This document shows positions 1 to 64,000 of a DNA stretch of 64,000 nucleotides, piece after piece; within the stretch, counting starts at the first letter, position 1; every line of letters begins with the position of its first letter. Where the stretch lies: IMG/VR virus record IMGVR_UViG_3300032245_001520, positions 1 through 64,000 of that record; one strand, written 5' to 3'. This DNA is from a virus. The position numbers and the translations under genes are program-made. The notes below the pieces were generated by a model that did no database searches, had not been told where the DNA came from, and saw only the letters and a list, made by a program, of their open reading frames with translations.

Positions 1-367
1 AATGAGTAGGGATCTCAGAAAGGTTCTTGCCTTCTTTCTCAGCATACTCCTCCCATGCTTGTTTGACGACTGTAGACTCGGTCATGTACTTGTCACGCCA
101 GTAGTTGCCGGTGTCCTTGAACCGACTGTCGGCAACCACGACGATTCGGTAGGAATGACGAGGCAACATGTCCGGTCCGCGATTGACCTTCAGTGCCCAC
201 GCACCCTTGATCAACTTGTCCTCAACTTCCTTTGAGAAGGACCCTTCGATCTTCTCTTGATACCAGCGGAGCACGTCGTGCAGGTATACGTGATAGTCGA
301 CAACCACCACGGGTGCGGGGTTCCGGTCAAGGACGATAGATTTCTCAAGGTGCGTTCTTTCAATCAT
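1..367 (-). CDS. Partial gene, possible PIN/FEN-like 5' nuclease
   Basis: Only the first 122 codons are visible; the 3' end runs off the left edge. The ATG at 365-367 overlaps the TGA of the upstream gene (ATGA), which indicates translational coupling. Two hydrophobic strands are each followed by charged residues: VVVVDYHVYL (residues 20-29) and IVVVADSR (75-82), with YWRDKY at 89-94. Phage T4 RNase H and related FEN/PIN nucleases show a similar order: a hydrophobic strand ending in Asp, then a second strand ending in D and a YWR motif. Position in a nucleotide-metabolism operon with thyX and an exonuclease fits. The assignment is a pattern match only, because the catalytic carboxylates further along lie outside the window. 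Confidence 0.55.
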   Translation of the reverse strand, partial: MIERTHLEKSIVLDRNPAPVVVVDYHVYLHDVLRWYQEKIEGSFSKEVEDKLIKGAWALKVNRGPDMLPRHSYRIVVVADSRFKDTGNYWRDKYMTESTVVKQAWEEYAEKEGKNLSEIPTH

Positions 368-585
368 GTCGGAGAGGGTACGTCGATCCAGTATGCGGGT
401 GTTTCGTAGGGGACTTCGTCAAGACCTGGTTTCCACTCGCCCTTGATGAACCAAAAAAGGTCATAGTCAGTGTACTTATTGGTAGCATCATCGAGAAAGC
501 ATACGAGGTACTGGCCATCGCGTGATGGAAAGTCCTCGATGATGCGCCAGTCTGCGCGGACGTTTTGTTTAGTGAGTGTTGCCAT
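364..585 (-). CDS. Small DUF551-like protein
   Basis: A 73-residue protein with the pattern W-x-I-(I/V)-E-D-x-P-x-x-D-G-x-YLVC near the N-terminus, then FxxGEW, and a C-terminal AYWIDVPS. This matches my memory of DUF551 proteins, short phage and prophage polypeptides of unknown function that begin with a W-I-x-x-x-D-x-x-P block and end with W-x-x-x-P. There is no signal peptide or membrane segment. The gene sits in an overlapping operon, its stop shared with the start of the next gene at 367. No biochemical role is known to me. Confidence 0.8.
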   Translation of the reverse strand: MATLTKQNVRADWRIIEDFPSRDGQYLVCFLDDATNKYTDYDLFWFIKGEWKPGLDEVPYETPAYWIDVPSPT

Positions 586-587
586 GG

Positions 588-749
588 TCAGAGGGTACCT
601 CGGATTGTTGCGTTAAGGACTGAGATTTCTGCTTGCAGTTCAGTGAGTTGTTTCTTCAGAGACTCAACCAGGATTGTTGAATCGTCGTGCTGGTTTATTT
701 TCTTCAACCAGATTCTGGTCGCGATTTTTTCTTTTGTCCAGGTAATCAT
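588..749 (-). CDS. Short coiled-coil protein
   Basis: A 53-residue frame, too short for most gene callers, runs from ATG 747-749 to TGA 588-590, two bases before the next gene's ATG. It overlaps the end of the 151-residue gene upstream in another frame. The second half (from about residue 27) shows heptad spacing of Leu/Ile (ILVESLKKQLTELQAEI), as in a short coiled coil. The ribosome binding site is weak. The exact fit between neighbours and the coiled-coil register argue for a real gene; the shared-frame overlap argues for caution. Confidence 0.5.
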   Translation of the reverse strand: MITWTKEKIATRIWLKKINQHDDSTILVESLKKQLTELQAEISVLNATIRGTL

Positions 750-1119
750 CGATCTCATCGAGTGATCTCATCTGTTTGACTTTGTTGAGTTCGTACAAGA
801 AATTTCGTTCGTCGTAGGTCTTCCTCATGCTTCTGACGATTGAGTCCCAGGTCTCAACTACCCTTTGCTGTTTGCTGGGTGTCAAGTCCAGTAGTAGTCT
901 TGGGGGACACCTTGTCTCTTTCCGTAACTCGCTCTCTGCTCTTATAGCGGACAGGAGTTTGTGGTGCTTCTCCTCTCCGAAGAGTTCAACTACGGCACTC
1001 CGTATCTCTACCAACTCGTCCCACTTCTGCAACACCTCCAGCAGGTGATCCGAAGAGTAGTTGCTGTTTGAGTTGTTTACCACGTCAGGGAATCTCCGGG
1101 TCACAAGCGACTCTTTCAA
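664..1119 (-). CDS. Hypothetical charged helical protein
   Basis: A 151-residue, highly charged, mostly helical protein without recognisable domains. The start at 1119 is supported by a strong Shine-Dalgarno (AGGAGTTGA directly before the ATG), and the gene overlaps the end of thyX by 35 bases. It contains Leu-rich stretches (LLEVLQKWDEL around residue 28; FLYELNKVKQMRSLDEIDDYL around 105-125) compatible with coiled coils. It lies between thyX and two small genes, so it is probably co-expressed with nucleotide-metabolism functions. Function unknown. Confidence 0.75.
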   Translation of the reverse strand: MKESLVTRRFPDVVNNSNSNYSSDHLLEVLQKWDELVEIRSAVVELFGEEKHHKLLSAIRAESELRKETRCPPRLLLDLTPSKQQRVVETWDSIVRSMRKTYDERNFLYELNKVKQMRSLDEIDDYLDKRKNRDQNLVEENKPARRFNNPG

Positions 1120-2002
1120 TCAACTCCTGGTACCGGACAACTCTAGATTTGAGCGTTGCATTTTCCTGCTCCAGGTCAGAGTCACGAAGGTTTCGCAGTT
1201 CCTCTTTGTAGTAGTCCCTTCTTTGCTCAGTCCAGTCCAACTCCGCCATAAGTTGACCCTTCTCCCCCTCCAGTTCTGCCAGGAGTTTGTCTCGAGGGTC
1301 GGGATCCGGGTGGAACCACGCCTTGTTGACAGTGGGAAACTGCGTGGCGAAGATCGTCTTGATTGCTTGCGCCAGTTCGACGTGCTCGTGCTGGACGACT
1401 CCAGGTTCATCTCGCACCTTGAGGTAGGTCATCCACGACCGAACCGACCCTGAGACGTAGAGGCGAGTGAAGGTGCCCTGTGGCAACACCAGTCTGGCGA
1501 CCTCTTTGGCGACACCCCTGTCCAGCAGGTCTTGGTATGCCATGTCGGCAACCTTGTACGAAGTCTCCATCGTCGACCACATGGCGTCGGTCAGAGTCGG
1601 ATCGTCAGACTCGATGCTGTTCTGTCGATTCTTCGTATCCTGCAGTCGAGCAACCTCGGGCACGTAGTACAGAGATCCGTACTCGCCCAGCAGATCTTTC
1701 ATCTCCTCCGTCGTGCTGTACCGCAGAGATAGCTGTTGAAAGCAAAACGACCTATGCCGCAGCAACTGTGTGGCGATTGCCAGTGGCGTGATCACCTCCA
1801 CGCACATGTTCGCCTGCTCAAAGATAGAAATATGTCCGTGCTTGATGCAATACTTGAGCAGACCCTCAAAACTAGGGTTGTCCTGGTTCTTCGGACTCGA
1901 GACCCTCGCAATGTAAGCGATGATCTCCTCTGCGTCAGGTGTGGTCCATACCAAACGAGCACGAGACGATCCCTCGATCATCCACGGATTGCGGTTATTC
2001 AT
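1085..2002 (-). CDS. thyX: Flavin-dependent thymidylate synthase ThyX with coiled-coil extension
   Basis: ThyX makes dTMP from dUMP using FAD, NADPH and methylenetetrahydrofolate. The ThyX signature is present: RHRSFCFQQLSLRYS, with RHR at residues 82-84 and Ser seven residues later at 92. Typical flanking segments follow (ARLVLPQGTFTRLYVSGSVRSW; QHEHVELAQAI). The ATG at 2000-2002 has GGGGA seven bases upstream; an in-frame GTG four codons earlier is less likely. The catalytic part ends near residue 235. A further 70 or so residues, rich in Glu, Leu and Arg with heptad spacing, form a predicted coiled coil not usual in ThyX (normally about 220-250 residues). A host-type promoter lies 47-74 bases upstream. 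Confidence 0.95.
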   Translation of the reverse strand: MNNRNPWMIEGSSRARLVWTTPDAEEIIAYIARVSSPKNQDNPSFEGLLKYCIKHGHISIFEQANMCVEVITPLAIATQLLRHRSFCFQQLSLRYSTTEEMKDLLGEYGSLYYVPEVARLQDTKNRQNSIESDDPTLTDAMWSTMETSYKVADMAYQDLLDRGVAKEVARLVLPQGTFTRLYVSGSVRSWMTYLKVRDEPGVVQHEHVELAQAIKTIFATQFPTVNKAWFHPDPDPRDKLLAELEGEKGQLMAELDWTEQRRDYYKEELRNLRDSDLEQENATLKSRVVRYQELIERVACDPEIP

Positions 2003-2048
2003 GGGTGTCCCCACAGTTCATCGTTCCACCTGTGTGTGTTGTGATTTG

Positions 2049-2076
2049 AGTATAGCAGTCGCCAACCGATTGTAAA
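2049..2076 (-). promoter_or_regulatory. Sigma-70-like promoter for thyX
   Basis: Reading toward thyX: TTTACA (2071-2076), 16-base spacer, TATACT (2049-2054), followed by CAAA. It lies entirely in the gap between the upstream 75-residue gene and thyX. The same hexamers with the same spacer recur at 3517-3544. Confidence 0.7.
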
Positions 2077-2077
2077 C

Positions 2078-2305
2078 TCACAGCTCGTCCTCAGTCGACC
2101 CGATCACCCAGTCCAACCGCAGCATCACCTGCTCCAAGTCTTGAAGAACATTTTTCAGCACTCGCCGATTGATCGGGGACAGGTTGGTGTTCACTGTCTG
2201 ACGGCGGATGCTCGGCAGAACAAGCTCGATTCGAGACGTAACTGCGAAAAGTTCTATCGCTGCGTCATTCTTCGATGTGTTTGTTTTCGTGGCGATTTGT
2301 GTCAT
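2078..2305 (-). CDS. Hypothetical protein, 75 residues
   Basis: Small protein of unknown function. The second half (INRRVLKNVLQDLEQVMLRL) is predicted helical and amphipathic. Its ATG overlaps the TGA of the DEDDh exonuclease gene (ATGA at 2303-2307), so the pair is translationally coupled and may act together. It ends just upstream of the thyX promoter. No Shine-Dalgarno of note, no membrane segment. Confidence 0.7.
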   Translation of the reverse strand: MTQIATKTNTSKNDAAIELFAVTSRIELVLPSIRRQTVNTNLSPINRRVLKNVLQDLEQVMLRLDWVIGSTEDEL

Positions 2306-2931
2306 CAGAAGTTCAGGTCGAGGTCATTGGCGTCAATGGTGCTGGGGTCGTATTTTCCTGCCATCTTCTCCATCACCTTGATCGTGGACACGCAATCAGA
2401 GTATGCGTCGTGGGCAGGCATGCCGGAGAGATTTGGCAGTTTTTGCCACTTCCATCCCTCTTTCTTCTTGGACCACTCGCCACACCATTCGCTGTATTTG
2501 TCCATGCAGCAAGAGATTGAACTTACGGCAGGAAGGTCGAGTTGATACTTTCGGAACATGTGCCACAGCAGCTTTACGTCAAATTCAGAATTGAACGCAA
2601 CCAGATGCTTGTCCTTCAGTACGAACGCGATCATCTTCGCCACTTGCGGGAAGGTGGGTTGGTTGATCACTTGCTCGTTTGTGATCTTGTGAATGCCAAT
2701 CACCTCGTCCGACATAGGTTTGTTCGGTTTCAGCAGCATAGAGAACAAGGGTTTGCCCTTGGCGTCGGTGATGGCAATCTGGCATATCTCCGTGTCAGGG
2801 TCTTTTTGCAAAAGACCAGTCGTCTCAAGATCGAGGATCACCGTCTTGGGGTCCTTCAGACGATCCTCTGCCCACATCTCCGCCTTCTCTTTCGCGTCTT
2901 TCCGGTCATAAACCGTTGGTTCAGGGATCAT
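2305..2931 (-). CDS. DEDDh 3'-5' exonuclease (DnaQ/RNase T superfamily)
   Basis: A 208-residue protein with all three Exo motifs: ILDLETTGL (Asp34, Glu36), FNSEFDVKLL (Asp118) and HDAYSDC (His174, Asp179). This is the DEDDh arrangement of DnaQ-like exonucleases, which remove nucleotides from 3' ends using two metal ions. The start is taken at ATG 2929-2931, preceded by GAGGA; the frame is open further upstream but that part overlaps the preceding gene and looks non-coding. Likely roles are proofreading, degradation of host DNA or RNA trimming in the phage nucleotide operon; the sequence cannot separate these. Confidence 0.92.
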   Translation of the reverse strand: MIPEPTVYDRKDAKEKAEMWAEDRLKDPKTVILDLETTGLLQKDPDTEICQIAITDAKGKPLFSMLLKPNKPMSDEVIGIHKITNEQVINQPTFPQVAKMIAFVLKDKHLVAFNSEFDVKLLWHMFRKYQLDLPAVSSISCCMDKYSEWCGEWSKKKEGWKWQKLPNLSGMPAHDAYSDCVSTIKVMEKMAGKYDPSTIDANDLDLNF

Positions 2932-3139
2932 TGTTGTCCTCGTAGTTGTTGTCGGTGTCAATGTCTTGCGTGTAGTCCAGTGCGATTCTCTCGCGCCACT
3001 CCATGATTTTGGTAAACGCGATAACGATGTCAGAGGCAAACCCCCTGGCATGCTCGATCCCATCAGGGCCATCGTAGATCTCCCAGCGGAAGTACTCGCG
3101 TTTGTCAGAGGTGAAGTGGTTGGTAATCTCTACTTTCAT
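2921..3139 (-). CDS. Hypothetical acidic-tailed protein
   Basis: A 72-residue protein starting at ATG 3137-3139; the frame stays open upstream, but that stretch overlaps the preceding gene. It begins with a beta-like segment (MKVEITNHF, YFRWEIYDGPDG), continues with a helix (SDIVIAFTKIMEWRERIALDY), and ends in an acidic, Asn-rich tail. The stop overlaps the start of the DEDDh exonuclease gene by 11 bases. Unknown function. Confidence 0.65.
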   Translation of the reverse strand: MKVEITNHFTSDKREYFRWEIYDGPDGIEHARGFASDIVIAFTKIMEWRERIALDYTQDIDTDNNYEDNNDP

Positions 3140-3488
3140 GTGTGTACTTAGTGGGTCGGATCCCGTAATCTTGATGGCCGAGGAGGTTCCTCTCGGCGGA
3201 TTTCCCACCAAGACGTGTGTAAGAATAAACCTCGCCAAGGAAGTAAACCCTCTCGTTTTGCTCGGGAACTCCCCCCAGAGACTTAAACTGCCTGCGGAGG
3301 AACCAAAGATGGTCCAGAAACAGCGACTCACCGAAGGGGGAAGGTGTGACAATCAAAGAGACCAGGAGCACAGTGTCAAGGTCGCGTCGTTTCGGATGCT
3401 TTCTGTATTCTTTGACCCTGCCCGAGACGGAAACCAGCGTGTTCTCAAGATAGCGAAGATCCTCTCTGGTTCTGATGACGGTATTCAC
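3105..3488 (-). CDS. Hypothetical protein, possible OB-like fold
   Basis: About 127 residues from a GTG at 3486-3488. This start is chosen because a good promoter (3517-3544) would begin transcription near 3510, excluding the in-frame ATG at 3569 that lies inside a repeat. The body alternates strand-like segments (LVSVSGRVKEYRK; VLLVSLIVTPS; VYFLGEVYSYTRLGG) in a way that could form a small beta barrel. It ends overlapping the next gene by 35 bases. I do not recognise the family; the OB-like idea is weak. Confidence 0.6.
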   Translation of the reverse strand: MNTVIRTREDLRYLENTLVSVSGRVKEYRKHPKRRDLDTVLLVSLIVTPSPFGESLFLDHLWFLRRQFKSLGGVPEQNERVYFLGEVYSYTRLGGKSAERNLLGHQDYGIRPTKYTHESRDYQPLHL

Positions 3489-3516
3489 ATGGGCGACACG
3501 AGGGGCAGGCAGTTTG

Positions 3517-3544
3517 AGTATAGGCGGCGTTGACGGTGTGTAAA
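3517..3544 (-). promoter_or_regulatory. Sigma-70-like promoter, leftward, head of the thyX-side genes
   Basis: TTTACA (3539-3544), 16-base spacer, TATACT (3517-3522), then CAAA. Hexamers, spacer length and the downstream CAAA are identical to the thyX promoter, although the spacers differ in sequence. It fixes the likely GTG start of the gene at 3488. Confidence 0.65.
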
Positions 3545-3566
3545 TCAGAGTGTTGGTGCCGCAGGA

Positions 3567-3632
3567 CATCGATGCATCGATCGATCGAACACATGGCACA
3601 TTGTTCGAACACAAGGCACATGTGCGCACATT
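3567..3632 (+). repeat. Composite palindromic repeat, copy A
   Basis: Starts with a block of overlapping ATCGAT and GATC palindromes, then GAACACATGGCACAT, a degenerate second unit (TTCGAACACAAGGCACAT) and the perfect palindrome ATGTGCGCACAT (3620-3631). Bases 3567-3601 are identical over 35 bases to the inverse strand of 41759-41793. It lies 16 bases upstream of a GGGTAAAACC element, oriented toward the plus-strand gene. Confidence 0.85.
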
Positions 3633-3647
3633 TTCTTCGAGGTCGCA

Positions 3648-3657
3648 GGGTAAAACC
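3648..3657 (+). promoter_or_regulatory. GGGTAAAACC element before the plus-strand gene
   Basis: Exact 10-base element, 22 bases before ATG 3680. It is the only copy on the plus strand and the only one serving a plus-strand gene, which shows that its orientation follows transcription. Confidence 0.7.
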
Positions 3658-3679
3658 AGTCAGAAGACAACCAACAATA

Positions 3680-4429
3680 ATGTTAGGTAAAACTACGTTC
3701 AATCTCAACAAAGGTCAGTACTCCGAAAAGTTGGGACGCATCATCGCCAACCACCGAACCAATTCTCGCCTCATCGGTGAACCCGCCGATTTCATTCTGC
3801 GGTCGTGCCGATTGACAGAGCAGTGGGGCAAACTCGGTGCCGACCCCGATACTGTCGTTTACCTCAGAAATGTTGATATCGCCGGAGGTCGTAAAGTCAA
3901 GATGCTTTCCCTCGAGCGTTCGGGAACGAAACAGCCAATCGGCAAGTCAAAACTTGTTGACGCGTTATACCCCGTCAAGAAAATTGCGACGACGGCAACG
4001 GCAGAGGAGAAACATTACAATGGTGTCAAAGCAGCAATGCGTCGTGCTGTGACATCGCAGTTGACCGGATTTCGCGATCTGCAGGCATTACCTGTTGTCT
4101 GCTACCTGACAGGAAAACACATCCGTCGTGGCATGCGCACGGATGTCGACCATGTTGGTACCCCCTTTTCGGAGCTTTGCGACCAATTTCTCTTGCTCAG
4201 GGACCTCAAGTACACTGACATCGCACTCGTAGGTCCCCCGACCGGCAAGCATTTCAAGGACGTTGAACTTTGGGTCGCTTGGCAAGACTACCACCGAGAG
4301 CACGCTCGCTATGCTCTTGTCTGTGCCTCTGCCAATCGCAGCAAGGGGAATGAAGGGTACACGACGCCGCCTGAACTCTACGGATCGTTCTCTGCGGAAG
4401 ACCCCGAGACCATGTCGTTGGACTTTTAA
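3680..4429 (+). CDS. DUF3223/HNH-like phage protein
   Basis: A 249-residue protein, the only convincing rightward gene in the window. It contains CYLTGK (141-146) followed by TDVDHVGTPFSELCDQFL (154-171). This order resembles the CPLTGK...HVDHV...TFKEL block that I associate with DUF3223 (DCL-like) phage proteins, where a degenerate HNH-type Cys/His pair is proposed. Here one Cys and DxDH remain. The ATG at 3680 is chosen because a GGGTAAAACC element and repeat copy A precede it; upstream in-frame ATGs lie inside that repeat. It converges on the fibre gene at 4446. Likely nucleic-acid-related, exact role unknown. Confidence 0.85.
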   Translation: MLGKTTFNLNKGQYSEKLGRIIANHRTNSRLIGEPADFILRSCRLTEQWGKLGADPDTVVYLRNVDIAGGRKVKMLSLERSGTKQPIGKSKLVDALYPVKKIATTATAEEKHYNGVKAAMRRAVTSQLTGFRDLQALPVVCYLTGKHIRRGMRTDVDHVGTPFSELCDQFLLLRDLKYTDIALVGPPTGKHFKDVELWVAWQDYHREHARYALVCASANRSKGNEGYTTPPELYGSFSAEDPETMSLDF

Positions 4430-4445
4430 TCTCCGCTCCCGAAAA

Positions 4446-4874
4446 TCAGAGCAGCGAGACAGTCCGCCAACCGGTCGGTGTGTACACTTCGGGTGCGTTG
4501 AACGTCGTATTCCATCGGATCATGCCGATGACTCCGACAGGTCGCTCTGAGGTGAGACCGGCAGGGAGTTGAGCAGCGCCGACGTCCGACGTCTTGACGA
4601 CGACTCTCGCCGTGTTGACCGACAGAGTTCCGGTCGTTGTGATCGGAGCGTTCGCGGGCAGAGACGTCTGGAGACCATCACCGGCAGCGACAGATGTCAC
4701 CGTACCGAGACCGCCTGTGGCGATGGATCCGAACGACGTCCAGACGCCACGGGCACCGTCGTAGACGTAGGTGAAGCTGTTGCTCGTATTTGCCAGCGGT
4801 GTGGATGCTGGCGAGAACGTGTTCGAGGGAGTTTGCGCCGCTGCTTGGGTGGGGGTGGGGAAGGTGATTGCCAT
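4446..4874 (-). CDS. Small tail-fibre-like protein
   Basis: A 142-residue protein. It starts with the short FP-P adaptor pattern (MAITFPTPTQ), followed by a Tyr/Trp strand (FTYVYDGARGVW), as in the genes at 17048 and 62111. A central fibre repeat (GTVTSVAAGDGL; ITTTGTLSVN) leads to a C-terminal segment (TSERPVGVIGMIRWNTTFNAPEVYT) like one inside the fibre at 15233. Last gene of its transcription unit, 11 bases after the 986-residue fibre. Probably a fibre tip, accessory spike or relic of a larger fibre. Confidence 0.8.
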   Translation of the reverse strand: MAITFPTPTQAAAQTPSNTFSPASTPLANTSNSFTYVYDGARGVWTSFGSIATGGLGTVTSVAAGDGLQTSLPANAPITTTGTLSVNTARVVVKTSDVGAAQLPAGLTSERPVGVIGMIRWNTTFNAPEVYTPTGWRTVSLL

Positions 4875-4885
4875 TGGGTGTTAGG

Positions 4886-7846
4886 TTAGGGGAGGGCGGG
4901 GAGGGCTGTGATAGCAAGATTATTAGCCAATCGGGCAGAATCAACGCGGACGCCGTGAGTTGATGCCCCGTTCCATGCCATTAGAGTAGGGAAAGTCGCT
5001 TGCCAAGGGTTGGTGGCGTTGGTGTCATTGACTGCAGACCCGTCCGGTGCTGTCCCTGCGGAAGCGTCGAAGATGACGTGGCCATTTCCATACTGCTTCC
5101 ACCCCAACAAACCAACAACGTTGGCGCCAACCAACCCATTCGTAACCCAGTTAGCGGCAGTTGAGGTTAGTGCGGCAGCAGTCCCCGTGACGTTAATCCC
5201 CCAGGTGCCAGATGCCCGAGCGCCAGTCGTTCCAGGGTACAGTGCCTCTTGCTCCTCCTGAGAGATGCGCAGGCGATACCAGGCAGACCAGACGCCGTTG
5301 TTGCAGTCTCGCTGCCAAGTTTGGGTGTCGGCGGCAGTATCGGAGGTGAACGAACAAACTGTCTGGGTGGGCCAAGGGGTATTCTGAGAGACCACAGTGC
5401 CGCAGTACCAGCCTGTGGGGGTAGGGGCATTCTCTGCGTCAAGAGCCGCGTACCACCCGTTTTCAACGGCGTCATTCCAGTCCGTGATCAGCTGAGCTAA
5501 AGCACCTAGCCTCGTCGGCAGCGTGTAGGTTGGGGGGATGGCGGTGGATGACAACAGGCCGTTGGCGTCGGCGACGACCATGCGAGTGCCTGTACCGGCA
5601 AGGTTGGAGATAATTACTACACCTCCGGCGCTAATATTTATTCTTTCCTGAAGGGTCTGACCAGCAGTGCCCACAGGTCTAGTAAAAAACCCTAATCCAC
5701 CTTGTATTTCTGTTGTGGCCGTATTAGCCAAGAGACCTTGGACTTTCGCCATTGGGGCAGCGGCGGGAAGCACGGTAAGACCGAAGTTGACGGCACCTCC
5801 ATCGCCCGCTGCGTAGCCACCGTTGCTAACCGTGAAATCTCCGCCTACGACTTGAAGTCGCGATTGCGGATCGTTTGTACCAATACCGACGTCAGTTGTC
5901 GCCGTGGTGGTCGGATACAGATTGGTTCCCACTTGTGTCCAAACCTGACTCAATCCATCCAACTTAGTCTTATCTGCCGACGACATTGAACCGGCAGTGG
6001 TCGTTGTCGCAGCGTTGATACTGATTGCGGGGGTGGCGCCACCAGAGGAGACGATAGGCAGAGTGCCAGTGACGTCGGTTACGGTTCCACCGCCAGGGAC
6101 TGCTTGTGTGCTCAGGACGCCAGTTGCGTCCGCAACGACCATCCGGGTGCCTGCTCCCGCCAAGTTACCAACAGTGACGGGGCCAGTTTCGGCCACACTG
6201 ATCCGCGCGACACCCGCCGTGACAAGGTTTACCGTTTTACCTTGCAAGGCCAAAACGTCGTAGGCAGTGTTGGCAGGGTCCACTGCGCTGATAGTGAACC
6301 CGCCAGCGCGATTGTCAAACAGCCCTCTGAAGGTGGTCGCCAGGATGTCCAGCTTAGCTGCTGCTGCGGTTAGACCACCAATCGCAACTTCACTTGTGGA
6401 GACCGTGGGGTATAGGCTGTTACCAGCCTGCGTCCAAACCTGACTCAATCCGTCCAGTTTGACCTTGTCCGCCGACGACATCGAACCGGCAGTGGTGGTA
6501 GTGGCGGCGTTGATACTAATGTCCGGAGCAGCGCCACCGGAGGAAACAATAGGTAGAGTGCCGGTGACGCCAGTTACTGTGCCTGCGGGGATGGCAGCAG
6601 AGGAAAGCAGACCGTTAGCATCAGCAACAACCATCCGGGTGCCGGTGCCAGACAGATTGGAAATAGTTATCAATCCGCCAGAACTGATACTCAGTCTCTC
6701 GGCCAAAGATTGGCCAGCGGCACCAAGGGGTCTTGTTAAAAAACTTACGCCGCCTTGCAACTCAGTTCCAGGCGCATTAGCCAGAGCACCTTGGATTTTC
6801 GCCATGGGGGAGTAGGTTGAAGCGGAGGCGATTCCAAAGTTGATAACCCCTCCCTCTCCGGGAGTGAACCCGCCCGTGCTAACAGTAATTTCTCCCCCGG
6901 AAACATGAAGACGCGTTTGCGGCGTAGTTAATCCAATGCCCACTTCAGTCGTTGCAGTGGCGGTCGGATACAAGTCGGTGCCGGCCTGGGTCCAGTCTCC
7001 GCCGCCAGCGGGGATGGATTGGGTGCTGAGGACGCCGCTGGCGTCCGCGGTGACCATCCGGGTGCCTGTGCCACTCAGACTGCGAACGGTCACGAGGCCA
7101 GCTGTGGACACACCTATCTGTGCAACCCCGTTTGTTACGAGGTTGACTTCACTGCCTTGCAGTGTTAGAATACTTTGGGCACTGTTTCCTGCGTTGACCG
7201 AGGTAACTGTAAACCCCCCAGCCCTGTCATCAAACAACCCCCTATAGACCCCTGCCAGGATGTCTAGCTTGGCCGCCGCTGCGGTAAGCCCGCCAAGTGC
7301 AACGTTGCTTGTGGTGATTGTGGGGTACAGATTGTTACCCGCCTGCGTCCAAGGTTCAGATGGCAACGCCTGGGCGCTGAGGACGCCCGTTGCACTGGCC
7401 GTGACCATTCGGGTACCGGCCCCTGCAAGACTTCCAAGGGTGACTGCGTTTGCAGGTGTTACGGTTATAGGAGTGCTAGCGTTGGCGACGAATCCGTCCG
7501 TTGTGTACTGAAGAATGAGGTTATCGCCATCGAGGGCCCACCGATATCCTTTAGTGGTCTCCGTTTGCAACAGGGCAAGGTTCGCAAAAGGACTAAGAAG
7601 AACTGCACCGCCGTTAACCTGAAGCAAAAATCCTGCCTTAACCGTCGTCGTCCCAATGCCCACCGCATTGCCAATAACACTCGGACTCAAAATGTTGCCA
7701 CTTACAGTCCAAGGTTGGGTCGAGCTGATAACCCCGGTAGGAGAGATGGCGATGCCAGCCCCTGCCACAACACCTTGCGCTCTCCCTGGGAGGACGACGC
7801 CTTTGGTGCTGTCCCCGGCGATTAATTGGGCTTGCGAGAGAGGCAT
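4886..7846 (-). CDS. Long tail fibre with pyocin-knob-like and receptor-binding tip
   Basis: A 986-residue trimeric-fibre candidate. N-terminal adaptor MPLSQAQLIAGDSTKGVVL belongs to the RAQ/GDST class shared with genes at 7968 and 16418. The shaft is built from alternating, partly duplicated modules (GTGTRMVVADANGLLS, LTAAAAKLDILA, SMSSADKVKLDGLS). Near residues 770-860 lies a knob-like block (NGWYAALDAENAPTPTGWY... NGVWSAWYRL). The end (GWKQYGNGHVIFDASAG ... WNGASTHGVRVDSARLA) resembles receptor-binding tips of cyanophage fibres as I remember them. The last residues are ITALPALP, a tail shared with two other fibres. It is preceded both by a host-type promoter and by a GGGTAAAACC element. 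Confidence 0.9.
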   Translation of the reverse strand: MPLSQAQLIAGDSTKGVVLPGRAQGVVAGAGIAISPTGVISSTQPWTVSGNILSPSVIGNAVGIGTTTVKAGFLLQVNGGAVLLSPFANLALLQTETTKGYRWALDGDNLILQYTTDGFVANASTPITVTPANAVTLGSLAGAGTRMVTASATGVLSAQALPSEPWTQAGNNLYPTITTSNVALGGLTAAAAKLDILAGVYRGLFDDRAGGFTVTSVNAGNSAQSILTLQGSEVNLVTNGVAQIGVSTAGLVTVRSLSGTGTRMVTADASGVLSTQSIPAGGGDWTQAGTDLYPTATATTEVGIGLTTPQTRLHVSGGEITVSTGGFTPGEGGVINFGIASASTYSPMAKIQGALANAPGTELQGGVSFLTRPLGAAGQSLAERLSISSGGLITISNLSGTGTRMVVADANGLLSSAAIPAGTVTGVTGTLPIVSSGGAAPDISINAATTTTAGSMSSADKVKLDGLSQVWTQAGNSLYPTVSTSEVAIGGLTAAAAKLDILATTFRGLFDNRAGGFTISAVDPANTAYDVLALQGKTVNLVTAGVARISVAETGPVTVGNLAGAGTRMVVADATGVLSTQAVPGGGTVTDVTGTLPIVSSGGATPAISINAATTTTAGSMSSADKTKLDGLSQVWTQVGTNLYPTTTATTDVGIGTNDPQSRLQVVGGDFTVSNGGYAAGDGGAVNFGLTVLPAAAPMAKVQGLLANTATTEIQGGLGFFTRPVGTAGQTLQERINISAGGVVIISNLAGTGTRMVVADANGLLSSTAIPPTYTLPTRLGALAQLITDWNDAVENGWYAALDAENAPTPTGWYCGTVVSQNTPWPTQTVCSFTSDTAADTQTWQRDCNNGVWSAWYRLRISQEEQEALYPGTTGARASGTWGINVTGTAAALTSTAANWVTNGLVGANVVGLLGWKQYGNGHVIFDASAGTAPDGSAVNDTNATNPWQATFPTLMAWNGASTHGVRVDSARLANNLAITALPALP

Positions 7847-7874
7847 GTTTCTTGCGGGGCGCTATCTTTGAAGG

Positions 7875-7884
7875 GGTTTTACCC
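7875..7884 (-). promoter_or_regulatory. GGGTAAAACC element for the 986-residue fibre
   Basis: Exact copy inside a longer inverted repeat (GGGGTAAAACCCC), 28 bases before ATG 7846, in a 121-base intergenic gap that also holds a host-type promoter. Confidence 0.7.
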
Positions 7885-7939
7885 CCTCGATCTTCGCTCT
7901 TAAAAGAACGGAGGCATAAAGGTTATCCAATACGCCCCC

Positions 7940-7967
7940 ATTGTATCATAGATTGTCCAAAAGTAAA
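7940..7967 (-). promoter_or_regulatory. Sigma-70-like promoter upstream of fibre gene
   Basis: TTTACT (7962-7967), 16-base spacer, TACAAT (7940-7945). The -35 hexamer directly follows the stop codon of the upstream fibre gene. Transcription from here would start near 7933 and read through the GGGTAAAACC element, so this gene may be expressed in two phases. Confidence 0.6.
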
Positions 7968-10223
7968 CTAGACAGGTGCGATAGTAGTTGCCACAAACGA
8001 AGCGCCAGTCGGAGGTGCGCCATTGAACGTGATTGCACTACCAGCCACTTCGTACGCATTACCAGCACCTGGCGTCTGAATCACCCCGCCGACGAACACT
8101 TGAATGTTGGTCGCAGGCGTCGGAGGGAATGCAACACCACTAACCTTGAGGTCAAAAGACGTTTCGGTGCCGTCAAAGTCGCCGGAGATGTCGTCAAAAT
8201 AGACGTATTTGGCACCGCCAGGCGCCGCAGCCCACGCAAGGCCCGTCGCGGTCCCGCTGTCAGCCGTGAGGACCAGGCCATTGGCACCCACAGGGAGAAT
8301 CGCCGGAGCGTTGTTGCCAGTCGCGGAGATCAGGTTGCCCTTGGCAGTGACAATCGACTGCAGAATCGGTGCGGTGCCCGCAGTGATCGCAGTGACGCGT
8401 CCTTTACTATCAACAGTGACCGAGGTCGGGTATGCCGAGGTGCTGGCGGGATCGGGAGCCAGATCGACGAGGCTGACGGTGACATTGCCCGTTCCGCCCG
8501 AGACAGCGATTTGGTTCGGCGTACCCGCGATCGAGTCAACGACAGTCGCCCATTTGAGGCCAGTGGCCGTGGTGCTGTCAGCGACCAGCGCGTAGCCATT
8601 GGTGCCAGCGGCGAGTTCGCCCACGACAGCGTTCGCTGTGCCCACGAGCACGTGGCCTTTGCCAGTGGCGGTTGCCTTGGGCACAGCAGCATCGGCAACG
8701 GTCTTGACCGCAGTCAGCTGTGCCTCGGTGGAAACGTCGGTGGTCGATGCACCGCCAAGGTTACCGCTGAGGCGAACCACACCGTAGATGGCCGTCGTTG
8801 CTTGCTGCACCTCAGGACCGATGGGCAGATAGATCCACTGAGTTCCGTCGGACAGGAACCAGTCACCAGGCTTGACGTTGGTGTAGGCAGTGCCGCCTGG
8901 GGGTGTGTAGCTGGCAGCGCCAGTCGTGACGATAACGAAGATGCTCTTGTTGGCATTGCTTGCCGCAGGAAGAGCAGCACCGTTGGCAAGGCCACCAGCG
9001 ATACCTTCAGCGGTGACGTCGGCGGTCAGACCCGTCGCAGCATTCAGTGTGCCGCCCAGAGTCAGACCGGAGCCGAGTCCGGAGATTTGCTGCTGCAGGA
9101 CGAAGATCTGGTTGGCAGTGGCGCCCAGAGTGGTGCTTTGGCTGTCCGAACCGTCGTAGAGTTGGACGACACCAGCTTGCGTCGTCGAGGCACTCTTGAC
9201 ACTGATGGTGCCACCGGCGGTAACGTCGATGTTAGTGCCGACCTGAACAACGCCAAGGTCCGTAGCGGATGCAGGGTTGACGCTGATGGAAACGGTGCCG
9301 GTGGGTGCGCTGACCTCGACGGGGCCGACAGCAGTGATGCTGTTGACGAGAGTGGCCCACTTGACGCCATAGTTGGTGACGGTGGAGTCAGCGACGAGTG
9401 CTTGGCCGTTGGTGCCAACATTCAGAATGACTTGGTCGCTGGTCTGACCAGGAGAGCCAACGACGAGCTGGCCGACAGCGGTCCACGCGATGCCGTCGGG
9501 GTCGGACCAGAACAGTGGGCCGCCAGCGCCGCCGGATCGCAGTTGCTGACCGTTGGTGCCAGCGGTGGCGGGCCAGGTGTAGTCGTTGTACGGTTTGGCG
9601 CCAGTGACGCCGTCCCAGAGTTGAACCTTGGTCTCCTCCAGCACGCGACCGGCATTGGCCGTCAGGGCCTGAGTCAGCGAGGTGCTGGCAAGAGTATCGT
9701 TGAGTTGGACGGCACCGGCTGCGGTCGTCGTAGCACCCGTGATGCCGATGATGGGGTTGGTTGCTGTGCCGGTGTTGCTGATGGGAGCAGTCACCGTGAC
9801 GGAAACCACGCCACCAGGAGTGATGTTCGTCCACTTGATGCCACCGGGGGAGGCGCTGTCGGCTTCGAGGAACTGGCCGTCGACACCGGGGTTGACGTAG
9901 ACGTAAGTACCAGCGCCGGTACCAGCAATCAGCTGACCGAGCGAGGTGAAGTTGAGACTGAAGGGATCGGACCACGCCAGCGTGTTGGCAGGACCGAGCG
10001 TCAGCTGCTGGTTCTGTGTGCCTGCAACTGCGGGCCAGACGTAAGCGTTGAACGCACCGGCGGAGTTGAGACGGACGAAGTCGGTAAGACTAGTCTGGTT
10101 GATCGAGATCTCACCAGTCGCCGAGATGGTGATGCCTGTGCCTGCGGTGACGCCAACGCCACCGGGAACGAGTGTCCCTAGGGTGGAGTTGCCCTGCAGG
10201 AGTTGTGCGCGGTTAAGAGCCAT
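7968..10223 (-). CDS. Tail fibre, 751 residues
   Basis: N-terminal adaptor MALNRAQLLQGNSTLGTLV (RAQ class). The shaft carries repeated phage-fibre motifs (AGAVQLNDTLAS, QLTAVKTVADAAVPKA, TSVTVDSKGRVTAI) and repeats around LVADSTTATGLKWA. The C-terminal module has DDISGDFDGTETSFDL, VFVGGVIQTPG, and YEVAGSAITFNGAPPTGASF. This end recurs in genes at 10306, 17048, 18522 and 25873 and looks like a mobile beta-sandwich cap. A GGGTAAAACC element lies 68 bases upstream of the ATG, a longer leader than usual. The opposite strand is also open for 746 codons, which is a composition artefact of the repetitive gene. Confidence 0.9.
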   Translation of the reverse strand: MALNRAQLLQGNSTLGTLVPGGVGVTAGTGITISATGEISINQTSLTDFVRLNSAGAFNAYVWPAVAGTQNQQLTLGPANTLAWSDPFSLNFTSLGQLIAGTGAGTYVYVNPGVDGQFLEADSASPGGIKWTNITPGGVVSVTVTAPISNTGTATNPIIGITGATTTAAGAVQLNDTLASTSLTQALTANAGRVLEETKVQLWDGVTGAKPYNDYTWPATAGTNGQQLRSGGAGGPLFWSDPDGIAWTAVGQLVVGSPGQTSDQVILNVGTNGQALVADSTVTNYGVKWATLVNSITAVGPVEVSAPTGTVSISVNPASATDLGVVQVGTNIDVTAGGTISVKSASTTQAGVVQLYDGSDSQSTTLGATANQIFVLQQQISGLGSGLTLGGTLNAATGLTADVTAEGIAGGLANGAALPAASNANKSIFVIVTTGAASYTPPGGTAYTNVKPGDWFLSDGTQWIYLPIGPEVQQATTAIYGVVRLSGNLGGASTTDVSTEAQLTAVKTVADAAVPKATATGKGHVLVGTANAVVGELAAGTNGYALVADSTTATGLKWATVVDSIAGTPNQIAVSGGTGNVTVSLVDLAPDPASTSAYPTSVTVDSKGRVTAITAGTAPILQSIVTAKGNLISATGNNAPAILPVGANGLVLTADSGTATGLAWAAAPGGAKYVYFDDISGDFDGTETSFDLKVSGVAFPPTPATNIQVFVGGVIQTPGAGNAYEVAGSAITFNGAPPTGASFVATTIAPV

Positions 10224-10291
10224 TCTGACTGAGAAGGTAAAGGTCTGGAGTTGCTAGTTTCACCCTCTAGTCGAGGCTTGTTTCGTTGAAG

Positions 10292-10301
10292 GGTTTTACC
10301 C
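10292..10301 (-). promoter_or_regulatory. GGGTAAAACC element for the 751-residue fibre
   Basis: Exact copy (GAGGGTAAAACCCTTCAAC context), four bases after the TAG of the upstream gene and 68 bases before ATG 10223. Confidence 0.7.
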
Positions 10302-10305
10302 TCGT

Positions 10306-10788
10306 CTACGGCAAGACACTCACAATGCTAAATGCCGCAAATGTCAGTCCCGTCGGTGGCGGATTGGAGAATGCCACTCTGCACCGACCAGCATTCACAT
10401 TGAATGTGTACGCATCCGGCAGTTGGAACACACCGCCGAGAAACACTTGAATATTCGTCGCTTCCACCACTTTGTCGTTGCCTTGATAGGTAAGGAAGAA
10501 CGTCGTCCTGACCCCGTCAAACTGTCCCGAGATGTCGTCCCAGTTGAGAAATGTCCAGTCGCCACCGACGCCACCCGAAGACGAGATGACAACGTCTCCG
10601 ATACCGGCAGGCGGGTCCAGAGTGATGTTGGTTCCGGCAATGATTCGGTTTACTGCACCGCCACCACTCCGAACAATCCGCCATGTCGCTGTCACTGCCT
10701 CCCAGCGATACTGCGTCTGCCCCGGAAGTGGGGCGGTAGGGTACAGCTGACCGTTGGTTGGTGAAGGTGGGAAGGAGAGTAAGGACAT
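10306..10788 (-). CDS. Short fibre/adaptor protein, 160 residues
   Basis: The N-terminal 75 residues (FPPSPTNGQLYPTAPLPGQ, YRWEAVTATWRIVRSGGG, RIIAGTNITLDPPAGIGDV) are closely similar to the start of the 846-residue fibre at 12169. They are joined directly to the C-terminal cap module DDISGQFDGVRTTFFL / VFLGGVFQLPDAY. The gene is therefore an adaptor plus a cap with no shaft, which shows how modules are shuffled. It has its own GGGTAAAACC element 35 bases upstream. Confidence 0.85.
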   Translation of the reverse strand: MSLLSFPPSPTNGQLYPTAPLPGQTQYRWEAVTATWRIVRSGGGAVNRIIAGTNITLDPPAGIGDVVISSSGGVGGDWTFLNWDDISGQFDGVRTTFFLTYQGNDKVVEATNIQVFLGGVFQLPDAYTFNVNAGRCRVAFSNPPPTGLTFAAFSIVSVLP

Positions 10789-10823
10789 ATTTGCGGAAAC
10801 TCTGCCGACAGCTTCTGTTAACG

Positions 10824-10833
10824 GGTTTTACCC
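10824..10833 (-). promoter_or_regulatory. GGGTAAAACC element for the 160-residue gene
   Basis: Exact copy (CAGGGTAAAACCCGTTAAC), 35 bases before ATG 10788 and 10 bases after the end of the 436-residue gene. Confidence 0.7.
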
Positions 10834-10843
10834 TGGGTTGAGG

Positions 10844-12154
10844 CTAAGAGGTTAAGTACAGTGTAGTATTGGTAGTGGGTGAAGGGTTGATTAGTTGATT
10901 TATAGAGTCTATGTTTGTATCAATACGACCGCCTGAAGACCTACGGCGAAACCGGCATTTGAACACAACGGGTCCGGTTTCTCCAGGAGCAAAAGCATAA
11001 GGACCATCGGACACAACAGTGTTAATGAGGCCAATGGGGGGAGGAAGCACTGCAACCGCGTTTTCTGCGGTTACGGTCCCGATCAGAGTTACGCCGTCTG
11101 CTTTGTAAGCTCTTAAAGTTTTTTCAAATTTGTACGAAGGGTTGGTTATACTAGAGCCAGTGTATCCGGTGTTGTACGCCTTGAAGTTTTGATTAGGCGC
11201 GGCGTTGTTATTCAGTCTAACTTTGTACTGATATAAAAAACCAGTGCCCGAGTAGTCAAAACCAGTGCCAATGAATAGGTGGTCAAACCTGTTCTGGTCA
11301 ACATCAAAGGTGAAGGAGCTATTGACCAAATCACCAGCACCTAAACCAAAGAACAGAAACTCAGAGAAAGTTTTGTCACCGATACTGCACTCAAATCCGG
11401 GAGAGGTTAACTCTGCGAAACTGACTGTGACAGGACCTGGAGGGACGTAAATGAGCTGGGTTACAGAGTCGGTGGTCACATCAATGCGACCGCCACTGGC
11501 AGGACGGGTAAAGGTGGCTTTAAAAACAATGGGCCCCGTCTCGGCGGCAGCAAAGTTGTAAGGGCCGTCGGATGTAACGGCTTTAAATATATCAGGGCCA
11601 ACTGGAACAAGGGCCGTGTCTGCTGTTACAGCGGCATTCGCTGGCGCCGGGTTGGAGCCTAGGGTGCCCCCAGTAATTTGAGTTGTTCCGTTGGCCTTGT
11701 AGGCTCTCAGGACTTTTTTATATTTTCCAGTGTTGTTGGTGGAATAATCATTAAAACTTGTGTTGTACCTGTAAAATGCTTGACCGATTGGGGCGCTAGG
11801 AAGCAAGCTAACTTTATATTGATAGTTGAAGCCAGTACCTGTGTAGGCGAGGGACGCCCCACTAAAAATATGGTCCCCCTTTTCGGGGTCAATCGAAATG
11901 GTAAAGAAACTATTGACTAAATCTCCGGCACCTAAACGAGAGAATAAAAACTCAGAGAAGACTTTGTCTCCGAGAGTAATCTCAAACCCAGGAGAGGTTA
12001 ACTCTGCGAAACTGACTGTGATCGAAGATGAGTATCCCTGTCGCGCCACTGGCGGAGACCACACAAGTGCAGATCCACAATACACAGCCTTTGCTGGGTA
12101 GGTGTTGTGAAAAACTTCAGTAACGGTGGAGTCTCCAAGTTTCAGGTTTAACAT
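10844..12154 (-). CDS. Duplicated-domain structural/adhesin protein
   Basis: A 436-residue protein made of a short N-terminal segment (MLNLKLGDSTVTEVFHNTY ... GSALVW, typical of virion surface-protein starts) and two copies of a domain of about 195 residues. Each copy runs from SFAELTSPGFE through LGAGDLVNS, KxLRAYKA, SDGPYxFAxxETGPxVFK to GGRID and an INQLI/VTQLI end. The copies share a 30-base identical DNA stretch (11401-11430 and 11992-12021), so the duplication is recent or homogenised. It follows the leucine-rich-repeat fibre by 14 bases without a GGGTAAAACC element, so they share a transcript. Probably a fibre-tip or decoration protein; I do not recognise the domain. Confidence 0.8.
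   Translation of the reverse strand: MLNLKLGDSTVTEVFHNTYPAKAVYCGSALVWSPPVARQGYSSSITVSFAELTSPGFEITLGDKVFSEFLFSRLGAGDLVNSFFTISIDPEKGDHIFSGASLAYTGTGFNYQYKVSLLPSAPIGQAFYRYNTSFNDYSTNNTGKYKKVLRAYKANGTTQITGGTLGSNPAPANAAVTADTALVPVGPDIFKAVTSDGPYNFAAAETGPIVFKATFTRPASGGRIDVTTDSVTQLIYVPPGPVTVSFAELTSPGFECSIGDKTFSEFLFFGLGAGDLVNSSFTFDVDQNRFDHLFIGTGFDYSGTGFLYQYKVRLNNNAAPNQNFKAYNTGYTGSSITNPSYKFEKTLRAYKADGVTLIGTVTAENAVAVLPPPIGLINTVVSDGPYAFAPGETGPVVFKCRFRRRSSGGRIDTNIDSINQLINPSPTTNTTLYLTS
11401..11430 (-). repeat. Direct repeat, copy 1 (within duplicated domain)
   Basis: 30 bases identical to 11992-12021, offset 591 bases (197 codons). It encodes the TVSFAELTSP start of the second domain copy. Confidence 0.9.
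11992..12021 (-). repeat. Direct repeat, copy 2 (within duplicated domain)
   Basis: 30 bases identical to 11401-11430; encodes the start of the first domain copy of the 436-residue protein. Confidence 0.9.
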
Positions 12155-12168
12155 GATAGTGTCTGGTG

Positions 12169-14709
12169 TCAGTTTGTGTTAACAGTCCACCCTCTTGCCT
12201 CCAGGGCTGCCTTAGCGGCTAATCCTGCTGGGCCGGGGGGCGAGGAGGTGCCCCCGTCGATTGACAGTATACCGTTAGGTTGACCCGCAGTGTTAATGGA
12301 GACAAGAATGTTATCCACGCTGGTTTGATTGAGAGCGCAGAACTGCCAAGCCTCTTCAAAAGCAGTTGCCATGCAAGTGTCAAATATGTTGGCAGGGAAA
12401 GAGACCAGATTTGTACAACCGTACCAAGCGCCGTTGAAGTAAAGTCCAGAACTAAAGTCGAGACTAGGGAAAGAAGTTAGTCCGATGCACCCCGACCAGG
12501 CATAAAAGAACCCCTCCCCTGAACTTGTGTTGAGAATAGGGAAAGATCCAAGGGAGTTGCAGTTACCCCATGCACTGCCGAAATTGGTTCCTTTACTTGT
12601 GTCAAGAAGGGGGAAAGATGTCAAGCTAGTGCAGTTACCCCAGGCGCCCACAAAATTAACCCCTGAACTTACATCAAGCAAGGGGAACGAGGTTAGTGAA
12701 GTGCAACCATACCACGTTTGAAAAAATTCAAGTCCTGAACTCATATTAAGTTGCGGGAAAGAGGTTAAGGAGTCACATTTTTGCCAAGTGAAGGAGAAGT
12801 TTGTGCCTTTGCTCACATCGAGAAGAGGGAAAAAGGCCAAGTCACTGTAATCCCCGGCACGTTCTAACAAGTCCATGTCCCAGGCACTCTCGAAGTTTGT
12901 CCCGTTGCTGGTGTCGATCAGAGGGAAAGAAGTTAAACTATAACAGTTCCTCCAAGCAAAACTGAAATCAGTTCCTTTGCTGGTGTCAATCAAAGGGAAA
13001 GAGGTTAGACCCCAGCAATAACTCCATGCCCTAGTGAAAATTATTCCAGAACTTGTGTCGAGTTGGGGGAAGAAGGTTAACTCAGTGCAACCGTCCCAAG
13101 CGTAGGTGAAATCAGTCACGCAATACGGGTTTACGTCCGTCCTGCACCCATAAGGGGGCAAGTCACACTGAAGTATAACGTACAAAGTGTCAAAACTCTT
13201 TGAGGAAAGAGCATCATAAGCGGTTTGAGACAACGAAACCATGTTGTAGATGCTATCGGACCCTGGCACAAGGTCCACATCACTCACCACGGTCTTGTCA
13301 ATTCTTTGTTTGTCCGCAGCAGACATTGACCCTGGGTCTGTCTGTGTTGCTTCCGTTATAGTGATGTTCGGCGAAGACGGGTTTCCCGTGAGAACAATGG
13401 GTTCAGTCGCTGTAACTTCGGAGACAGAAGTGTCCGTAACGTCCAACCACAACCACTCCGCTCCATCAGAGAGAAACCAGTCACCCTTCGAAGTGTCGTA
13501 AGGACCACCCCCACCCGGTGGATCGTAGGTTCCCCCCACAGTGATGATAACGAAATAGTCCTTATTGGCGGGTGCGGCTATTGGAAGGTCCTGATTGACG
13601 ATGAACCCCGCTGTGTCACCGTCCGGAGTTGTCACGGTCACACGAGAAGTGCTTGCGTCAAACAACCCCGCCAGTGTCAAATTGCTTGCATTTGCCAGAG
13701 CGTTAATCTGCTGCTGCAGAAACCATATCATATTAGCGGTGGCTGCCTGTGCAGTATTGCTCTCTCCCGTGTTCGTATCGTTCAGCTGGACAACACCACG
13801 TGCCGATGTCGTCGCCGATCGCACCGTGATGTTCGGTGTCGTGTCACCAAACGTCACCTCAAGTGGCAGATCGGCAGTGACCTCGGTGACTGTGCCAGGG
13901 AGTCCGTCGACCGCATTGATGTACCCAGCGGCGTTGAGATAGAGTGTTCTCTGCGTTGCGTTGGCCAGGCCCGGTAGTTGCACACCGACTGAGTCCCACT
14001 GCATCTTTTTGACAGCGCCCGCTGAGACTGCGATCGATGTTGCGTCTGGGTTGTACAGTCCGTACGTCTGCCCACCGACTGCGAGAGAGACATTGCCGAC
14101 ATCGCCAGTCTGCACCGTGCGGATGCGACCGTCAGCAGCGAGGTTGATGGCAGGGTTGACGTCGGTGCCGCCGACCTGAACGGCGTTCGCCCGATTGGTC
14201 GGCGCCAGGTTGCTGCCAGTCAGCAGCCAGTCGCTGTTGTTGATGACGCTGATGGCGCCGCTAGGGGTGACCGAGATGGTCGTGCCGTCGGGGATGACTC
14301 CGCCGAGAGTGGCCGTGGTTGCTGCTGGGAGCGTGTAGTTGCTCAGACCGTCCAGTTTGGTCTTGTCTGCCGCTGACAGCGAGCCAGGAGACAGGGTGGT
14401 CGCCGGATTGATCGAGACGACCGGAAATGCTGTGGTGCCACCGACGACGATGGGCAACGTGCCGGTCACCTGTGTGACGGTGCCGCCCCCGCCACCGCCC
14501 GTGGCGCTGACGGTGACGACACCGACCCCTTCAGGGGGACTCAGAGAGATATTTGGCCCTGCAATCAGTCGCTCAACACCGCCACCTGCACGAATGATGC
14601 GCCATGTGCTTGTGGCCGCCTCCCACTCGTACTGCGTCTGGTTCGGCAGAGGGACGACAGGGTAGATCTGTCCGTTGAAGGGATAGTCGGGGAAATTGAG
14701 TAGCGACAT
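12169..14709 (-). CDS. Tail fibre with C-terminal leucine-rich-like repeats
   Basis: An 846-residue protein. The N-terminal FP-P/QTQYEWEA adaptor is shared with the gene at 10306. It is followed by fibre-shaft motifs (LSAADKTKLDGLS, GVVQLNDTNTGESNTAQAATANMIW) and a DGAEWLWLD block. From about residue 535 to 790 there are ten or so repeats of 23-24 residues with the pattern LTSFPLLDxSxGxxFxxAWxxC. This is a BspA/DUF285-style surface leucine-rich repeat, here with conserved Trp and Cys. The C-terminal part (SVDNILVSINTAGQPNG ... LEARGWTVNTN) closes the repeat. Such domains usually bind proteins or glycans, so this is a candidate receptor-binding fibre. A GGGTAAAACC element lies 32 bases upstream. 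Confidence 0.9.
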   Translation of the reverse strand: MSLLNFPDYPFNGQIYPVVPLPNQTQYEWEAATSTWRIIRAGGGVERLIAGPNISLSPPEGVGVVTVSATGGGGGGTVTQVTGTLPIVVGGTTAFPVVSINPATTLSPGSLSAADKTKLDGLSNYTLPAATTATLGGVIPDGTTISVTPSGAISVINNSDWLLTGSNLAPTNRANAVQVGGTDVNPAINLAADGRIRTVQTGDVGNVSLAVGGQTYGLYNPDATSIAVSAGAVKKMQWDSVGVQLPGLANATQRTLYLNAAGYINAVDGLPGTVTEVTADLPLEVTFGDTTPNITVRSATTSARGVVQLNDTNTGESNTAQAATANMIWFLQQQINALANASNLTLAGLFDASTSRVTVTTPDGDTAGFIVNQDLPIAAPANKDYFVIITVGGTYDPPGGGGPYDTSKGDWFLSDGAEWLWLDVTDTSVSEVTATEPIVLTGNPSSPNITITEATQTDPGSMSAADKQRIDKTVVSDVDLVPGSDSIYNMVSLSQTAYDALSSKSFDTLYVILQCDLPPYGCRTDVNPYCVTDFTYAWDGCTELTFFPQLDTSSGIIFTRAWSYCWGLTSFPLIDTSKGTDFSFAWRNCYSLTSFPLIDTSNGTNFESAWDMDLLERAGDYSDLAFFPLLDVSKGTNFSFTWQKCDSLTSFPQLNMSSGLEFFQTWYGCTSLTSFPLLDVSSGVNFVGAWGNCTSLTSFPLLDTSKGTNFGSAWGNCNSLGSFPILNTSSGEGFFYAWSGCIGLTSFPSLDFSSGLYFNGAWYGCTNLVSFPANIFDTCMATAFEEAWQFCALNQTSVDNILVSINTAGQPNGILSIDGGTSSPPGPAGLAAKAALEARGWTVNTN

Positions 14710-14741
14710 ACCCGTGGCGGACTAGGGTGGTTCTGTTGAGT

Positions 14742-14751
14742 GGTTTTACCC
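14742..14751 (-). promoter_or_regulatory. GGGTAAAACC element for the LRR fibre unit
   Basis: Exact copy with the most typical downstream context (ACTCAACAGA), 32 bases before ATG 14709 and seven bases after the preceding gene. Confidence 0.7.
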
Positions 14752-14758
14752 CTGACTG

Positions 14759-15223
14759 TTAGGGGAAGACGATGGCGTTCACTTCGGCGATGGTTGCCGC
14801 TGCGGCAATGTCCACTTGCTTCTGCAATGTGGCAGCGGACTCGGCATTCAAATCGTTAATGATGTTCTGGAAACGAACGTCGCGACTGATGGCTGCGAGG
14901 GCGGCCTGAGCGGCGATTTGCTCGGCAGTGTAGCCGTCGAGGAGAGTCTGTTGAGTGGCGACGGACTCGGTCTGCACCGTGTGGTCAGCATACAGTTTCG
15001 CAGTGGCGAGGTTGAAGGTGACGGTGTTCGGGGAGGGCAGGTTGTCGACTAGATCGAATGCCATAGGCCAGTACTGACAACCGGGGAAGTCAGCGAGGTC
15101 CACGACTGCCCACTGGTCAGCGGCGAGACCGGACTGCTCGGCAAACTCCTCTGTGGTCAAACCCTCTGGAACTTCCCAAATTTGGGGTGTGACGTTATCG
15201 TTGAGTCCAAGAATGTGTGTCAT
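14759..15223 (-). CDS. Fibre-associated helical protein, possible assembly factor
   Basis: A 154-residue protein between fibre genes. Its first 60 residues are mixed (IWEVPEGLTTEEFAEQSG; DLADFPGCQYWPMAFDLVD). From about residue 75 it is a continuous Ala/Gln-rich helix with coiled-coil character (DGYTAEQIAAQAALAAISRD). Small helical proteins downstream of fibre genes are often tail-fibre assembly chaperones, and this is the only such candidate here. That role is inferred from position and composition only. It follows the 392-residue fibre by nine bases in the same unit. Confidence 0.7.
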   Translation of the reverse strand: MTHILGLNDNVTPQIWEVPEGLTTEEFAEQSGLAADQWAVVDLADFPGCQYWPMAFDLVDNLPSPNTVTFNLATAKLYADHTVQTESVATQQTLLDGYTAEQIAAQAALAAISRDVRFQNIINDLNAESAATLQKQVDIAAAATIAEVNAIVFP

Positions 15224-15232
15224 AGTTCGTTA

Positions 15233-16411
15233 TTAGAATGGGCTACCAGCAGTGAGCAAGACACCGTCTCCACCTGTCAAGGGCTCGATGTTGAACGGTA
15301 GAGTACCTCCCGGACCTGTAAAGACAAGAGCGCCACCTCCTGTGCCCCCGTTGGAACCGCCACCGCCTCCTGCAATTATCCCACCTGTGGAGATCGTTCC
15401 TAGGCTTGCGCCCGCTGCCCCCCCTGTAAGGGTGGTTGTTCCTGACCCAGTGTACCCAAAAGTGCTTTGAATAAGCACAACACCGCCACCGCCCCCTCCT
15501 CCGCCGTTCCACGTAGCGGTGCCGGGAGAAAGGTCTGAGTATGCGTTGGACCCTGCACCCCCGGTGACTGAGATGGCACCGTTGTGAGTAATCTGCTTAT
15601 CTGCATGCAGAATGATTGTTCCTCCAGACCCTCCGCCAGACCCGGTGAGGAGCCACCCAGGGCCACTGGTAGCGGACTGGGAATTACGGAAAGAATTCCT
15701 GCCATTCGCAGTCAAAAGCGACCCAGCAAAAGTTGTGATTGTGCCGTAGGATCGGATAGCAATACCGCCACCCCCTGGCCCACCGGGGTTGGGCGCCGCT
15801 GAAGCCCCAACGTTGACCTGAACAGTTCCGGACCCTCCGGCAGAACCCACGATAGACACGGAAGGTGTGTATGGGTTAGTGTCCAGATTATACCCACCTC
15901 CACCGATACCCAACCCGGTTACCCCTATATCCCTTTGATTACTAGTGAGTGTTGCAGCACTTTCGAAGTATCCCCCACCGGAGGGACCTGAGTAGTTCAG
16001 GTCAATAGTGCCGCGAATCACCACGTTACCGGTGCAGATAAACACCAGCGCCTGCGTCGTGGAAGTGACCGTTACACCGGCATTGATTGTCAGGTCGTTG
16101 ACGTAGTAGGTGCCTTGGGTGAGTGTCGTGTTCGTGGAGATGGTAAGGTCAGCGGGCAGCGTTGAGGGTACTGGGACGTAGTCTAGCTGATTCCACTGCG
16201 TAACCGCGTTGGTGTAAACCTCCAGGTATCCAAACTCTGTGTTCCACCGGGTTTGACCAGGGACCGGAGCACCTGGCCTCTCCGCCGTGGTCCCCGACGG
16301 CAGGGTGGACGCACCGTTGGCGCCGGTCTTGGCCGTGACTTGATCAGCGGCCATCTTGTAGTTAGTGCCTCCGCGGTCAACCACAAAAAGGTCAGTATTC
16401 TGAAGTGCCAT
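15233..16411 (-). CDS. Glycine-rich tail fibre
   Basis: A 392-residue fibre protein. The start MALQNTDLFVVDRGGTNYKM defines a distinct adaptor class that I associate with cyanophage fibres. A TTAERPGAPVPGQTRWNTEF linker follows, then a beta-solenoid-like strand run (DLTISTNTTLTQGTYYVNDL; ITVNAGVTV-like repeats). The last 180 residues are extremely Gly-rich (GGGGG tracts), as in adhesins whose receptor-binding loops pack on polyglycine helices. No GGGTAAAACC element directly precedes it; it is read from the unit starting at 17014. Confidence 0.88.
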   Translation of the reverse strand: MALQNTDLFVVDRGGTNYKMAADQVTAKTGANGASTLPSGTTAERPGAPVPGQTRWNTEFGYLEVYTNAVTQWNQLDYVPVPSTLPADLTISTNTTLTQGTYYVNDLTINAGVTVTSTTQALVFICTGNVVIRGTIDLNYSGPSGGGYFESAATLTSNQRDIGVTGLGIGGGGYNLDTNPYTPSVSIVGSAGGSGTVQVNVGASAAPNPGGPGGGGIAIRSYGTITTFAGSLLTANGRNSFRNSQSATSGPGWLLTGSGGGSGGTIILHADKQITHNGAISVTGGAGSNAYSDLSPGTATWNGGGGGGGGVVLIQSTFGYTGSGTTTLTGGAAGASLGTISTGGIIAGGGGGSNGGTGGGALVFTGPGGTLPFNIEPLTGGDGVLLTAGSPF

Positions 16412-16417
16412 ATCGAG

Positions 16418-17014
16418 TTAGGGGAGGGCGGGAAGAGGTGTGATTGCGAGTGCGATTGTCCTGTTGGTGTTAGCACCGGAGATCGCGATCGCGGAGCCTG
16501 CGGTAACGGCCAGGACGCCAGTGTTGGAGATGGTCGGGTTCTGTCCCGCAGTAACTCCGATGCCACCACCTGCCGTCACTGTTAGGATGCCGGTGTTGGA
16601 CAGAGTGACGTTGCCGGTGCTTCCGCCGCCGGAGATGCCATTGATGCCGAACACGCCAGAGATGCCGCTGGTGGCGCTGCTGTAACTGGTGCCAACTTGC
16701 ACCCAGACGGGTTGGCCGCCATTGGAGTAACGCAGAAAGAGACTGGCGAGGTTGTTGTCCCAGTAGAGGGACCCGTCGACAGCTTGCAGTCGGCCACCGC
16801 CGGGGGAGGGGGGGAGTCCGAGGCTCGGCAATGCCACCTTGACGAAGGTGCCGTCAACGGTGAGACCAAGACCCAGGGAGCTCACCCAGTCTACTCGTGC
16901 AACACCTGTTGCATCGATAGAGATGCTTTCGCTGCCTTTGACAGCTTGGACCTGGCCAGCCAGGACTGCTCCCTGGGTGGTGTCCCCGGATAAATACTGA
17001 GCCCTAGTTAGCAT
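16418..17014 (-). CDS. Short tail fibre, RAQ-type adaptor
   Basis: A 198-residue protein with the RAQ/GDTTQGAVL adaptor (MLTRAQYLSGDTTQG), a strand-rich middle (GGGRLQAVDGSLYWDNNLASLFLRYSN is split by loops) and short repeated fibre motifs (GNVTLSNTGILTVTAGGGI; NPTISNTGVLAVTAG). It ends in ITPLPALP, the tail also found at 4886; the last 15 coding bases, stop included, are identical between the two genes. First gene of a unit that continues into the genes at 15233 and 14759. Confidence 0.85.
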   Translation of the reverse strand: MLTRAQYLSGDTTQGAVLAGQVQAVKGSESISIDATGVARVDWVSSLGLGLTVDGTFVKVALPSLGLPPSPGGGRLQAVDGSLYWDNNLASLFLRYSNGGQPVWVQVGTSYSSATSGISGVFGINGISGGGSTGNVTLSNTGILTVTAGGGIGVTAGQNPTISNTGVLAVTAGSAIAISGANTNRTIALAITPLPALP

Positions 17015-17037
17015 GGACGACCCCCGTGTTCTTGACT

Positions 17038-17047
17038 GGTTTTACCC
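17038..17047 (-). promoter_or_regulatory. GGGTAAAACC element for the 198-residue fibre unit
   Basis: Exact copy, abutting the stop codon (17048-17050) of the preceding gene and 23 bases before ATG 17014. Confidence 0.72.
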
Positions 17048-17527
17048 TCACCCGCCACTAGAGATGGCGATGAACGAGGCATCGGACGACGGTGCTTCGA
17101 AGAACGAGATGGTCGATCCGACAACTTCATAGGAGTCGCCGTACACCTGGGAAACACCGCCGACCGAGACGAAGATGTTGGTCGGAGGGTTGGGGGAGAA
17201 AGGAGTCATCGTCCCTGCCATCACCAGAGTGAAGTCACCGAGGACTCCGTTGAACGGTTCCAGCAGTTCGAGCGACTGGAAGAAGCTGCGACCGGAAAGG
17301 TCCCAGGTGACGCCGTCGACACCTATTCGACTCAGCTGTGTCCCAGCAGGGCCATTCGCAGCAGACCAGACGTATCCGTTGTACGCAAGCTGGTTATTGG
17401 TGCGGACGAACGATGGCACCACGTCCCACTTTGTTCCGTCCCAGCGCCATTGGCTTACGCCAGGGGTGCCGGGGTCCGCGGGAAACCGCTGGTTTAGGGT
17501 GGGAGAAGCAGGGAATGTTAGAGCCAT
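17048..17527 (-). CDS. Short fibre/adaptor with cap module
   Basis: A 159-residue protein. The N-terminus has the FP-P pattern and WRWDGTKWDVVPS, a Trp-rich adaptor. The middle has NNQLAYNGYVWSAANG, a segment also seen in the 693-residue fibre. The C-terminal cap module has LGDFTLVMAG, FVSVGGVSQVYGDSYEVVGS and ISFFEAPSSDASF. As in the gene at 10306 there is almost no shaft between adaptor and cap. Its unit is a single gene bounded by two GGGTAAAACC elements. Confidence 0.85.
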   Translation of the reverse strand: MALTFPASPTLNQRFPADPGTPGVSQWRWDGTKWDVVPSFVRTNNQLAYNGYVWSAANGPAGTQLSRIGVDGVTWDLSGRSFFQSLELLEPFNGVLGDFTLVMAGTMTPFSPNPPTNIFVSVGGVSQVYGDSYEVVGSTISFFEAPSSDASFIAISSGG

Positions 17528-17550
17528 CTTCGTCTTCGTCTAGATGAAAG

Positions 17551-17560
17551 GGTTTTACCC
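17551..17560 (-). promoter_or_regulatory. GGGTAAAACC element overlapping a stop codon
   Basis: Exact copy in an extended inverted repeat (AAAGGGTAAAACCCTTT), 23 bases before ATG 17527. Its bases GGG TAA are the last Gly codon and stop of the glycosyltransferase gene. Confidence 0.75.
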
Positions 17561-18472
17561 TTTTGCCTCGTTTTGTTTTTCAATTGAGTCGATGATGCGG
17601 TCGATGTCGTAGAGGTTGTCAAGGTCTGACTCTTCATAAGGAAATTCCACGTCGGACCCCGGTCCGTCAAATTGGTAGTCAAAGAGGTAGGAACCGGGCA
17701 GTTTCTCCGACTCCTTCGGTTTGGCAGTAATGTTGTCGTGCATCCTGTGTCCGAAGATGACAGGAGAAGTCGCTTGCCAAAGCACCGTCGATGGTAACCC
17801 CAGAGCGCATGCCCCGTGCTGCATCGAACTGTCAATCAGCAATCGCTTGGAGGTCACTTCCAGCATGCCCATAAGCTCCGTGTTGCTTAGAGCCTCGTTG
17901 CGGCAATAAACGTCATCTAGTTTGTACCCGCCTTTGCGCGTCACCTGAATCGGAAAGTACCGATCTCTGAAGTGGTTAACAACTTTCTGCGCCACGTTTT
18001 GAGGCATGTCTCGCGCCCAGGAATACGGCTTTTCGTTGGTGTAGAGACCTCCGCCAGTCTGAATCAGCAGAATGGGCTTGTCTGCTTTGTAAAAATCTCG
18101 AATCGCTTTCTTGTGTTGCGGGTTGATCTTGATGAATGGCTGCTCTCCGTCATAGGTTAGACCGTAGAGTTTGCACCACGTTTCCACAAGCGGCAGTTCC
18201 TTGCGAATGTGGGTTCCGGCAAGGTACGGTTCGTGAATGTAAAACTCCGTGTCCTTGCCACGCACGAAATCGTCGTAGAAGTAAGCTGTCGACCCAAGCT
18301 GGTAGGCTCGATCAACAAATGGCAGATTTCCCCACAATTCCGGCCAGGCGACGACCGCAATCAACTGTCGGTCAGGGTGTGCCTTCTTAATGACTTGGGC
18401 GACGGCTGTAGCCAGAGTATTTTTCCCCAGCCCCCCTTGCACTTGAAATACTACGTACTTGTTGTCTGACAT
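17555..18472 (-). CDS. GT-B glycosyltransferase, family 9 (heptosyltransferase)-like
   Basis: A 305-residue protein. The N-terminus VVFQVQGGLGKNTLATAVAQ has the Gly-rich donor/acceptor loop of ADP-heptose:LPS heptosyltransferase-like enzymes. PILLIQTGGG near the middle marks the start of the second Rossmann domain, and LIDSSMQHGACALGLPSTVLW matches the SxxxHxAxAxGxP nucleotide-sugar site of GT9 enzymes. It may modify fibres, virion proteins or host surface glycans. It is the only enzyme inside the first fibre block and has its own host-type promoter, so it looks like a moron gene. It ends with a Gly-stop formed by the GGGTAAAACC element. Confidence 0.85.
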   Translation of the reverse strand: MSDNKYVVFQVQGGLGKNTLATAVAQVIKKAHPDRQLIAVVAWPELWGNLPFVDRAYQLGSTAYFYDDFVRGKDTEFYIHEPYLAGTHIRKELPLVETWCKLYGLTYDGEQPFIKINPQHKKAIRDFYKADKPILLIQTGGGLYTNEKPYSWARDMPQNVAQKVVNHFRDRYFPIQVTRKGGYKLDDVYCRNEALSNTELMGMLEVTSKRLLIDSSMQHGACALGLPSTVLWQATSPVIFGHRMHDNITAKPKESEKLPGSYLFDYQFDGPGSDVEFPYEESDLDNLYDIDRIIDSIEKQNEAKG

Positions 18473-18493
18473 TGGTTTGAGTGCACTGAGTGT

Positions 18494-18520
18494 ATTGTAG
18501 CGGTGGTGTGACAGTGTAAA
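18494..18520 (-). promoter_or_regulatory. Sigma-70-like promoter for the glycosyltransferase
   Basis: TTTACA (18515-18520), 15-base spacer, TACAAT (18494-18499), in the 49-base gap between the 693-residue fibre and the glycosyltransferase. GTGAGTTTACA at its upstream edge matches the thyX promoter. Confidence 0.7.
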
Positions 18521-18521
18521 C

Positions 18522-20603
18522 TCACGCGACAGTCACAATGATCATCGATGTACTGTTAGGGGGAGCAGTGGCAAAGGTTAGGGTACTTCCCGTGAAATTG
18601 TAATGAAGACCAGGCACCTGGGGAACCCCTCCAACAAACACAAGAAGATTGTTCGCGGACGGTGAATATGGAACTCCACTAGAAGACATTCCAAACACAG
18701 TCGCAGTGCCATTGGGCGCGGGAGTCGTAGCGAGGAAGAGGAAGGAGGGGTTGCCCGCAGCACCAGGTGCGCTGAGGATACCGTCTCCGTCGACGAACAC
18801 CGTCGCGTTGTCCGGCCTCACGACGCCGACGGCAGTGGTCGTCGCTGCGGTGATGCCGAGCGTCGGCGTGGTAACAGCGCCGGTCTTTGTCAAAGGTGCT
18901 GTGACCGAGACACTTTGCACTGCGGTACCAGTGGCAGCTGCTATGAGTTGACCCTGTGCGTTAACCGTAATGTTCGCGTTGGCATAAACACCAGGAGTTA
19001 CGCCGCTGTTCGCCAACGAGATCGTGCCGGTGGACGTGATGGGTCCGCCAGTCAGACCGGTGCCGGTGGCCACAGAGGTCACAGGTGTGTCACCGCTTGC
19101 CGCTGCTGTCAGACGACCTTGGGGGTCGACGGTGAACGACCCGTATGTGTAGTCACCAGCAGCGACTGCCGTATTCGCGAGAGAGACGGTGCCGACACTA
19201 ATGATAGGACCGCCAGTCAGACCAGTGCCGGTGTTGACTCGGGTGACGGTGCCCGTGCCGGTGCTAGCGCCATCGCATATCTGCGTGATGCGACCTTGCT
19301 GATCGACTGTTACGTCTGCATTGAGATAAGTGCCAGGGATGACTGTTGTGTCAGACAGGTAGACTGTGCCAACAGTTGTGATCGGACCACCCATGAGTCC
19401 GACGCCAGTGTCGATTTGAGTGACGGTGCCGTTGACTCCACACTGCGACCGCCATCCGACCTGACCGGTGACCTTATCGAGCAGGGTGAGGACCGACCCA
19501 TTCTGGCCAGGGGCGATGCCCGGCGAGGTAGGGATTGGCCAGATGTACGAGTTGTAGGAATATGGGTTGTTGGTGCGGACCACTTGGTCAGCACTAATGA
19601 CGCCATCCGTTCCGATGCTAATGTTGGTGCCTGCCCGGACGCCACCGAGGGTCGTGGCAGTCGGAGGGAGGAGACGGATCGTGCCGCTGGTCGTGATTAG
19701 ATTGCCCGAGACCGGAGCGCCGAGTCCAGGACCCGCCTGAATGCTGGTGACGGTGCCGAGGTTGACGGACGACAACTCGCCCTGGGCAGTGATGTTGAGT
19801 CCGTTGCCGATGGAAACGGTGCCACGGGTGACTCGTGTGGCAGGGGCGACTGAGACGCCAGGGAATGTTTGGGTGGGCGAGAAGACGATGTCTCCTGCCA
19901 TCGTACCACCTGCAAGAGGCAGTTTGGTGTTGGTGACAGCAAGAGCAGCGATGACTGAGTCTGCAACCGTCTTGACTGCCTTACTCGTCGCTGCTTGTGT
20001 CGAAGAACTGCTGTCGGTGGCGTCCGAGAGAGTTGTGAGACCGAACGCACCGCCAGTCGTGGCGATCTTGTCGCGCAGGGTCAGAGGGGTGACAGCGAGA
20101 CTGCCATTGTTGCCATCGACAACCTGCTGTGATGTGGCAAGTTGGATGACACCTCGACCACCAAGAGAGGCAGAGGGGACGTCGATCTGACCAGCATTGA
20201 TCGTGAGCGACGGTCCGACACGGACGATACCCGCGATTGCGTTCGTGGCGACGTTGGCATTGAGGGTGACTGTTCCGCTGAGACCGCCACCGTTGAGTCC
20301 GGTGCCCGCGACGACCCCAGTGATGGTGCCGGTTCCGGGAGAGGCGACGGAGATGGTGCCATCGGGGGATATTTGGACATTCGCCCCCGCTTTAACTCCT
20401 CCGATTTGGCCAGCGAGAGGTGGCAGCAGACCGACAGTGCCTGTCGTTGCGATGGTGCCGCCAGACAAACCAGTGCCAAATGTGATCGAGGTGACAGTGC
20501 CGCCAGCGGTGGAGGCGACGTTGAGGTATCCTTCCTGGTCTACTGACAGTCCCGCACCCAACAGCAGGGTTCCTTGGGGCCAAGTTACGTTGAAAGCAGG
20601 CAT
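18522..20603 (-). CDS. Tail fibre, 693 residues
   Basis: The start (MPAFNVTWPQGTLLLGAGLSVDQEGYLNV) differs from the main adaptor classes but keeps the GxGLxVxxxGYLNV strand also seen at 53670. The shaft has many copies of GTGLTGGPI(T/I)(S/T)xGTV and VTVDQQGRIT-like repeats, typical of phage fibres. A NPYSYNSYIWPIPTS segment resembles one in the genes at 7968 and 17048. The cap module ends the protein (VFVGGVPQVPGLHYNFTGS, LTFATAPPNSTSM). The GGGTAAAACC element is 27 bases upstream. Confidence 0.9.
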   Translation of the reverse strand: MPAFNVTWPQGTLLLGAGLSVDQEGYLNVASTAGGTVTSITFGTGLSGGTIATTGTVGLLPPLAGQIGGVKAGANVQISPDGTISVASPGTGTITGVVAGTGLNGGGLSGTVTLNANVATNAIAGIVRVGPSLTINAGQIDVPSASLGGRGVIQLATSQQVVDGNNGSLAVTPLTLRDKIATTGGAFGLTTLSDATDSSSSTQAATSKAVKTVADSVIAALAVTNTKLPLAGGTMAGDIVFSPTQTFPGVSVAPATRVTRGTVSIGNGLNITAQGELSSVNLGTVTSIQAGPGLGAPVSGNLITTSGTIRLLPPTATTLGGVRAGTNISIGTDGVISADQVVRTNNPYSYNSYIWPIPTSPGIAPGQNGSVLTLLDKVTGQVGWRSQCGVNGTVTQIDTGVGLMGGPITTVGTVYLSDTTVIPGTYLNADVTVDQQGRITQICDGASTGTGTVTRVNTGTGLTGGPIISVGTVSLANTAVAAGDYTYGSFTVDPQGRLTAAASGDTPVTSVATGTGLTGGPITSTGTISLANSGVTPGVYANANITVNAQGQLIAAATGTAVQSVSVTAPLTKTGAVTTPTLGITAATTTAVGVVRPDNATVFVDGDGILSAPGAAGNPSFLFLATTPAPNGTATVFGMSSSGVPYSPSANNLLVFVGGVPQVPGLHYNFTGSTLTFATAPPNSTSMIIVTVA

Positions 20604-20630
20604 TTACTGAGACGGCGACCTTCTTAAAGT

Positions 20631-20640
20631 GGTTTTACCC
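20631..20640 (-). promoter_or_regulatory. GGGTAAAACC element for the 693-residue fibre
   Basis: Exact copy (GAGGGTAAAACCACTTTAAG), 27 bases before ATG 20603, 25 bases after the preceding gene. Confidence 0.72.
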
Positions 20641-20665
20641 TCGTTCTTGTGGGGAGGACCCTTTG

Positions 20666-21784
20666 TCAGATCGTTACGTCACCCCAGACTCGCGCACCTG
20701 TAACGATTGTGACATTGACAATCCTGCCGTTCTTTTCGATAGCTGACCCTCCAGCGCCGCCACGCGCAAGTACCGCGCCAGCTACAAAGTTAGAGTTTTG
20801 GCAGTTCCCCCCTGAAGCACCCCAACCACCTCCGCCAGCGGCACCCTGTTTTGTGCCTGTACCTGCGTATCCCGTGTTAGGCCCCGCGTTGTTCTGCTGT
20901 CCGCCGACACCGCCTGCATAAGCTGAACCTAGAATCACAAATTGACCACCCCACGCGCCCGCACCTGCTGAGGAGTACAGAGATCCTACGGGGTTGATTA
21001 AGTTGTCGCCAGGCAGTATCGTACCCCCCATACCGCCGGAGTACTTGCGGTTATCCGGTGTGTCTCCTTGAGGGGGACCGAAAGAAGGGGTGGGGGTAGG
21101 GATTGTTGTTACCGGGTTGGGACCTCCCCCGATGCCAAAACCTGCTCCGCCTCCTCCTCCGCCTGACGCGATGGAGACTAGACTAGTCTGCCCACTGGCA
21201 GCTCCACCTCCGCCACCTCCGCAAATGTACCCCGGTGTGCCATTGGTGACAGAGATATTTACACTGCACGGAACGTAGACGTTGGTTTCAAACCTCAACG
21301 CTGGCCCACCCCTGGCCCCGTTCCTGAAAAGAGGGTCGTTGCTCTGAGACCCGCCAGTACCCCCCTTGCCTAGGAGTGCTCCAGCCACGTCCATCACGAA
21401 AGAGTCTTTCCAGTAGGTGTTGTTGTAGGCTTGGCCTCCTGCAATTGTGAGTGCGGCGGTGGTAGTGAACCTTGAGAATATGTAGGTAGAGCGGGGCACT
21501 GTAACAACGAAGGCAGTCCGGCCACGAATAATGGCCGCGCTGTTCATATCGAACGTATAGTTGGTTGTCTGGGTTTGACTTAACAGGTTCACGGATTTTG
21601 TAAATATCCAACTTGAACCTAACCACTGAGAAGCAGAGACTGAGGCGGAGTTTTGAGCAGGGAACTCCTCAAATAGCGCTAGAGAGATGGACTCAGGGGA
21701 ACCCCAGTTGAAGTTGACGCGAGACATCCCTATTTCGTTGGCGACGTCTAGAGCGGAGATTGGGCCGGTTGAGGGAAGTGCCAT
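20666..21784 (-). CDS. Glycine-rich adhesin-type fibre tip
   Basis: A 372-residue protein starting LPSTGPISALDVANEIG, a widespread phage fibre/adhesin start (S/T-GPISxxDVxxExG). Residues 150-365 are dominated by Gly tracts (YICGGGGGGAAS; ASGGGGGGAGFGIGGG; GAAGGGGWGASGG). This composition recalls gp38-like adhesins of T-even relatives, where variable loops between polyglycine strands bind the receptor. It follows the YadA-like fibre by eight bases in one unit, the order of fibre then tip adhesin seen in such phages. Assignment as tip is inferred. Confidence 0.85.
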   Translation of the reverse strand: MALPSTGPISALDVANEIGMSRVNFNWGSPESISLALFEEFPAQNSASVSASQWLGSSWIFTKSVNLLSQTQTTNYTFDMNSAAIIRGRTAFVVTVPRSTYIFSRFTTTAALTIAGGQAYNNTYWKDSFVMDVAGALLGKGGTGGSQSNDPLFRNGARGGPALRFETNVYVPCSVNISVTNGTPGYICGGGGGGAASGQTSLVSIASGGGGGGAGFGIGGGPNPVTTIPTPTPSFGPPQGDTPDNRKYSGGMGGTILPGDNLINPVGSLYSSAGAGAWGGQFVILGSAYAGGVGGQQNNAGPNTGYAGTGTKQGAAGGGGWGASGGNCQNSNFVAGAVLARGGAGGSAIEKNGRIVNVTIVTGARVWGDVTI

Positions 21785-21792
21785 AGCTAGGG

Positions 21793-24700
21793 TCAGGGCA
21801 GGGTGGCGAAAGCAGTGATGTTTCCACGAACTTGAAGGTCGCCTGTGTTGGTGAGACGCATCAGAACGGAAGCGTTACCAACGAGTCTGAAGTCGAGGTT
21901 TGTACCGTTTTCGCGAATCCACCAGTTGCCGAACACACCGTCAAGTTTCCAGGCGACACCTGCAGCACCTGCGGACCCGAGAACGTAACCTGCTCCGCCA
22001 TTGGAGAGGTTGCAGTCAATGATGCCAGCGCCAAACTGGACGGACTTGTCTGTGTTACCCCGAATCCAGTAGTTGGTACCGTATCCGATGGCCATCTGAC
22101 CGCTGGCAGTGGGGGAAGGTGCTTGGACGTTCGGTCCGATGAGAACGTTGTTGCTTCCGGTAGTCAGGGTGCTGCCAGCGTTAAGACCGACTGCCACGTT
22201 ACATCCGCCAGTGGTGGTAGCAAGTGCCGTTGCGCCGATGGCCACGTTACCAGCAGCTCCTGTGCTTCCGCCGCACATCGAATTGTAACCCAGGGCAACG
22301 TTGAAGTTGCCGGGGGCGCCGACGGAGAGGGCGGCGTTGCCGATCGCGACGTTACCGTTGGAGACTCCACCAGACTTCAGAGCCCCGTCCCCCAGTGCGG
22401 TGTTGTTGGAACCAGTCGTGACTTGGAATCCTGCACACTGGCCGATGAGGGTGTTGAAATTAGCGACGGTAAGGCATTGGCCGGCGAATCCCCCAAGGGC
22501 AGTGTTGACTCCATTGATCGCTGAGGCTAGGGCACAGTTGCCAACGGCCACGCTGTTGTTGAGACTTCCGCCAAGAACCGTCCCACTGAGGGCGCTGGCT
22601 CCGACCGCGACGACCCCGTTGGAAGTGGCAACACATTGCCCGGCAAGGGCGCCAACGGCGGTGTTTCTCTCTCCGTTGCTGGAGCGAAGAGTGCAGGTGC
22701 CGACCGAAGTGTTGTTCGAGACCAGAGCGCCGACGTTCTGAGCGCAGTAACCTACAGCGGTGTTGTTAAGGGAACCCGAACCACTGGAGAGGTTCTGAAG
22801 GGCGGCGAAACCAATACCCGTGTTGGATACTGAAGTAGAGTTGTTGTTCCCGGCGCACTGGCCGAGATAGGTCGGACCGCCAACGCATGTCTTGGCGAAG
22901 ACCGTTCCGGCAACGACCGGAGTAGCGGCGGAGGTGGCTACCGACCCCCAAGCTGTGCCGGTGCCTGTGCTCGTGAGTGCCTGACCTGATGTGCCGAGGT
23001 TACCAGCGGTGTCCCTCAGACCTTTGACGATCTGAACATTGAAACCGGAGTCGCCCTTGATCCAGGTGCCAGAGGTGACCCAATCGTTGGACCCGATGAC
23101 CAGTTGGAGGGATCCAGCAGCATCGTCGACTTGAGTGCAAGCACCAATGACAACGTTGCCACAACCGGTCGTGACGTTGCGTCCGGAGGCATGACCTAAG
23201 AAGGTGTTATGGCGACCAGTCGTAAGAGTGAGACCAGATTGGCAACCGACAGCAACGTTGCGACATGCCTGACCTGCACCGTTCAGAACAGGCAGAGCAC
23301 AGAAACCAACGGCAACGTTGCCGGGGTCGTTAGCGGTCATGGCAGACAGTGAGAAACCGCCGATGGCCGTGTTCCCGGAAGAAGATGTGCTAACCTGAAG
23401 AGCAGATATTCCGATGGCAACGTTGTCCGACCCCCCGACCAAGAGGTTGCCGGCACAGTACCCGTTGACAGTGTTTCGCGTGCCGGTCCGCAAGGAACTC
23501 AGAGCATTCTGGCCGATAGCCGTGTTGAGGGTGCCGGTCGTTACAGAGGCCAGGGCGCAGTTGCCAAACGCGGTGGTGCCGTTTGCCGCGTCACTCGTGC
23601 AACCAAAGACGATGCCTGCGACTGTCGGTGTGGCCGATGGGACCGACTGAGCACCGGCAGAGATGACGCCGGTCGGACTAACTGTGATGGTCGTGCCATC
23701 GACGCACACACCACCGAGGACGGTGGTCGTGGCGAAAGGAAGAACGTAGGCACCAACCCCGTTGACCCAGGTGAGACCACCCGACCCATTGCGAGAAAGG
23801 TACTGGCCAGTCGCACCAGTGTTGCCGCCGGAGTCGAGAATGGTGTTGGCGAACTGGACCGCGCCAGTCGAGTTTCCACGGATCCAGGTAACGTTGTTGG
23901 AACCGATCGCGAGTTGCTGGTTGCCCGCAGGGAGAGTGACGTTTGTTTGGGGTCCAATGATGACGTTGCACGACCCGGAAGTTAGACCGTATCCGGCACA
24001 GAAACCGACGGCGACGTTGGTTGAACCTGTCGCAGACCCCGAAACATCGCCAATAGCCAGGTAACCTAGGGTAGTGTTGTTACTTCCAACTCCCAGCCCT
24101 AGTCCGGAACAAGAACCCACAGTTGTGTTTCCGGACGAGTTTGAAGCGATCCCTGACCCGGAAGTGAACCCTAGGAAGGTGTTGTTGCATCCGCCCACGA
24201 CAGATTCACCTGCGGACTCGCCTAGGGCAGTGTTGGAGGAACCAGTGGATCTACGCAGGGCGCACATTCCGACTGCGGTGTTGCGGGTTCCTGTCACCAC
24301 GCTGCAGAGACTGTTGTAACCCACCGCAGTGTTGTTCGCGCCAGCGGCGAGACTTCCTAAGGCGTTGAATCCGACAGATGTCGCGAAGGAAGGAGCGTTG
24401 AGGGAGCACCCGTACACCAAACCGAAGTTGGTCGGAGTGGCAGGCGTAGCGACGGGAACGCTACCCCAAATGACCCCGTCTCCTGAGGATGCCAGCACTT
24501 GACCAGCGGTGCCAATAAGTCCGTTGCAGTCGATCAGACCAGCGCCGAGGGCCACGTTGCGGTTTTCATCTCCGCGAAGCCAGTAGTTGGGACCGCCTAA
24601 ATCGCTGTTTCCGATGACCAGTTCGTTGCTAACTGTAGGAGAACTGGTCTCCACACCGTATCCGATCAGAACATTACCACATCCGGCAGTGTTGTTCTGC

Positions 24701-25302
24701 CCTGCGTTTAAACCTAGAAAGATATTTCCGATCCCCTCGGTGAACGAGAGTGCAGCCTCGGAACCAATCGCAATGTTTCCTCCTGAAACGCCTACGTTAT
24801 TGCCCGACAGAGCATTGTAACCGATAGCGACGGACCGCTGCTCATCTGTCTTGCTCCCCATTGCGAGGACGCCAATGGCAACGTTGTGGTCGCCCACCAT
24901 CGGGGTGGCACCGCCACCTGAGTCAGCCCCCAGGAAGGTGTTCTCAAAGGGGCTGCCATTAGGGTCTGTATGAGCGAAAACGATGCCAGGCACGACTGTG
25001 CTGGCAAAAGGCGCTCCTGCGGGCTGCCAGTTTGCTCCGTCCCAAATAAGGGTATTTTTGGCATCGGGATTGTACCAAAGCTCGCCCAGTGCGTTGCCCG
25101 GTGACCCAGTTCCGGCAGTGTTAGGCGCATTGTCTCCAACGAAAGCAGCGCCGACTTTCTGCAGTGTGCCCGCAGCGTTCTTGAAGTACACACCGCTGTC
25201 GGCAGTGCTGTAGTTCAGTGCGAGTTCGCCGAATGACAAATCGGTGGAAAAAGGTCGTTTCCCGTTGACGGACGACTTCTTGAGAGTGATTGTGATGGCC
25301 AT
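21793..25302 (-). CDS. YadA-head-like fibre, 1169 residues
   Basis: The N-terminal adaptor is of the KRS/KRP-GELALN class (LKKSSVNGKRPFSTDLSFGELALN ends at about 30), continuing with VYFKNAAGTLQKVG and GNALGELWYNPDA. Most of the protein is YadA/Hep_Hag-type repeats of about 14 residues (NTAVG-x-x-AL; NVAIG-x-x-AL), arranged in several blocks separated by STPxVAGIVFGCT-like joints. Trimeric autotransporter heads use this left-handed beta-roll to bind host surfaces. The unusual feature is frequent Cys at repeat turns (GNCAL, GYCAQ, GQCAG). C-terminal residues NITAFATLP resemble the LPALP tail. It lies in one unit with the genes at 25341 and 20666. Confidence 0.92.
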   Translation of the reverse strand: MAITITLKKSSVNGKRPFSTDLSFGELALNYSTADSGVYFKNAAGTLQKVGAAFVGDNAPNTAGTGSPGNALGELWYNPDAKNTLIWDGANWQPAGAPFASTVVPGIVFAHTDPNGSPFENTFLGADSGGGATPMVGDHNVAIGVLAMGSKTDEQRSVAIGYNALSGNNVGVSGGNIAIGSEAALSFTEGIGNIFLGLNAGQNNTAGCGNVLIGYGVETSSPTVSNELVIGNSDLGGPNYWLRGDENRNVALGAGLIDCNGLIGTAGQVLASSGDGVIWGSVPVATPATPTNFGLVYGCSLNAPSFATSVGFNALGSLAAGANNTAVGYNSLCSVVTGTRNTAVGMCALRRSTGSSNTALGESAGESVVGGCNNTFLGFTSGSGIASNSSGNTTVGSCSGLGLGVGSNNTTLGYLAIGDVSGSATGSTNVAVGFCAGYGLTSGSCNVIIGPQTNVTLPAGNQQLAIGSNNVTWIRGNSTGAVQFANTILDSGGNTGATGQYLSRNGSGGLTWVNGVGAYVLPFATTTVLGGVCVDGTTITVSPTGVISAGAQSVPSATPTVAGIVFGCTSDAANGTTAFGNCALASVTTGTLNTAIGQNALSSLRTGTRNTVNGYCAGNLLVGGSDNVAIGISALQVSTSSSGNTAIGGFSLSAMTANDPGNVAVGFCALPVLNGAGQACRNVAVGCQSGLTLTTGRHNTFLGHASGRNVTTGCGNVVIGACTQVDDAAGSLQLVIGSNDWVTSGTWIKGDSGFNVQIVKGLRDTAGNLGTSGQALTSTGTGTAWGSVATSAATPVVAGTVFAKTCVGGPTYLGQCAGNNNSTSVSNTGIGFAALQNLSSGSGSLNNTAVGYCAQNVGALVSNNTSVGTCTLRSSNGERNTAVGALAGQCVATSNGVVAVGASALSGTVLGGSLNNSVAVGNCALASAINGVNTALGGFAGQCLTVANFNTLIGQCAGFQVTTGSNNTALGDGALKSGGVSNGNVAIGNAALSVGAPGNFNVALGYNSMCGGSTGAAGNVAIGATALATTTGGCNVAVGLNAGSTLTTGSNNVLIGPNVQAPSPTASGQMAIGYGTNYWIRGNTDKSVQFGAGIIDCNLSNGGAGYVLGSAGAAGVAWKLDGVFGNWWIRENGTNLDFRLVGNASVLMRLTNTGDLQVRGNITAFATLP

Positions 25303-25340
25303 GTTCGCCTATAGAGACAGGAGGGACGTCGGGGGGACCA

Positions 25341-25802
25341 TTAAGAAATGGTGGCGGAAGAGGTTTGCACCCACTGCGTATTATACAGCACATAGAGCAA
25401 ACCCGTGGCGGTATTAAACCACATGGTGCCGTTCACATAGTTCGCAGCATTGGGTGTGGTGTCTTGGGTTAGTGCCTGCGCATACTGGGGCATGGCAAAC
25501 ACGAAATTGCTACCATCAAACACTCGCAGTTTGGGTACAGTTTCCGAAGTGTCTAACCACAACTCACCCTTGGTGTTTCCAAGGTCTCCAGGAGCACTCG
25601 CTCCGGTGTTGGGGGCAGTGGTGCCAACAGAGCACGGTCCCACCTTGAAAAGTGTCGTACCAGTGTCATCTGCGAAGAATAACCCTGGTTGTCCGGCATT
25701 GGTGTTGATCGCTCCTTGACCCGGAAGAAGTAGAGCAGCGATGGGTCGTTTATTGAGAACGCTGCTCCTTAATAGCTGAACCGGGGTGACTTGTGTTGCC
25801 AT
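25341..25802 (-). CDS. Stand-alone KRS/GEL adaptor protein
   Basis: A 153-residue protein consisting of little more than the adaptor: LLRSSVLNKRPIAALLLPGQ, GLFFADDTGTTLFKVGP, APGDLGNTKGELWLDTSE, followed by a second Trp-rich strand set (GTMWFNTATGLLYVLYNTQW). It has no shaft or tip. It may be a spacer protein between baseplate and fibres, or the remains of a fibre that lost its shaft. First gene of the unit that continues with the YadA-like fibre; its GGGTAAAACC element is 51 bases upstream. Confidence 0.8.
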   Translation of the reverse strand: MATQVTPVQLLRSSVLNKRPIAALLLPGQGAINTNAGQPGLFFADDTGTTLFKVGPCSVGTTAPNTGASAPGDLGNTKGELWLDTSETVPKLRVFDGSNFVFAMPQYAQALTQDTTPNAANYVNGTMWFNTATGLLYVLYNTQWVQTSSATIS

Positions 25803-25853
25803 GAGTGACTAGACGTCGGGGGTAGACCCCTGTAGACCAGAGGTTGTGTAAGT

Positions 25854-25863
25854 GGTTTTACCC
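25854..25863 (-). promoter_or_regulatory. GGGTAAAACC element for the YadA-fibre unit
   Basis: Exact copy, 51 bases before ATG 25802. The leader between them contains a short GGGG-TCTA-CCCC hairpin. Confidence 0.7.
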
Positions 25864-25872
25864 CGACCGTTG

Positions 25873-28800
25873 TCAATCCAGCAACCCTTCATCGATGACG
25901 TCGATACTACCGTCGCTTCTCTGCGTCACGCCATCTCCCGCCAGCAAAACATACTGAGTGACAAGACCTTCAGATTGTGTGGCAGCGCAAGCGATAAACT
26001 CGGCAGCAGTGACCACCCGGATGTTGCAAGTCGTCAGTGCCTGCGGCGGTTCTGAGAACTGAATGCCCAGGGTGCCCGTCGCAAGATTGGGAACGACTCG
26101 GTAGGAGATGGAGTTGGGATCCAGAGTGCTCGCCTTGGACGGAGTTTGCAGGACACCACCCAGGTTGACGAACAGGTTCTCCGCATTGACGATGGTCGCG
26201 TCAACTGGTTTGCCACCGATGATCAGATCAAAAGTGACCTTAACCCCATTGAACTGCGGGGAGATATCGTCTAGATTCTGCACGTAGACCGAAGTTGCCT
26301 CGCGAGACCGGTACCCTGCGCCAGACAAGATGGCGCGATAGTCGTACGAGGTGCCCAGGGCAGGCGACTCGCCCAGATAGCTGAGTTGGGTGACCTTCGT
26401 GGTCGACACGAACACCTGCTGCACCTGGTACGAGGCATCTCCCTGAAAGTCACCAGTGGGAATCTGCCCGACACCACTGAGGAATGCGAACAGATCCTTG
26501 CTCTTGAGAGTGATCTCGGTCGGAGATAATGTGAACAGCGAAGTTGTGCCATCGATCTCTGGGATAGCGGACAGAGTCACAACCTCGAGTGTCGTCTCGT
26601 TGTCCTCCGATGTGACAACACGGATGTCGCAGATGGCGCCGATCGCAGGTGGCGATGTGAATAGGATCTTCGGTTGGACCACACCGTCTTGAATCACCAG
26701 ACTGTAGGCAGTGCCAGGTTTCTGTACGACACCACCGAGGTTGACGAACAGGTTTGACCCGTTCTCGAGCAACTGGGTGGAGGGCAGGTTGTACCCTTCC
26801 CGTTTCAGGTCAAACTCAACTTTCGTCCCATCAAACTCGCTCGAGATGTTGTCGGTGGAGTACACCAGAATAGGTGCAGGGTACTGAGTCGGTGATGGGG
26901 GCAGGTAGACCAGTCGGTTGGCAGGGTTGTTGCTGGGATTCTCGTTCTGATAGAAGTTGCCAGTGACTGCCTCGCGAACGGGACCGTACAGAACGGTGGA
27001 TCCGTAGTCGTTGACACCGGCGACGACCAGGCGACCACCCCAGACGGAGGTGGCGTAGTAGTCGAACAGCAACTTGCGCGAAATGTCGTTGGTCTGATAC
27101 TTGAGGAGACCACGCGAGGGATTGTAGTATCCGCAGTACTGCCAGGTGTGAGTGTTGGACAGAACCTGAGATGGCTGGTTGAACTCAATCGGCCAGGGCG
27201 ATGTGAAGGCGGCATAGCCATTGATGGGAGACAGTCGGATGCTCTCGATAGGCAGGACTCGATCGCCCCAGTACTGGGGTTGCAGGTAGGTTTTCATCAG
27301 TTCGGCACTGTATCCCATCACCTCGAAAAATCGGTACATCGTCGACTTCGTGATGGACCAGAACGGGTCGTACACGGTCGGTTCCGGTGTGTTCGTCTCC
27401 TCGCACAGTGTGACAGTCGTGCCCTTTGGCCACTGCTCGGGTGTGAACGTTCCGTTGTCGGAGTTGAAGACGCCAGGGTTGTACTCGGGATAGTAGTTGC
27501 GGATGGCACGCACGTTGCTCGACACAACATTGACGATGCGCACATACTCGGTGGTCGCCACATCCGGGTGAGAGAGTTGGGCGACGATCAGACCCTCTTT
27601 GGGGTCGCCGATGCCTAGGACGGAGAGGACGTCGAGTTCGATGATCGCAGGGCGACCGCGAGTCGCACCGCTATCGCTGGGGAGAGACATCGCCTGATAC
27701 GTCTGAACCGTGCGCGAGACAGTCAGAGTGGCAGTGGAGACGGGAGTCAGACGTCGCTTGTAGATGATGCCGAGACCGGATGACCCATCGTCACCGTCGT
27801 ACACATTCTGAGCACCGAATTGGGTGATCGGAGGTGTGGCACCTCGCATGAATGTCAGATTCGGTTGCTGGGCGAGGTATCCGGTGTAAGTCGGGTAAAG
27901 AGTGGGTTGGACGTATCCGAGGTAGGAGTCGGTAATTGGTTCTTGTCGCAAGGTGACACTCGTTGTGACAAATGGCGAGTCGACCTTGTTCGGAGAGACC
28001 TTGGTGGGTCCGTTGAGAGTAGTGAAGTTGGTTTGGTAGTAGAGTGTGTTCCAGATGTTGTTCTCTGCCGCGAAGTAGTTGCGATTCTGATAGGTGAAGT
28101 ACGAACCGGCAGCGGAGTTGAATGCAGTCTGCCCATTGGTGTTGAACCCCAACTCGGTAAAGTTGGCAGACTGGACCCAGGGGGCACTGCCGTCGACGAG
28201 TGTGGCGTAGACGTTGTACGTCGTGCTCTGCGTGGCGTCGGCGACCTTGTTGTTGAAGTTGGCTGAGAGACCGGAGACTGTCGGTGAAGACCCGACCACC
28301 GAGAAAGTCTGAGAGACGCCACCGTTGATGCCAGGGTCAAACTGGTACCCTCGCTTGAGGGTGTTTGACAGGTTCTGACCTGTCTGGTTGAGTCGGAGGA
28401 CGGAACCGTACTGGGGTGCGAGCGATGTCGGGTTGGTCGAGGACACGAAGAACCCGTAGGACCGTTGCTCCTGCGACCGAGGGTCGATAAACCGACGAAT
28501 GTACGGAGTGTCAAAACCGGAGGTGTCGTTGGAGTACTGGTCGCCCATCGGAATGCGCGAGTCAGACAGTCGCAGACGGAGAACACCACCACCGTTGTAG
28601 GTCGGGTCGGAGAGGATGGCTGTGGGAGAACCGTCGGTGACGAAGAATCCCTGGTACGAGCAGTCAGGGTCGGCGATGTACAGAGCGCTGCCAGGGGCGA
28701 GAGAGAAGGGCAGGATGCTCTCGGGATTGAAGGGGTGGCTGAGCACCACGAGTTGAACCGAGGAGTCGGTAGGGTCTTGAACCACCCGGACCACCTTGCT

Positions 28801-30825
28801 TCCCAAGTTGAGGATGCGTTTCTGCTCGTTCGACTTGACCTCTTCTTCGAGGAGGACAAGAGGGCGAGAGATGCCTGAGAGGAGGAACCCTCGGTCGTTA
28901 GCATTGGCGCCACCCAGTGTGCCGATGCCCGCGAAACCCTCGGACTGAATAGCGACAGACCCGAAGTCGGTCTTGCTATTGGTGAGCGACAGAATGGCAC
29001 CGTTCATAGCCCAGGCACCGACAGCAGCGCCGATGGTGTAACATTCGCCTGCCTCGGTGAATGCGTTGGCACCACGCACTCGGAACCCGAAGTGGCGGAA
29101 GTCGTTGTCCAGATCGGTGATGCCAGTGCTCAGTCGCCCGTCGCCGACTCGCAGAGTCTCGTAGTAGTACCGGATGTTCGAGATGGAAGCACGGTTGAGT
29201 GTCTCGAGTTGGTACTCAGTCGGAACCTCGTACGGATAGGCATACTCGGTGACCAAGGACTGACCCAGTGTTGAGAGAGACACCCAGTCTTGATCGGAGG
29301 TGGCGTACACCTCGTAGGCAGCAGGGTCGAGTTGTAGGGAGAAGGCAGTGCAGGTCTCGGTGATGGCGGATTTGAATCCGGAGACCAGATCGCCGTCGTT
29401 GTCTTCGAGGCACATGCCATAGCTCGATCGAAGACTCAGACGTGTCGCACGAGGCGAGGCGAATGCTGTCGAGTTGCTGCTGATGTTGTCAGGGAAAACA
29501 CCGGTGGTCGGCGCCACGATCGTGGTCTCGCCAGGGAAGGACACTCGGGTGTCGACGCGACCCGCAAACTCGGGGAATGCTTTCTGCACTTTGGTGTAGA
29601 AGTCGCGCAGTTCCTGCAGAGTGGCACTGGTGTGACCACGCAGTCGATGGTGAGAGTAGTTGTGCAGTTCGTACGATGTGCCGTCTGCCGGTTTGAAATA
29701 CGGAAAAATGTTGCTAACTGCCAGTTTGGTGCCACTCAGATCGTTGATGCCGGGGGGCAACTGACTGAAGAGCACGTAGGTGGCTCCGGTGCTGTACGCA
29801 GACGAGGTGGGCGACAGACGGAAGGTGAACGAGTCGACGGGACTGGCGTAGTATGCGCCAGGGGGGAATGCGTCGGACCGAATGGTCGTGCTAGGGTACG
29901 ACACCGATGTGAAGTCGTCCTCGCTCAAACCGTGGGGGCGACGAGACCGGAAGACTGCCTCGCCGTTGGCGTTTGCTGTGATGGAGACAACGTCGCGGGT
30001 CTCGACTTTGTCACAGTAGACGAAGTTGTCGAAGAAGCACCCGCCCGACCGTTTGAAGATCGATGTGATGGGTTGATTGCTGATCGCGGTGCTAGTGGTG
30101 GTCAGTGCGTAGGGGACCGGGTACGCAGGGTGGGTGTATTTCGGAACGTACGTCGGATGAATCGAACACTCTCTGGGATTGTCGCTGATGATCGAGATGC
30201 CAGCAGGGATAACGAGAGCACCGTCTGGAGTGTTGAACTCTTGCAACTGGTACTGTTGGACGTTTCCGTCTACCGATTGAGAAAAATCAACTGAGAAATC
30301 TTGGACGGTGTTACCGGGACCATTGACCACACAATTGCGGCCACCAAGGAGAACAACCTGATAGGTGGCGTCAAACCATCCCTTCAGGAAGTTCTCAATG
30401 TATAATTTCGTGAGTTGGATGACAGCGCGATTGACTGTGACAAACGGGATAGACTGTCCATCATTCTGAAGCGAGTCGGTAGCGTTTGGGTACTCAGGTC
30501 CGACGAAGACGGTGTATCCGCCGCTACCACCAAAGAAGGGCGACGAGACTGCCTCCCACGTGTTCCTATCAGATCCAATACTAAGCGACTTGGTGTTGAC
30601 GTCGTACCAGAGTTCGCCTTTTGCAGGGAGGGAGGTTGGTTCCGAAGGCGAATACGCAGTCGGGCCAATCTTGACGATGCTGCTGTCAGAGACTTGGAAA
30701 AATGCTCCAGGATCGACGCTATTTGTATTTAGCCCCAACTCTCCTGGCACCAAATTGGCCGGGGTGGGGCGTTTTCCGAGGATCGAGGATCGCTTGAAGA
30801 CGATTTTTACAGCGTTGCTGGACAT
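25873..30825 (-). CDS. Very large virion structural protein
   Basis: A 1650-residue protein beginning with the KRS/GEL adaptor (FKRSSILGKRPTPANLVPGE; ELWYDVNTKSLSI). The segment YTVFVGPEYPNATDSLQNDG ... PFVTVNRAVIQLTKLYI is typical of the start of a right-handed beta-helix (pectate-lyase-like). From memory, related proteins are large virion structural proteins of cyanomyoviruses. The last 350 residues contain three cap-like modules in a row (SEFDGTKVEFDLKREG...LFVNLGGVVQKPG; the block near LTLSPTEITLKSKDLFAFLS; PQFNGVKVTFDLIIGG...LFVNLGGVLQTPS). It probably forms a prominent baseplate or fibre component. It is a single-gene unit. Confidence 0.88.
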   Translation of the reverse strand: MSSNAVKIVFKRSSILGKRPTPANLVPGELGLNTNSVDPGAFFQVSDSSIVKIGPTAYSPSEPTSLPAKGELWYDVNTKSLSIGSDRNTWEAVSSPFFGGSGGYTVFVGPEYPNATDSLQNDGQSIPFVTVNRAVIQLTKLYIENFLKGWFDATYQVVLLGGRNCVVNGPGNTVQDFSVDFSQSVDGNVQQYQLQEFNTPDGALVIPAGISIISDNPRECSIHPTYVPKYTHPAYPVPYALTTTSTAISNQPITSIFKRSGGCFFDNFVYCDKVETRDVVSITANANGEAVFRSRRPHGLSEDDFTSVSYPSTTIRSDAFPPGAYYASPVDSFTFRLSPTSSAYSTGATYVLFSQLPPGINDLSGTKLAVSNIFPYFKPADGTSYELHNYSHHRLRGHTSATLQELRDFYTKVQKAFPEFAGRVDTRVSFPGETTIVAPTTGVFPDNISSNSTAFASPRATRLSLRSSYGMCLEDNDGDLVSGFKSAITETCTAFSLQLDPAAYEVYATSDQDWVSLSTLGQSLVTEYAYPYEVPTEYQLETLNRASISNIRYYYETLRVGDGRLSTGITDLDNDFRHFGFRVRGANAFTEAGECYTIGAAVGAWAMNGAILSLTNSKTDFGSVAIQSEGFAGIGTLGGANANDRGFLLSGISRPLVLLEEEVKSNEQKRILNLGSKVVRVVQDPTDSSVQLVVLSHPFNPESILPFSLAPGSALYIADPDCSYQGFFVTDGSPTAILSDPTYNGGGVLRLRLSDSRIPMGDQYSNDTSGFDTPYIRRFIDPRSQEQRSYGFFVSSTNPTSLAPQYGSVLRLNQTGQNLSNTLKRGYQFDPGINGGVSQTFSVVGSSPTVSGLSANFNNKVADATQSTTYNVYATLVDGSAPWVQSANFTELGFNTNGQTAFNSAAGSYFTYQNRNYFAAENNIWNTLYYQTNFTTLNGPTKVSPNKVDSPFVTTSVTLRQEPITDSYLGYVQPTLYPTYTGYLAQQPNLTFMRGATPPITQFGAQNVYDGDDGSSGLGIIYKRRLTPVSTATLTVSRTVQTYQAMSLPSDSGATRGRPAIIELDVLSVLGIGDPKEGLIVAQLSHPDVATTEYVRIVNVVSSNVRAIRNYYPEYNPGVFNSDNGTFTPEQWPKGTTVTLCEETNTPEPTVYDPFWSITKSTMYRFFEVMGYSAELMKTYLQPQYWGDRVLPIESIRLSPINGYAAFTSPWPIEFNQPSQVLSNTHTWQYCGYYNPSRGLLKYQTNDISRKLLFDYYATSVWGGRLVVAGVNDYGSTVLYGPVREAVTGNFYQNENPSNNPANRLVYLPPSPTQYPAPILVYSTDNISSEFDGTKVEFDLKREGYNLPSTQLLENGSNLFVNLGGVVQKPGTAYSLVIQDGVVQPKILFTSPPAIGAICDIRVVTSEDNETTLEVVTLSAIPEIDGTTSLFTLSPTEITLKSKDLFAFLSGVGQIPTGDFQGDASYQVQQVFVSTTKVTQLSYLGESPALGTSYDYRAILSGAGYRSREATSVYVQNLDDISPQFNGVKVTFDLIIGGKPVDATIVNAENLFVNLGGVLQTPSKASTLDPNSISYRVVPNLATGTLGIQFSEPPQALTTCNIRVVTAAEFIACAATQSEGLVTQYVLLAGDGVTQRSDGSIDVIDEGLLD

Positions 30826-30870
30826 GTGCTAACGAGCATAGGGACCCAAGAGTAAAGACTCTGGCGCAAG

Positions 30871-30880
30871 GGTTTTACCC
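30871..30880 (-). promoter_or_regulatory. GGGTAAAACC element for the 1650-residue protein
   Basis: Exact copy, one base after the stop codon of the 55-residue gene and 45 bases before ATG 30825. A small AGAGT/ACTCT hairpin lies in the leader. Confidence 0.72.
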
Positions 30881-30881
30881 G

Positions 30882-31049
30882 CTACAGGTATGCAGCACCG
30901 ATGACTGCATCGTCGCTCACATTCCCCCTTTCGCGCAGTGCGATCGCGGCATCCAGGTACTTCATGGCAGCATCGTTCTCCTCACTTGAGGACCCGCGAT
31001 TCTGTTTATACTTGTCGTACAAGGCGACATACTTTTCGTCGTCATTCAT
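30882..31049 (-). CDS. Small acidic helical protein
   Basis: A 55-residue protein from ATG 31047-31049, whose start lies next to the stop of the kinase-like gene. An upstream in-frame ATG lies within that gene and is less likely. Sequence: MNDDEKYVALYDKYKQNRG, a Ser/Glu linker, then a helix MKYLDAAIALRERGNVSDDA. A host-type promoter candidate lies about 54 bases upstream, inside the kinase gene. Function unknown. Confidence 0.65.
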   Translation of the reverse strand: MNDDEKYVALYDKYKQNRGSSSEENDAAMKYLDAAIALRERGNVSDDAVIGAAYL

Positions 31050-31050
31050 G

Positions 31051-32664
31051 TCAAATTCCTGCATAGAGAGTGTTGATGAGGTCCATAGCTTGCTCATCAG
31101 TTATTTTAGCGAACGCGCCTTTCGTGTAAACCTCTGGTTTTTTTCTAATACCACGGGTCATGATCTCGCCGATCTCGTCGTCAGAAAGACCCATCTCATT
31201 CCGCATTTTCGAAATCACGTCGCGTTTGTTCTCATTGACCTTATAAAGGGCAGGTGCAACCGTTTCAAGGTCAGCGTAAGTTTTCTGACCTCTCATCACT
31301 TGATTCAGTTCCCCCAACCCTGGAACATCCCACCGTTTCACCTGCCAGTCCCCGTCACCCACGCTAGTGGAACCGCGAGGGGGTTGAAACGCACCGAGTG
31401 CCTCGGCGAGTGCAGCACGAGGGTTGTCGAGTGCGAGACCCAGATCGACAATTTTGCCCTTGCCGTCTTTGCCAACCATCACGTTGTCAATGTGCATATC
31501 GTTGTGTTGAATGCCAGCACGATGCACATCGGCACGCGTCTCCCAGTAGATAGTTGAGTGTTGTTTACCAGTTGCGTGGTGTGAACCAGGGGTCTTATCG
31601 CCGAGGGGTTTCCCGTCGAGTGCCTCCATTGCGATGCGACCGGTGCGGACGTCGACGAAACTCTGCCTGTTATTGCCAGGACCATTGATCTCAGCACCGA
31701 TGAGTTTCGGTCCGACACCTACCTCGCCCAGTTTCTTGATGATCGCTGCCTCCTCAGAGGAAACATCGCCTCGCTTGTGTGCGACGCCACCCTTGGTCTG
31801 AATTACGGTGCCGTACGCACCCTGACCGAGTTTCTTCGACCCCGACCCCGTGCTCTCTTTCCAGTCGACGGTCTCGCCGATTTTGCGCACTTGGTCGATG
31901 CGTGGGAACGCTGAGTCAAAACTGCTTGCGCTGCTTCTTGCCAGTCGCGTTGCCATCGGAGCGGCGGATGCGTCGGCACCGGGTCCGTTGATGGCACGGT
32001 TGAGTCTCTCGTCGCCGTCGCCTTGCTGGTTTCTCAGGTCTCTGGCGGCGAACAGCAGTGCGGATAGATCACCTTTGAAATCCTCTCGAGTCATCCCCCC
32101 GTGCCCCATCGCCTCGTGCAACATGTCAAGGTGCTGTTGCTTGCGATTGGCAGCGTCAAGTTCCTGGCGCACCGGTCCGACGTTACCGCCGGGCGACCGA
32201 GGCATTTGGCGTGGTGCCTGCCAATCCACCTTCAGGTCGGACATTTTGTCCGGTGCGTTTGCCTCCTCTTCGAGTCTCTTTTGCAGACCAGGAGTCAGAA
32301 ACGGTTTGCGCGCGATACCTATAGGTTTCTTTTCCTCCTTCACAGCGTCAGTCATAGGTTTCCCCGCAGACCCCTTCGGTATCAACCCTGCTGCTTCCAA
32401 CCGTCGCTTAAACTCCCTGCCCTTCTCGCCGGGGACCACGTTGCCCCCTCGCTCCGCTGCGATCTGACGGCGGATGTCTTTCGCTTTCTTCTCTGCTTCC
32501 CTGCCTCCAATGTGCTTGGCGACGGCAACCAGTTCTTTCGCCCTGACCTCCTCGCTCGCCTTTTCCAGGGCGCCACGGAGTGTCGTCGGCATGCTGACAC
32601 GGCAGTATCGCGATTTCTCGATGCAAGTTCCACCGCAGGATTTTCCACTACCGCATTTTTTCAT
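31051..32664 (-). CDS. Kinase-fold protein with Cys-rich N-terminal tag
   Basis: A 537-residue protein. The N-terminus holds Cys4-x5-Cys10-x3-Cys14-x6-Cys21 around GKSCGGTCIEKSRYC. The same Cys spacing and GKSCG occur in the HNH protein at 36871. A charged linker follows. The C-terminal half shows a eukaryotic-like kinase layout: Gly loop LGQGAYGTV (279-287), candidate Lys297, catalytic loop QHNDMHIDN (386-394) and a DLG metal motif (407-409). The HND-N and DLG variants are found in diverged kinases and aminoglycoside/Kdo-type kinases, so substrate is open. The start is ATG 32662-32664, eight bases after the preceding gene. The location among head/packaging genes suggests a virion-packaged protein. 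Confidence 0.8.
   Translation of the reverse strand: MKKCGSGKSCGGTCIEKSRYCRVSMPTTLRGALEKASEEVRAKELVAVAKHIGGREAEKKAKDIRRQIAAERGGNVVPGEKGREFKRRLEAAGLIPKGSAGKPMTDAVKEEKKPIGIARKPFLTPGLQKRLEEEANAPDKMSDLKVDWQAPRQMPRSPGGNVGPVRQELDAANRKQQHLDMLHEAMGHGGMTREDFKGDLSALLFAARDLRNQQGDGDERLNRAINGPGADASAAPMATRLARSSASSFDSAFPRIDQVRKIGETVDWKESTGSGSKKLGQGAYGTVIQTKGGVAHKRGDVSSEEAAIIKKLGEVGVGPKLIGAEINGPGNNRQSFVDVRTGRIAMEALDGKPLGDKTPGSHHATGKQHSTIYWETRADVHRAGIQHNDMHIDNVMVGKDGKGKIVDLGLALDNPRAALAEALGAFQPPRGSTSVGDGDWQVKRWDVPGLGELNQVMRGQKTYADLETVAPALYKVNENKRDVISKMRNEMGLSDDEIGEIMTRGIRKKPEVYTKGAFAKITDEQAMDLINTLYAGI
31103..31130 (-). promoter_or_regulatory. Candidate host-type promoter inside the kinase gene
   Basis: TTTACA (31125-31130), 16-base spacer, TAAAAT (31103-31108), directed at the 55-residue gene starting at 31049. 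It lies within coding sequence, so chance occurrence is harder to exclude. Confidence 0.4.
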
Positions 32665-32671
32665 GGGTGTC

Positions 32672-33169
32672 TCAACGATTTGCGCGACGCTCGGCGAAGT
32701 CACGAATGCGCGACTCCAGACTGGCGATCTTCTCGTCAAGGTTGATGCTCTCCGAGTATCCCATCATGCCATCGTATTGATCAGTCTGGGCAGCACCCAG
32801 GTCATTGACCGCAGCAGCAGCGTCGATCCTGCTCTTCTCCTTCGTCAGTGCCGCCAGTTCTTTCAGTTGAGTCTGCAATGCCTGGAAATTGCCTTGGAGG
32901 CGAGACACGCGAATCTTTTCCTGCACTCGCTCAATTTGATCTTCGACAGCATATCCTTTCTGCTCCAGCGCAGACTGGCGCGACTGGCGTGAGGTAGGGT
33001 ACAGTTCGTCGTATGCGTTTTCGACAACACTTGTATTTTGTGGCTCCATAACCGTGCCTCGGAAGTAGTCCGTGGGGTCATGGGTGAAATTCAGGGTTTC
33101 GTGCCCCCTTTCAGAATAGATGAGGTATGCGCTCTTCAGCGCCTCCTCAGAGATGGCATCTTTCCGCAT
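32672..33169 (-). CDS. Coiled-coil protein, possible scaffold
   Basis: A 165-residue protein. I place the start at ATG 33167-33169, 25 bases after a GGGTAAAACC element; the frame extends 14 codons further, but there the codons would read through the element itself. Residues 60-120 form a strong coiled coil (EDQIERVQEKIRVSRLQGNF; LKELAALTKEKSRID), and a second helix with RIRDFAERRA ends the protein. First gene of the unit leading to the kinase-like protein. It could be a scaffold, terminase-related or internal head protein; no family recognised. Confidence 0.72.
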   Translation of the reverse strand: MRKDAISEEALKSAYLIYSERGHETLNFTHDPTDYFRGTVMEPQNTSVVENAYDELYPTSRQSRQSALEQKGYAVEDQIERVQEKIRVSRLQGNFQALQTQLKELAALTKEKSRIDAAAAVNDLGAAQTDQYDGMMGYSESINLDEKIASLESRIRDFAERRANR

Positions 33170-33194
33170 AGCCGGGAACAGAGGTTCGTTGACA

Positions 33195-33204
33195 GGTTTT
33201 ACCC
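33195..33204 (-). promoter_or_regulatory. GGGTAAAACC element with adjacent repeat copy C
   Basis: Exact copy, 25 bases before ATG 33169. Repeat copy C begins directly upstream (33206), so the two form one composite regulatory block. Confidence 0.75.
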
Positions 33205-33205
33205 C

Positions 33206-33240
33206 TGCCATGTGTTCGATCGATCATGCTTGTTCGAGCA
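33206..33240 (-). repeat. Composite repeat, copy C (short form)
   Basis: On the minus strand it contains GATCGATCGAACACATGGCA (33206-33225), identical over 20 bases to copies A and B, preceded by a degenerate second unit (GCTCGAACAAGCATG). It lies at the boundary between the 246-residue gene and the 165-residue gene. Confidence 0.85.
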
Positions 33241-33964
33241 CATCCTGTCCGATCTTGTTGATGATCTTCTGACGACCGCTACCCGTTTTCTCTTTCACCA
33301 GTTCTTTGCTTAGTTGCTTCACACCTTTCTGGGGAGCAGGTTGAACCATCTTCGGCGAAGGTTTCTTAGAGATTTTCGGCATCTCCTTGTTTTCGCCGTA
33401 ATCCTCCTCGGCACCCTGCACAAAGTCGCCGACCGCATTCATCCCCTCGTAGGCAGAGGAGATTTTGTAGGCAACCCACGGCGGCATGTTCTCGCTGCCA
33501 TCGAGCATGCCGAGAACACTGTCAACGTTCTCTCGCAGAGACCGCAGTTGACTCATCAGCATGCGCCCATTATCCTCCTCTGAGTGCAGAGGATCCTCTT
33601 CCTCGCCCTCCTCAGCATAGTTTGGTGCCGCACGCATTGCCAGTGTGCCATTCTTGTTGCTCGCTTTCGCCAGCACGTCGGATCGGGGCATTCTTTGGGG
33701 CACACCCTCGCTCATCTGCGGATTCTTCAGGTCGCCCTTGCCGGGTTCTTTCGGTAGGTAGTTCGGAGTCATCTCAGCAGTGGCAACGTCACCCTCGCTG
33801 TGCTTGGAGTCCACAGGCGCACAGTTGGGTACCATGCGACCGCCTTTCTTTTTCATCCCAAACGCTTCGTAGTTCTTCCAACAAGCGTCCTTAAGAGACC
33901 TCGCAGTCCCCTCGCTGTACCCCATGGACAGCAGGCGATCCCAGTCGTAGTTCAAGATTTCCAT
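33224..33964 (-). CDS. Putative head-associated protein
   Basis: A 246-residue protein. The N-terminal RLLSMGYSEGTARSLKDACW and FGMKKKGGRMVPNCAP recall a motif I have seen in conserved phage structural or internal proteins. Residues 120-180 are acidic and helical, and contain ENMPPWVAYKISSAYEGMN, a segment typical of small virion or prohead-associated proteins. The C-terminus is Lys/Pro-rich and basic (KKPSPKMVQPAPQKG). It overlaps the 92-residue gene by 13 bases. It ends inside repeat copy C, which supplies the last five codons. Exact role unknown. Confidence 0.75.
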   Translation of the reverse strand: MEILNYDWDRLLSMGYSEGTARSLKDACWKNYEAFGMKKKGGRMVPNCAPVDSKHSEGDVATAEMTPNYLPKEPGKGDLKNPQMSEGVPQRMPRSDVLAKASNKNGTLAMRAAPNYAEEGEEEDPLHSEEDNGRMLMSQLRSLRENVDSVLGMLDGSENMPPWVAYKISSAYEGMNAVGDFVQGAEEDYGENKEMPKISKKPSPKMVQPAPQKGVKQLSKELVKEKTGSGRQKIINKIGQDVLEQA

Positions 33965-34230
33965 GGTGTCTCCGCGTGGCGCCAGATTGTAAACTCTTTG
34001 TCGAGGTCGTCGACTTTTTCGGACAGGCGAACGTGGTCCTCTCTGAGTGTGTATTTCAGGGGGAGGTCTGCACGCATGTCGTTGATGGACTTTTCCATCC
34101 GCTCCATGTGAATGATAATGGACTCAAAACGACCGTCTATCCTCCTGCCATTTTTGTCCAGGAAGTACCCGATACCGGTCACAGTCGTGAAGACAGATCC
34201 GATGATTCCGATAATTACATCAATGCCCAT
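33952..34230 (-). CDS. Single-span membrane protein with coiled coil
   Basis: A 92-residue protein with one N-terminal hydrophobic helix (IDVIIGIIGSVFTTVTGIGY, residues 3-22), then a charged helix with heptads (IIIHMERMEKSIND; LREDHVRLSEKVDDLDKEF). Small phage proteins of this architecture include holin accessory and spannin-like proteins, and tail-fibre or head membrane anchors. No lysin is adjacent, so a lysis role is only a possibility. It is tightly packed between two structural-type genes in the 34971 unit. Confidence 0.75.
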   Translation of the reverse strand: MGIDVIIGIIGSVFTTVTGIGYFLDKNGRRIDGRFESIIIHMERMEKSINDMRADLPLKYTLREDHVRLSEKVDDLDKEFTIWRHAETPWKS

Positions 34231-34232
34231 CT

Positions 34233-34940
34233 CTAACTCGGCAGTCCGGACTCACCTGCTGCCATGCGTTGTTTGACTGAGTCGGGAAGACCGGACTCCA
34301 GACCGTGTGCCTTAGCGATCTTGATGATGTTCGCCATCACTTGACGGGGGTTCTTGGCACGACCAACTGAGGACCATGCCGCAGAGACGTCTTCGGCGGA
34401 GGAGATCGGGAAGGACATTTCTGGACCAGCAAAGGCACCCTTGGCAGCGCCACTCTGCAGTTCCTTGCGCTTTTCAGTGGACCACTCGCGGTACTCCTGA
34501 TCCTTGCGCTTCTTGTCACGACAGGACGCACAGGAGCAGTCACATCCGCAGTCCTCCTTAAAAGCGGGCAGGGGGGTGCTAAGCACCTCGGCGTCGAGTG
34601 ACTCTTCCTCGGAGAAGTTGTACTGGACCCGCTTCATCTCCTTGAATGACTCCATCCGCGCCTTCTTGCGCGAGAAGATTTCTTTCATGGCAGAAGCACC
34701 GTCGCAGTGATCGCAATACTCGCGATTGACTGTTGACTCGTTCTTTTGACGACGTGCTGCGTTTGCCTGAAGGATGCTCTCATTGTGATGGGAGAGATTC
34801 CCGTGGATGTCGGGCGACCACTTTTTTCCTTCGCGGTTCCTCTCCATTAGGTCAGGGATGCCGATCGAGTTACTCGCATTTAACATCCCCCCTGCACCAG
34901 GGAGTGTCACCCCGCTGAAATCAAGACTACTTCCGTACAT
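34233..34940 (-). CDS. Cys-cluster protein with DUF6582-like C-terminus
   Basis: A 235-residue protein. The start at ATG 34938-34940 is set by the GGGTAAAACC element 21 bases upstream. It has a CDHCDG pair near residue 82 and a dense CGCDCSCASC cluster near 130, which could bind zinc. The C-terminal 65 residues (AFAGPEMSFPISSAEDVSAA ... IIKIAKAHGLESGLP) match the FAGPxxSFPI-x-AxxVxxA pattern of a small conserved phage domain (DUF6582 as I recall). That domain often sits at the end of prohead protease or structural proteins. Likely head-associated. Confidence 0.78.
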   Translation of the reverse strand: MYGSSLDFSGVTLPGAGGMLNASNSIGIPDLMERNREGKKWSPDIHGNLSHHNESILQANAARRQKNESTVNREYCDHCDGASAMKEIFSRKKARMESFKEMKRVQYNFSEEESLDAEVLSTPLPAFKEDCGCDCSCASCRDKKRKDQEYREWSTEKRKELQSGAAKGAFAGPEMSFPISSAEDVSAAWSSVGRAKNPRQVMANIIKIAKAHGLESGLPDSVKQRMAAGESGLPS

Positions 34941-34961
34941 ACGGGTCAATCGACGTTGAGG

Positions 34962-34971
34962 GGTTTTACCC
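34962..34971 (-). promoter_or_regulatory. GGGTAAAACC element for the Cys-cluster protein unit
   Basis: Exact copy directly abutting the stop of the acidic-tail gene (34972) and 21 bases before ATG 34940. Confidence 0.73.
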
Positions 34972-35340
34972 TCAGTCTTCTTCGTCGGTGTCGTACTCGA
35001 TCTCGTCGTCACCGATGGAACCGAGCAACTCATCGACGAGTGCGTCGAGTTCCTCGTCGGAGATCACGTCCGAGTCCAACTCATCGTCCTCAACGTTCTC
35101 AGAGTCGTAGTGGTCCTGGGGATTGAACGGTTGGTTCACGGGTTCTGGGTATCTGCCCGAGGGATAGCGCCATAAGCCCGTATGCGCTATCCAGGGGGAA
35201 GTGTTGGAGATTTCTCCGGTTGGAAGTCCTGTCTCCTTATGAACATCCAGGTCTTCGGGGGTTTGCATTTGGGCAGCGTAAGCGGAGCGGAACGCTTCAA
35301 GTGCCTCCGCCGAGTAGTCGCCACCGATTCGATTGGTCAT
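34972..35340 (-). CDS. Acidic-tailed structural-type protein
   Basis: A 122-residue protein, start ATG 35338-35340 (22 bases after a GGGTAAAAAC variant). The N-terminus is helical (AEALEAFRSAYAAQMQTPED), the middle has a Trp-rich strand (WIAHTGLWRYPSGRYPEPVN), and the last 45 residues are intensely acidic (DDELDSDVISDEELDALVDE). Acidic tails are common in scaffolds, DNA mimics and internal head proteins. I do not recognise the family. Confidence 0.72.
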   Translation of the reverse strand: MTNRIGGDYSAEALEAFRSAYAAQMQTPEDLDVHKETGLPTGEISNTSPWIAHTGLWRYPSGRYPEPVNQPFNPQDHYDSENVEDDELDSDVISDEELDALVDELLGSIGDDEIEYDTDEED

Positions 35341-35362
35341 GTTTGATCGAGTTGTTCTGAAT

Positions 35363-35372
35363 GTTTTTACCC
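35363..35372 (-). promoter_or_regulatory. GGGTAAAAAC variant element overlapping a stop codon
   Basis: One-base variant, 22 bases before ATG 35340. As at 17551 and 55496, GGG TAA within it is the final Gly codon and stop of the upstream gene, here a homing endonuclease. Confidence 0.65.
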
Positions 35373-36017
35373 CCTCCACTTGCGTCCGTTTTTCCACTCT
35401 GCCCCCGGGCTGTCCACCTGGTTTCTAATTTCCCCCTCTTTATTTACCCAGTACTTCCTGCCTTTCAGGGTGTCGCTTATTTTACGTCGCTTTTCATCGT
35501 TATACTTTTTTCCTTTCAACGATTCACTAATTTTTCTTCGGGTTTCCTCACTACGTTTTCGACCGGTGTGCAGCTTGATTAACTTTTGCCGGGTTTCCTC
35601 ACTAAGCCTTCGTCCCACCAGGGATGAACTAATTTTTTGTCGAGTAGCTTCGCTTACCTTTTTCCCAAACCTGTGATTTTTCTCTCCTGTGAATGCTTCT
35701 TTAAGGGCTATACGGGTTTCTTCGCTAAGTGTTTTTCCCGTGGTATCGAACTTTGTGCTGGTTTGTTTCGCCCTATTGGCAAATTGAGGATTTCGTCCCA
35801 CATCGTAAAATTCGTGCAAAGTAATTTCATCTGCAATCGCCTCTTCTCTTGTCTTGTAATCGCTTCTCAAAATAATTTTTTGTGCGGGTTTGAAGTTCTT
35901 GTCCGAGTAAGACCCGAAGTATGCCGTGTCTTCTTCAGGTAAGCAGTCACATGACCGGCTGCCTATGTATCCGCGACCCCAATTCTCGAAAGAGTAGTAA
36001 ACGTAGTGGTTTCTCAT
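35367..36017 (-). CDS. GIY-YIG homing endonuclease with NUMOD repeats
   Basis: A 216-residue protein. The N-terminus has YVYYSFENWGRGYIGSRSC, a GIY-YIG core, with TAYFGSYSDKNFKPAQKIIL after it and a conserved Glu (ITLHEF region). The C-terminal half contains three to four NUMOD-type repeats (SEATRQKISSSLVGRRLSEE; SEETRRKISESLKGKK), helix-turn DNA-recognition modules that follow GIY-YIG domains. It would cut an unoccupied allele and copy itself in. Lower GC than neighbours, its own host-type promoter and placement next to a late element mark it as a mobile insertion in the head-gene unit. It ends in Gly-stop within the element. Confidence 0.92.
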   Translation of the reverse strand: MRNHYVYYSFENWGRGYIGSRSCDCLPEEDTAYFGSYSDKNFKPAQKIILRSDYKTREEAIADEITLHEFYDVGRNPQFANRAKQTSTKFDTTGKTLSEETRIALKEAFTGEKNHRFGKKVSEATRQKISSSLVGRRLSEETRQKLIKLHTGRKRSEETRRKISESLKGKKYNDEKRRKISDTLKGRKYWVNKEGEIRNQVDSPGAEWKNGRKWRG

Positions 36018-36023
36018 GCGATC

Positions 36024-36512
36024 TCACCTTTTTTCTATTTTACCGTCGGTGCGCTGAAGTAAACGCGAGTTCCCGGTCAGTCTGGCCTCGTGTTTTTTGC
36101 CCTCCACCTTCACCTCCGCTTTCATTTTTGCCTCACTTAGCATATCTTTCTTCCTCTCCTCCAGAGTCGGTTCTGACTCTTTCTCAGGTTCGAGTGCGGT
36201 GGCATGCTCCTTCAACTTCGCCTTCACCTCGTTTTTCACAATGCCCTCCTCAAACATTTTCTTTCCCTTTTCTTCGGGTGTTTGTTCCACGTTTTCCGGC
36301 ACGACCTTTCCACTCTCGTCGATTTTATGCCCCTTGGGTGCCTCTTTCTTGATTGCTTCGGGGGTGCTGAGGGAGGACAAACGATCTAGAATCTTGGCGT
36401 GGTCCTCGCCTAGCTTAAATCGGCAGACTGCGGATGCCTTAACAGACATAGGACCGCAGGGCATCTTGTGAAGTGTCAGCAAGTCCGAGAGTGAGGGTTT
36501 TTCTTTTGTCAT
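36024..36512 (-). CDS. Lys/Glu-rich helical protein
   Basis: A 162-residue protein from ATG 36510-36512, overlapping the stop of the preceding gene. The N-terminus contains LHKMPCGPMSVKASAVCRF, and the remainder is low-complexity, highly charged and probably a long helix (EEKGKKMFEEGIVKNEVKAK; KDMLSEAKMKAEVKVEGKKH). The end of the gene holds the promoter candidate for the homing endonuclease. Function unknown; possibly an internal or scaffold-type head protein. Confidence 0.68.
   Translation of the reverse strand: MTKEKPSLSDLLTLHKMPCGPMSVKASAVCRFKLGEDHAKILDRLSSLSTPEAIKKEAPKGHKIDESGKVVPENVEQTPEEKGKKMFEEGIVKNEVKAKLKEHATALEPEKESEPTLEERKKDMLSEAKMKAEVKVEGKKHEARLTGNSRLLQRTDGKIEKR
36037..36063 (-). 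promoter_or_regulatory. Candidate host-type promoter for the homing endonuclease
   Basis: TTTACT (36058-36063), 15-base spacer, TAAAAT (36037-36042), 20 bases before ATG 36017. It is inside the 3' end of the preceding gene. AAGGTGAG supplies a ribosome binding site. Confidence 0.5.
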
Positions 36513-36513
36513 G

Positions 36514-36846
36514 TCATGCTCCAGTACGTTGTGGCATCCAACCATCGTTATGCGGTGCGTAGTGAACACCTTTCTTCTTCTCTTTCCGGGGGTTCGAGTC
36601 CTTTCGGTTCTCCTCTCGCATCGATGCGATCATCGTGTCTCGCATGTTTCTGAGGTGGTCGCGTGGCACTGTGCAATGATCTGAGTCACGGTAAGATCTG
36701 TAATGTCGACAAACCTCAGACGGGTCGTCACTGCGGGCCATCATCTCCCATATTCCCAATGCCTGCGAGTCATTGAGGATGCCCGGTTTGAGACCGGACT
36801 GAATCTCGTCCCTTGGAGGGCGATTGAATCGGGTGTCTTTGCGCAT
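36514..36846 (-). CDS. Hypothetical basic protein, 110 residues
   Basis: A basic, Arg- and Asp-rich protein (MRKDTRFNRPPRDEIQSGL; RHYRSYRDSDHCTVPRDHL) with a His/Cys-containing middle and a Lys-rich C-terminal region. It is coupled to the next gene by overlapping start and stop. It lies between the HNH-tag protein and the Lys/Glu-rich protein in the PhoH unit. No family recognised; the charge suggests nucleic-acid or capsid-interior contact. Confidence 0.65.
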   Translation of the reverse strand: MRKDTRFNRPPRDEIQSGLKPGILNDSQALGIWEMMARSDDPSEVCRHYRSYRDSDHCTVPRDHLRNMRDTMIASMREENRKDSNPRKEKKKGVHYAPHNDGWMPQRTGA

Positions 36847-36870
36847 TTGGATCGGGTGATGATGTGGGGT

Positions 36871-38568
36871 CTAGAGGGATAAAATATCTACTAGCACATT
36901 TTCACGTATGTCTTTTATCATACTCGAGATAGCCGCTCTGGATCCGGTTTCCGCGCTCATCTCCAAATCCCTAATTTTTGTACCTTTCCACTCTTTCTCG
37001 TTTAGGTTCAAAAGTTCTCGCTGTGCTCTTCCAAGCAATGCTCCAAGTTTTTTCAATCCTTCCGTGTCTCCCTTAGCCTCCAACTCAGCAACTTTGTCTG
37101 CAATTTTCTTTCCAGCAGGGTTACCTCCTGCCGAAGTTGGCCCCCCGTACCAGTACCACGGCTGGGCGGCGCGGGCCATAGTTCCTTCTTTGGCTGACTG
37201 CATACCGATAGCAACAGTACGAGCAGACCCTTCAGTCCAAAAGGAGATTATTTTACCTAGTAGTTTTGATTTCTTGTCAGACGGAAGCCCTGACTCCTCT
37301 ATCATCTTAATGGCATCAGTTGGTTTGACAGATTTGTCAAGAAGTTTATTTTCCAGATCTGCTTTTGTTCCTCCGCTAGCTTCCCTCAGGGAGTGAAGTT
37401 CTTTCCCCCGAGGGGTCAGCTGCCCTCGATTGTCGAAAGTTACCTGTTCTCGCTTTTTCGAAGTTTGCTTTCCTGTGGGACTCACGTAGAAGTAGCCTTC
37501 AGGGTTGCTTACGTCAAAGTAGTCGGGACTTCCTTCGGACTTACCCCTGTTGAGTCTGGACTTGGTTAGACCGTAATTGTACCCTTGCTCGGAAAACCTC
37601 CCTCCATGGGAAGCAGGTATGATGTGTTCCAGGTCAGCCTCCAGTAAAGGCAGTTTTTCACCCGTGTATATGTCTCTCCACCCCGACTCCAATCCTATTC
37701 GGACTATCAACTCAGCCCTCCCCCTTTGTTGTTCAACGCTGGCCTTTTGAACTGGACCGAAAGAAACGGGAATCACGTCAGATTTAGACCCTGGAGGGAA
37801 GTGACCACCTTCTGCAACTGACCCCGCTTTCCCCAGGAACGTTCTTGCTTCAGCGGGCATGAAAGCCAGAGCCAGTTTAACCTCCGCATCAGATACTTTA
37901 TTCACTCGGTACCCTTCGGCGACTTCTCTCAGAGAATCTCTCATTTGCTCTGCGGTCTTGATTTTGCCACTCAGCATGCCCTCGTAAGCCCTGGTCGCCG
38001 CTTTTATTCTACCCTGTAGTTTGAAGATGCCCTCCACTTCTTTTTCTGAAACAGCTGCTCCGGGGTTTTTTACCCCAAACGCCGTTTCTAGCACTCCGTC
38101 GACAGTTCTGTTAAAGACTTTCTCTCTCTCTTTGGGGTCCGGGTAAGCCCTTTCCAGCTCAGAGTAAGCTTCTGTTAGTTCTTTAGCTCTTTTTCTGATG
38201 TCCTGCTTTTGAGACTCACCCTTTAACTCTGTGTCCCACTCGGACTTTCCAGATTTATCGCTCCCCCCAATTCTCAACTCCCTACTTTGATCTTTAATGT
38301 CCTCCAAACCTGAATACTTCTTGAATACTTTTTCTGCGTCTTCAGGTGTGATGCTACCCTGTTTCACTCGCTCTCGCAAGTGGTCTCTGACTTTGGACAG
38401 TGCTTTTTGCACTTCCGGGTCCGGGAAAATTACAAGACAGTCGTCATCGCGAAAAACACAAGCTGCCCCGCAAGACTTACCTTTTTTGCATACGTCCTTG
38501 CTCTCGGCGAAGGAAACCGCCAACCGATTGGACAAGGCGTCGAGAAGTAGTTGGCGGCGGCAGGTCAT
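36871..38568 (-). CDS. HNH nuclease-like protein with Cys-rich N-terminal tag
   Basis: A 565-residue protein. The tag Cys27-x5-Cys33-x3-Cys37-x6-Cys44 (CKKGKSCGAACVFRDDDC) has exactly the Cys spacing of the kinase-like protein at 31051. After about 240 mostly helical residues comes an HNH domain: IYTGEKLPLLEAD, DLEHIIPAS (His315), Asn331 and Asn340 followed by RGKS. The last 190 residues are helical and Lys-rich. The ATG overlaps the TGA of phoH (ATGA). The protein is too large and too differently organised for a homing endonuclease or packaging HNH protein. It may be a virion-packaged nuclease; this is inferred from the shared tag and location. Confidence 0.85.
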   Translation of the reverse strand: MTCRRQLLLDALSNRLAVSFAESKDVCKKGKSCGAACVFRDDDCLVIFPDPEVQKALSKVRDHLRERVKQGSITPEDAEKVFKKYSGLEDIKDQSRELRIGGSDKSGKSEWDTELKGESQKQDIRKRAKELTEAYSELERAYPDPKEREKVFNRTVDGVLETAFGVKNPGAAVSEKEVEGIFKLQGRIKAATRAYEGMLSGKIKTAEQMRDSLREVAEGYRVNKVSDAEVKLALAFMPAEARTFLGKAGSVAEGGHFPPGSKSDVIPVSFGPVQKASVEQQRGRAELIVRIGLESGWRDIYTGEKLPLLEADLEHIIPASHGGRFSEQGYNYGLTKSRLNRGKSEGSPDYFDVSNPEGYFYVSPTGKQTSKKREQVTFDNRGQLTPRGKELHSLREASGGTKADLENKLLDKSVKPTDAIKMIEESGLPSDKKSKLLGKIISFWTEGSARTVAIGMQSAKEGTMARAAQPWYWYGGPTSAGGNPAGKKIADKVAELEAKGDTEGLKKLGALLGRAQRELLNLNEKEWKGTKIRDLEMSAETGSRAAISSMIKDIRENVLVDILSL

Positions 38569-39383
38569 CAGTCTTCGTATGCTTCTAGGATGTCGGCGAT
38601 AATGCCGTTGCGGACAATGTCAGATCGGTCAAACTGTATGCGACCTACCCCCTTGATGTTGGCCAATCGGTGGTAGGAGTCCAGAAGTCCGCTGTTACGC
38701 GAGAAAACCTCCAGGTCAACTTGGCGAGTGTCCCCTGTGATAACCACTTTGGCATCCTCACCTACGCGACTGATGACAGTCTTGACATTTTCCGGCATTG
38801 AGTTTTGTGCCTCGTCGAAAATGATGAGACAGTTAGAGAATGATCTTCCCCGCAAGTCTTCCAACATCATCGGTTCGACAATCTTCTTGGACACCAAGTA
38901 CTCGGAGGCCCCGTAGGACCTTGTCATGACCGCCAAGTTGTCAAACACAGGACCAACCAAGGGAGCCATTTTTTCCTCCATGGTCCCGGGAAGAGCGCCT
39001 CTACCCCTCTGATGAGCACACCCTACATCACTTCTAACATAGTAAACTTTGTCAAGATTACCGCTAGCTATTTCACTCAAGCCCCACCAAAGGGCCACTA
39101 GAGTTTTACCAACCCCTGAAGGGCCAATTGCGATGGTCACCGTATTTTTATTCAAGGAAGTCCAAAGATCTTCCTGATGGCCGGTTTTAGGGAGGAACGG
39201 GAGAACGTCCATGCCACGAGAATAGGACTTCTCGAGCGACTGTGTGGCTTCGGCACGACGCTTTGTGCGCTTTGTCTTCGAACTTAACATGGGAGTGATT
39301 AGGCAGACGGTGGGTAACTGAAACTCTTTGCTGCTTAGAAGGATTACATCCGACTCACCCCCTTGACACGTGTTCTGAAACAT
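38568..39383 (-). CDS. phoH: PhoH-like ATPase
   Basis: A 271-residue P-loop ATPase of the PhoH family: Walker A GPSGVGKT (87-94), VYYVRSDVGCAHQRGRGALP (a Gly/Pro loop typical of the family), Walker B LIIFDEAQN (186-194), and sensor VVITGDTRQVDL. PhoH is common in cyanophages; its RNA- or phosphate-related role is unresolved. The ATG at 39383 lies 23 bases after a GGGTAAAACC element, supporting this start over an internal ATG at codon 32. It heads a unit containing the HNH-tag protein and the homing endonuclease, so it is expressed with late functions here. Confidence 0.95.
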   Translation of the reverse strand: MFQNTCQGGESDVILLSSKEFQLPTVCLITPMLSSKTKRTKRRAEATQSLEKSYSRGMDVLPFLPKTGHQEDLWTSLNKNTVTIAIGPSGVGKTLVALWWGLSEIASGNLDKVYYVRSDVGCAHQRGRGALPGTMEEKMAPLVGPVFDNLAVMTRSYGASEYLVSKKIVEPMMLEDLRGRSFSNCLIIFDEAQNSMPENVKTVISRVGEDAKVVITGDTRQVDLEVFSRNSGLLDSYHRLANIKGVGRIQFDRSDIVRNGIIADILEAYED

Positions 39384-39406
39384 TGGGGTCTGCTCCAGGG
39401 TTAGGT

Positions 39407-39416
39407 GGTTTTACCC
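39407..39416 (-). promoter_or_regulatory. GGGTAAAACC element for the phoH unit
   Basis: Exact copy, abutting the stop codon (39417-39419) of the upstream gene and 23 bases before ATG 39383. Confidence 0.75.
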
Positions 39417-39608
39417 TCAATGCCAACGCTCCGTAAAGTCCGACCATCCACCTTTGCCACCGCAGAACTCGGTGAACTTCTTTTGGTTGGGGTTCTCTTT
39501 ATTTGCTTTTGTCAGGTACTTGTCCGATGCAGGGTCCGTGATAAGGACTTTGGTGCCGAAGTCTTCCTGCATAATAGCAGGGACTTTGTCTACCGGTGAA
39601 ATAGCCAT
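39417..39608 (-). CDS. Small hypothetical protein after terminase
   Basis: About 63 residues from ATG 39606-39608; an in-frame ATG nine codons earlier is possible. The sequence has a strand-rich first half (VPAIMQEDFGTKVLITDP) and a Lys/Asn-rich, Gly/Trp-containing end (FCGGKGGWSDFTERW). It follows the large terminase by 48 bases. No family recognised. Confidence 0.65.
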   Translation of the reverse strand: MAISPVDKVPAIMQEDFGTKVLITDPASDKYLTKANKENPNQKKFTEFCGGKGGWSDFTERWH

Positions 39609-39656
39609 TGTGATCTGTCTTGTGAGGGACAGCAACTTTTCGTGAGGTTGCGAATC

Positions 39657-41414
39657 TCAGTCGTCGTAACCGATGCGACCCCGCCCGCCACCCCGACGCA
39701 GTCCGAATGATTGAGATCGGTCGTCATCTGACGCAGAGTCATAGTCAACGCTATTGTATCGCGCTTCCCCGAAAGGTAAACTTCTGCTCAGTCCTCGAGA
39801 TGTTTGGGTGAACAGAGTGCTGTCCTTAAGACCCTCGCGTCGCAAATCTCCCAGGTAACGTTTATTTTGAATAATCGCCTCCTGCAGACCCCTGTCGACG
39901 ACGTCCATCGACATTGCATAGTATGTGAGTGCCCATGTGAATGAGTCCACGTCATCGTCATGTTTGACATACGGGAAGGTGGTTAGGTTTTTGACGAACT
40001 TTTGAGTCCAGTAATCGTCAAGGAAGAATACACGCCCGCTCTCAAGATACGGAGTGACCGCCTGCAGACGGGTAGACTTCGACTTGAGGGGTTTCATCTC
40101 TACAACGGGGATCTTCCCCTCCTTCTTCAGCACCTGGATCAGCGATTGACCGCTTGCTGCCTTCTCTATGCACAGCAGTTTTGCCTTGTAGAATGAATAT
40201 GCTTGTTTTACCGCTTCAATCAAATCGGGGAAACCCCACCTCCCGGTGATGATCTCGCGTATGTAAATCTTGGTCGGGTCCTTCAGACAGATCGACGCCA
40301 CACAGAGTGCCGACTCGTCTGACATCTCCCTCTCCTGGAAGGCAGTATCGCAGGCGATCCAAGTGACATCGTACGATGGCGGTTCCTCGTCCTCACCAAT
40401 GACCCGCACCCAGGAGTTTTTAACAATCTGACCCTCAGACGCTTTGGGGACTCCCTGATATAAGGCGGCAAATTTAAATGAACCCATGATTTTCCGCTGC
40501 GACTCCAGCATCGGTACAGAGAATGTCGGGTTGCTCGGCCAGTGCGACTCGCCTACCTTCCGCTCCAGGGGATCATTGTGGGGTTCCTCGCAGAGTCCGG
40601 CAATGTTGATCCACCGCCACCGGAAGTCGTCTTTGTCGGGGTGTCCGACCTCGTCCGGATCGTAGACACCGTCGCCCTGAATCAGCACACCGTGAAGATC
40701 CTTCTCGTGGAATCTCGTGGCGATGATCAACTGGCAGTAGTGATTTGTTCTTCGAGTCGATGCTTGCTCACTCCACCAACTTTCCAAATTGTCCAGTGCC
40801 TGTTTCGAGTCAGACGATTTCAGCGGATCGTCGATGACCATCGCACCGACACCGGGCGAGTCCATATCCGTCGTCCCTGCTGTGAATCCAGTCAGCACCC
40901 CACCCACCGACGTCGCAAGGATGTACCCGCCGCCATTCATGTCGTACTTAGAGTCGGGGGAGAATCCCAACCACTCGGGGAATATTTTCTTGAACGTCGG
41001 TGTCTTCAGCATCCCCACCACCTCGCGGTGGAACTTGAATGACAGCGACGCACCATACGATGCGATAACATGCTGTGTCTTCTGATCGCGTCCGAGCAAC
41101 CACGCCAGGAACATCGTCGCCAGCATCGACTTGCCAGATCGCGGAGGGCAGGAGACGATCAGTCGCCGATTCCTCCGGGTGGCCAGATCTTCGAATGCCG
41201 ACGCAATGATCTCATGGAAATCGGATACTTGAAGGTCGCCTGCCTTCATCAGGTCGCAGAATGCCAGAAAGCAGTCTCGTGCTGCCTTGTGCTTGTACTC
41301 TTGAATGATGCTCCGAGGCGCCTCCAGCAGAGTCAACTCTCGAAGTCCCTTCTGATACTGGCGCCACGAGGAATGCTGCTCCAGCTGGCTGACCCGTGTT
41401 ATTGGCGGTCTCAT
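39657..41414 (-). CDS. terL: Terminase large subunit
   Basis: A 585-residue DNA-packaging motor. ATPase: Walker A CPPRSGKS (89-96), adenine/coupling region VIASYGASLSFKF, Walker B AMVIDDP (191-197), ATRFHEKDL (coupling motif). RuvC-like nuclease: first acidic residue in WIACDTAF (Asp356), middle motif LLCIEKAASGQSL, and C-terminal HDDDVDSFTWAL. The pattern resembles Terminase_6-type TerL of siphoviruses and unclassified large phages rather than T4 gp17. Its ATG overlaps the stop of the 93-residue gene by four bases, typical of a small/large terminase pair. The enzyme docks on the portal, which is not in this window. Confidence 0.95.
   Translation of the reverse strand: MRPPITRVSQLEQHSSWRQYQKGLRELTLLEAPRSIIQEYKHKAARDCFLAFCDLMKAGDLQVSDFHEIIASAFEDLATRRNRRLIVSCPPRSGKSMLATMFLAWLLGRDQKTQHVIASYGASLSFKFHREVVGMLKTPTFKKIFPEWLGFSPDSKYDMNGGGYILATSVGGVLTGFTAGTTDMDSPGVGAMVIDDPLKSSDSKQALDNLESWWSEQASTRRTNHYCQLIIATRFHEKDLHGVLIQGDGVYDPDEVGHPDKDDFRWRWINIAGLCEEPHNDPLERKVGESHWPSNPTFSVPMLESQRKIMGSFKFAALYQGVPKASEGQIVKNSWVRVIGEDEEPPSYDVTWIACDTAFQEREMSDESALCVASICLKDPTKIYIREIITGRWGFPDLIEAVKQAYSFYKAKLLCIEKAASGQSLIQVLKKEGKIPVVEMKPLKSKSTRLQAVTPYLESGRVFFLDDYWTQKFVKNLTTFPYVKHDDDVDSFTWALTYYAMSMDVVDRGLQEAIIQNKRYLGDLRREGLKDSTLFTQTSRGLSRSLPFGEARYNSVDYDSASDDDRSQSFGLRRGGGRGRIGYDD
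39753..39780 (-). promoter_or_regulatory. Weak candidate host-type promoter inside terL
   Basis: TTTACC (39775-39780), 16-base spacer, TACAAT (39753-39758), about 145 bases before the 63-residue gene. It fits the same consensus but is coding and distant, so confidence is low. Confidence 0.3.
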
Positions 41415-41692
41415 TTCCCGTCAGTCAGGCGACTCAGAAGTTCGTCCACTTTTCCGGTGTACTCCTTCGCCAGACTTGCCTCATCCTTCGACTCCTTATC
41501 GCTGAGCGAGACAATATCAGACACAATGTCGCGATGTGTCTTGACGGCACTGTTGAAGATGTTGACGAGGTCGCGCACGGAGCACTCAGTCATTTGGTCC
41601 TGGATGTACCCCAACGCGTCATTCGCAACCTTCAGTGCTTCTGCAGCGAGATATTCCTTCTGCTGAAGAATATCCTCGTGTTTTTTGCTCAT
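41411..41692 (-). CDS. Probable small terminase subunit
   Basis: A 93-residue, mostly helical protein (HEDILQQKEYLAAEALKVAN; VRDLVNIFNSAVKTHRDIVS; SLAKEYTGKVDELLSRL). It lies directly upstream of terL, overlapping by four bases. Position and helical character fit a small terminase subunit, but the usual N-terminal helix-turn-helix is not obvious and the protein is short, so this is inferred. The ATG at 41690-41692 is chosen because a GGGTAAAACC element lies 22 bases upstream; earlier in-frame ATGs fall in repeat copy B. Confidence 0.7.
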   Translation of the reverse strand: MSKKHEDILQQKEYLAAEALKVANDALGYIQDQMTECSVRDLVNIFNSAVKTHRDIVSDIVSLSDKESKDEASLAKEYTGKVDELLSRLTDGK

Positions 41693-41714
41693 GGGGGTGT
41701 GCCCTCTGTTGAGT

Positions 41715-41724
41715 GGTTTTACCC
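41715..41724 (-). promoter_or_regulatory. GGGTAAAACC element for the terminase unit
   Basis: Exact copy (CAGGGTAAAACCACTCAAC), 22 bases before ATG 41692, with repeat copy B immediately upstream. Confidence 0.78.
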
Positions 41725-41793
41725 TGCCAGGTGTTCGATCGATGTGCCATGTGCGCACATGTGCCATGTGTTCGATCGATCGATGCATCGATG
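41725..41793 (-). repeat. Composite palindromic repeat, copy B
   Basis: On the minus strand: stacked ATCGAT/GATC palindromes, GAACACATGGCACAT, ATGTGCGCACAT, GGCACATCGATCGAACAC, and then the GGGTAAAACC element. Positions 41759-41793 equal copy A (3567-3601) over 35 bases on the opposite strand. It lies between a small fibre-unit gene and the terminase unit. Confidence 0.88.
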
Positions 41794-41806
41794 ACATGCC
41801 AGGCAC

Positions 41807-41962
41807 TCAGAACCTTCGACGACAGGAGGAGCACCCTCGCGTCGCTGCCTGCTGCCCATGCCCCTTGTACTGGTGAATCTGCCGAAGGATTCTCGCTGCC
41901 AGTGCGTGATTATTTGTAGAAACTGCGTGTTGGTACTGTTTCCATAACTCTTGAATACCCAC
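41807..41962 (-). CDS. Small protein with SCxxCR end, GTG start
   Basis: A 51-residue protein. It starts with GTG at 41960-41962, overlapping the TAG of the preceding gene (TAGTG). It is helical (VGIQELWKQYQHAVSTNNHA; ILRQIHQYKGHGQ) and ends with GCSSCRRRF, a possible metal or redox Cys pair. An upstream ATG would place 41 codons inside the neighbour's frame, so GTG is preferred. Small proteins of this shape accompany cyanophage structural genes as I remember them; no function known. Confidence 0.6.
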   Translation of the reverse strand: MGIQELWKQYQHAVSTNNHALAARILRQIHQYKGHGQQAATRGCSSCRRRF

Positions 41963-43185
41963 TAGCAAATCCCCACACCAGGGCCACCACCACCGGGACC
42001 GACACCGGAACCGGAGCAGGGGAGGCAACCCAGTCGCCACAGCGAGTTGACCGAAGCAAACTCGAAGGTGTCCTCCAGTAACCACCCACGACCCTGAGGT
42101 GATTGACCAACGAAGTAGAACCGACCGGAAGACGTTTGGATGAACGTCTCCGTCATCACACCGACAAGTGTGCCACCGTCGATGGGTCGCTTCGGTGCTT
42201 CCGGATTCAGAGGGTCTGTGTACAGGTTCTGAACACCGCCAGTCACCACAGCAAAGTCGCCAGTCTTCATGCCACTAAAGAACACCGCATCCAGTTGCTT
42301 CCGGTCGCCACTGATCGACTTGTTCCACAGTTCGAGTGCGTATCGCGCCAGTTTCTTCTTCGTCGTGCAGTACAGCACCTCGCGGATCGGTTGCTTCGTC
42401 ACCGAGTCCCAGATGGTCACCACCAGGTGTCCGTCCGGAGTGTACGAGTTGTTGCTGAGCAGATAGATTGGTTGATTGAGCGGGTCCTCGATGAAGACGC
42501 AATCAGGGTCGCATACGAACACCCAGTCACCAGATTGAGTTAGCTCGTCGCTCCACCGGATGCCGAAGCACTTGTCGTAGTCCTCGTCCGGTTTGCGGTC
42601 GCAAGGGTAGGAGGGAACGTAAATGTCGCCAGTCGCCTCGTCGACCACCCCACCAAGGGGCAGTCGCGTCTCGACACCGAGACCGGGAAATAGCTGCGAG
42701 CAGTTGCCCCGCGCCACGCAAGGGTCAAGAGCGACGTATGGTAGGGTCGCCTGAGTGGTCAGGACATATTCTTGCGTGTAGCAGTATTGAGAGTTTTCAC
42801 TGAGTCCTGTGAATCTCTCAGATTGACAAGTAAAAGATTCCAGTACCTCAACTCCCGCATTGCCCGGCACCCCACCGTTGAGGGTTAAGAAAGCACCGGC
42901 AAGAAGTTGAGTGGCGAAATCATGCCCAGACGAGGACAGGTAGTTCTGCGTTGAAAAATTGCACTCAAACGACATTTGACGAGTGTAAACTAATGGAACT
43001 CTATTCATGACGGAATCAGTGCTCCCTGTGTACCTGACAACGATATTGTTGGTCCCCTGGACTACCCCTTCTTTTTCAATGGCATCCGCAAGGCGTAAAA
43101 CATTAACGCTCAGAGGAATCAAAGGTGATGCAATTAAGGCATCGCAGATGTACTGCTCTATGCGCGAGATGGTATCGAGTCTCAT
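41962..43185 (-). CDS. Structural protein, possible tail-terminator/completion-like N-terminus
   Basis: A 407-residue protein from ATG 43183-43185. The first 70 residues (LDTISRIEQYICDALIA ... LRLADAIEKEG ... NNIVVRYTGS) resemble Mu gp37/DUF1834-like tail completion proteins: a helix, a strand and VxYTGS. The middle has conserved strand/Trp motifs (SGDWVFVCDPDCVFIEDP; HLVVTIWDSVTKQPIREVLY) and eight or more Cys in pairs. The C-terminus carries CLPCSGSGVGPGGGGPG. It is in a unit with the adaptor protein at 43187. Probably a virion protein of the neck, tail tip or fibre network. Confidence 0.75.
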   Translation of the reverse strand: MRLDTISRIEQYICDALIASPLIPLSVNVLRLADAIEKEGVVQGTNNIVVRYTGSTDSVMNRVPLVYTRQMSFECNFSTQNYLSSSGHDFATQLLAGAFLTLNGGVPGNAGVEVLESFTCQSERFTGLSENSQYCYTQEYVLTTQATLPYVALDPCVARGNCSQLFPGLGVETRLPLGGVVDEATGDIYVPSYPCDRKPDEDYDKCFGIRWSDELTQSGDWVFVCDPDCVFIEDPLNQPIYLLSNNSYTPDGHLVVTIWDSVTKQPIREVLYCTTKKKLARYALELWNKSISGDRKQLDAVFFSGMKTGDFAVVTGGVQNLYTDPLNPEAPKRPIDGGTLVGVMTETFIQTSSGRFYFVGQSPQGRGWLLEDTFEFASVNSLWRLGCLPCSGSGVGPGGGGPGVGIC

Positions 43186-43186
43186 T

Positions 43187-43549
43187 TCAACCCACGAATT
43201 GCGTTGTGGAACCGTCGGTATTGGTAAAGGTGATAACCTGCACTCGAGGTTGTGGATCCGCAACCGGCGCAGGGACCGCAGGTTTCCACTCGATGCCCAC
43301 CCAAACCTTCAACATCTGCTCCTCCATATCGAACCATAACTCTCCCAATGTTGGACTCGCCACCGAATCTTCGGGAAGAGAGACATGCGCCGGACCGGAC
43401 TTGACCAGGTTACCCGTGTGATCCTTGAAAAACAACCCTGGCGTCGAAGCATGATAGTTAACGACGATCTCGCCTGTCGACAGATTGCTCGGAGAGGGGC
43501 GACGATGGGCGACGTTTGACCGTTTAAGACGAAGAGTGGGGGTCGCCAT
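43187..43549 (-). CDS. Stand-alone KRS/GEL adaptor protein
   Basis: A 120-residue protein with only the adaptor module: LKRSNVAHRRPSPSNLSTGE, GLFFKDHTGNLVKSGPAHV, TLGELWFDMEEQMLKVWVG. It ends in a short beta-like tail (VQVITFTNTDGSTTQFVG). Like the gene at 25341 it lacks a shaft. The first gene after a terminator and a GGGTAAAACA variant. Confidence 0.82.
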   Translation of the reverse strand: MATPTLRLKRSNVAHRRPSPSNLSTGEIVVNYHASTPGLFFKDHTGNLVKSGPAHVSLPEDSVASPTLGELWFDMEEQMLKVWVGIEWKPAVPAPVADPQPRVQVITFTNTDGSTTQFVG

Positions 43550-43581
43550 ATCTACGGTAGTGGTTCAGGGTGACTTGAAAG

Positions 43582-43591
43582 TGTTTTACCC
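43582..43591 (-). promoter_or_regulatory. GGGTAAAACA variant element
   Basis: One-base variant, 32 bases before ATG 43549 and four bases after a strong terminator hairpin. This is good evidence that the element starts a new transcript. Confidence 0.68.
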
Positions 43592-43594
43592 TGC

Positions 43595-43629
43595 ATACGG
43601 GAAAAGGGACCCCGAAAGGTCCCCCGTAT
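43595..43629 (-). terminator. Rho-independent terminator after the 348-residue fibre
   Basis: In minus orientation: ATACGG outer stem, GGGACC-TTTCGG-GGTCCC inner hairpin, followed by TTTT. The outer arms (43595-43600 with 43624-43629) also pair. It lies 16 bases after the stop codon of the gene at 43645 and directly before a GGGTAAAACA element. Confidence 0.8.
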
Positions 43630-43644
43630 CGCCTGTATCAGAGA

Positions 43645-44691
43645 TCAGAACGTTCCAAAATCCGCCGATGTGGTCACCAGCACGCCATCAACGATGTCAA
43701 GACCATCGCCGATGGTGATCTCGCCGAAGTTTCCAGCGACTTCAGCACCGAGGATGCTCTTCTGGGTTGCCTGTTGGATCTTGGCATAGGTGACGCCATT
43801 GTCAGCGATGCTGATTTCGCGGTTGGCACTGATGTCGCCACCACCTTGCAGACCACCGCTGGTGGAGATGGTGGTTGTCTTGACGGCATACAGGACATCC
43901 GTGATTGCCTGGGTGACGGAACCGGGGGTTCCCAGCATCAGCCATTGGCCCTGTGCCGAGGCGATCAGAGAGACAGCGACGTGCTCAGTGATCGAACCGG
44001 AGAGGTTCAGAATGGCGTAGTTTGGGTCGCTCTGCAGCAGACCATAGGCATCAGCGATGACAACGACGTCGCCTGCCTCGGGAACGGTACTGTAGCCAGC
44101 ACCTTCGGAGAAAGCAGCGACGTTGGCGAAGCCCCGAACGTTGGCCAGGTTGGTGGGAACGTTGGCCCAAACAGGCGCACCTTCGACTAGTTTGAGAAAC
44201 TGGCCATCAGTGCCAGCGGGCAGGGCATCTTGCTTGGTCGCAACACTCTGAGCCAGGGCATCTAGTGCTTCCTGAACTGTGGTTGCAGACAGCTCATAGG
44301 TGTCGACGTAGGAAACCTGAGAGGCAGCCTGGTCGTCAGCACTCTGGTCTACCCAGACGGTCGCGGTGCCATTCCAGCTGAGGACTTGGCCAGCGGTGCC
44401 AGCAGCGGCAGGTTTGTCGATTTTGTCGGAGAGACCAGCGAGCGCATCGGAGGCGTCGCTCTGAGCAGAGGCAATCGCGGCGTAGTCATTCAGACTGACA
44501 GCAAACCATCCCTCCAAAGGGGTGGAGGCAGCGGTTTGAGTGCCGTCAATAGCGGTATAGAAGGAGGTGCCATCGCCGACGAAGAGGATCTTGTCAGCGA
44601 AGTTGAAAGCGATTTCACCAGCTTTCAGCGACGCGGGAGCGTTGCCGGCAGTGGTACTGCGGAGAAACTGAAGATGCTTAGGCAGTGTCAT
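43645..44691 (-). CDS. Tail fibre with LRS/DK-type adaptor
   Basis: A 348-residue fibre. The N-terminus LRSTTAGNAPASLKAGEIAF then FADKILFVGDGTSFYTAI defines an adaptor shared with the 1946-residue fibre (FxADKIxxIGxGSxF). Shaft motifs include QEALDALAQSVATKQDALPA, DDQAASQVSYVDTYELS and the tail-fibre strand set AGDVVVIADAYGLLQS. The end carries KIQQATQKSILGAEVAG and ITIGDGLDIVDGVLVT. Single-gene unit closed by a clear terminator; its element is 51 bases upstream. Confidence 0.87.
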   Translation of the reverse strand: MTLPKHLQFLRSTTAGNAPASLKAGEIAFNFADKILFVGDGTSFYTAIDGTQTAASTPLEGWFAVSLNDYAAIASAQSDASDALAGLSDKIDKPAAAGTAGQVLSWNGTATVWVDQSADDQAASQVSYVDTYELSATTVQEALDALAQSVATKQDALPAGTDGQFLKLVEGAPVWANVPTNLANVRGFANVAAFSEGAGYSTVPEAGDVVVIADAYGLLQSDPNYAILNLSGSITEHVAVSLIASAQGQWLMLGTPGSVTQAITDVLYAVKTTTISTSGGLQGGGDISANREISIADNGVTYAKIQQATQKSILGAEVAGNFGEITIGDGLDIVDGVLVTTSADFGTF

Positions 44692-44742
44692 TTTTGAAAC
44701 TCAAGGGGATATCGTTGGTTCACTTGCGCAATCGCGCTAATC

Positions 44743-44752
44743 GGTTTTACCC
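44743..44752 (-). promoter_or_regulatory. GGGTAAAACC element for the 348-residue fibre
   Basis: Exact copy, one base after the stop codon of the 77-residue gene and 51 bases before ATG 44691. Confidence 0.7.
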
Positions 44753-44753
44753 G

Positions 44754-44987
44754 TCAGAAAACACCGTAGTCCAAGTTACCATCAAGACCGTCCCCTGCGA
44801 TCACAAGTTCGCCATCTCGCACAAAAATGTTCGCACCTGAGTTGAGCATACCCGCACTGGTCTGTATACCAAACTGCTCTGCCTCCAGGATGTCGGGAGT
44901 GCGAAAAGGATCGTTGGGGATCTCTTCCGTCGGGTCGAACGGTTCCGCAGCGTTTATGTTCTTGCGTTGCCTCGGAATCATGCCCAT
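44754..44987 (-). CDS. Small paralogous structural-type protein (1)
   Basis: A 77-residue protein. It shares with the gene at 45015 the layout NDPF...(L)...GIQTSAGMLNSGANIF-type strand...DGxLxGNLDYGVF. The C-terminal strand GxxGxxDxGV is common to both. A start two codons later (ATG 44979-44981) would fit the element spacing better. Likely a small fibre, decoration or capsid-associated protein; function unknown. Confidence 0.68.
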   Translation of the reverse strand: MGMIPRQRKNINAAEPFDPTEEIPNDPFRTPDILEAEQFGIQTSAGMLNSGANIFVRDGELVIAGDGLDGNLDYGVF

Positions 44988-45001
44988 GACGCTGTCTGGG
45001 G

Positions 45002-45011
45002 GATTTTACCC
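45002..45011 (-). promoter_or_regulatory. GGGTAAAATC variant element
   Basis: One-base variant, 14 bases before ATG 44987 or 20 before the alternative ATG 44981, and three bases after the preceding stop. Confidence 0.6.
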
Positions 45012-45014
45012 GGT

Positions 45015-45212
45015 TCACTCACCTAAGACACCGCAGTCTATGTCACCAACAAGGCCTCTAGCTTCGATTGCTGTTGTCTCGCCTTCGACAATCAGAGCGC
45101 CGCTGGGCATCATTTTGTCACCAGACTGGATCAAAAACTCTTCGTTGTCGTTGACAAAGGGTTCGTTGGGGACTGGCTGGTTAGGGTTGAAGGATGGGGT
45201 GTTGATGGCCAT
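45015..45212 (-). CDS. Small paralogous structural-type protein (2)
   Basis: A 65-residue protein paralogous to the one at 44754: NEPFVNDNEEFLIQSGDKMM, PSGALIVEGETTAIEA and LVGDIDCGVLGE align with its neighbour. It follows the first lectin-like fibre by two bases and is the last gene of the long unit that starts at 52421. Unknown function. Confidence 0.68.
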   Translation of the reverse strand: MAINTPSFNPNQPVPNEPFVNDNEEFLIQSGDKMMPSGALIVEGETTAIEARGLVGDIDCGVLGE

Positions 45213-45214
45213 GG

Positions 45215-46375
45215 TTAGATGCTCGCGTGAAGGGAGTTGGCAATGTTGAGCAAGGTTTGGTCGGGTGGGAGGTCGGCAGGATCACCGATCCACCAGGCAA
45301 CGGTGACGATGGGGGAAGACCAGTTATTTGCGGCGGAAGCAGGGGCGGCTCCGCCGATAAACTGAGACCCGTTGACGTACCCTGTGGAAGTGGTGACCAC
45401 CCCGTTCGTCAGAGTGGCTGCACCGTTGATTGAGGAACGTGTTGCTTGCCCCGGACCCCGGTCGATGAACAGGTAGGTGTTTTTACCGAGGGTTGTCGTG
45501 TTTATAGTCTGTTCCCCGAAGCTTCGGGTGATTCCGTTGTCGACGTAGAAGGTGGTGCCGTTTCGTGTGAATGACAGGTTCTTTCCGCTCACAAATGTGG
45601 CGTTACTTGCAAACTCGTACACCCTACCACTTGCAGGGGAGGTTGCTGCGTTGAACTGAAAGATGAACCAACAAGCAGTACCTGTTTGGGGGGAGCCAGT
45701 CTGAGAGGCAACGTTGGTGAACTTTCGGACGGCTTGATCTGTTCCCGACGTCGGCCCCATTAGCTGGCCACAGTAACGCAGGGTGGGTGCGGGGACGGTG
45801 CCTCCGATGATGTCACAAGTCGCCTGAACGCTAAGACCGCTCGCCTGGTCATACCAACGTTGTAGGCTCACGTAAGTAGACCCGGTTAGGGGTGCGTAGT
45901 TCGCCATTGTCCAGTTGTTCGCCGAAGCGTTGTCAGTGACGTTGCGGCATTGAAACCACGCAGGGGTTGTCCACCCGGATGTCATCTGCCCTAGCATCGG
46001 CGTGTAGGAGCTTGTCACCTGCTGCTTCATCGAGTAGATGTGAACCCCAGTCAGACTCGGCAGAAGGTCGAACGGCAGCGGCGGATTCATGTCGACGGCG
46101 TTAAACCATGAGTACCCGTAAGTGTTCAACTGTTGGAGATTGGTATCGTACCACATCTCGCCAGGGGAGTTTCCTGCAGATCCCGCCGGGGTGGAGTTTG
46201 GTACGGTGGTCCCGACCTCGACAGGGCCCACTTTGCTAATGTCGCCACTAGAGCTTTTGAAGAAAATGCCGCCGCTTGTGGGGTTGAAATTTAGTCCCAG
46301 CTCGCCGCTTAGCAGGTCTCCAGGTTGGGGGCGTTTGTTTGCGGTGCCTGAGCGCTTGAGCAGAAAAGTTGACAT
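45215..46375 (-). CDS. Lectin-like tail fibre, tandem paralogue 1
   Basis: A 386-residue fibre. KRS/GEL adaptor: LLKRSGTANKRPQPGDLLSG, GIFFKSSSGDISKVGP, NSPGEMWYDTNLQQLNTYG. Then PLPFDLLPSLTGVHIYSMKQ and a beta-sandwich with WYDQASGLSV, which resembles the W-Y-D-Q-S-G-N motif of LamG/ABFB-type concanavalin folds. Strands include CWFIFQFNA, KNTYLFIDRGPG and, at the end, VTVAWWIGDP. Such folds usually bind sugars. The first of seven paralogues in a row; they keep the adaptor and fold but differ strongly in surface segments. Confidence 0.87.
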   Translation of the reverse strand: MSTFLLKRSGTANKRPQPGDLLSGELGLNFNPTSGGIFFKSSSGDISKVGPVEVGTTVPNSTPAGSAGNSPGEMWYDTNLQQLNTYGYSWFNAVDMNPPLPFDLLPSLTGVHIYSMKQQVTSSYTPMLGQMTSGWTTPAWFQCRNVTDNASANNWTMANYAPLTGSTYVSLQRWYDQASGLSVQATCDIIGGTVPAPTLRYCGQLMGPTSGTDQAVRKFTNVASQTGSPQTGTACWFIFQFNAATSPASGRVYEFASNATFVSGKNLSFTRNGTTFYVDNGITRSFGEQTINTTTLGKNTYLFIDRGPGQATRSSINGAATLTNGVVTTSTGYVNGSQFIGGAAPASAANNWSSPIVTVAWWIGDPADLPPDQTLLNIANSLHASI

Positions 46376-46376
46376 G

Positions 46377-47543
46377 TCAGATGCTCACGTGAAGGGTGTC
46401 GGCGATTGCCTTGATTTGTGCGGCTGTTGGGCAGTTGACAGTGGTGCCGATCCAGTACGCACAGGTCACGATGCCGTTGTTCCACTCTCTGTTGGCCTGC
46501 CGTGTACTGCCAGCACCGCCGACCCCCAACCCCTGACTGCCCACGGTGTATACGCCGGTGAAAGACGTTCCCGTCTGGAGTGCTCCCCCATTGAGCGAGT
46601 ACGAGACGGCGGTGCCAGTGTCATGGACCATGATCGTGTTCTTTCCGCCCACAGCGCCGTTCAAAGCTAAATTCGTGAAAACATTTCCATAGGACCGGTC
46701 AAACCTGATATTCTGCGTTGTGCCAACCCGAAGAAGTGAGAAAGACCCAGTGCCGAAAGTTCCAGAAGATGAGGCGCCTTCGAACAACGGTGGATTGCCC
46801 ACCGGACTGCTCGGGTCCGCAGAGTTAAACTGAACGATGCACCAGAACGCAGCCCCAGTCTCGGTCGCTGAGACCAGGTTGGGCGCGTCGTAGAACGCTC
46901 GGGACAATGCATCGTTGGAAGGTTTGAACCCAATGAGTTGCCCTACTTGGCCAAGAGGGACAGCGCTGGAGTTCGCATAAATCTGCGCCCCACCCGTGCT
47001 GACGAGAGTGCGAGAAGCCACCTGGTCATACAGACGAAAGGCATCCACCCAAGAACCCGACTCCTGATAGTTTCTGAGCCAACTGTTCTGAATGTTGTTG
47101 ACGGAACTTGAAGGAATAGGATTAATGTTGCTGCTATCGATCTGCTGCTTGACGCCCATTGTGTATGGAGTGGCCGTGTCAGAGAACTGCGGCCCAACAA
47201 GCCACTTGACTCCGTAAACGTGAAGGGGGCGACCGGCTGTTGGCAGAGTCGAGAAGAAGTCCTGAGCGAAGGAGTTTGTCGTGGCAGCCCACCCTGTACC
47301 GTTGTACACTCTGAGAGTGTTCATCGTGGTGTCGAGCCACGTCTCTCCTCTACAGGCATCCGCAGGAGCCACGGCGGCGACCTGTGCAGGGCCAACTTTC
47401 CTCAGATTGCTGCTGGAGTCCCGGTAGAACAGACCCAAACTACTGTCGTTGTTGTTGAGGACGAGCTCCCCCGCATAAAGACCCCCTACGAAAGGTCTGG
47501 CGTTTGCTGTTGACGATCTTTTAATCAGGAAAGAGATGCTCAT
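46377..47543 (-). CDS. Lectin-like tail fibre, tandem paralogue 2
   Basis: A 388-residue paralogue. The ATG at 47541-47543 overlaps the TAA of the next gene upstream (TAATG). Adaptor FLIKRSSTANARPFVGGLYA, GLFYRDSSSNLRKVGP. Fold markers: RLYDQVASRTLVST, FWCIVQFNSADPS, KNTIMVHDTGTAVSYSLNGG, VTCAYWIGTTVNCP. The closest C-terminal match is paralogue 5 (CTAAYWVGTTANCP). Confidence 0.86.
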   Translation of the reverse strand: MSISFLIKRSSTANARPFVGGLYAGELVLNNNDSSLGLFYRDSSSNLRKVGPAQVAAVAPADACRGETWLDTTMNTLRVYNGTGWAATTNSFAQDFFSTLPTAGRPLHVYGVKWLVGPQFSDTATPYTMGVKQQIDSSNINPIPSSSVNNIQNSWLRNYQESGSWVDAFRLYDQVASRTLVSTGGAQIYANSSAVPLGQVGQLIGFKPSNDALSRAFYDAPNLVSATETGAAFWCIVQFNSADPSSPVGNPPLFEGASSSGTFGTGSFSLLRVGTTQNIRFDRSYGNVFTNLALNGAVGGKNTIMVHDTGTAVSYSLNGGALQTGTSFTGVYTVGSQGLGVGGAGSTRQANREWNNGIVTCAYWIGTTVNCPTAAQIKAIADTLHVSI

Positions 47544-48802
47544 TATGTGCTCACCGTTGCGTGAAGGAGTGTTGCCGCGTTTCGCACTGCGGTTTGTGAC
47601 GCGATGTTGGCAGGGGTGCCGACCCAAGCAGCTAGTGCGGTGTACGCGTTGCTGTTCCCGAAGTTGCTAGAAGCATTGGCAACGACCGATTGTCCCCCTA
47701 GCCAGGCGTAATTGAGACTGTAAGCTCCGCCTTGACTAACGGTTGTCACAGTTGGCGTGGTCCAAGCACCGCCGTTGTACGAGTACTGAATAAGTCCTCC
47801 GGCAGTTCCGCTGTCCCAGAACGCGAAAGTCGAGACCTGACCTGTCATGTTAGGCACCGCACAGTCGTACTGGGTTCGAGTATTTCCAGCCCCGATAAGA
47901 CGGGACAGACGGACAATCGTGGTGGAGGGTACCCAGGCACCTATGCCACCTCCTGTCCATCCGCCGTTAGTCCCCCCGAACTCAAAAACTTGGGGGCCCG
48001 ACGCGGCACCCGCATTGTACACAAACTGCACGATCCACCACCCGGCGTTGCCAGTCGTGTAACCAGTTGCAGTCCGAGCGTCACGGAACTTGCGGTTAGA
48101 GTTCGAGGTGACGGAGATGAGACCGTACATGTTACCGACTTTCACGGGAGGGAGGGGGAACCCTTTATCTGCAAACTCCGGATTCCCGTTGGCAATGGCC
48201 CCTCCAGACAGAGTCCTACCAGACACCTGGTCGATAATCATCGGAACTTGAATGATGCCGTCAGAGTCGTACAGGTAGGTGCCCATTGTCTTTTGATTGG
48301 ACTCCACCCAGTTCAGTGCCCTGACGGGTTCAGCGCTGTTGCCAATGCTACTAGCAGCAGTCAGAAAATTCCACCCGTTGCCGCTGGCGCGCCGATCGCT
48401 GTAGAGGTCGATGAGACCCCAGACATGCGAGGGGGGTGCGGCTGCCCCACCTGCTGTGGTCAGCCCGTCAAAGGGAAGAACTGTTCTACTTGCGGCTTGA
48501 CGAAGCCAAGCGCTGCCGTCATACGCATACAGAGAAGGAAAGGGCAACCCGGATCCCAACGGGTTCGGCTGCAACCAAGTCTCTCCTAGGCTATTACCGG
48601 AGGATCCAGGGGGGTTGAGGTTAGGCTGGTCTATGGATGTCTGAGTTGGCCCTATTTTTCCTACAGATCCGGAACTTGTAAGAGTGTAGATTCCCCCGTT
48701 GAGTCTGTTCTCGTTCAGGGCGAGTTCTCCTGACTGTAGTTGGGCAGGACTTGGCCTCTTTTCTATAGTGCTGCTGCGCTTGAGTAGGATTGAGACTGCC
48801 AT
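47543..48802 (-). CDS. Lectin-like tail fibre, tandem paralogue 3
   Basis: A 419-residue paralogue. Adaptor LLKRSSTIEKRPSPAQLQSG, GIYTLTSSGSVGKIGP (the usual FFKD replaced by YTLT), SLGETWLQPNPLG. Fold markers: IIDQVSGRTLSGG, WWIVQFVYNAG, VSTFAFWDSGTAGGLIQYSYN, LAAWVGTPANIA. The C-terminus is LLHATVST. It shows longer loops than paralogues 1 and 2. Confidence 0.86.
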   Translation of the reverse strand: MAVSILLKRSSTIEKRPSPAQLQSGELALNENRLNGGIYTLTSSGSVGKIGPTQTSIDQPNLNPPGSSGNSLGETWLQPNPLGSGLPFPSLYAYDGSAWLRQAASRTVLPFDGLTTAGGAAAPPSHVWGLIDLYSDRRASGNGWNFLTAASSIGNSAEPVRALNWVESNQKTMGTYLYDSDGIIQVPMIIDQVSGRTLSGGAIANGNPEFADKGFPLPPVKVGNMYGLISVTSNSNRKFRDARTATGYTTGNAGWWIVQFVYNAGAASGPQVFEFGGTNGGWTGGGIGAWVPSTTIVRLSRLIGAGNTRTQYDCAVPNMTGQVSTFAFWDSGTAGGLIQYSYNGGAWTTPTVTTVSQGGAYSLNYAWLGGQSVVANASSNFGNSNAYTALAAWVGTPANIASQTAVRNAATLLHATVST

Positions 48803-48804
48803 AG

Positions 48805-49983
48805 TTACGACACCCAGAGCTGGTCAGAAATTTGCTTGAGGAGTGCGTTCGTTGGCATATCGACCGGGGCTCCGACCCACCAGGCCACAGTGGCGATGGG
48901 AGCGTTCCACTGCTGGGGGACAAAACTGGTGCCGGTCACAATGGGACCGCCGACGGCGAAGCAGCCGTTCTGGTATCCAGTGTTGAAAGAGAGAGGTCCA
49001 TTCGTAAGTGCGCCCCCGTTCACCGAGTACTGGATGTTGGTTCCGGGCCCACGGTCGCAGTAGAGGATGACGTTCTTGTTCCCAGTGGAGTATGCGATTT
49101 GCAGGTCGACGCTGGTTCCGTTGCATCTCGCGAACACGGTGTTGTTTGCACCGTTGCGAATGATCTGTAAGCTCTTCCCTCCCACGAAGTTGTTGATCGC
49201 AGGCCCGAACTCGCAGATATACCCGTTGTTCGGCACTCTACCCGCTTCGCCGCTGAACACGGCCATTACCCAGCAGGCGTTGCCGTCCTGCCTGGTGACT
49301 GTCGTGCCGTCGAGCATCACACGACCCTGATAGTCAGTCAGCGCAGTCGGAGCGTAGGCACCACCGCAGTCGCCACCGTACAAAGAGTAGAGTACAGGAG
49401 GCCCGTCTGTCTCAGTTGTGTCTCCCTGGAGATGGCGAGTGCCGACCTGGTCGTACCAGCGAGTCATCGTGGCGTACCAACTGCCGGTGTTGGCACTGTT
49501 GTTGCTGGTCCAGATGAGGGCATTCGTCCAAGGTTTACTTGTCCACAGAGGTACCGGAATCAGATTCCTGTCACCGAGTTGCGTATCGAAACTGAACGCG
49601 AGAGGGCTGCTAGTGTTAGTAAGTTGTTTCTGCGTCGAGTAAATGTGGACTCCGGTCGTGCTCGGCAGCAGGTCGAACGGCAGCGCTGGGTTCATGGGCA
49701 CGCCGACCCACCCATTGGCTCCAGTGAAAGTCTTGAGCGAGTTCTGTGTCGTGTCGAGCCACATCTCGCCTAGGGAGTTGCCAGCGAAGCCAGCAGGTGT
49801 GGCATTCGGCGCAGTCGTGCCAACGTGCACCGGGCCAGCTTTCGACAGGGCACCACCAGCGTCCTTGAAGAAGATGCCGGGGGATGCTGTGTTGGTGTTG
49901 AGCGCTAGTTCGCCGTCAGCGAGGAGGGCGGGATCGGGTCGTTTGTTGGCGACTGCGCTGCGTTTCAGGAAAAAGTTTGCCAT
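48805..49983 (-). CDS. Lectin-like tail fibre, tandem paralogue 4
   Basis: A 392-residue paralogue with ATG 49981-49983 (an in-frame ATG three codons earlier overlaps the neighbour). Adaptor FLKRSAVANKRPDPALLADG, GIFFKDAGGALSKAGP. PLPFDLLPS-type linker LPFDLLPSTTGVHIYSTQKQ is nearly identical to paralogue 1. Fold markers: RWYDQVGTRHLQGD, CWVMAVFSGEAG, KNVILYCDRGPGTNIQYSVN, TVAWWVGAPVDMP. Paralogues 1 and 4 are the closest pair in the array. Confidence 0.86.
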   Translation of the reverse strand: MANFFLKRSAVANKRPDPALLADGELALNTNTASPGIFFKDAGGALSKAGPVHVGTTAPNATPAGFAGNSLGEMWLDTTQNSLKTFTGANGWVGVPMNPALPFDLLPSTTGVHIYSTQKQLTNTSSPLAFSFDTQLGDRNLIPVPLWTSKPWTNALIWTSNNSANTGSWYATMTRWYDQVGTRHLQGDTTETDGPPVLYSLYGGDCGGAYAPTALTDYQGRVMLDGTTVTRQDGNACWVMAVFSGEAGRVPNNGYICEFGPAINNFVGGKSLQIIRNGANNTVFARCNGTSVDLQIAYSTGNKNVILYCDRGPGTNIQYSVNGGALTNGPLSFNTGYQNGCFAVGGPIVTGTSFVPQQWNAPIATVAWWVGAPVDMPTNALLKQISDQLWVS

Positions 49984-49988
49984 AGTTA

Positions 49989-51176
49989 TCAAATCAGGGC
50001 ATGCATCTGAGACGCCAAAGATTGCATAGTCGCTGCCGTCGGACAGTTGGCTGTGGTACCAACCCAGTAAGCGGCTGTGCAGAGAGCACAGTTCAAGTTT
50101 CGCGAGTTAGGCTGATAATCAGCGCCACCAATGTTCACGCCACCGTTGCCAATGATGTAATCTTGGTTTCTTGAGGTGTTGCCAGCCACAAGTGCGGAAC
50201 CGTTGATGCTCATTTGAACGTTACCCGTGCCGTTGTCGTAGTAGAGAAGTGTGTTTTTGGCGTACTGCGTCGTGTCACAAACGATGTTGTTGTTGAACAT
50301 GTACGGGTCGGTGCCATCCACTCGCCTGGCGATAAGCAGGTTGCTTCCTGTTCCCCTCTGAATGGTGACAGACCCGTTTCCGTAAGTGTTTTCTGAGGAC
50401 CACAGCTCCATGACGATTTGGCCGTTGTTGGTGTTGGGGGCAGAAAGATTGAACTGAAGGATGCACCAGAACGCTGGCCCCTGCTCAGTCGCCTGAGGAA
50501 TGGTCGACTGGAGATCTTTCCAGTACCGAGTGGCATTGTCCGCATTGGAGGGCACTGGACCCCACAGGTTTCCAACGAGCGGTGTCCCCGTGATTCCGGC
50601 AGCGGGCCAGTACCAGGGAACGTTGCCGACCAGAGTGCGGTTGCCGGTTTGATCGAAAAATCGTTGACACGTGGAGTCGCTTTCGCCATTGACGATGGTG
50701 GCGGGCCAACTGTTCTGAATGGTGTTGTTAGTCGACGCTGGAACGTAAACCTGCTGGTTCGGCGCGTTCGCCGTCTGGATGCAGCATGTGAACCCCGACC
50801 CGACCTTCGCTGTGGACGAAATCGAAACCCACTGCCGGGTGCTCCAGACATGAAGAGGAGTCTGCACCCCTGAGAGAGACCCGAGCACTCTGCTGCTGGT
50901 GCCAGGTGCGGCGGCACGGTACCACGAGGAAGCACCACGAACGTTCAGCCAGGGACCAGTCGTGTCGAGCCAGGTGGAACCGACTGTCGGGTTGACCGGG
51001 GCAGCCACAGACTGCGTGGCCGGACCCACTTTGACTAAGGACCCAGCGGAGTCCTTCAGGAAGATTCCGGGGGAGGATGCATTGTTATTGATATTGAGCT
51101 CGCCTTCGGCCAGATTGCCGACTGTCGGCTGGGCGTTGGCCGTTGAACTTCTTCGAAACAAGAATGAGACTGCCAT
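49989..51176 (-). CDS. Lectin-like tail fibre, tandem paralogue 5
   Basis: A 395-residue paralogue. Adaptor FLFRRSSTANAQPTVGNLAE, GIFLKDSAGSLVKVGP, with a shorter linker (NPTVGSTWLDTTGPWL). Fold markers: RFFDQTGNRTLVGN, FWCILQFNLSAPN, KNTLLYYDNGTGNVQMSING, CTAAYWVGTTANCP. The ending is ASQMHALI. Adaptor and C-terminus pair it with paralogue 2. Confidence 0.86.
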   Translation of the reverse strand: MAVSFLFRRSSTANAQPTVGNLAEGELNINNNASSPGIFLKDSAGSLVKVGPATQSVAAPVNPTVGSTWLDTTGPWLNVRGASSWYRAAAPGTSSRVLGSLSGVQTPLHVWSTRQWVSISSTAKVGSGFTCCIQTANAPNQQVYVPASTNNTIQNSWPATIVNGESDSTCQRFFDQTGNRTLVGNVPWYWPAAGITGTPLVGNLWGPVPSNADNATRYWKDLQSTIPQATEQGPAFWCILQFNLSAPNTNNGQIVMELWSSENTYGNGSVTIQRGTGSNLLIARRVDGTDPYMFNNNIVCDTTQYAKNTLLYYDNGTGNVQMSINGSALVAGNTSRNQDYIIGNGGVNIGGADYQPNSRNLNCALCTAAYWVGTTANCPTAATMQSLASQMHALI

Positions 51177-51179
51177 GAT

Positions 51180-52421
51180 TTACACCGATGCGTGAAGAGA
51201 AACGGCAGCGGCCAACAGCGATGCCTGTGTGGGCATACCTGCGTTATTGCCAACGTAGTAAACGCAAGCGGAGATGGGGTTGGCGTTGCCGAAGTTGTTG
51301 GCAGCGATTGCGTCTCCGGAGTTCCTTCTTCCTAAGAACATTCTGGAGTCAGTGTAGTTCGAGTTGGAGGAAACACCGGACTCCAGGAAGGCTGTCCACG
51401 CACCACCGTTGAAGGAGTAACGAAGGACTGTGCCGTCGTCGTAGACTGCGAAGGTGTTCTTGTTGTTGTCGCCGGTGTTGAAGGCCAGGGCAGCGGTGGT
51501 GCGAATGCTCGTGGCTCCGGAGATGCCCCTGTAATAGGTGATGTTACCGGCCCCCCTGTTAACGTCGATAGCGACGGAGGCATTCCCCCACGCGCCGTCC
51601 GTTTGTGTGAAGGTCATGAAACGACGACCATTCTCAGTGGCGCCGTTCAGACCAAACTGGCAAGTTATCCAGAAGTTCGTTCCAGTGGTTCCCCCACCGA
51701 CAGCGTCTATCCACCCGCGAGAGATGTTGTCAGTGTAGCAGCAAGGGGCGAAGAGGGAACCGACTCTCCACCAGTTGCCGCTGCCTACCACGTTGACAGT
51801 GGCGCCGCCGAATCCAAAGATGGCGCCACTGTTGAGTGCTGAGATAAGAGTCCGCTGCCGAGTCACCTGGTCGATGAGTTGGTAGCAGTGGCAGTAGTCC
51901 TCGACTGCGTTAAGGTTGTAGGTCGTCAGGTTGCAAGCAGCTGCGGATCCACCGCCACCACCGGCAAAGTTGCAACCGGGGTTGGTGGTGGCGTTCGACG
52001 TCATGAACGTGAACGGTAGCTGACCGACGACGGGGTCAGTGTAAAGGTTGTTCATCCCCCAGGCGTGCTTAGGACTCACCTTGGTTCCCGATGCATTGAC
52101 AAGGTTATCGAACGGGAGAGTCTGGTTCAAGTCGGGAAATGTCGACCAAGCTCCGGTACTTACATTGAGCTTAGGCGCAGAGCCGGTCTGCAACCAAAAC
52201 TCTCCGACCGTTGTTCCAGAGGATCCAACCGGATTTCCGTTGGGCGTGTTTGATGATACTTGAGCAGGTCCCAACTTCGAGATGGTGGTCCCGTTACTGT
52301 TCTTCAGGAACAGGCCGGGTGCCACTGCTGCGGTGTTAAGGGCAAGCTCTCCGAAGTCTATTTGAGTCGTGTCGGGACGTTTGTTCGCGACTGCCGACCG
52401 TTTTAACAAAAAATTGGCCAT
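51180..52421 (-). CDS. Lectin-like tail fibre, tandem paralogue 6
   Basis: A 413-residue paralogue and the first gene of the unit. Adaptor FLLKRSAVANKRPDTTQIDF, GLFLKNSNGTTISKLGP, TVGEFWLQTGSAPKLNVS. It is unusually rich in Cys and Gly in the middle (NPGCNFAGGGGGSAAACNL; DYCHCYQLIDQ). Fold markers: LIDQVTRQRTLISA, FWITCQFGLNGATEN, KNTFAVYDDGTVLRYSFNGG, ISACVYYVGNNAGMP. Element 48 bases upstream. Confidence 0.86.
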   Translation of the reverse strand: MANFLLKRSAVANKRPDTTQIDFGELALNTAAVAPGLFLKNSNGTTISKLGPAQVSSNTPNGNPVGSSGTTVGEFWLQTGSAPKLNVSTGAWSTFPDLNQTLPFDNLVNASGTKVSPKHAWGMNNLYTDPVVGQLPFTFMTSNATTNPGCNFAGGGGGSAAACNLTTYNLNAVEDYCHCYQLIDQVTRQRTLISALNSGAIFGFGGATVNVVGSGNWWRVGSLFAPCCYTDNISRGWIDAVGGGTTGTNFWITCQFGLNGATENGRRFMTFTQTDGAWGNASVAIDVNRGAGNITYYRGISGATSIRTTAALAFNTGDNNKNTFAVYDDGTVLRYSFNGGAWTAFLESGVSSNSNYTDSRMFLGRRNSGDAIAANNFGNANPISACVYYVGNNAGMPTQASLLAAAVSLHASV

Positions 52422-52469
52422 GAGGATAAGGGTCCCCCCAAATAATCAGCCGAAGCTGTTTCTCTCAAG

Positions 52470-52479
52470 GGTTTTACCC
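52470..52479 (-). promoter_or_regulatory. GGGTAAAACC element heading the lectin-fibre unit
   Basis: Exact copy, six bases after the stop codon of paralogue 7 and 48 bases before ATG 52421. It would control six paralogues and the 65-residue gene (no other copy until 45011). Confidence 0.73.
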
Positions 52480-52485
52480 TCGCCT

Positions 52486-53661
52486 TCAGGTCTGAGCGTC
52501 AAGTTGCTCCGCCATCGCAACGAGTGCTGCCCAAGTCGGAGAGTTGAACCGGCTGCCAACCCAGTAGGCAACGGTGATAATCGGGTTGTTCACTCCCCAA
52601 TTCTTGGCGTTGTCCACCGTTGCTGGACCGCCGATAGTGATGTTGCCAATGCTGTAGTCGCCAGCGAGGTTGACGAAACCGCTGTCGGTCACACCGTTTA
52701 TCCACGCTTTGACAGGGTCGGTGCCGTTCCCAGGGTCGTGGACGAGCAGCGTGTTCTTGGATCCCAAACCGGGGTTCACCGTAAGAGCGTCGGTGTAAGG
52801 GAGTGTAGAGAGTGGCCCATTTCGGTAAAACTTGACGGTGTTCGTGGAACCCTCTCTCTTGATGTGCACTGACCCGTTCGTCGGTGTGAAACCCGGACCT
52901 GTGAACTCCAGAAGGTACCCGTCCGGAACGACATTCCAAGCACCAAATTGAACAACGCACCAAAATGCTCGACCGATTCCAATCACGTCCGGCGTCCGGG
53001 CAGTCCTAAAGGGAGAGTTCCGAAGCGTAGAGAACTGGGGTCCATAGCTGATACCCACTGAAGCGGGTACTTGGCCAGCCACAAAGACACCGCCCTCGCC
53101 GACCAGGGTCCGCAATTCCTCGGTCTGCGAAAACCACTTCGTCATAGAGGTGGAGGTGGAACCTGCATCGATGGCCAGCAGGTAGTTGTTTGTTTTGTTG
53201 GGGTCGGTGAAGGGTGGCAGAGTCTGCAGGGAATCAGGGTACTGCGACGCCACGAAAGCGCCAACATTGTAAGACGAGGGGTTGGTGTTCACCTGCCTCA
53301 TCGACCACGAGCAGATTGGTTGGCAAGCACCCTGCAGAGGGAAACTAACAGTGGAGGGTGTAAACTGAGACTGTGCCCATCCGCCGCCAGTGTAAATCTT
53401 GAAAGTGTTGTCTCGTGTGTCGTACCACATTTCACCGAGGGAGTTCCCCGAGAAACCCCCTAGTGGCGGAGTCTGGTTTGGTGCAGTGCTGCTGACTTGA
53501 ACCGGACCAACTTTGACCAGACCGGTGCCAGAGGCAGTCTTGAAGAACACCCCTGGATACAAATCGGCATCGTTGACTGCTACCTCACCGAAGGCAAGGG
53601 CGCCGGGTTGTGGTCGTTTATGCTCTGTTGACGACCTTTTCAGCGTGATTGTCAAGGCCAT
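52486..53661 (-). CDS. Lectin-like tail fibre, tandem paralogue 7
   Basis: A 391-residue paralogue in a different unit, eight bases after the 576-residue fibre. Adaptor ITLKRSSTEHKRPQPGALAF, GVFFKTASGTGLVKVGP, NSLGEMWYDTRDNTFKIYTG. Fold markers: KWFSQTEELRTLVGEG (the DQ of the others has become SQ), FWCVVQFGAWN, KNTLLVHDPGNGTDPVKAWI, ITVAYWVGSRFNSP. It is separated from the other six by a transcription-unit boundary. Confidence 0.86.
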   Translation of the reverse strand: MALTITLKRSSTEHKRPQPGALAFGEVAVNDADLYPGVFFKTASGTGLVKVGPVQVSSTAPNQTPPLGGFSGNSLGEMWYDTRDNTFKIYTGGGWAQSQFTPSTVSFPLQGACQPICSWSMRQVNTNPSSYNVGAFVASQYPDSLQTLPPFTDPNKTNNYLLAIDAGSTSTSMTKWFSQTEELRTLVGEGGVFVAGQVPASVGISYGPQFSTLRNSPFRTARTPDVIGIGRAFWCVVQFGAWNVVPDGYLLEFTGPGFTPTNGSVHIKREGSTNTVKFYRNGPLSTLPYTDALTVNPGLGSKNTLLVHDPGNGTDPVKAWINGVTDSGFVNLAGDYSIGNITIGGPATVDNAKNWGVNNPIITVAYWVGSRFNSPTWAALVAMAEQLDAQT

Positions 53662-53669
53662 GGTCGTCC

Positions 53670-55400
53670 TCAGAAGCTGCCGCCGTCAACAGTTCCCGTG
53701 TACCTGAGTTGGTTCCCAGCAGGGTTGACTTCGAGCATTTGACCGGCAGTTCCGATGGGGAGAACACCTGGTCCTGGCCCAGTGGTGAGACCCTGGAGGA
53801 TAGTGCCTGGCTGGGCATACTCACTCTGACCCACCTCATTGAGAACGGTGCTCAAGAAGTCGTACGTAATCGCAGTGGTCGGACCAACGGGGTCAAGGAC
53901 GTCGTCCGCGATAAACACCGGACCCCTTTGGGTGGCGCTGGTTGGAATGCCGAGAAGAGTTTGGGGGGAGACGACTAAGGAAGCCTCTGACCCCGCATTG
54001 ACTTGCTCCTGTGTGGCGTATCGGGCGAGTCCGGACAGACTGGTGCTTGCGATTCTGCCGTTTAACGTGGACGGCGTAACAACCTTGAAGTCATTCTCAC
54101 CAATGTTGACCTCCAACTGAGTCGCCAACAGAGCCAGACCCGGACTGAACTCGCTTGCCTCCAGAGAGGACAGACCGAGAGGCGTCACAGCGATAGTATC
54201 GTCCGTGCCCGCCTGAGTCTCCCCAGGTTCTGCGAGGCGCACGATGCCCTTGACAGTGGTGCTGGCATCGGGTACCGAGGATGAACCGATGGGAATGTAC
54301 TCCCAAGCAGTGCCACTGCACACATACCAGTCGCCAGGGTTGACCGTGTCAGGTGTGCCACCGGGGGGAGTGTAGACTCCAGCAGTGTCGACCACCACGA
54401 AGTAGCTGGTAAGACCAGCAGCGGCAGCAGGCAGGTCAGCACCGACAGTGAAACCTTTGGCAGCACCTGCGGTGGTCACCGTGCTCACTTTGCCGGTGTT
54501 ACCGTTCAGTGTCCCTGCGAGTGTGAGTCCGCCACTGATAGACAGGTTGTTGATTTGAGTTTGGAGAGCAGCGCCAGCACTCGCAGTCAGAGCAATGGTG
54601 TCATCATTGAGAGCCAGAGAGTCTGTCAGTGCGACAACACCAGGAGTGCCGATGGCGCCATCTGCGACACTGATGATTGAGTTGCTATCAACGTTAATGT
54701 TCTGGCCGACCTGAAGTATGCCTGCCTGGCCAACAGAACCGGAGTTGACGCTGACGATACCAGCGGTGGCCGTCAGACCCGTGCCAGGTTGCATGACACC
54801 AACCGTGGTCGCAGAAGCGATGGCGACGCCGATGATGGCGTTGGTCGTGCCGATGACGCTGATGGATCCGGATCCCGCGATCGTCTCCACTCCACCCGGA
54901 CTGGGGAGAACCCACCGGACGCCAGTGGCAGAGGCAGGGTCAGCAGTCAGTACTGTTCCTGGCCCACCGATGGCAACGTTGACTGGAACGCCAGCGCCGG
55001 AAGCAGCCAGGATGGCGCCTTTCGCCGGATAGGCACCCGTGAGGACGGGCGGAGTGGCGTAAAGAGTGGGAGGAGCGTTGAGGCGACCGAAGGCATCGAA
55101 GGAGACACGACGAACATAGTCGTAGCTAGCAGCGGCGATACCAACGGTTGCGAGACCGATCGTGCCTGTGTCGATGATGCCAGTCGCGGGGTTGGTGACA
55201 ATACCGACGCCTGCCGTGACCTCGGAGACACCGCCACCACCACCACCACCACCAGTGACGTTCAGGTAGTTACCAGAAACTGCGAGACCTGACCCAACAA
55301 TCAACAGACCTGTGGGCGTGTTGAGACCGAATGTTGGCGGCCAGTAGAATGGCGAGTTGGGGATGGGGATTAGGAAACTTGGGGGATTAGGCAGCGACAT
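53670..55400 (-). CDS. Tail fibre, 576 residues
   Basis: Start at ATG 55398-55400; the frame is open upstream from a GTG at 55481, but that part contains a hairpin and looks like leader. N-terminus: MSLPNPPSFLIPIPNSPFYW, TGLLIVGSGLAVSGNYLNV, then a Gly tract. Shaft repeats: VMQPGTGLTATAGIVSVNSG, AGILQVGQNINVDSNSIISV, GVVALTDSLALNDDTIALTA, TVKGIVRLAEPGETQAG (Phage_fibre_2-like). The end (GTAGQMLEVNPAGNQLRYTG) is a strand pair also used inside the 1946-residue fibre. Element about 95 bases upstream, with a long structured leader. Confidence 0.87.
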   Translation of the reverse strand: MSLPNPPSFLIPIPNSPFYWPPTFGLNTPTGLLIVGSGLAVSGNYLNVTGGGGGGGGVSEVTAGVGIVTNPATGIIDTGTIGLATVGIAAASYDYVRRVSFDAFGRLNAPPTLYATPPVLTGAYPAKGAILAASGAGVPVNVAIGGPGTVLTADPASATGVRWVLPSPGGVETIAGSGSISVIGTTNAIIGVAIASATTVGVMQPGTGLTATAGIVSVNSGSVGQAGILQVGQNINVDSNSIISVADGAIGTPGVVALTDSLALNDDTIALTASAGAALQTQINNLSISGGLTLAGTLNGNTGKVSTVTTAGAAKGFTVGADLPAAAAGLTSYFVVVDTAGVYTPPGGTPDTVNPGDWYVCSGTAWEYIPIGSSSVPDASTTVKGIVRLAEPGETQAGTDDTIAVTPLGLSSLEASEFSPGLALLATQLEVNIGENDFKVVTPSTLNGRIASTSLSGLARYATQEQVNAGSEASLVVSPQTLLGIPTSATQRGPVFIADDVLDPVGPTTAITYDFLSTVLNEVGQSEYAQPGTILQGLTTGPGPGVLPIGTAGQMLEVNPAGNQLRYTGTVDGGSF

Positions 55401-55459
55401 GAGGTCTCCGAAGGCAGGGATATCTGTGGCGCAAAAGCGAGTTGTGAAAAAGTTGAGGA

Positions 55460-55477
55460 CCCCTGTAGAAACAGGGG
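55460..55477 (-). other. Leader hairpin before the 576-residue fibre
   Basis: CCCCTGT-TTCT-ACAGGGG, seven-base stem and four-base loop, in the leader between the GGGTAAAACC element and the ATG. Eight bases downstream is a TTTTT run. It could be a weak attenuator, an RNA stability structure or part of an N-terminal extension if GTG 55481 is used. Confidence 0.5.
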
Positions 55478-55495
55478 CCACGTTTATCGTTGTGT

Positions 55496-55505
55496 GGTTT
55501 TACCC
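55496..55505 (-). promoter_or_regulatory. GGGTAAAACC element overlapping a stop codon
   Basis: Exact copy for the 576-residue fibre unit. GGG TAA within it is the final Gly codon and stop of the second homing endonuclease. Confidence 0.7.
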
Positions 55506-56213
55506 TACCCTGACTCGATTTTCTTTGCCGTGGGGAAGGCCACGTGATTTTTGTTTGAGGGTGAGACTCCCGGCGCTGAGTGCACCCAATTCAGGGTGAA
55601 GAGGGTCTTCCCACTTTTGGGCAGCCACTTGTTTTCCTCTTTCTCGGCGTTCTTCTGTTGGGATGCCGCAGATGCCAACTCCGAGCTCTTTAGATCGGGC
55701 CCCACCTTTCGCCGCTCCCTTTAGACCGCACCTGCGTTGATAATCGGGGTCTTCGGCTATTCTTTTAGCGATAGCAGCGCGACCCCCCCTAGCAAGTCCT
55801 TCCTTGGTTCTTTTTGCCGCGTTCTTTTTGTTTCGTTCGCTCAAATAAACGGGGTCGTCTGAGTACATGCCCTTTTTCTCAGCCATAAGTTTAGCAGTGC
55901 TCCTCCTTCCATTCTCCCTGGCAACCTTTAATGAGACGCCCGTTCCAGAACACCCCTCATTGAGACAACAAGGGTTGTTAAGATCGGGACGAATTAAACG
56001 GTCTTCTACCAAGTTAGCCTGTTTCCATCCTTCATCAGAGTAAGGGAAACACTCTAGCACTTGCTTTTCAGCGTCGTAAAAATCCCAGGCCCACTTGTTT
56101 GTGCTAGGGGATCCCCAGTACTTTTCGTCGAAGACCCTTTCCTTGTGGACACCCCAGTAGAAGTATGAGGTGCCCGGAAAGGTGATTTTGTAAGTGTAGA
56201 TGCGCGGTTTCAC
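55500..56213 (-). CDS. GIY-YIG-like homing endonuclease
   Basis: A 237-residue protein from GTG 56211-56213 (an ATG is not available in the N-terminal region). N-terminus IYTYKITFPGTSYFYWGVHK with EKYWGSPSTNKWAWDF is a diverged GIY-YIG core: YxYK-I-T...YYxGxxK-like. A conserved Glu follows in ANLVEDRLIRPDLNNPCCLN. The rest is Arg/Lys-rich with repeated short helices (AKRTKEGLARGGRAAIAKRI; RRCGLKGAAKGGARSKELGV). AT content is higher than in the neighbouring fibres. Like the first homing endonuclease it ends in Gly-stop inside a GGGTAAAACC element, and it has a GGGTAAAACA variant 20 bases upstream. Confidence 0.85.
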   Translation of the reverse strand: MKPRIYTYKITFPGTSYFYWGVHKERVFDEKYWGSPSTNKWAWDFYDAEKQVLECFPYSDEGWKQANLVEDRLIRPDLNNPCCLNEGCSGTGVSLKVARENGRRSTAKLMAEKKGMYSDDPVYLSERNKKNAAKRTKEGLARGGRAAIAKRIAEDPDYQRRCGLKGAAKGGARSKELGVGICGIPTEERRERGKQVAAQKWEDPLHPELGALSAGSLTLKQKSRGLPHGKENRVRVG

Positions 56214-56233
56214 AGTGTTGGTGCAACTGCAGT

Positions 56234-56243
56234 TGTTTTACCC
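56234..56243 (-). promoter_or_regulatory. GGGTAAAACA variant element before homing endonuclease 2
   Basis: One-base variant, 20 bases before GTG 56213 and 16 bases after the 1946-residue gene. Together with the exact copy at 55496 it brackets the homing endonuclease, as if the element had been duplicated around the insertion. Confidence 0.62.
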
Positions 56244-56259
56244 TTCAGTAGGGGCCAGC

Positions 56260-59200
56260 CTAAAATCCACCGGCGTCGAAGCTGACAACCGTTTTTAGCT
56301 GACCCGTGCTCAGGTCAACCACAACTCCCAACTGATTCGCAGCAGTCACAGTCGAGGTTGTCTGCAGCGGAGTGGAGAACAGGTTTCCTGTCAGAGTTCC
56401 ACCAGACTTGGGCAGCGCCGCAGCAGCCAGATCGTAAGCAACCTTGACCGAGTTGGGTGTCGCAGCCGTTGTGGCAGAGGTTGAGGCAACGGAGTTGGTG
56501 AGTTGCAGCACACCGACTTCGGAGGTTGATCCCGTCGAGACACTGACGATAACGTTCGCCGGGTCTGTGGAGTTCACAGTGACAGGAGCGACGCCAGCCA
56601 CTGTGTCAACGGTTCCCCCACCGCCACCGCCACCTGCGGTCCAAGTGAGCGGTGAGCCAGGACCGTTGGAGGTTAGGACCTGACCGGCAGCACCGACGCC
56701 TGAGGGCAGAGTGATCGGACCGGCAAGAGACAGTGAGCTGACTGTGCTCAGCAGGTCGATAGAACCGAAGCGAGCCGGTGTATCAATCAGAGCGCCTTCC
56801 AGCAGCGAGTTAGCCTTGTCGAACGTGGAGTCGTCAAGAATGAAACTACCATTGAGGTTGAGGCGAGCAGCAGCGCCGGAGGGAGTGTAGAACTGGCTAT
56901 TGCGCAGGAACGCAGTGGTTCCGAGAGCACTCGTAACGGCAGCGTTAGTCTCGCCAGTGGCAAACACGTTGCTCGTGTCGATAACAGTTGTCCCCAGGGT
57001 GAGAGTGACAGCACCGACGACAGGGCAACCGCTGGCAGAGAAGACACCAGCAGCGTTGTTGATAGTAACAGGACCGATGCGACTATCGTCAACGTTGAAA
57101 TAACCTGCACCCGTGATGTTCAGGGAGGACAGATTGGCCTCGACATCGAAGAACTGAGAGTAGCCATTGCCTGACTTGGTAAAGACGACGCCAGTATTGA
57201 GTGTGCACTCGTCAAGGTAAACTCCGCCAGCACCGCTGTGAGTGATGTTGCCAAAGAACAGAACACCCGAGACGCGAACGCTGGAGGAGGCACCCGTGAA
57301 GGCGACTGTGCCGTTGATGGTGGCACCGGAGCGGTTGGCACCCACGATGTCCAGGTTGAGGTCCGTAGCACCGATGGTCAGGTTCTCGGTGTAGGTGCCC
57401 TGGTGAAGCACAATGCGCTCGCCAGTGTTGCCAGCGGCGGTGAGAGCACGACCGATGGTCAGGAACGGTTGCTCTTCCGAACCAGTGCCGTTGGTGTCGT
57501 CACCGCCCACCGGGTCAACGTTCCACTCTTTGCTGTACTTGTGGAAGTTGGCACCGGAAGTGCGAGTGTAGCTAATGGGGTCGGTGCCGATAGTGTTGAC
57601 GGTGGTGTACTGGGCGTAGGAAGTGCCACCATTGGTCGTTCCGTTGGAGACGAAGTACAGTGCGCCGTTGGGCAACTCGGCCGTAGAGTCAGCGTTGCTC
57701 GCACGGGTCAGCAGGGTTGTAGTCGTCCAGACGTAGACGCCGTTCTGGAAAGCGGAGGCCTGGTTCTTAACTAGAACTCGGTCGGTAGCACCAGTGCGAG
57801 CAACACCGTCGATGGTTGCCAGAGCAGTCCCAAGTGTCAGTGTGGCGCCGACGCCAGCAGTGCCGTTGTTGTAAGTGACGACCCCTGGAATGGCGACTGT
57901 GGTGGCGACTCGGACAGCGTCCTGAGGGCGAAGACCGCCAGAGATCTGGTCGACGTAGAACTTCGAGGTCGGCGACTCGGGGGACGAGGGGATAGGGTTG
58001 CTGCCGTTGAGGAAGATCTCGCCGGAGAAGGTGCCACCCGAGATGGGCATCGCAGCAGCAGCCAGGTCGTAGGCAGCCTTGACAGCGGTGTCGGTGGCGG
58101 CGACTGTGGAAGTCGCAGTGTTGGTGGCGTCGGAGAGTTGAACCGACCCTTTGACCAGCAGGGTACCGTCCTTGGTGTTGACGACGTTGTATCCACTAGG
58201 TTCACCTTCCAGCCAGTAGTAGGAGATGCCAGTGTCGAGAGCGACGTAAAGCGTCTCAGGAACACCTAGCGCAGGGAAGGAACCGAAGTTGGCAAACTGG
58301 GCCACCCCACCAGCGGGGGCGTCACCCGGAGTGATCCACTCGAGAGCGGAACCAGTGGAACTGAGGACTTGACCCGCAGCACCGACGGTGCCCAGTCCGT
58401 CCAGAATGCCCGCACCCGGTTTGATATTCATCGCGCTGTCGCCCGTCAGCCAGGAAGCTGTGGAGTTAGGGGCGATGACGAGTTGACAGTTGGCAGTGGC
58501 GTCTGTAACAGCAGCACCGAAACCTACGGCCACGTTGTAGTTGCCGCTGGTGGCGTTGCCAGAGCAGGCACCCAGAGCGACGTTGCCGATGCCAGTGGTC
58601 AGAGCGTTGTTGGCGCTGAAACCGACGCCGGTATTAGGGTTCTCGCCATCCTCTGTGCTAGCGAAGACGACCCCCAGAGCAGTCGGAGTGGCAGTGTTGA
58701 CGCCAACAATAGGATCAGCGGGGTTCTCGTTGTCAATCGTGATGGGCAGAGTGCCGGAAACGGACTGAACTCCGTCAGCAGCGTTCGTGATCCACTCAAT
58801 GGCAGTGCCAGTGGAACTCAGGACTTGACCCGCAGTACCGAGGTTGCCGGCTGTGTCGCGAAGACCAGCACCGGGTTGGATGTGCTTGCTAGAGTCGCCC
58901 GTCAACCAGTTCTGACCGACGGCAAACGACAGTGCCATTTGGCAGTCGCCGTCTCCGACAGTGGCCTCGTATCCGAGCAGCAAGTTGCGGGAGCCGGTCT
59001 GGAGATCTTCACCAGCGTGAGCGCCAATAGCTGTGTTTCCACTGCCATTCACATCAAGAAGAGCATTGCCACCGATGGCAACGTTATCGCTTGACGCACC
59101 CGCCGCGAAAGCCATGGCGAAACTGCCGATGGCCAGGTTAGAGTTGCCAGTGGTGAGGGAGCAAGCAGTGCCATCACCGATGGCGACGTTCCTGCACCCC

Positions 59201-62100
59201 GTCGTGATAGCAGCGAGAGGAGCACAACCGATGGCAACGTTGTCTGCGCCGGTCAGTGTCGCAAACATCCCTGTTCCCAGGGCGACGTTGTTCTTGACTG
59301 TCTCTGTGCAACCTAGGACGAGACCGGCGACAGAGGGGGTAGCATTGGGGGCACTGTAAGGTGTGACCCATTGAAGACCAGTAGCACAAGCACTGTTGGC
59401 ACTGAGCACTTGGTTGTTGGTGCCGATCGAAAGAGCAGAGTAGGCAGAGGCACCCGTGGCAGCGAGGAGATCACCTTTGGTTGCGTAGGCACTCTTGGGG
59501 ACCGCATCGCCAGCGAGAGTGTTTGCGTCATCTGCCAGGTCGTAGGCACTCTTAACGGCGGTGGAACTGGCTGCAGTGACCGAGGAAGTTGTGGAAACGC
59601 TGTCGCTGATGCCCTCAATCGTGCCACCCTCACCATTGTTGAATGTGACCGACTCGCCTGTTGCGATGTTGACAGTCAGTGCATTTAGCTGCCCTGCCAT
59701 CGTTCCACCGGCAAGTGCCAGGTAGGCAGCGGAAAGGGTGGCGGGAGTGACTGCCTTGGTGGCGTCGGTGCCAGCATCCACTTCGCCTTGAGTAGCGAGT
59801 TGAATGACACCGGGGAAGGTTGTGGAGGCGTAGCCTGGCTGATAACCAACGTCCAGGAATTGCCAAACAGCACCATCGGAGAGGAACCAGTCACCGACGT
59901 GGGTCAGCGTAGGTGTGCCACCCGTGGGGGTCATGGTGCCGTTGACAGTCACGATGACGAAGAACTCGGCGTTGCCAGCGGCAGCGGCAGGGAGGGCAGC
60001 GCCAGGGACGAACGGGGGGACGAGCGCGGCACCGGCACCGGTGACCGTGACCAGCAACCCTGTGGAACCATCAATGGTGCCTGCCAGGGTCAGGTTGCTG
60101 GTAATGACCAGGTTGTCGATCTGATCCTGCAGCGCTTTACCTTGAGCAGCGGTCAGTGCCTCAGTCGTCGAGGTCGAAGTTACGGTGTTGACGAGTTGAA
60201 CGACACCCGATTGCGAGGTCGAGGACGATTTGACACTGATGGTGCCAGAGGACACATCGATGTTGGTGCCCACTTGCACAACACCTTTGGCAGATGTGGT
60301 GGCATCTTGAATACCTGCGACGGGGAAGGTCTGACTCGCGTTGAAAGCGATATCGCCAGACATCGTACCACCTGCCTTGGGCAGGGCAGCATTTGCCAGG
60401 TCGTAGGCAGTCTTGACTGCGTTGGCAGTCGCTGCTTGAGCAGTGCTCGTGGAGTTGGTCGTGTCGTTGAGTTGAACAACACCCTTAGCGCCAGTCGTGG
60501 CGTCGGCGACGCTGATGACACCGTTCTCGACGTCGATGTTCGTTCCAACCTGAACGACACCTTTCTGAGCATCTGTCGCGTCCTGAATGCCAGCGACGGG
60601 GAATGTCTGACCGGAGTTGAATACGATGTCGCCGGTCATCGTGCCGCCTGCTTTCGGCAGAGCGTTATCAGCGGTGGTCTGAGCAGCACCAGCAGCGTCG
60701 TATGCCGACTTGACTGCACTCGGAGTGGCGGCGAGCGCGTCGGAGGTAGAGTCAGTGGCGTTGCTCAGACGGACCACGCCTTTCTGCAACAGGGTGCCGT
60801 CCTGAATATCGCCAACGGGAAGCGTCTGGTCTTCCGCGAAGGTGATGACCCCAGTCATCGTACCACCAGAGAGGGGCAGAGCGGCGTTGGCCAGGTCGTA
60901 AGCAGTCTTGACGGAACTGGGAGTCGCTGCTTTGGTTGTGTCCGTACTGGTGACGGACGTCTCAAGGACGACGATGCCAGCAGTGGTGGTAGTCGCAGTG
61001 GGTTGCGTGCCGGCGAAGACGATGTCGCCGGTCATCGTGCCACCTGCCTTGGGTAGAGCAGCGTCGGCGGTTGCCTGGGCAGCGGCAGCGTCAGCCAGCG
61101 CCTGGGTGGCGTCGCCCTGGGCAGCGGCAGCGTCAGCCAGCGCCTGGGTGGCATCGCCCTGAGCAGTGTTGGCAGTTTCTTGTGCCTGAGTGGCGTCGAG
61201 AGCGGCAGAGTTGGCAGTGTTCTGAGCGGCCAATGCGTCGGCGAGTGCCTGAGTGGCATCGGTGCCAGCGGTGACTGCAACGTCGTAGGCAGACTTAACT
61301 GCGCTTGCTGTGGCAGCGAGAGTCGTGCTGGTGGAGTTGGTCGCGGCGCTCAGTTGGACAGCGCCCGCGACTGAGGTGGAAGCAGCGTTGATTCCGACGA
61401 CCGGGTTAACAGGGTCGGTGTTGTTGACAGTGATGGGCGAGGTGCCAGACACGCTGTCTACGGAACCACCCCCGCCACCACCACCTGTGACCCAGGCAGT
61501 CGCGCCAGTGCCAGGGTCGGTCAGTGCCAGGACCTGGTTGATGGTGCCAGCGACGAGCGGAGAGGAGACTTTGGTGCCTGCAAACTGGTAAGTAATCTTG
61601 ACTGCGTTGGCTGTGGCAGCGACGAGAGCAGAGTTGTCGGTGGTTGAGTCGCTGAGGCGCAAAACACCAGACTGAGTGGTGCTGCCAGTGCGGACAGAGA
61701 CAACAGGATTGGCAGGATCGGTGTTGTTGACAGTGATGGCATTGCCAACGGGGGCAGTGACGCTGTCTACGGACCCACCGCCACCGCCACCGCCGCTACC
61801 CCACACGAGGCGATTTTGAGCGGCATTCCAGGTCGGGACCTGACCGTTAGTCGGGGATCCGCCGTAGTAATTGGGTGAGATGAGGAAGGGGTTGTTGCTG
61901 GCAGCGGTGAGGGGGAACGAGAACCACCCTTGACCAGCGACGCCGGGGTTGGAGGTGCCGGTGAAGTCTGTCTTGAAGTTGCTGCCGTTGCCGATGTAAA
62001 TGATCTTGTCTGCCATGTTATAGCAGACTTGCCCCGGTTGGAGAGCGAGAGGTTGCTCACCGGGGGTGAAAGAGCGTAGATTTAGGACTTGTACGGACAT
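56260..62100 (-). CDS. Giant composite tail fibre, 1946 residues
   Basis: The largest gene. Adaptor LRSFTPGEQPLALQPGQVCY, MADKIIYIGNGSNFKTDF (shared with 43645). Long shaft of Phage_fibre_2-type repeats (GVVQLNDTTNSTSTAQAATA; NAVKTAYDLANAALPKAGGT; GDIVFNSGQTFPVAGIQDAT). An Ala/Gln helical insert (ATQALADAAAAQGD twice) lies near residue 330. A YadA-like stretch follows (NVALGTGMFATLTGADNVAI). Next come a QDAVRVATTVAIPG...DRVLVKNQ block and a right-handed beta-helix start (VDPVGGDDTNGTGSEEQPFL...GERIVLHQGTYTENLTI). The end is LSTGQLKTVVSFDAGGF. The beta-helix may bind or cleave surface glycan; no catalytic residues could be assigned. Confidence 0.92.
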   Translation of the reverse strand: MSVQVLNLRSFTPGEQPLALQPGQVCYNMADKIIYIGNGSNFKTDFTGTSNPGVAGQGWFSFPLTAASNNPFLISPNYYGGSPTNGQVPTWNAAQNRLVWGSGGGGGGGSVDSVTAPVGNAITVNNTDPANPVVSVRTGSTTQSGVLRLSDSTTDNSALVAATANAVKITYQFAGTKVSSPLVAGTINQVLALTDPGTGATAWVTGGGGGGGSVDSVSGTSPITVNNTDPVNPVVGINAASTSVAGAVQLSAATNSTSTTLAATASAVKSAYDVAVTAGTDATQALADALAAQNTANSAALDATQAQETANTAQGDATQALADAAAAQGDATQALADAAAAQATADAALPKAGGTMTGDIVFAGTQPTATTTTAGIVVLETSVTSTDTTKAATPSSVKTAYDLANAALPLSGGTMTGVITFAEDQTLPVGDIQDGTLLQKGVVRLSNATDSTSDALAATPSAVKSAYDAAGAAQTTADNALPKAGGTMTGDIVFNSGQTFPVAGIQDATDAQKGVVQVGTNIDVENGVISVADATTGAKGVVQLNDTTNSTSTAQAATANAVKTAYDLANAALPKAGGTMSGDIAFNASQTFPVAGIQDATTSAKGVVQVGTNIDVSSGTISVKSSSTSQSGVVQLVNTVTSTSTTEALTAAQGKALQDQIDNLVITSNLTLAGTIDGSTGLLVTVTGAGAALVPPFVPGAALPAAAAGNAEFFVIVTVNGTMTPTGGTPTLTHVGDWFLSDGAVWQFLDVGYQPGYASTTFPGVIQLATQGEVDAGTDATKAVTPATLSAAYLALAGGTMAGQLNALTVNIATGESVTFNNGEGGTIEGISDSVSTTSSVTAASSTAVKSAYDLADDANTLAGDAVPKSAYATKGDLLAATGASAYSALSIGTNNQVLSANSACATGLQWVTPYSAPNATPSVAGLVLGCTETVKNNVALGTGMFATLTGADNVAIGCAPLAAITTGCRNVAIGDGTACSLTTGNSNLAIGSFAMAFAAGASSDNVAIGGNALLDVNGSGNTAIGAHAGEDLQTGSRNLLLGYEATVGDGDCQMALSFAVGQNWLTGDSSKHIQPGAGLRDTAGNLGTAGQVLSSTGTAIEWITNAADGVQSVSGTLPITIDNENPADPIVGVNTATPTALGVVFASTEDGENPNTGVGFSANNALTTGIGNVALGACSGNATSGNYNVAVGFGAAVTDATANCQLVIAPNSTASWLTGDSAMNIKPGAGILDGLGTVGAAGQVLSSTGSALEWITPGDAPAGGVAQFANFGSFPALGVPETLYVALDTGISYYWLEGEPSGYNVVNTKDGTLLVKGSVQLSDATNTATSTVAATDTAVKAAYDLAAAAMPISGGTFSGEIFLNGSNPIPSSPESPTSKFYVDQISGGLRPQDAVRVATTVAIPGVVTYNNGTAGVGATLTLGTALATIDGVARTGATDRVLVKNQASAFQNGVYVWTTTTLLTRASNADSTAELPNGALYFVSNGTTNGGTSYAQYTTVNTIGTDPISYTRTSGANFHKYSKEWNVDPVGGDDTNGTGSEEQPFLTIGRALTAAGNTGERIVLHQGTYTENLTIGATDLNLDIVGANRSGATINGTVAFTGASSSVRVSGVLFFGNITHSGAGGVYLDECTLNTGVVFTKSGNGYSQFFDVEANLSSLNITGAGYFNVDDSRIGPVTINNAAGVFSASGCPVVGAVTLTLGTTVIDTSNVFATGETNAAVTSALGTTAFLRNSQFYTPSGAAARLNLNGSFILDDSTFDKANSLLEGALIDTPARFGSIDLLSTVSSLSLAGPITLPSGVGAAGQVLTSNGPGSPLTWTAGGGGGGGTVDTVAGVAPVTVNSTDPANVIVSVSTGSTSEVGVLQLTNSVASTSATTAATPNSVKVAYDLAAAALPKSGGTLTGNLFSTPLQTTSTVTAANQLGVVVDLSTGQLKTVVSFDAGGF
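61074..61157 (-). repeat. 42-base tandem repeat in the giant fibre gene
   Basis: Two nearly perfect copies of a 42-base unit (61074-61115, 61116-61157) plus a degraded third, each encoding 14 residues of Ala-rich helix (ATQALADAAAAQGD). Unit length is two heptads, so copy-number change would alter coiled-coil length without breaking register. Confidence 0.85.
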
Positions 62101-62110
62101 GGTGAGAACT

Positions 62111-62584
62111 TCAGGAAAGGGTACCGCAATCGATGAGAGAGATTTCAGAAGCGTCGTTTATTGTTACTCCTGCGCCGGAGCGGACGTAACCGTTGTCTTT
62201 CAGGTACGCCGTAACGGTACCGTTTACCCACCCGACAGTGACGAACGCTGCCGGATTGTTCGGAACTTCTGCTTGAAGGTAAATCGGTCCTTCAAACACC
62301 CCGCCATTTTGGTCGATGCTGTCGGTGGGATAGGGGACAACTGCCACCCACTGTGAACTGTTTAAGTCTTTGTAGTAGATGTTTAGGTTACTCGTGACTG
62401 TAGAGTACCACAGAGAACCATTGATCGGGTTTGCCGGAGGGGACGCCGACACGAACACAGGTGCGGAAGTGGGGGTCGTAACCTGGGTAGCAACCCATGA
62501 TGTTCCATTCCACTTGAAAGTTCTGCCTGTGTTAGAATATACCTGCCCTAGAGCAGGATTTGGAGGAAACGTCAGTGCTGCCAT
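62111..62584 (-). CDS. Short fibre/adaptor protein with FP-P start
   Basis: A 157-residue protein. N-terminus LTFPPNPALGQVYSNTGRTF and KWNGTSW is the FP-P/Trp adaptor also present at 4446 and 17048. The middle has GSLWYSTVTSNLNIYYKDLN and SSQWVAVVPYPTD, a Trp strand set resembling the end of the stand-alone adaptors. It finishes with GYVRSGAGVTINDASEISLI. First gene of the unit that contains the 1946-residue fibre; element 23 bases upstream. Confidence 0.83.
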   Translation of the reverse strand: MAALTFPPNPALGQVYSNTGRTFKWNGTSWVATQVTTPTSAPVFVSASPPANPINGSLWYSTVTSNLNIYYKDLNSSQWVAVVPYPTDSIDQNGGVFEGPIYLQAEVPNNPAAFVTVGWVNGTVTAYLKDNGYVRSGAGVTINDASEISLIDCGTLS

Positions 62585-62607
62585 TCGCCCTGGAGACTTC
62601 TTTGAGA

Positions 62608-62617
62608 GGTTTTACCC
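62608..62617 (-). promoter_or_regulatory. GGGTAAAACC element for the giant-fibre unit
   Basis: Exact copy (AAAGGGTAAAACCTCTCAAAG), 23 bases before ATG 62584 and 27 bases after the connector-like gene. Confidence 0.73.
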
Positions 62618-62644
62618 TTTCTTGTTGCGACCCTGCGGTAAACC

Positions 62645-63724
62645 TCAGGGGAAGGTATTTTCTTGACCCCAGTTGATGCCACCCGCGTCTGTCGGGTATG
62701 TGATTAACGGGGTTCCTCCCGTCAAATCCTGAGCATTTGCAGTGGTTAACCAGTTCGGGAACGTGTTATTTTGACCTACCGAACCGAATCCTGCCCTGTA
62801 GTCGGGTGTCAGATCCCCCGCAGTGTCGGTTGAAAAACCTGAAAAACCCTTACCACTCACACTATTGTAACGTTGCGGTGTCCGCCACGAACGCATGATA
62901 CCTTCGGGAGTGTCAATCGCTGAGATGCCTGCCCCTGCTCGCGCAGCAGTCATCTTCATCTCTGCGTCGAGAGTCTTGAGCGCTACTTCGTAGTCCTTGT
63001 AGACGTCATCGCGACGACGCACCGTGTCGAGGTAGTACCGAGCGATGATCATCGCAGTGCGACGACGACTGCTGGTGATTAAAAGTTTCCCAGATTTACC
63101 TGACTGCTCAATATAGCTGTCAATTAGCGCATTCGCGTCCTCAATCGCCAGTCGCAGTTTTGCCACGTTGACGGTCGTCGCCGATGCATCATCAATGTTC
63201 GTGAGTTGGACCGCTTCCTTAAGACCGTACGCCATGATAAAGTCGTCCGGCGAGGCACTGCGAGGGTCAGACTTGCCGGGGGTGGCGACACCCGACCGGT
63301 TGTAATAGGGGTACCCCACCCCGGATACGGTCGCCCCGAGGTTAGAGTTGGCACGGGTGTTGTCGGTCTTCTCGTCAGGCGCTAGTTGATTGCGACCAGG
63401 GATTCTATAAAATGCCCTGACAGCATTGCGCTTGCGAACGACGTCGTTGGCAGTCGGCGGAACCGGACCCCGGAGGCACTGTTTCAGATCGAGTGGCGGT
63501 TCGTAGGACACGAAAATCTCGTCCCACGGCGACAGAAACGTTTCCAAACCGAGAGTCAGCATCGTGTCCGATGAGTACACCATCGTCGACACAGTGTGCT
63601 GACCATAGCACACAGTGAAACTCGACAGGGGCACCACGACTGTTGTGTCGAGGGGTGCGTCGAACCAGAGTATGACTGTGCCAGGGGTTGGCACTGTGAC
63701 TTCTTTGATACCAGGGATTGCCAT
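62645..63724 (-). CDS. Head-tail connector-like protein (DUF1320 core)
   Basis: A 359-residue protein. Residues about 10-85 form a strand-rich domain (VTVPTPGTVILWFDAPLD; MLTLGLETFLSPWDEIFVSY). Residues about 195-260 match the DUF1320/Mu gp36 pattern: KLRLAIEDANALIDSYIEQS, then RRRTAMIIARYYLDTVRRRD and YKDYEVALKTLDAE. That family joins the head portal to the tail. The C-terminal tail is Gly/Asn-rich with repeated NTFPNW and ENTFP motifs. The N-terminal domain is not usual for DUF1320 proteins. Located at the edge of the fibre block, upstream of the giant-fibre unit. Confidence 0.78.
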   Translation of the reverse strand: MAIPGIKEVTVPTPGTVILWFDAPLDTTVVVPLSSFTVCYGQHTVSTMVYSSDTMLTLGLETFLSPWDEIFVSYEPPLDLKQCLRGPVPPTANDVVRKRNAVRAFYRIPGRNQLAPDEKTDNTRANSNLGATVSGVGYPYYNRSGVATPGKSDPRSASPDDFIMAYGLKEAVQLTNIDDASATTVNVAKLRLAIEDANALIDSYIEQSGKSGKLLITSSRRRTAMIIARYYLDTVRRRDDVYKDYEVALKTLDAEMKMTAARAGAGISAIDTPEGIMRSWRTPQRYNSVSGKGFSGFSTDTAGDLTPDYRAGFGSVGQNNTFPNWLTTANAQDLTGGTPLITYPTDAGGINWGQENTFP

Positions 63725-63728
63725 AACT

Positions 63729-64000
63729 TCAGGTGTACAGATAGTCGACTGGGGAGTTGGTTAGCGGAACGAATCTCTCCGAGACCCAGAATGCGTAGGC
63801 GCTCTTGTCTACTCGAAATGTGTATCCCTTCCGCACACTGTACAGGCACTGGGTGATATAGTTGGACGCCACTCTCAGAGGCATCTCATCTCGCCAGTTT
63901 ACAGACCAGTCATCAATCGTGATCAAGTTGCCCACGATGGTGTAGTCAATCTGCCCCACAATATGTCCCCCTCGCTGCTCAAAGTTGGCGTAAGGCGGAT
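63729..64000 (-). CDS. Truncated gene, unknown (possible GNAT-like)
   Basis: The 5' end is outside the window; the frame is open to the right edge, so at least 89 codons are visible. An internal GTG at 63957 could be a start but the open frame upstream reads sensibly (PPYANFEQRGGHIVGQIDY). Pattern: HIVGQIDYTIVGNLITIDDW, WRDEMPLRVASNYI, KGYTFRVDKSAYAFWVSE. The last part resembles the beta-bulge and acetyl-CoA strand layout of small acyltransferases, but this is tentative. It precedes the connector-like gene by four bases. Confidence 0.55.
   Translation of the reverse strand, partial: PPYANFEQRGGHIVGQIDYTIVGNLITIDDWSVNWRDEMPLRVASNYITQCLYSVRKGYTFRVDKSAYAFWVSERFVPLTNSPVDYLYT

Follow-up and report, generated by a model that had tools for sequence, protein, structure and literature searches.

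What does the short sequence that recurs ahead of the late genes of this virus do, and what reads it? The window, meaning the whole stretch of 64,000 nucleotides that was analysed, comprises bases 1–64000 of an 82,344-bp IMG/VR record and carries the myovirus markers terminase, head protease, baseplate J, tail fibres, and thyX. Its terminase shares 55% identity with that of Synechococcus phage S-CBWM1 (Aokuangvirus), 58–93% with those of 55 metagenomic viral contigs, and ~31% with that of S-TIM5. By sequence comparison, the record is that of a cyanomyovirus related to S-CBWM1. It is probably a fragment, because the genome of S-CBWM1 is 139 kb. Scanning the window for Rfam families and tRNAs gave no matches.

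A preliminary description of this region had reported 18 exact copies of a ten-base element, GGGTAAAACC, together with four one-base variants. Our recount agrees, with 18 exact copies in the window (17 of them on the minus, coding strand), and adds two further variants inside a gene. The 24 sites with at most one mismatch compare with 3.5 ± 2.0 expected from dinucleotide shuffles, for which the maximum was 8. Four of the six one-base variants are intergenic (35363, 43582, 45002, and 56234), and the other two (26751 and 26787, minus strand), which are 36 nt apart within a gene encoding 1650 amino acids, are probably chance occurrences. A scan of both strands of the whole 82,344-bp record found 24 exact copies (1 forward, 23 reverse) and 0 copies of the word read backwards. 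As had been claimed, no copy lies within positions 1–3488. The consensus in the record is A GGGTAAAACC M n T Y A A, and the extension beyond the ten bases proposed earlier is supported by the flank frequencies over 24 copies: A at position −1 in 16/24, T at 12 in 19/24, A at 14 in 18/24, and A at 15 in 17/24.

The only plus-strand copy (3648..3657, exact) is found where it had been described, 32 nt before the ATG of the lone plus-strand gene (3680..4429, 249 codons). All the others lie on the minus strand. Exact copies at 7875..7884 and 10292..10301 precede a fibre-like gene (4886–7846) by 38 nt and the gene at 7968–10223 by 78 nt. Those at 10824..10833, 14742..14751, 17038..17047, and 17551..17560 lie 45, 42, 33, and 33 nt before the genes at 10306–10788, 12169–14709, 16418–17014, and 17048–17527, respectively, and that at 20631..20640 lies 37 nt before a tail-fibre-repeat gene (18522–20603). 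The genes behind the exact copies at 25854..25863 (61 nt before 25341–25802) and 30871..30880 (55 nt before the 1650-aa gene, 25873–30825) have orthologues that are also led by the element in 6/7 and 9/11 relatives, respectively. Two exact copies overlap predicted reading frames: 33195..33204 is inside the longest-ORF call at 32672–33211 (element-led in 9/11 relatives), and 34962..34971 is close to the 5′-end of the ORF call at 34233–35033 (orthologues element-led in 11/12 relatives). The variant GGGTAAAAAC is found at 35363..35372. Further exact copies are located at 39407..39416, 33 nt before the gene at 38568–39383, and at 41715..41724, heading the terminase-side unit (terL, 39657–41414). 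The variant GGGTAAAACA occurs at 43582..43591, immediately downstream of a terminator-like hairpin, and is followed by an exact copy at 44743..44752 (61 nt before a fibre-like gene, 43645–44691) and by the variant GGGTAAAATC at 45002..45011. The exact copy at 52470..52479 heads, by 58 nt, the ORF array at 45215–52421, while that at 55496..55505 lies 24 nt before the called GTG of a tail-fibre gene (53670–55481). A second GGGTAAAACA at 56234..56243 lies 30 nt before the gene at 55500–56213, and the last exact copy (62608..62617) lies 33 nt before the gene at 62111–62584. The array at 45215–52421, behind the copy at 52479, consists of six successive ORFs of 386–419 aa, and DNA repeats spaced ~3.6 kb suggest that it is an expanded paralogue array.

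We compared the window's record with 12 related contigs and S-CBWM1 (14 genomes), counting the words upstream of ORFs de novo, without supplying the word reported earlier. The octamer GGGTAAAA heads the upstream 8-mer counts in 10 of the 14 genomes, and a word that overlaps it within the element ranks first in three more (the window's record and contigs G009 and G008); in contig G010, GGGTAAAA ranks fourth. The bases after these eight vary by virus, with T in S-CBWM1 and CC in the window's record, which makes the ten-base form a local one. Of the 10-mer in the preliminary description, the part that holds across the group is thus the core GGGTAAAA, as judged from these counts of upstream words, whereas the trailing CC is mostly specific to the window's record.

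Both the position and the strand of the core follow the genes. Among 333 copies, 156 lie 26–40 nt before the start of a same-strand ORF, compared with 3/333 for the reverse complement of the core and 1/59, 1/103, and 0/66 for control words. Most distances to the start codon fall within the narrow range of 29–38 nt. Copies are distributed 312:21 along the gene strand, which for these genomes bears out the claim that the element is strand-following, and in a second set of contigs, selected through their sigma gene and sharing some members with the first set, GGGTAAA is distributed 87:4 compared with 19:7 for a control word. In all 11 genomes (the window and 10/10 relatives that have an orthologue), the lone plus-strand gene or its orthologue runs against the other genes, with GGGTAAA on its own strand in nine. 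Counted over the relatives, the element, usually as GGGTAAAG, is on the strand of the inverted gene in 8/10; in S-CBWM1, the variant AGGTAAAAT lies 33 nt before the ATG, and in the tenth relative, G006, the gene sits at the contig end. Genes that are element-led in the window's record tend to be element-led in relatives at ~50% identity (e.g., 10/14 vs. 0/17, p = 2e-5), although this concordance is not significant with S-CBWM1 alone (p = 0.69) or G014 (p = 0.07).

The association with late genes can be assessed in S-CBWM1, where GGGTAAAA is found within 70 nt upstream of 9/23 virion or lysis genes compared with 3/39 other genes (p = 0.004), using our own gene classes, assigned from product names in the record and restricted to genes with a named product. 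The non-virion genes with the element, which count against the late-promoter reading, include phoH, nadM, and a homing endonuclease gene. In the two largest contigs, G010 and G008, the element is concentrated in the terminase-bearing part (p < 1e-6 each, values that are optimistic because the split point was picked after the bins had been seen). In the portions of these contigs that are poor in GGGTAAAA (0–160 kb of G010 and 0–100 kb of G008), other upstream words of TATA type, CGGTATAGT and AACGCTATA, were counted, and words of this type are possibly early or middle promoters. Genes without the element lie closer to the preceding gene (Mann–Whitney p = 0.004), in line with the claim that they start close behind it. 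The proposed division of the late genes into about 21 units is therefore operon-like by spacing, but independent units bounded by terminators are not supported, as terminator-like hairpins are no commoner ahead of the elements (1/35) than at random positions (21/300).

The architecture of the element resembles that of a promoter. Numbering along the element, A at index 7 is present in 155/205 distinct start-proximal copies (76%) compared with 13/70 in-gene copies (19%), and A at index 14 in 128/205 (62%) compared with 22/70 (31%; p = 8e-6); index 13 is a pyrimidine in 63% of the 205. Conservation ends around this start-like A, and the leader beyond it is not conserved. No −35 box was found, with no position upstream of the core in the start-proximal copies exceeding 0.05 bit. 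Taken together on sequence alone, the element looks like a −10 box plus a start site, the latter being predicted from the conserved A. With index 14 as +1, TAAA would occupy −11 to −8; with index 15 as +1, GGG would have the place that it has in SigB promoters, −15 to −13 (PMC11156646). The leaders predicted in this way are mostly 15–25 nt long and are depleted in Shine–Dalgarno matches (mean −1.6 vs. −2.8 kcal/mol for random sequence). A Shine–Dalgarno role for the GGG itself was rejected, given its wrong distance and the paucity of matches in the leaders.

A counterpart can be found in the more distant phage S-TIM5 (Aurunvirus), in which the top upstream word is GTTTAAAG. Among its 29 intergenic copies, 22 lie 19–57 nt before starts, on both strands and following the genes, and the word precedes 17/41 virion genes compared with 1/31 other named genes (p = 1e-4). 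It is like GGGTAAAA in its distance to the start codon, its bias towards virion genes, and its company with an orthologous sigma gene, but differs in having GTT for GGG, in ending with G, and in occurring on both strands. The single sigma annotated in the 150 kb of S-TIM5 that was read is a distant orthologue (E ~1e-7) of the SigF-like sigma described below. On these comparisons, the position of the element is kept in S-TIM5 while its sequence and the sigma have both diverged. Our literature search returned no account of the GTTTAAAG element, which the original S-TIM5 paper may nevertheless mention.

The relatives carry two sigma-70 genes, encoding proteins of ~241 aa and 204 aa. The former, represented by S-CBWM1 HOU61_gp045 and its orthologues, has SigBFG and SigF (PRK07408) as its best NCBIfam matches, over regions 2–3 only. 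Its C-terminus gave no Pfam region-4 match, with a weak one at residues 119–136. The AlphaFold model is moderate (pLDDT 69), and its fold matches are sigma factors generally, with poor superposition. Since the model is moderate and these matches span the sigma fold, the protein may contain a degenerate region 4. This SigF-like sigma is present in S-CBWM1 and most relatives and diverged in S-TIM5; it was not found in Syn9, T4, contig G008, or the window's 82-kb fragment. In the open complex of Staphylococcus aureus SigB, regions 2 and 3 jointly read the −10 sequence GGGWAW, and R110 and R100 make the contacts to its first two G (PMC11156646). Mapped through the printed alignment, the equivalent phage residues are R103 and R93, which are invariant in 18/18 homologues and in S-TIM5. 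The position of SigB R97 (third G) is H in 18/18 phage homologues and N in S-TIM5. In the nine sigma loci examined, the 1 kb ahead of the sigma gene contained no GGGTAAA, as would be anticipated if the factor were synthesised earlier than the late phase. Conservation in the group extends to the 204-aa sigma, which matches ECF-type models through region 4; a peptide-pattern search with it matched only S-CBWM1's own copy.

Among known systems, the T4 late promoter is an 8-bp, −10-only element without a −35 box, located about one helical turn upstream and served by gp55, which is without a sigma-4 domain (PMC2988020). It shares with GGGTAAAA the −10-only octamer, a phage sigma, and TAAA at the same place when index 14 is +1; the T4 octamer is TATAAATA, at about −13 to −6, so that nothing but TAAA and its position is common to both. 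The difference from the T4-type sequence noted in the preliminary description thus stands, yet the distance from the likely start differs between the two by no more than one base. Membership in the gp55 system was rejected: gp55 (phrog_234) was not found in S-CBWM1, S-TIM5, or relatives (the window's own genome being incomplete), it was matched in the positive controls Syn9 and T4, and the SigF-like sigma has no detectable profile similarity to it. The two factors have opposite distributions, gp55 in T4 and Syn9 and the SigF-like sigma in S-CBWM1, S-TIM5, and most relatives. The gp45 clamp profile (PF02916) matched T4 only, with no match in Syn9 either, so that its lack of matches elsewhere carries no information. 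Closer in sequence are the promoters of Gram-positive SigB, GTTTWW–GGGWAW (PMC11156646), and of Synechocystis SigF, with GGTAA at −12 and TAGGC at −32 (PMC2758279). Their −10 is nearly identical to that of the phage element (GGG-T-A), the candidate phage sigma is closest to the models of these factors, and the two G-contacting arginines are kept; they differ in that the −35 GTTTWW or −32 TAGGC is missing from the phage element, whose candidate sigma matches regions 2–3 only and which precedes phage late genes. The Microcystis cyanomyovirus Ma-LMM01 is likewise a freshwater cyanomyovirus, but its late promoters resemble host SigA sites, it has no gp55 homologue, and its genes are considered host-SigA-dependent (PMC5780444). 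A full-text literature search for the octamer gave no sign of the element among the matches listed, and the literature on promoters or sigmas of S-CBWM1 and S-TIM5 yielded no such element, although the original phage papers may mention it.

We consider it probable that the element is the −10 box of a late promoter read by the phage SigF/SigB-type sigma, with the start site, the late timing, and the reader inferred from these comparisons. GGGTAAAA would span roughly −14 to −7, or be shifted upstream by one base, and transcription would start 7–8 nt downstream of the core, at the conserved A that follows a pyrimidine, giving a short mRNA leader (mostly 15–25 nt) without a Shine–Dalgarno match. 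Host core RNA polymerase would be directed by the phage group-3 sigma (HOU61_gp045 and orthologues), a relative of cyanobacterial SigF and Gram-positive SigB whose regions 2–3 would read GGG-T-A and which has no recognisable region 4. Of the two functions suggested earlier, a late promoter or a leader signal, the former is well supported because of the fixed spacing to the A, the conservation that ends there, the strand-following, the bias towards virion genes, and the matching sigma in relatives. The assignment of the reader is weakened by the lack of the sigma gene in the window's fragment and in G008, and by the conservation of the 204-aa sigma. A late promoter read instead by host SigF, another host sigma, or the 204-aa phage sigma seems unlikely to us. 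Cyanobacterial SigF does read GGTAA in its −12 region, but in the core promoter mapped for it this is accompanied by TAGGC at −32 (PMC2758279), and there is no upstream conservation here; the 204-aa sigma, matching ECF-type models through region 4, should require a −35 box. The pairing in S-TIM5 of its one annotated sigma, the SigF-like orthologue, with a diverged element in the same place also argues against another reader.

An RNA-level signal in the leaders of longer transcripts, such as a processing site, a translation enhancer, or a ribosome-recruiting leader, would also fit the tight start-codon spacing, the leaders without Shine–Dalgarno matches, and the lack of enriched terminators. 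We regard it as improbable, since conservation stops at the start-like A and does not continue into the leader, a leader signal would need no −10-to-start spacing, the core equals a SigB-type −10, and S-TIM5 shares the position and not the sequence, together with a diverged sigma. Stoperators of phage L5 are short, intergenic, and oriented with transcription, characters that the element shares, but an asymmetric operator of this kind, or a polarised replication or packaging word, is very improbable. A genome-polar word would neither turn with the inverted gene, as this element does, nor keep a fixed distance to starts, and the S-TIM5 counterpart is found on both strands, following the genes. 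A compact element of ~20 bp without a −35 box could also serve a T7-type single-subunit RNA polymerase. This we find scarcely credible, and for S-CBWM1 it is contradicted by the search for PF00940, which found 0/23 records, including complete S-CBWM1, and matched the T7 control.

The late-promoter reading could have the following history, for and against which the case appears evenly balanced: a host-type SigF/SigB sigma was captured by the ancestor of the S-CBWM1 and S-TIM5 groups, lost the domain that reads the −35 box, and became dedicated to late genes, while the octamers (GGGTAAAA in one branch and GTTTAAAG in the other) drifted along with it, in convergence on the gp55 system. If the late-promoter reading is right, two or more distinct sigma families have given rise to −10-only transcription of late genes, and the phages would offer natural sigma–promoter pairs (GGG vs. 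GTT) for the reading of the upstream half of the −10 by regions 2/3. With GGGTAAAA as a guide, late genes and changes of strand can be located from sequence in a cyanophage group that is widespread and almost uncultured, and S-CBWM1 with Synechococcus CBW1002 provides a cultured phage–host pair for testing.

Two of the copies in the window, at 3648 and 41724, also share 41-nt and 32-nt repeats upstream (ATCGATCGAACACATGGCACAT..ATGTGCGCACAT), located at 3561–3667 (+) and 41705–41799 (−) and thus mutually inverted. A short piece of the same repeats is found upstream of the copy at 33204 (−). The repeats shared by the first two copies may be a duplicated stretch of promoter or a site for an upstream activator.

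Follow-up and report, generated by a model that had tools for sequence, protein, structure and literature searches.

The window analysed here is the whole of a 64,000-nucleotide stretch of DNA (positions 1 to 64,000 of IMG/VR virus record IMGVR_UViG_3300032245_001520), and it belongs to a contig of 82,344 bp. This contig covers part of the genome of a cyanophage that is akin to Synechococcus phage S-CBWM1 (Aokuangvirus; genome, 139 kb; host, Synechococcus CBW1002). Its terminase large subunit shares 55% identity with that of S-CBWM1, followed by 31% with that of S-TIM5, and closer terminase relatives than S-CBWM1 are encoded on many IMG/VR contigs. The annotated genes are mostly those for tail fibre, baseplate, head protease, PhoH, terminase and homing endonuclease, suggesting that the bulk of the contig is probably a late region, save for the side carrying thyX and the DNA polymerase exonuclease (1-3488).

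We found 18 exact copies of the 10-mer GGGTAAAACC in the window, compared with 0.09 expected and with a maximum of one copy in 100 dinucleotide shuffles of the window. In the entire contig there are 24, of which 23 are on the minus strand and 1 is on the plus strand; the reversed word is absent from it. In an unbiased k-mer count of the contig, no other 10-mer on the minus strand was as over-represented as GGGTAAAACC (23 observed, 0.1 expected). Each of the 24 copies is oriented like the gene that follows it, and this holds also for the only plus-strand copy, at 3648 (binomial p 1e-7). The first-pass annotation, made from the letters of the window, had described 18 exact copies and four one-base variants of a strand-following element that is missing from the thyX side; our counts on both strands, in which the orientation was anything but random and 1-3488 held no copy, bore out each of these points. 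Six words in the window differ from GGGTAAAACC by one base: the four variants, at 35363, 43582, 45002 and 56234, all lie before genes, and the other two, at 26751 and 26787 within the ORF 25873-30825, look like chance occurrences. The positions of the element and of a second class of upstream signal are given in Table 1.

Table 1. Copies of the element and second-class signals in the window
Feature	Position	Strand	Context
GGGTAAAACC	3648..3657	+	Sole plus copy; before plus-strand gene 3680-4429
GGGTAAAACC	7875..7884	-	Before 4886-7846 (tail fibre-like)
GGGTAAAACC	10292..10301	-	Before gene 7968-10223
GGGTAAAACC	10824..10833	-	Before gene 10306-10788
GGGTAAAACC	14742..14751	-	Before operon 14709-10844
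GGGTAAAACC	17038..17047	-	Right after preceding stop codon; before operon 17014-14759
GGGTAAAACC	17551..17560	-	TAA is stop of preceding gene; before gene 17048-17527
GGGTAAAACC	20631..20640	-	Before gene 18522-20603
GGGTAAAACC	25854..25863	-	Before operon 25802-20666
GGGTAAAACC	30871..30880	-	Before gene 25873-30825 (1650 aa)
GGGTAAAACC	33195..33204	-	Before operon with start 33169
GGGTAAAACC	34962..34971	-	Right after preceding stop; before gene at 34940
Variant GGGTAAAAAC	35363..35372	-	TAA is stop of preceding gene; before gene with start 35340
GGGTAAAACC	39407..39416	-	Before phoH-like gene 38568-39383
GGGTAAAACC	41715..41724	-	5' of small ORF and terminase large subunit gene 39657-41414
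Variant GGGTAAAACA	43582..43591	-	Just past terminator-like hairpin; before gene at 43549
GGGTAAAACC	44743..44752	-	Before gene 43645-44691
Variant GGGTAAAATC	45002..45011	-	Before ORF with start 44987
GGGTAAAACC	52470..52479	-	Before minor-tail operon with start 52421
GGGTAAAACC	55496..55505	-	TAA is stop of preceding gene; before gene 53670-55481 (tail fibre)
Variant GGGTAAAACA	56234..56243	-	Before gene 55500-56213 (homing endonuclease-like, GTG start)
GGGTAAAACC	62608..62617	-	Before operon with start 62584, including 1946-aa gene
Second class, GTTTAC-N17-TATACT	2049..2077	-	Before thyX gene (start 2002)
Second class, GTTTAC-N17-TACAAT	7940..7968	-	Upstream of element at 7875
Second class, GTTTAC-N16-TACAAT	18494..18521	-	Before gene with start 18472, itself without GGGTAAAACC
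Second class, GTTTAC-N16-TAAAAT	36037..36064	-	Before homing endonuclease gene at 36017

In the contig, the distance from the first base of the element to the chosen start codon was usually 29-78 nt, in keeping with the placement shortly before start codons noted earlier; for the elements at 55496 and 41715 it is larger or hinges on the choice of start. Intergenic gaps with an element had a median length of 61 bp and those without one 8 bp. The claim that genes without the element begin within a few bases of the previous stop therefore fits the median, but several such genes have a long gap. In at least five cases (17551, 35363 and 55496 in the window; 68577 and 81848 in the contig), the preceding gene ends with the TAA of GGGTAA as its stop codon, and a single 6-mer would then be stop and promoter at once; elsewhere, the element begins directly after the preceding stop codon. 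Downstream of the element, counting the first G as 0, there is a trend towards M at position 10, T at 12 (22 of 28), A at 14 (20 of 28) and A at 15 (19 of 28). An extension of the consensus in this direction had been proposed and is real as a trend, but the core shared by the relatives is GGGTAAA(A/G), and the ACC at the end of the 10-mer is only local.

Two other kinds of repeated sequence were observed close to the element. Words resembling ATCGATCG or ACATGGCACATGTGCGCACATG recur just 5' of several copies (window, near 3560-3640, 33210-33225 and 41725-41790; contig, near 66000-66060) and are possibly a terminator, replication or packaging feature. In addition, near-identical leaders of the form cagcagccaaGTTTAC...aaggttcaacgactag are present at 75635 and 77461 of the contig and at 192196, 193665 and 194599 of a relative, G002; a homing endonuclease gene follows the one at 75635, as though mobile gene and promoter moved together.

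The element is conserved throughout the family. This point goes beyond those made in the first-pass annotation, as do the two phage sigma factors, the match to the -10 code of SigF and SigB and the sister element of S-TIM5, all described below. When the 7-mers preceding genes were counted using simple gene calls, with no motif assumed beforehand, GGGTAAA or GGTAAAA ranked first in each of the six related phages tested; the count for S-CBWM1 was 26 upstream of genes versus 1.7 expected. A drifted word had been expected in the divergent G015 clade, the sigma factor of which is 47% identical, but GGGTAAA was again the top pre-gene word. In related loci oriented by the terminase gene, the coding side has 274 copies of GGGTAAA and the opposite side 20, and 22 of 45 such loci have the element, with its core intact, between terL and the next gene. 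The flanks of these conserved elements have diverged, and the last bases of the element drift (ACC, ACT, ATT, GTT) while GGGTAAA is constant, giving the family consensus [A/C]GGGTAAA[A/G]YYN3YA. In Cr-LKS4, a Cylindrospermopsis phage (sigma, about 25%), the words that stood out over the first 50 kb were confined to TTGACA/TATAAT-like and Shine-Dalgarno-like ones. Among the matches listed in a scan of the collection for GGGTAAAACCNNTCAA were contigs with one copy each, seemingly unrelated; relatives were sought with the terminase and the sigma factors instead. Two side observations concern other records. In the relative IMGVR_UViG_3300032221_000294, about 15 repeats of a word around CAGCCTAACCTC are probably a tandem repeat within a gene. 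The first 50 kb of MW495066.1 ('Microcystis phage MaAM05') carry genes for ribosomal protein, secE, nusG, trpS and other housekeeping functions, and this record resembles a bacterial chromosome more than a phage.

The genome of S-CBWM1 contains 49 copies of GGGTAAA, 43 of them on the plus strand, toward which coding is biased. For 37 copies, an annotated CDS starts no more than 120 nt away, typically at 30-36 nt. Genes behind the element include those for portal, head protease, sheath, major head, tape measure and endolysin. Genes were sorted by hand into classes according to their annotation: an element stands directly before 10 of 21 genes for structure or lysis, compared with none of 20 genes for replication, nucleotide metabolism or photosynthesis (Fisher p 5e-4). 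Some elements precede non-structural genes, for example those for NMN adenylyltransferase and a homing endonuclease, and three tRNA genes have an element 18-39 nt upstream.

The anatomy of the element fits a one-box promoter. Across 162 non-redundant sites, no -35 information was detected, the information content being at most 0.06 from -40 to -4. A Y-R step, mostly Y-A, is found at +13/+14 from the first G in 68 of 131 elements, versus 12-41 at other offsets, and in only 1 of 13 antisense copies. If the A at +14 is taken as +1, the GGTAA core is placed at about -13 to -9. Hairpins resembling intrinsic terminators lie just upstream of 9 of 127 elements versus 5 of 659 places chosen at random (p 6e-5), an enrichment of about 10-fold.

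A sister element was found in S-TIM5. Here the word is GTTTAAAG, and for 19 of its 23 occurrences a CDS starts no more than 100 nt away (mostly 26-51 nt); it occurs before late genes on both strands, including three divergent pairs, while GGGTAAA was absent before the 67 S-TIM5 genes examined. Among 26 genes of the T4-like phage Syn9, ATAAATA precedes 5 and GGGTAAA none.

With regard to the polymerase, a search of 12 related records for a T7-type RNA polymerase gave no match, with P-SSP7 detected as the positive control, and no bacterial-type beta domain was found in the same 12 records, with 14 of 14 control genomes positive. A Pfam search for a T4-type sliding clamp was silent, but equally so in Syn9, where a clamp is expected. 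S-CBWM1 and two large relatives each encode exactly two proteins with a sigma-2 domain, and S-TIM5 encodes one. The gp045 family was present in 10 of 15 records, with 51-57% identity, and a gp055-family sigma is likewise conserved in these phages. Neither gene lies on the contig of the window, a fragment, so that the candidate sigma factor is known from the relatives only. In gp055 of S-CBWM1, region 2 is followed by a region 4 that is weak in Pfam but correctly placed. In the gp045 family, region 2 was recognized (PF04542, E 1e-6), and the best relevant solved relative was Staphylococcus aureus SigB (E 3e-9), then FliA; a repeat protein outscored SigB, over a short stretch only. The structural model of the family (mean pLDDT 71, pTM 0.41) comprises sigma-2 (Z 13.0, 1.8 A, 77 aligned), sigma-3, a disordered linker and only three C-terminal helices, and Pfam region 4 was not found in the C-terminal part. 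The gp045 family, a candidate group-3 (SigF/SigB-type) sigma factor, has kept domains 2 and 3 and has no detectable -35-reading domain 4; however, a degenerate domain 4 is possible, since the confidence of the model is moderate and some structural alignments span the C-terminal region.

Promoters of group-3 sigma factors offer a match to the element. Cyanobacterial SigF reads TAGGC (-32) and GGTAA (-12) (PMC2758279), and SigB reads GTTTAA and GGGTAT with a spacer of N15 (PMC9847131); GGTAA is part of GGGTAAA, and GGGTAT is one base away from it. The single sigma factor of S-TIM5, of SigF type, matched the gp045 family (E 1e-7) and not gp055 (E 0.63, no alignment). In S-TIM5, then, the layout is kept while both word and sigma factor have drifted, which, as one comparison, supports the pairing of the gp045-type sigma with the element. 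Resting on this lineage, on the resemblance of the words and on the domain layout, the pairing is the most likely one.

Taken together, we consider it likely that GGGTAAAACC is the late promoter of the S-CBWM1 lineage of cyanophages, a one-box promoter used by host core RNA polymerase with a gp045-type sigma. In this model, GGGTAAAA would mark the start of late, virus-building gene units and act alone as the -10/-12 element, without a -35 box; transcription would start at the A 14 nt past the first G, giving leaders of about 15-25 nt in most units; and a phage-encoded sigma factor of the gp045 family would direct the host core enzyme to the element.

A less likely alternative is a late promoter read by some other sigma factor; candidates are the SigF of the host, its SigA acting together with a phage activator, and gp055. 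The GGTAA at -12 of cyanobacterial SigF promoters (PMC2758279) does lie within the element, and the gp055 family is conserved in the same phages as the gp045 family. However, TAGGC at -32 was found upstream of only 4 of 154 elements, which is not enriched and indicates that the element is not a plain SigF promoter, and no other -35 signal was seen, the SigB-type GTTTA[AC] being upstream of 1 of 154. The ordinary domain 4 of gp055 is better suited to a two-box promoter, and S-TIM5 has the sister element although its only sigma factor is of SigF type.

The first-pass annotation had offered a late promoter or a leader/processing signal, and these two proposals fared differently. A signal in the RNA, namely a translation enhancer or a site for processing or stability of long polycistronic messages, would explain the fairly regular spacing between element and start codon, and Shine-Dalgarno-like words are scarce before the genes concerned (3 of 26). 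Yet that spacing ranges overall from 14 to more than 100 nt, the motif overlaps the preceding stop codon in several cases, and the word matches the -10 of SigF and SigB promoters. Moreover, the tRNA genes behind the element, the terminators directly upstream of it and the fixed Y-A step favour a start of transcription over an RNA-level signal, so that the promoter is strongly preferred and the leader or processing signal appears very improbable. Slighter still is the likelihood that the element binds a late activator, an antiterminator or a DNA-packaging or recombination protein instead of polymerase; a single conserved block with no second box would suit such a site, but the fixed Y-A step, the coding-strand bias and the lack of any other promoter-like box nearby point to direct recognition by polymerase. 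Chance, base composition or a recombination or mobile repeat, for which nothing speaks beyond the two in-gene one-mismatch words, can be practically dismissed given the count of 18 copies against 0.09 and conservation across the family with diverged flanks.

The late promoter may be only one part of a larger programme. The second signal, GTTTAC-N15-18-TANNNT, was found 14 times on the minus strand of the contig and never on the plus strand (0.3 expected), and some of the contig genes that have a long gap and no element carry it. In S-CBWM1, 11 copies are on the plus strand and none on the minus strand, before psbA, hli, hsp20 and nucleotide genes; the strand bias is less pronounced in the larger relatives. 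This signal may serve as a middle promoter for gp055, the second phage sigma, with its ordinary domain 4, or for host SigA with an activator. A broader and tentative scheme, slightly less likely than not, would be a cascade of two phage sigma factors with no polymerase of the phage's own and possibly without T4 late factors, in which a SigF-derived sigma that has lost -35 recognition works on the one-box GGGTAAAA, the second sigma serves middle genes (thyX, psbA, hli, nucleotide metabolism) through GTTTAC-N15-18-TANNNT, and the late word has drifted together with its sigma from GGGTAAAA to GTTTAAAG.

To our knowledge, late gene control is poorly described outside the T4-like and T7-like cyanophages. 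The analysis yields a word for the promoter, a prediction of where transcription starts, a map of the operons and a sigma candidate with a name, and the question is directly testable in a cultured pair, S-CBWM1 on Synechococcus CBW1002. If the proposal is true, it represents a second route, by a SigF-type sigma, to the -10-only late promoter design of T4. The element is also a simple marker in metagenomes for late units and for phages of a widespread lineage. Literature searches for GGGTAAA with phage and promoter, and for GTTTAAAG with cyanophage, returned nothing relevant; the genome papers of S-CBWM1 and S-TIM5 were outside their scope, and an earlier in-silico mention is possible there.

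Compared with known systems, the proposed promoter would belong to a kind already described, the late promoter dependent on a phage sigma, of which it appears to be a new variant. In T4, the late promoter (TATAAATA, gp55) likewise depends on a phage sigma that redirects host RNA polymerase to a single -10-type element, lacking a -35 box, before virion genes. Here, however, the word is GGGTAAAA and not TATAAATA, of which S-CBWM1 has no copy compared with 49 of GGGTAAA, as the first-pass annotation had anticipated in setting the element apart from the T4 type, and the candidate sigma is SigF/SigB-like; the T4-type trait of a phage sigma with host core polymerase was encountered in the relatives, the fragment carrying the window having no sigma gene. 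Cyanobacterial SigF promoters (PMC2758279) share the use of a group-3 sigma and a GGTAA spaced as expected relative to the inferred start, but the -32 box is absent here and the candidate sigma is phage-encoded and without detectable domain 4. The promoters of SigB in Bacillus and Staphylococcus (GTTTAA-N15-GGGTAT, PMC9847131) have a nearly identical -10 word, GGGTAT versus GGGTAA, but their -35 GTTTAA is not linked to the element. Ma-LMM01, another case of late genes in a cyanomyovirus outside the T4 core, has SigA-like late promoters with two boxes and no gp55-like sigma (PMC5780444). S-TIM5 (Aurunvirus) is a parallel in layout: its GTTTAAAG is likewise a single strand-following block of 8 bp, sometimes just past terminators, and the phage has a single sigma, of SigF type. 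The word differs from GGGTAAAA in two central bases and the last base, and S-TIM5 has a marine Synechococcus host and an AT-rich genome.

Follow-up and report, generated by a model that had tools for sequence, protein, structure and literature searches.

A four-cysteine N-terminal tag on a kinase-fold protein and an HNH protein of a cyanophage: a likely virion-targeting module

The way in which phages choose the non-structural proteins that are loaded into the virion and injected has been worked out for few systems, of which T4 and P1 were found in print. The internal proteins of the T-even phages, which are otherwise diverse, share only a conserved capsid targeting sequence (CTS), and this CTS encapsidates foreign proteins (PMC3012670). 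In the phage P1, the N-terminal 30 residues of DarB are sufficient to direct a reporter to the capsid (PMC9024508). Virion-associated protein kinases have been described in the cyanophages S-CBWM1, S-CREM2, S-CRM01 and S-TIM5 (PMC10665884); the passages drawn on here do not mention a tag or a targeting route for these kinases.

The window (the whole stretch of DNA that was analysed, 64,000 nt of an 82,344-bp record) belongs to a relative of the isolate Synechococcus phage S-CBWM1 (54% for TerL, 63% for the capsid protein), and the gene order of the two phages is the same. A megablast search of the region against the phage collection gave no match. Three cysteine tag patterns are referred to below, namely T1 (GKSCG), T2 (CxRPDGSxYGTxGxC) and T3 (C...KKKGGRxVPNC). 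The relevant features of the window are as follows.

25873..30825, minus strand: large tail/baseplate gene, downstream of the kinase gene (phrog_529, tail fibre, 1.7e-34)
31051..32664, minus strand: T1-tagged kinase-fold protein, 537 aa from ATG 32664 (the listed ORF, 31051..32739, extends to TTG 32739)
32602-32655, minus strand: T1 tag of the kinase, C-x5-C-x3-C-x6-C, sequence CGSGKSCGGTCIEKSRYC
33224..33964, minus strand: protein with the T3 Cys motif ACWKNYEAFGMKKKGGRMVPNCAPV (T3 core at 33821-33844)
34972..35397, minus strand: small gene between the HNH and kinase genes, homologue of S-CBWM1 gp108 (34% over 116 aa)
36514..36846, minus strand: small gene between the HNH and kinase genes, homologue of S-CBWM1 gp107 (37% over 94 aa)
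36871..38568, minus strand: T1-tagged HNH protein, 565 aa
38437-38490, minus strand: T1 tag of the HNH protein, C-x5-C-x3-C-x6-C, sequence CKKGKSCGAACVFRDDDC
38568..39383, minus strand: PhoH-like ATPase (PF02562, 2.5e-49), upstream neighbour of the HNH gene
39657..41414, minus strand: terminase large subunit (phrog_38, 2.7e-83; 54% to S-CBWM1 TerL)

The sequence-only reading had claimed that the kinase-fold and HNH proteins both begin with Cys-x5-Cys-x3-Cys-x6-Cys around GKSCG, and a pattern search of the window showed that this is so, with identical spacing in both tags. The GKSCG-type pattern matched only these two places in the 64,000 nt, and a slightly shorter T1 pattern gave the same two matches only in the whole record. 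No match was found in 100 shuffles of the window, so none is expected by chance. The first cysteine is residue 27 of the HNH protein and residue 4 of the kinase, counted from ATG 32664; this ATG, shortly past the upstream stop, is probably the true start. The tag region was of low confidence in the structure models of both proteins, and no zinc-finger Pfam match was found on T1 of either.

The ORF of the kinase was confirmed, and its domain, which had been read as eukaryotic-like, is assigned to the kinase fold. The library matches are below the cut-offs (Pkinase, E 5e-5, under that of Pfam; Bud32, 1.6e-6, under that of NCBIfam), and the assignment is supported by Foldseek matches of the AlphaFold model to protein kinases (E about 1e-6, with a low whole-chain TM) and by an alignment of 24 sequences, in which the catalytic Lys, Glu, His, Asp and Asp are invariant and the Asn is nearly so. 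The positional counterpart of the kinase in S-CBWM1 is gp113 (36% over 136 aa), although the best-scoring match is gp162 (32% over 152 aa). For the protein read as an HNH nuclease, the ORF was confirmed; D-x-EH...N is conserved in an alignment of 20 sequences, and the HNH_4 match (E 0.0087) is under the Pfam cut-off. Its model gave no Foldseek match at E <= 0.001, with a Cas9 HNH domain found at a Foldseek prob of 0.51. The HNH protein is similar to S-CBWM1 gp106, its positional counterpart (28% over 568 aa), and to gp174 (29% over 316 aa), the GenBank product of which is a virion structural protein.

Both genes had been placed in units of head and packaging genes, and this fits the HNH gene better than the kinase gene. 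The HNH gene adjoins the PhoH and TerL genes, its start overlapping the PhoH stop (TGATG). The kinase gene lies about 4 kb beyond it and adjoins the large tail/baseplate gene, the product of which is similar to the putative baseplate wedge protein gp116 of S-CBWM1 (38% over 1654 aa). No head PHROG was matched by either tagged protein. Between the two genes, the protein at 33224..33964 is matched around its short T3 stretch by seven PHROGs of unknown function, and T3 occurs in five ORFs of the loci described below, including the window's own copy in locus L087. Judged by eye, the gene at 34972..35397 is a member of a family that occurs near tags in 27 loci.

T1 was shown to be a portable module. 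The exact pattern matched 99 times in 88 loci (86 stretches and the two window copies); 13 of these matches lay in ORFs shorter than 85 aa and were dropped before clustering. A tag profile found 187 ORFs with E <= 1e-3; those that scored >= 30 against the profile, were at least 85 aa long and had over 40 aa beyond the tag were taken as strong, giving 108 tagged ORFs in 85 fetched loci, or 75 after dereplication. The 75 bodies are spread over unrelated classes: 25 have the kinase fold, 22 are HNH, six are HExxH metalloproteases, one is a Zeta toxin and one has an ADP-ribosyltransferase-like domain; 20 fell in no class. These are profile classes, which replaced regex classes that under-counted kinases and HNH proteins (33 "other"); the profiles for kinases and HNH proteins derive from ORFs of this very set and are therefore not independent of it. 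The search that had been suggested, for the tag on ADP-ribosyltransferases, nucleases and proteases, found T1 or a close variant on HExxH, HNH and, weakly, ADP-ribosyltransferase-like bodies, as well as on Zeta toxin. The library evidence for the ADP-ribosyltransferase-like domains is weak, consisting of a match to phrog_16619 and inspection by eye for L042 and of ADPrib_exo_Tox (0.0024) for L175. Weak GNAT and ART matches were found in one chain at L175:5551-7269, and LPD1 was just under the cut-off in L049.

The tag profile rests on 60 tags, in which the search pattern itself fixes the cysteines and GK.CG. At positions that the pattern leaves free, the third Cys is followed by I or V in all 60 tags, and K or R directly precedes the first Cys in 53 and stands one position earlier in 45. 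The four cysteines keep the same spacing in 13 of the 14 phage-type tags inspected outside the exact pattern, with the reservation that the profile itself favours Cys. The tag lies no more than 100 residues from the first Met in 72 of the 75 dereplicated ORFs. One kinase, in L031, has a degenerate, Cys-less tag. All 17 ORFs that the regex assigned to the tagged HNH class, counted without dereplication, have a PhoH family member within two genes; over the 85 tag loci, many of them short, only 37 showed PhoH or TerL. A tblastn search of the phage collection with a 27-aa tag consensus gave no match, and it was insensitive, given that S-CBWM1, which has five tags, was in the collection.

A direct connection with the portal was shown in L206, where one protein consists of a lambda-type portal (E 1.4e-107), the tag in the GKACG form and an HExxH protease; the same protease also occurs as a stand-alone protein with a tag. 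In L175, two genes with the tag variant GIACG directly follow the portal gene, and after two further short frames comes a tagged protease. PHROGs named for minor head proteins or head morphogenesis matched four of the ten tagged proteins of one search (phrog_16619 twice, 241 and 4529), and in a second search two of seven T1 proteins (L206 and L175) matched the head-named 19443. For the proteases of L175 and L188, and for the protease portion of L206, the top-ranking PHROG has no known function. A prohead-protease-like gene was found at L172:16420-18834, with 44-50% in two stretches to the "peptidase" gp170 of S-CBWM1.

The exact T1 is nearly restricted to viruses. Only two of the 83 exact-pattern stretches from prokaryote genomes held an ORF at E <= 1e-3 to the tag profile. 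The sequence-only reading had named a tag found mostly in non-phage proteins with a known zinc-binding function as one refuting outcome, and this was not borne out. The possibility that T1 is a common bacterial Cys motif was considered and rejected: a relaxed GK[AP]CG..CI motif does reach small secreted bacterial proteins of unknown function, but the layout differs. Those proteins have a signal-peptide-like start, a C-terminal motif and extra cysteines (CC..C / CAC), whereas the window tags are N-terminal and, by eye, without these features. Two of the secreted proteins gave no NCBIfam family above the cut-off, and one of 386 genomes of the phylum of genome G001 matched the relaxed pattern, itself of the secreted type. 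As a similar motif stands in secreted proteins, the fold serves at least one further purpose, which counts against the sorting-tag reading.

The five T1 proteins of S-CBWM1 are gp106, gp113, gp161, gp162 and gp174, and the tag T2 is carried by gp39 (NMNAT) and gp165. Rio2-, ChoK- and APH-like kinases and NMNAT of S-CBWM1 are reported in virions by papers citing Xu et al. 2018, including PMC10665884. These data were taken from two citing papers and not from the proteome study itself, and the link from the reported proteins to genes rests on GenBank product names. On that basis, T1 is carried by the three virion kinases and T2 by NMNAT. A fourth homologous kinase, gp173, has neither T1 nor T2 and is not among the virion proteins named in the citing papers. 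The deposited starts of gp113 and gp161 exclude the tag; its translation in these two is inferred from an in-frame ATG and from conservation. Virion mass spectrometry can pick up carry-over (PMC9602691). The other refuting outcome, absence of both proteins from virions, has not been borne out so far, the tagged kinases of S-CBWM1 being reported there.

Related enzymes with no stretch that aligns to T1 weigh against the reading. Of the 14 phage records with a related kinase, 12 come from phages other than S-CBWM1 and match outside the tag alone; the same holds for two of the four records with a related HNH protein. In favour of the reading, MS places two proteins of the T4-like S-CREM2 in its virion: gp14, a homologue of the kinase, and gp12, which is HNH-like and weakly related. 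The T1 profile gave nothing significant in the kinase-holding stretches of S-CREM2 (20 kb) and S-CRM01 (best E 1.2). Four S-CREM2 virion proteins share a different near-N-terminal motif, F..F[LM].E, which was written after viewing the sequences.

All this leads us to consider T1 a likely virion-targeting tag, carried by effectors that would leave the particle with the DNA; it would work like the T4 CTS but be unrelated to it. The earlier proposal that a common tag on different enzymes is a sorting signal for capsid packaging and injection is supported; that the tag causes packaging, that the cargo lies within the head and is injected, and what it acts on remain inferred, and no experiment links the tag to packaging. 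According to the proposed mechanism, T1 is a portable four-Cys targeting module of roughly 18-38 residues, which during head assembly would recruit cargo into the virion, probably by docking on the portal or a core component. The cargo would be the kinase-fold enzyme and the HNH nuclease and, in relatives, metalloproteases, Zeta toxin and ADP-ribosyltransferase-like domains; it may be carried into the cyanobacterial host along with the phage DNA and alter host proteins or DNA as infection begins. The pairing of the two tagged proteins had been considered undescribed as a system, and the literature searched (Xu et al. 2018 being outside it) gave no paper on GKSCG or on virion-associated cyanophage kinases with an N-terminal motif.

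A bolder reading takes several statements as one joint claim: that these cyanophages have an address code of at least three Cys tags, each marking unrelated proteins for the virion; that cargo (kinase, HNH, NMNAT) has moved between lineages by tag swapping; that T4-like relatives use a different N-terminal signal for the same enzymes; and that T1 docks on the portal or inner core. Taken whole, this claim is tentative, and we would lean slightly against it.

Among the rival explanations, the one that survives best is that T1 is a small zinc- or disulfide-bound module binding nucleic acid or protein, which serves each enzyme in the infected cell, the virion kinases being incidental. The basic residues before the first Cys, the four cysteines, which could hold a metal, and the Cys-less L031 kinase speak for it. 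Against it, bodies with different substrates share one module, the portal fusion of L206 exists, and all four S-CBWM1 enzymes named as virion proteins in the citing papers carry T1 or T2; we consider this explanation unlikely. Less plausible still, and in our view improbable, is that T1 tethers its cargo to some partner in the tail or baseplate instead of placing it inside the head, the effectors being released from the tail on contraction. The kinase gene does lie beside or near a large tail/baseplate gene in the window and in S-CBWM1, but the portal-tag-protease fusion, the portal-adjacent tag genes of L175 and the matches of some tagged bodies to minor head proteins speak against it. That the motif has no sorting role and merely spread as a single tagged gene family duplicated is very improbable: tagged paralogues are often neighbours (L061, L062, L023), but the kinase, HNH, HExxH and Zeta bodies do not share a fold, so duplication alone cannot account for the tag on every one of these bodies.

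The virion-targeting reading can be compared with known systems. The virion kinases of S-CBWM1, S-CREM2 and S-CRM01 are homologous to the window kinase (S-TIM5 was outside the comparison). Polyvalent proteins (PMC5512222) resemble the tagged set in that their kinase, zincin, ART and GNAT effector domains are thought to be packed and delivered, whereas each window protein has a single enzyme domain; the polyvalent kinase group has also lost the C-terminal subdomain, in which the model of the window kinase has helices, to residue 533. MuF polymorphic toxins (PMC5576092) join polymorphic toxin domains to a head-associated module, a layout like the one proposed for T1, but the carrier here is a small Cys tag, and Pfam showed no MuF domain in either window protein or in the other tagged proteins run against it. 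Like the T4 CTS, T1 is short, near the N-terminus and common to otherwise unrelated cargo; unlike it, T1 is a four-Cys module that can sit inside a portal fusion. As to T4-like signals, T1 was not found in the kinase stretches of S-CREM2 and S-CRM01, and the T4 CTS sequence itself was not compared. The Dar proteins of P1 have no N-terminal consensus (PMC9024508), whereas T1 is a strong consensus on many proteins. A recognisable tag turns the choice of cargo into a search problem, with any T1 ORF a candidate injected effector, also those with a hypothetical annotation such as S-CBWM1 gp106; it also gives a ready test, the packing of a tag-reporter in the cultured pair of S-CBWM1 and Synechococcus, and T1 could provide a means to load cyanophages with proteins.

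The kinase and the HNH protein are both encoded on the minus strand of the window, and each contains one copy of the pattern Cys-x5-Cys-x3-Cys-x6-Cys around GKSCG (tag T1). The sequence-only reading had claimed this pattern as common to the two proteins, and the claim was confirmed. No other matches of the GKSCG-type pattern were found in the window, a slightly shorter pattern revealed the same two alone in the whole 82,344-bp record, and 100 shuffles of the window sequence gave none. The probable kinase start is ATG 32664, just past the stop of the upstream gene, and therefore the first Cys of T1 is residue 4. The HNH start overlaps the PhoH stop as TGATG. The cluster of tag genes includes:

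31051–32664, minus strand: T1-tagged kinase
33224–33964: protein with a third recurrent Cys motif, T3 (ACW..Y.A.G.KKKGGR.VPNC.P)
35367–36017: homing-endonuclease-like gene (phrog_314, 9.4e-19)
36871–38568, minus strand: T1-tagged HNH protein

Both enzymes appear to be catalytically intact. The kinase matched the Pfam family Pkinase (5.1e-5) and NCBIfam Bud32 (1.6e-6), both under the cut-off, and the phage 'kinase' family phrog_18305 (5.8e-7). In an alignment of 24 tagged kinases, including that of the window, G282, K297, E305, H387, D389 and D407 were invariant and N394 nearly so. Its AlphaFold model (mean pLDDT 81) matched many protein kinases in the PDB with E of about 1e-6 and a low whole-chain TM. 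The HNH protein matched HNH_4 under the cut-off (0.0087); in 20 aligned sequences D299, H315 and N331 were invariant, and D312 and E314 nearly so. Its model (pLDDT 76) had no PDB match at E ≤ 0.001, and the best match with any plausibility was to a Cas9 HNH domain (prob 0.51). The T1 region was of low confidence in both models.

A scan of IMG/VR using the exact pattern yielded 86 stretches with 97 matches beyond the two in the window; 86 of all 99 were located in ORFs 85 aa or longer. A T1 profile was built from 60 distinct tags, with the Cys and GK.CG positions fixed by the pattern. At positions left free, I or V directly followed the third Cys in 60/60 tags and K/R preceded the first Cys in 53/60; S occurred between GK and the second Cys in 59/60, where the pattern permits some other residues. 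With the window copies counted, the profile search of ORFs from the fetched loci revealed 108 ORFs with a strong tag match, spread over 85 loci, or 75 ORFs after dereplication at 90%, and in 72 of the 75 the tag began no more than 100 residues from the first Met. Unchanged spacing of the four Cys was also found in 13 of 14 inspected phage-type tags outside the exact pattern.

The 75 ORFs were classified as kinase (25), HNH (22), HExxH (6), Zeta (1), ART-like (1) and other (20), using kinase and HNH profiles built from the same set and motifs for the remaining classes. The tagged body of locus L044 matched Zeta_toxin (7.9e-22), and a second gene there matched PGDYG (1.3e-7). In L049 the body matched LPD1 slightly under the cut-off (1.7e-5) plus ATLF, and that of L175 gave weak matches to GNAT and ADPrib_exo_Tox. 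Like the window, L060 contains a tagged kinase together with a tagged HNH protein; L031 contains a tagged HNH protein and a kinase whose tag is degenerate. Note that the 154-kb contig IMGVR_UViG_3300041964_000083 (L049, L210, L247) encodes several tag-bearing proteins, namely an HExxH protease, alpha/beta-hydrolase-like proteins (weak matches) and, judged by eye, a J-domain-like protein.

These phages also have a second recurrent Cys tag, T2 (YDFTRCVRPDGSAYGTGGKCRKGTE), which is carried by several different proteins, NMNAT among them. Its carriers are gp39 and gp165 of the Synechococcus phage S-CBWM1 (L266, L263), proteins in L023, L031, L060, L064, L072 and L084, and others; 19 copies were found in chosen genes of the loci. 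The T3 protein matches seven PHROGs of unknown function, and L031:8050-9015 combines T3 and T2 in one protein. Elsewhere in the window, seven adjacent ORFs of about 390–420 aa each (45215–53661) have a short match to one or both members of a single pair of S-CBWM1 tail proteins, and one has an N-terminal match to a minor tail protein family. Further homing-endonuclease-like genes, matching S-CBWM1 endonucleases, surround the capsid gene:

L172:11930-12580: homing-endonuclease-like gene
L172:13735-14403: homing-endonuclease-like gene
L172:15170-15715: homing-endonuclease-like gene

The 4.6-kb contig L206 contains a single reading frame encoding, in order, a lambda-family portal (PF05136, 1.4e-107), T1 in the GKACG form and an HExxH protease. 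Relatives of this protease are tagged stand-alone proteins in L188, L175 and L015. In L175, a portal gene (63% identical to the L206 portal) is directly followed by two genes that carry the GIACG variant of the tag and, after two further short frames, by the tagged protease frame. No start codon precedes the tag in that frame, L175:3682-5270(-), whose overlap with an upstream frame of 95 aa lies at a run of A; either a programmed frameshift or a sequence error is possible. All 17 of the tagged ORFs that were assigned to the HNH class by regex, counted without dereplication, had PhoH no more than two genes away, and PhoH or TerL families were present in 37/85 tag loci. Matches to PHROGs annotated as minor head protein or as head morphogenesis were found for 4 of 10 tagged proteins in one set (phrog 16619: ART-like 9.8e-21, Zeta 5.9e-15; phrog 241: 2.2e-6; phrog 4529: 2.6e-16). 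In a second set, 2 of 7 T1 proteins matched phrog 19443 (L175 4.5e-7; L206 1.6e-4), both scoring better against PHROG families of unknown function. The window kinase and HNH protein matched none of the head-named families.

The window and its flank were compared with IMGVR_UViG_2974585561_000001, which we take to be phage S-CBWM1, as tag positions agree. Identity was 54% for TerL, 70% for PhoH, 63% for capsid, 62% for portal (138 aa) and 38% over 1654 aa for a tail/baseplate gene, and the gene order TerL-PhoH-HNH-small genes-kinase-tail gene is common to both. The window kinase occupies the position of gp113 (36% over 136 aa), and its best-scoring S-CBWM1 match is gp162 (32% over 152 aa). The tagged S-CBWM1 proteins are:

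gp106: HNH, T1
gp113: RIO-like, T1
gp161: ChoK-like, T1
gp162: APH-like, T1
gp174: related to the window HNH protein, T1 variant GKSCN; virion structural protein in GenBank
gp39 (NMNAT) and gp165: T2

As deposited, gp113 and gp161 do not include T1, and an in-frame ATG precedes the tag in both. The Rio2-, ChoK- and APH-like kinases of S-CBWM1 were reported in virions (PMC10665884), as was its NMNAT (PMC9602691). When these four enzymes are assigned to genes by product name, each of them bears T1 or T2. The fourth S-CBWM1 kinase, gp173, is homologous by profile (1.7e-26), contains neither T1 nor T2, and is absent from the enzymes named in passages citing the virion data.

In 84,980 prokaryote genomes the exact pattern was found in 83 stretches (57 stop-free), and only L148 and L159 contain an ORF matching the tag profile at E ≤ 1e-3, both short. 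A relaxed pattern, GK[AP]CG..CI, which that scan did not cover, was found in 92 viral stretches. Of its 93 matches, 33 lie in ORFs of more than 200 aa, including L206, L175 and L193, and a few of these ORFs look secreted (e.g., L180, L217); most of the others are small secreted bacterial-type proteins with a C-terminal motif and extra Cys. The motif CCKxCxKGK[AP]CG[ND]SCI...CH..GCAC was seen in small bacterial proteins that look secreted, in L174, L187, L221 and many relaxed-pattern loci, and in L159 and L268; NCBIfam gave no family above the cut-off for two secreted-type examples. One relaxed match, of the secreted type, was found in 386 genomes of one GTDB phylum, which was reached via a Melainabacteria contig and which we take to be the cyanobacterial phylum. 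The psbA gene, identified by reading, lies beside tags in six loci, and S-CBWM1 carries an annotated PsbA, which is consistent with a cyanobacterial host.

The earlier proposal that the common tag is a sorting signal, for example for capsid packaging and injection, is supported beyond its original evidence; that T1 itself drives packaging is an inference. In the most likely reading, T1 would dock on the portal or a core component during head building, and the tagged enzymes would exit together with the DNA. The C-termini of portals are generally oriented towards the inside of the head, so the L206 protease would sit there. By inference, either a metal or disulfides may hold the four Cys together; the secreted bacterial relatives point towards disulfides.

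The virion of the T4-like phage S-CREM2 contains the kinase gp14 (21 unique peptides) and the HNH-like 'Cas9' gp12 (28) (PMC10665884). In a set of 24 proteins, the kinase profile matched S-CREM2 gp14 (1.4e-38) and the kinase of cyanophage S-CRM01 (5.4e-42), and the HNH profile matched gp12 (3e-6); direct BLAST of the window HNH protein against gp12 gave only 0.006, and Pfam assigned no family to gp12. T1 was not found in the S-CREM2 and S-CRM01 stretches searched. A motif F..F[LM].E near the N-terminus is common to S-CREM2 (L264) gp6, gp12, gp13 and gp14, all virion proteins; picked after inspecting the sequences, it occurs in 4/6 virion-detected and 0/25 other proteins of the first 20 kb. Among phage records with a related kinase, 12 of 14 are not S-CBWM1 and are alignable only outside T1, and the same holds for 2 of the 4 records that have a relative of the HNH protein, which indicates that enzyme and tag are separable.
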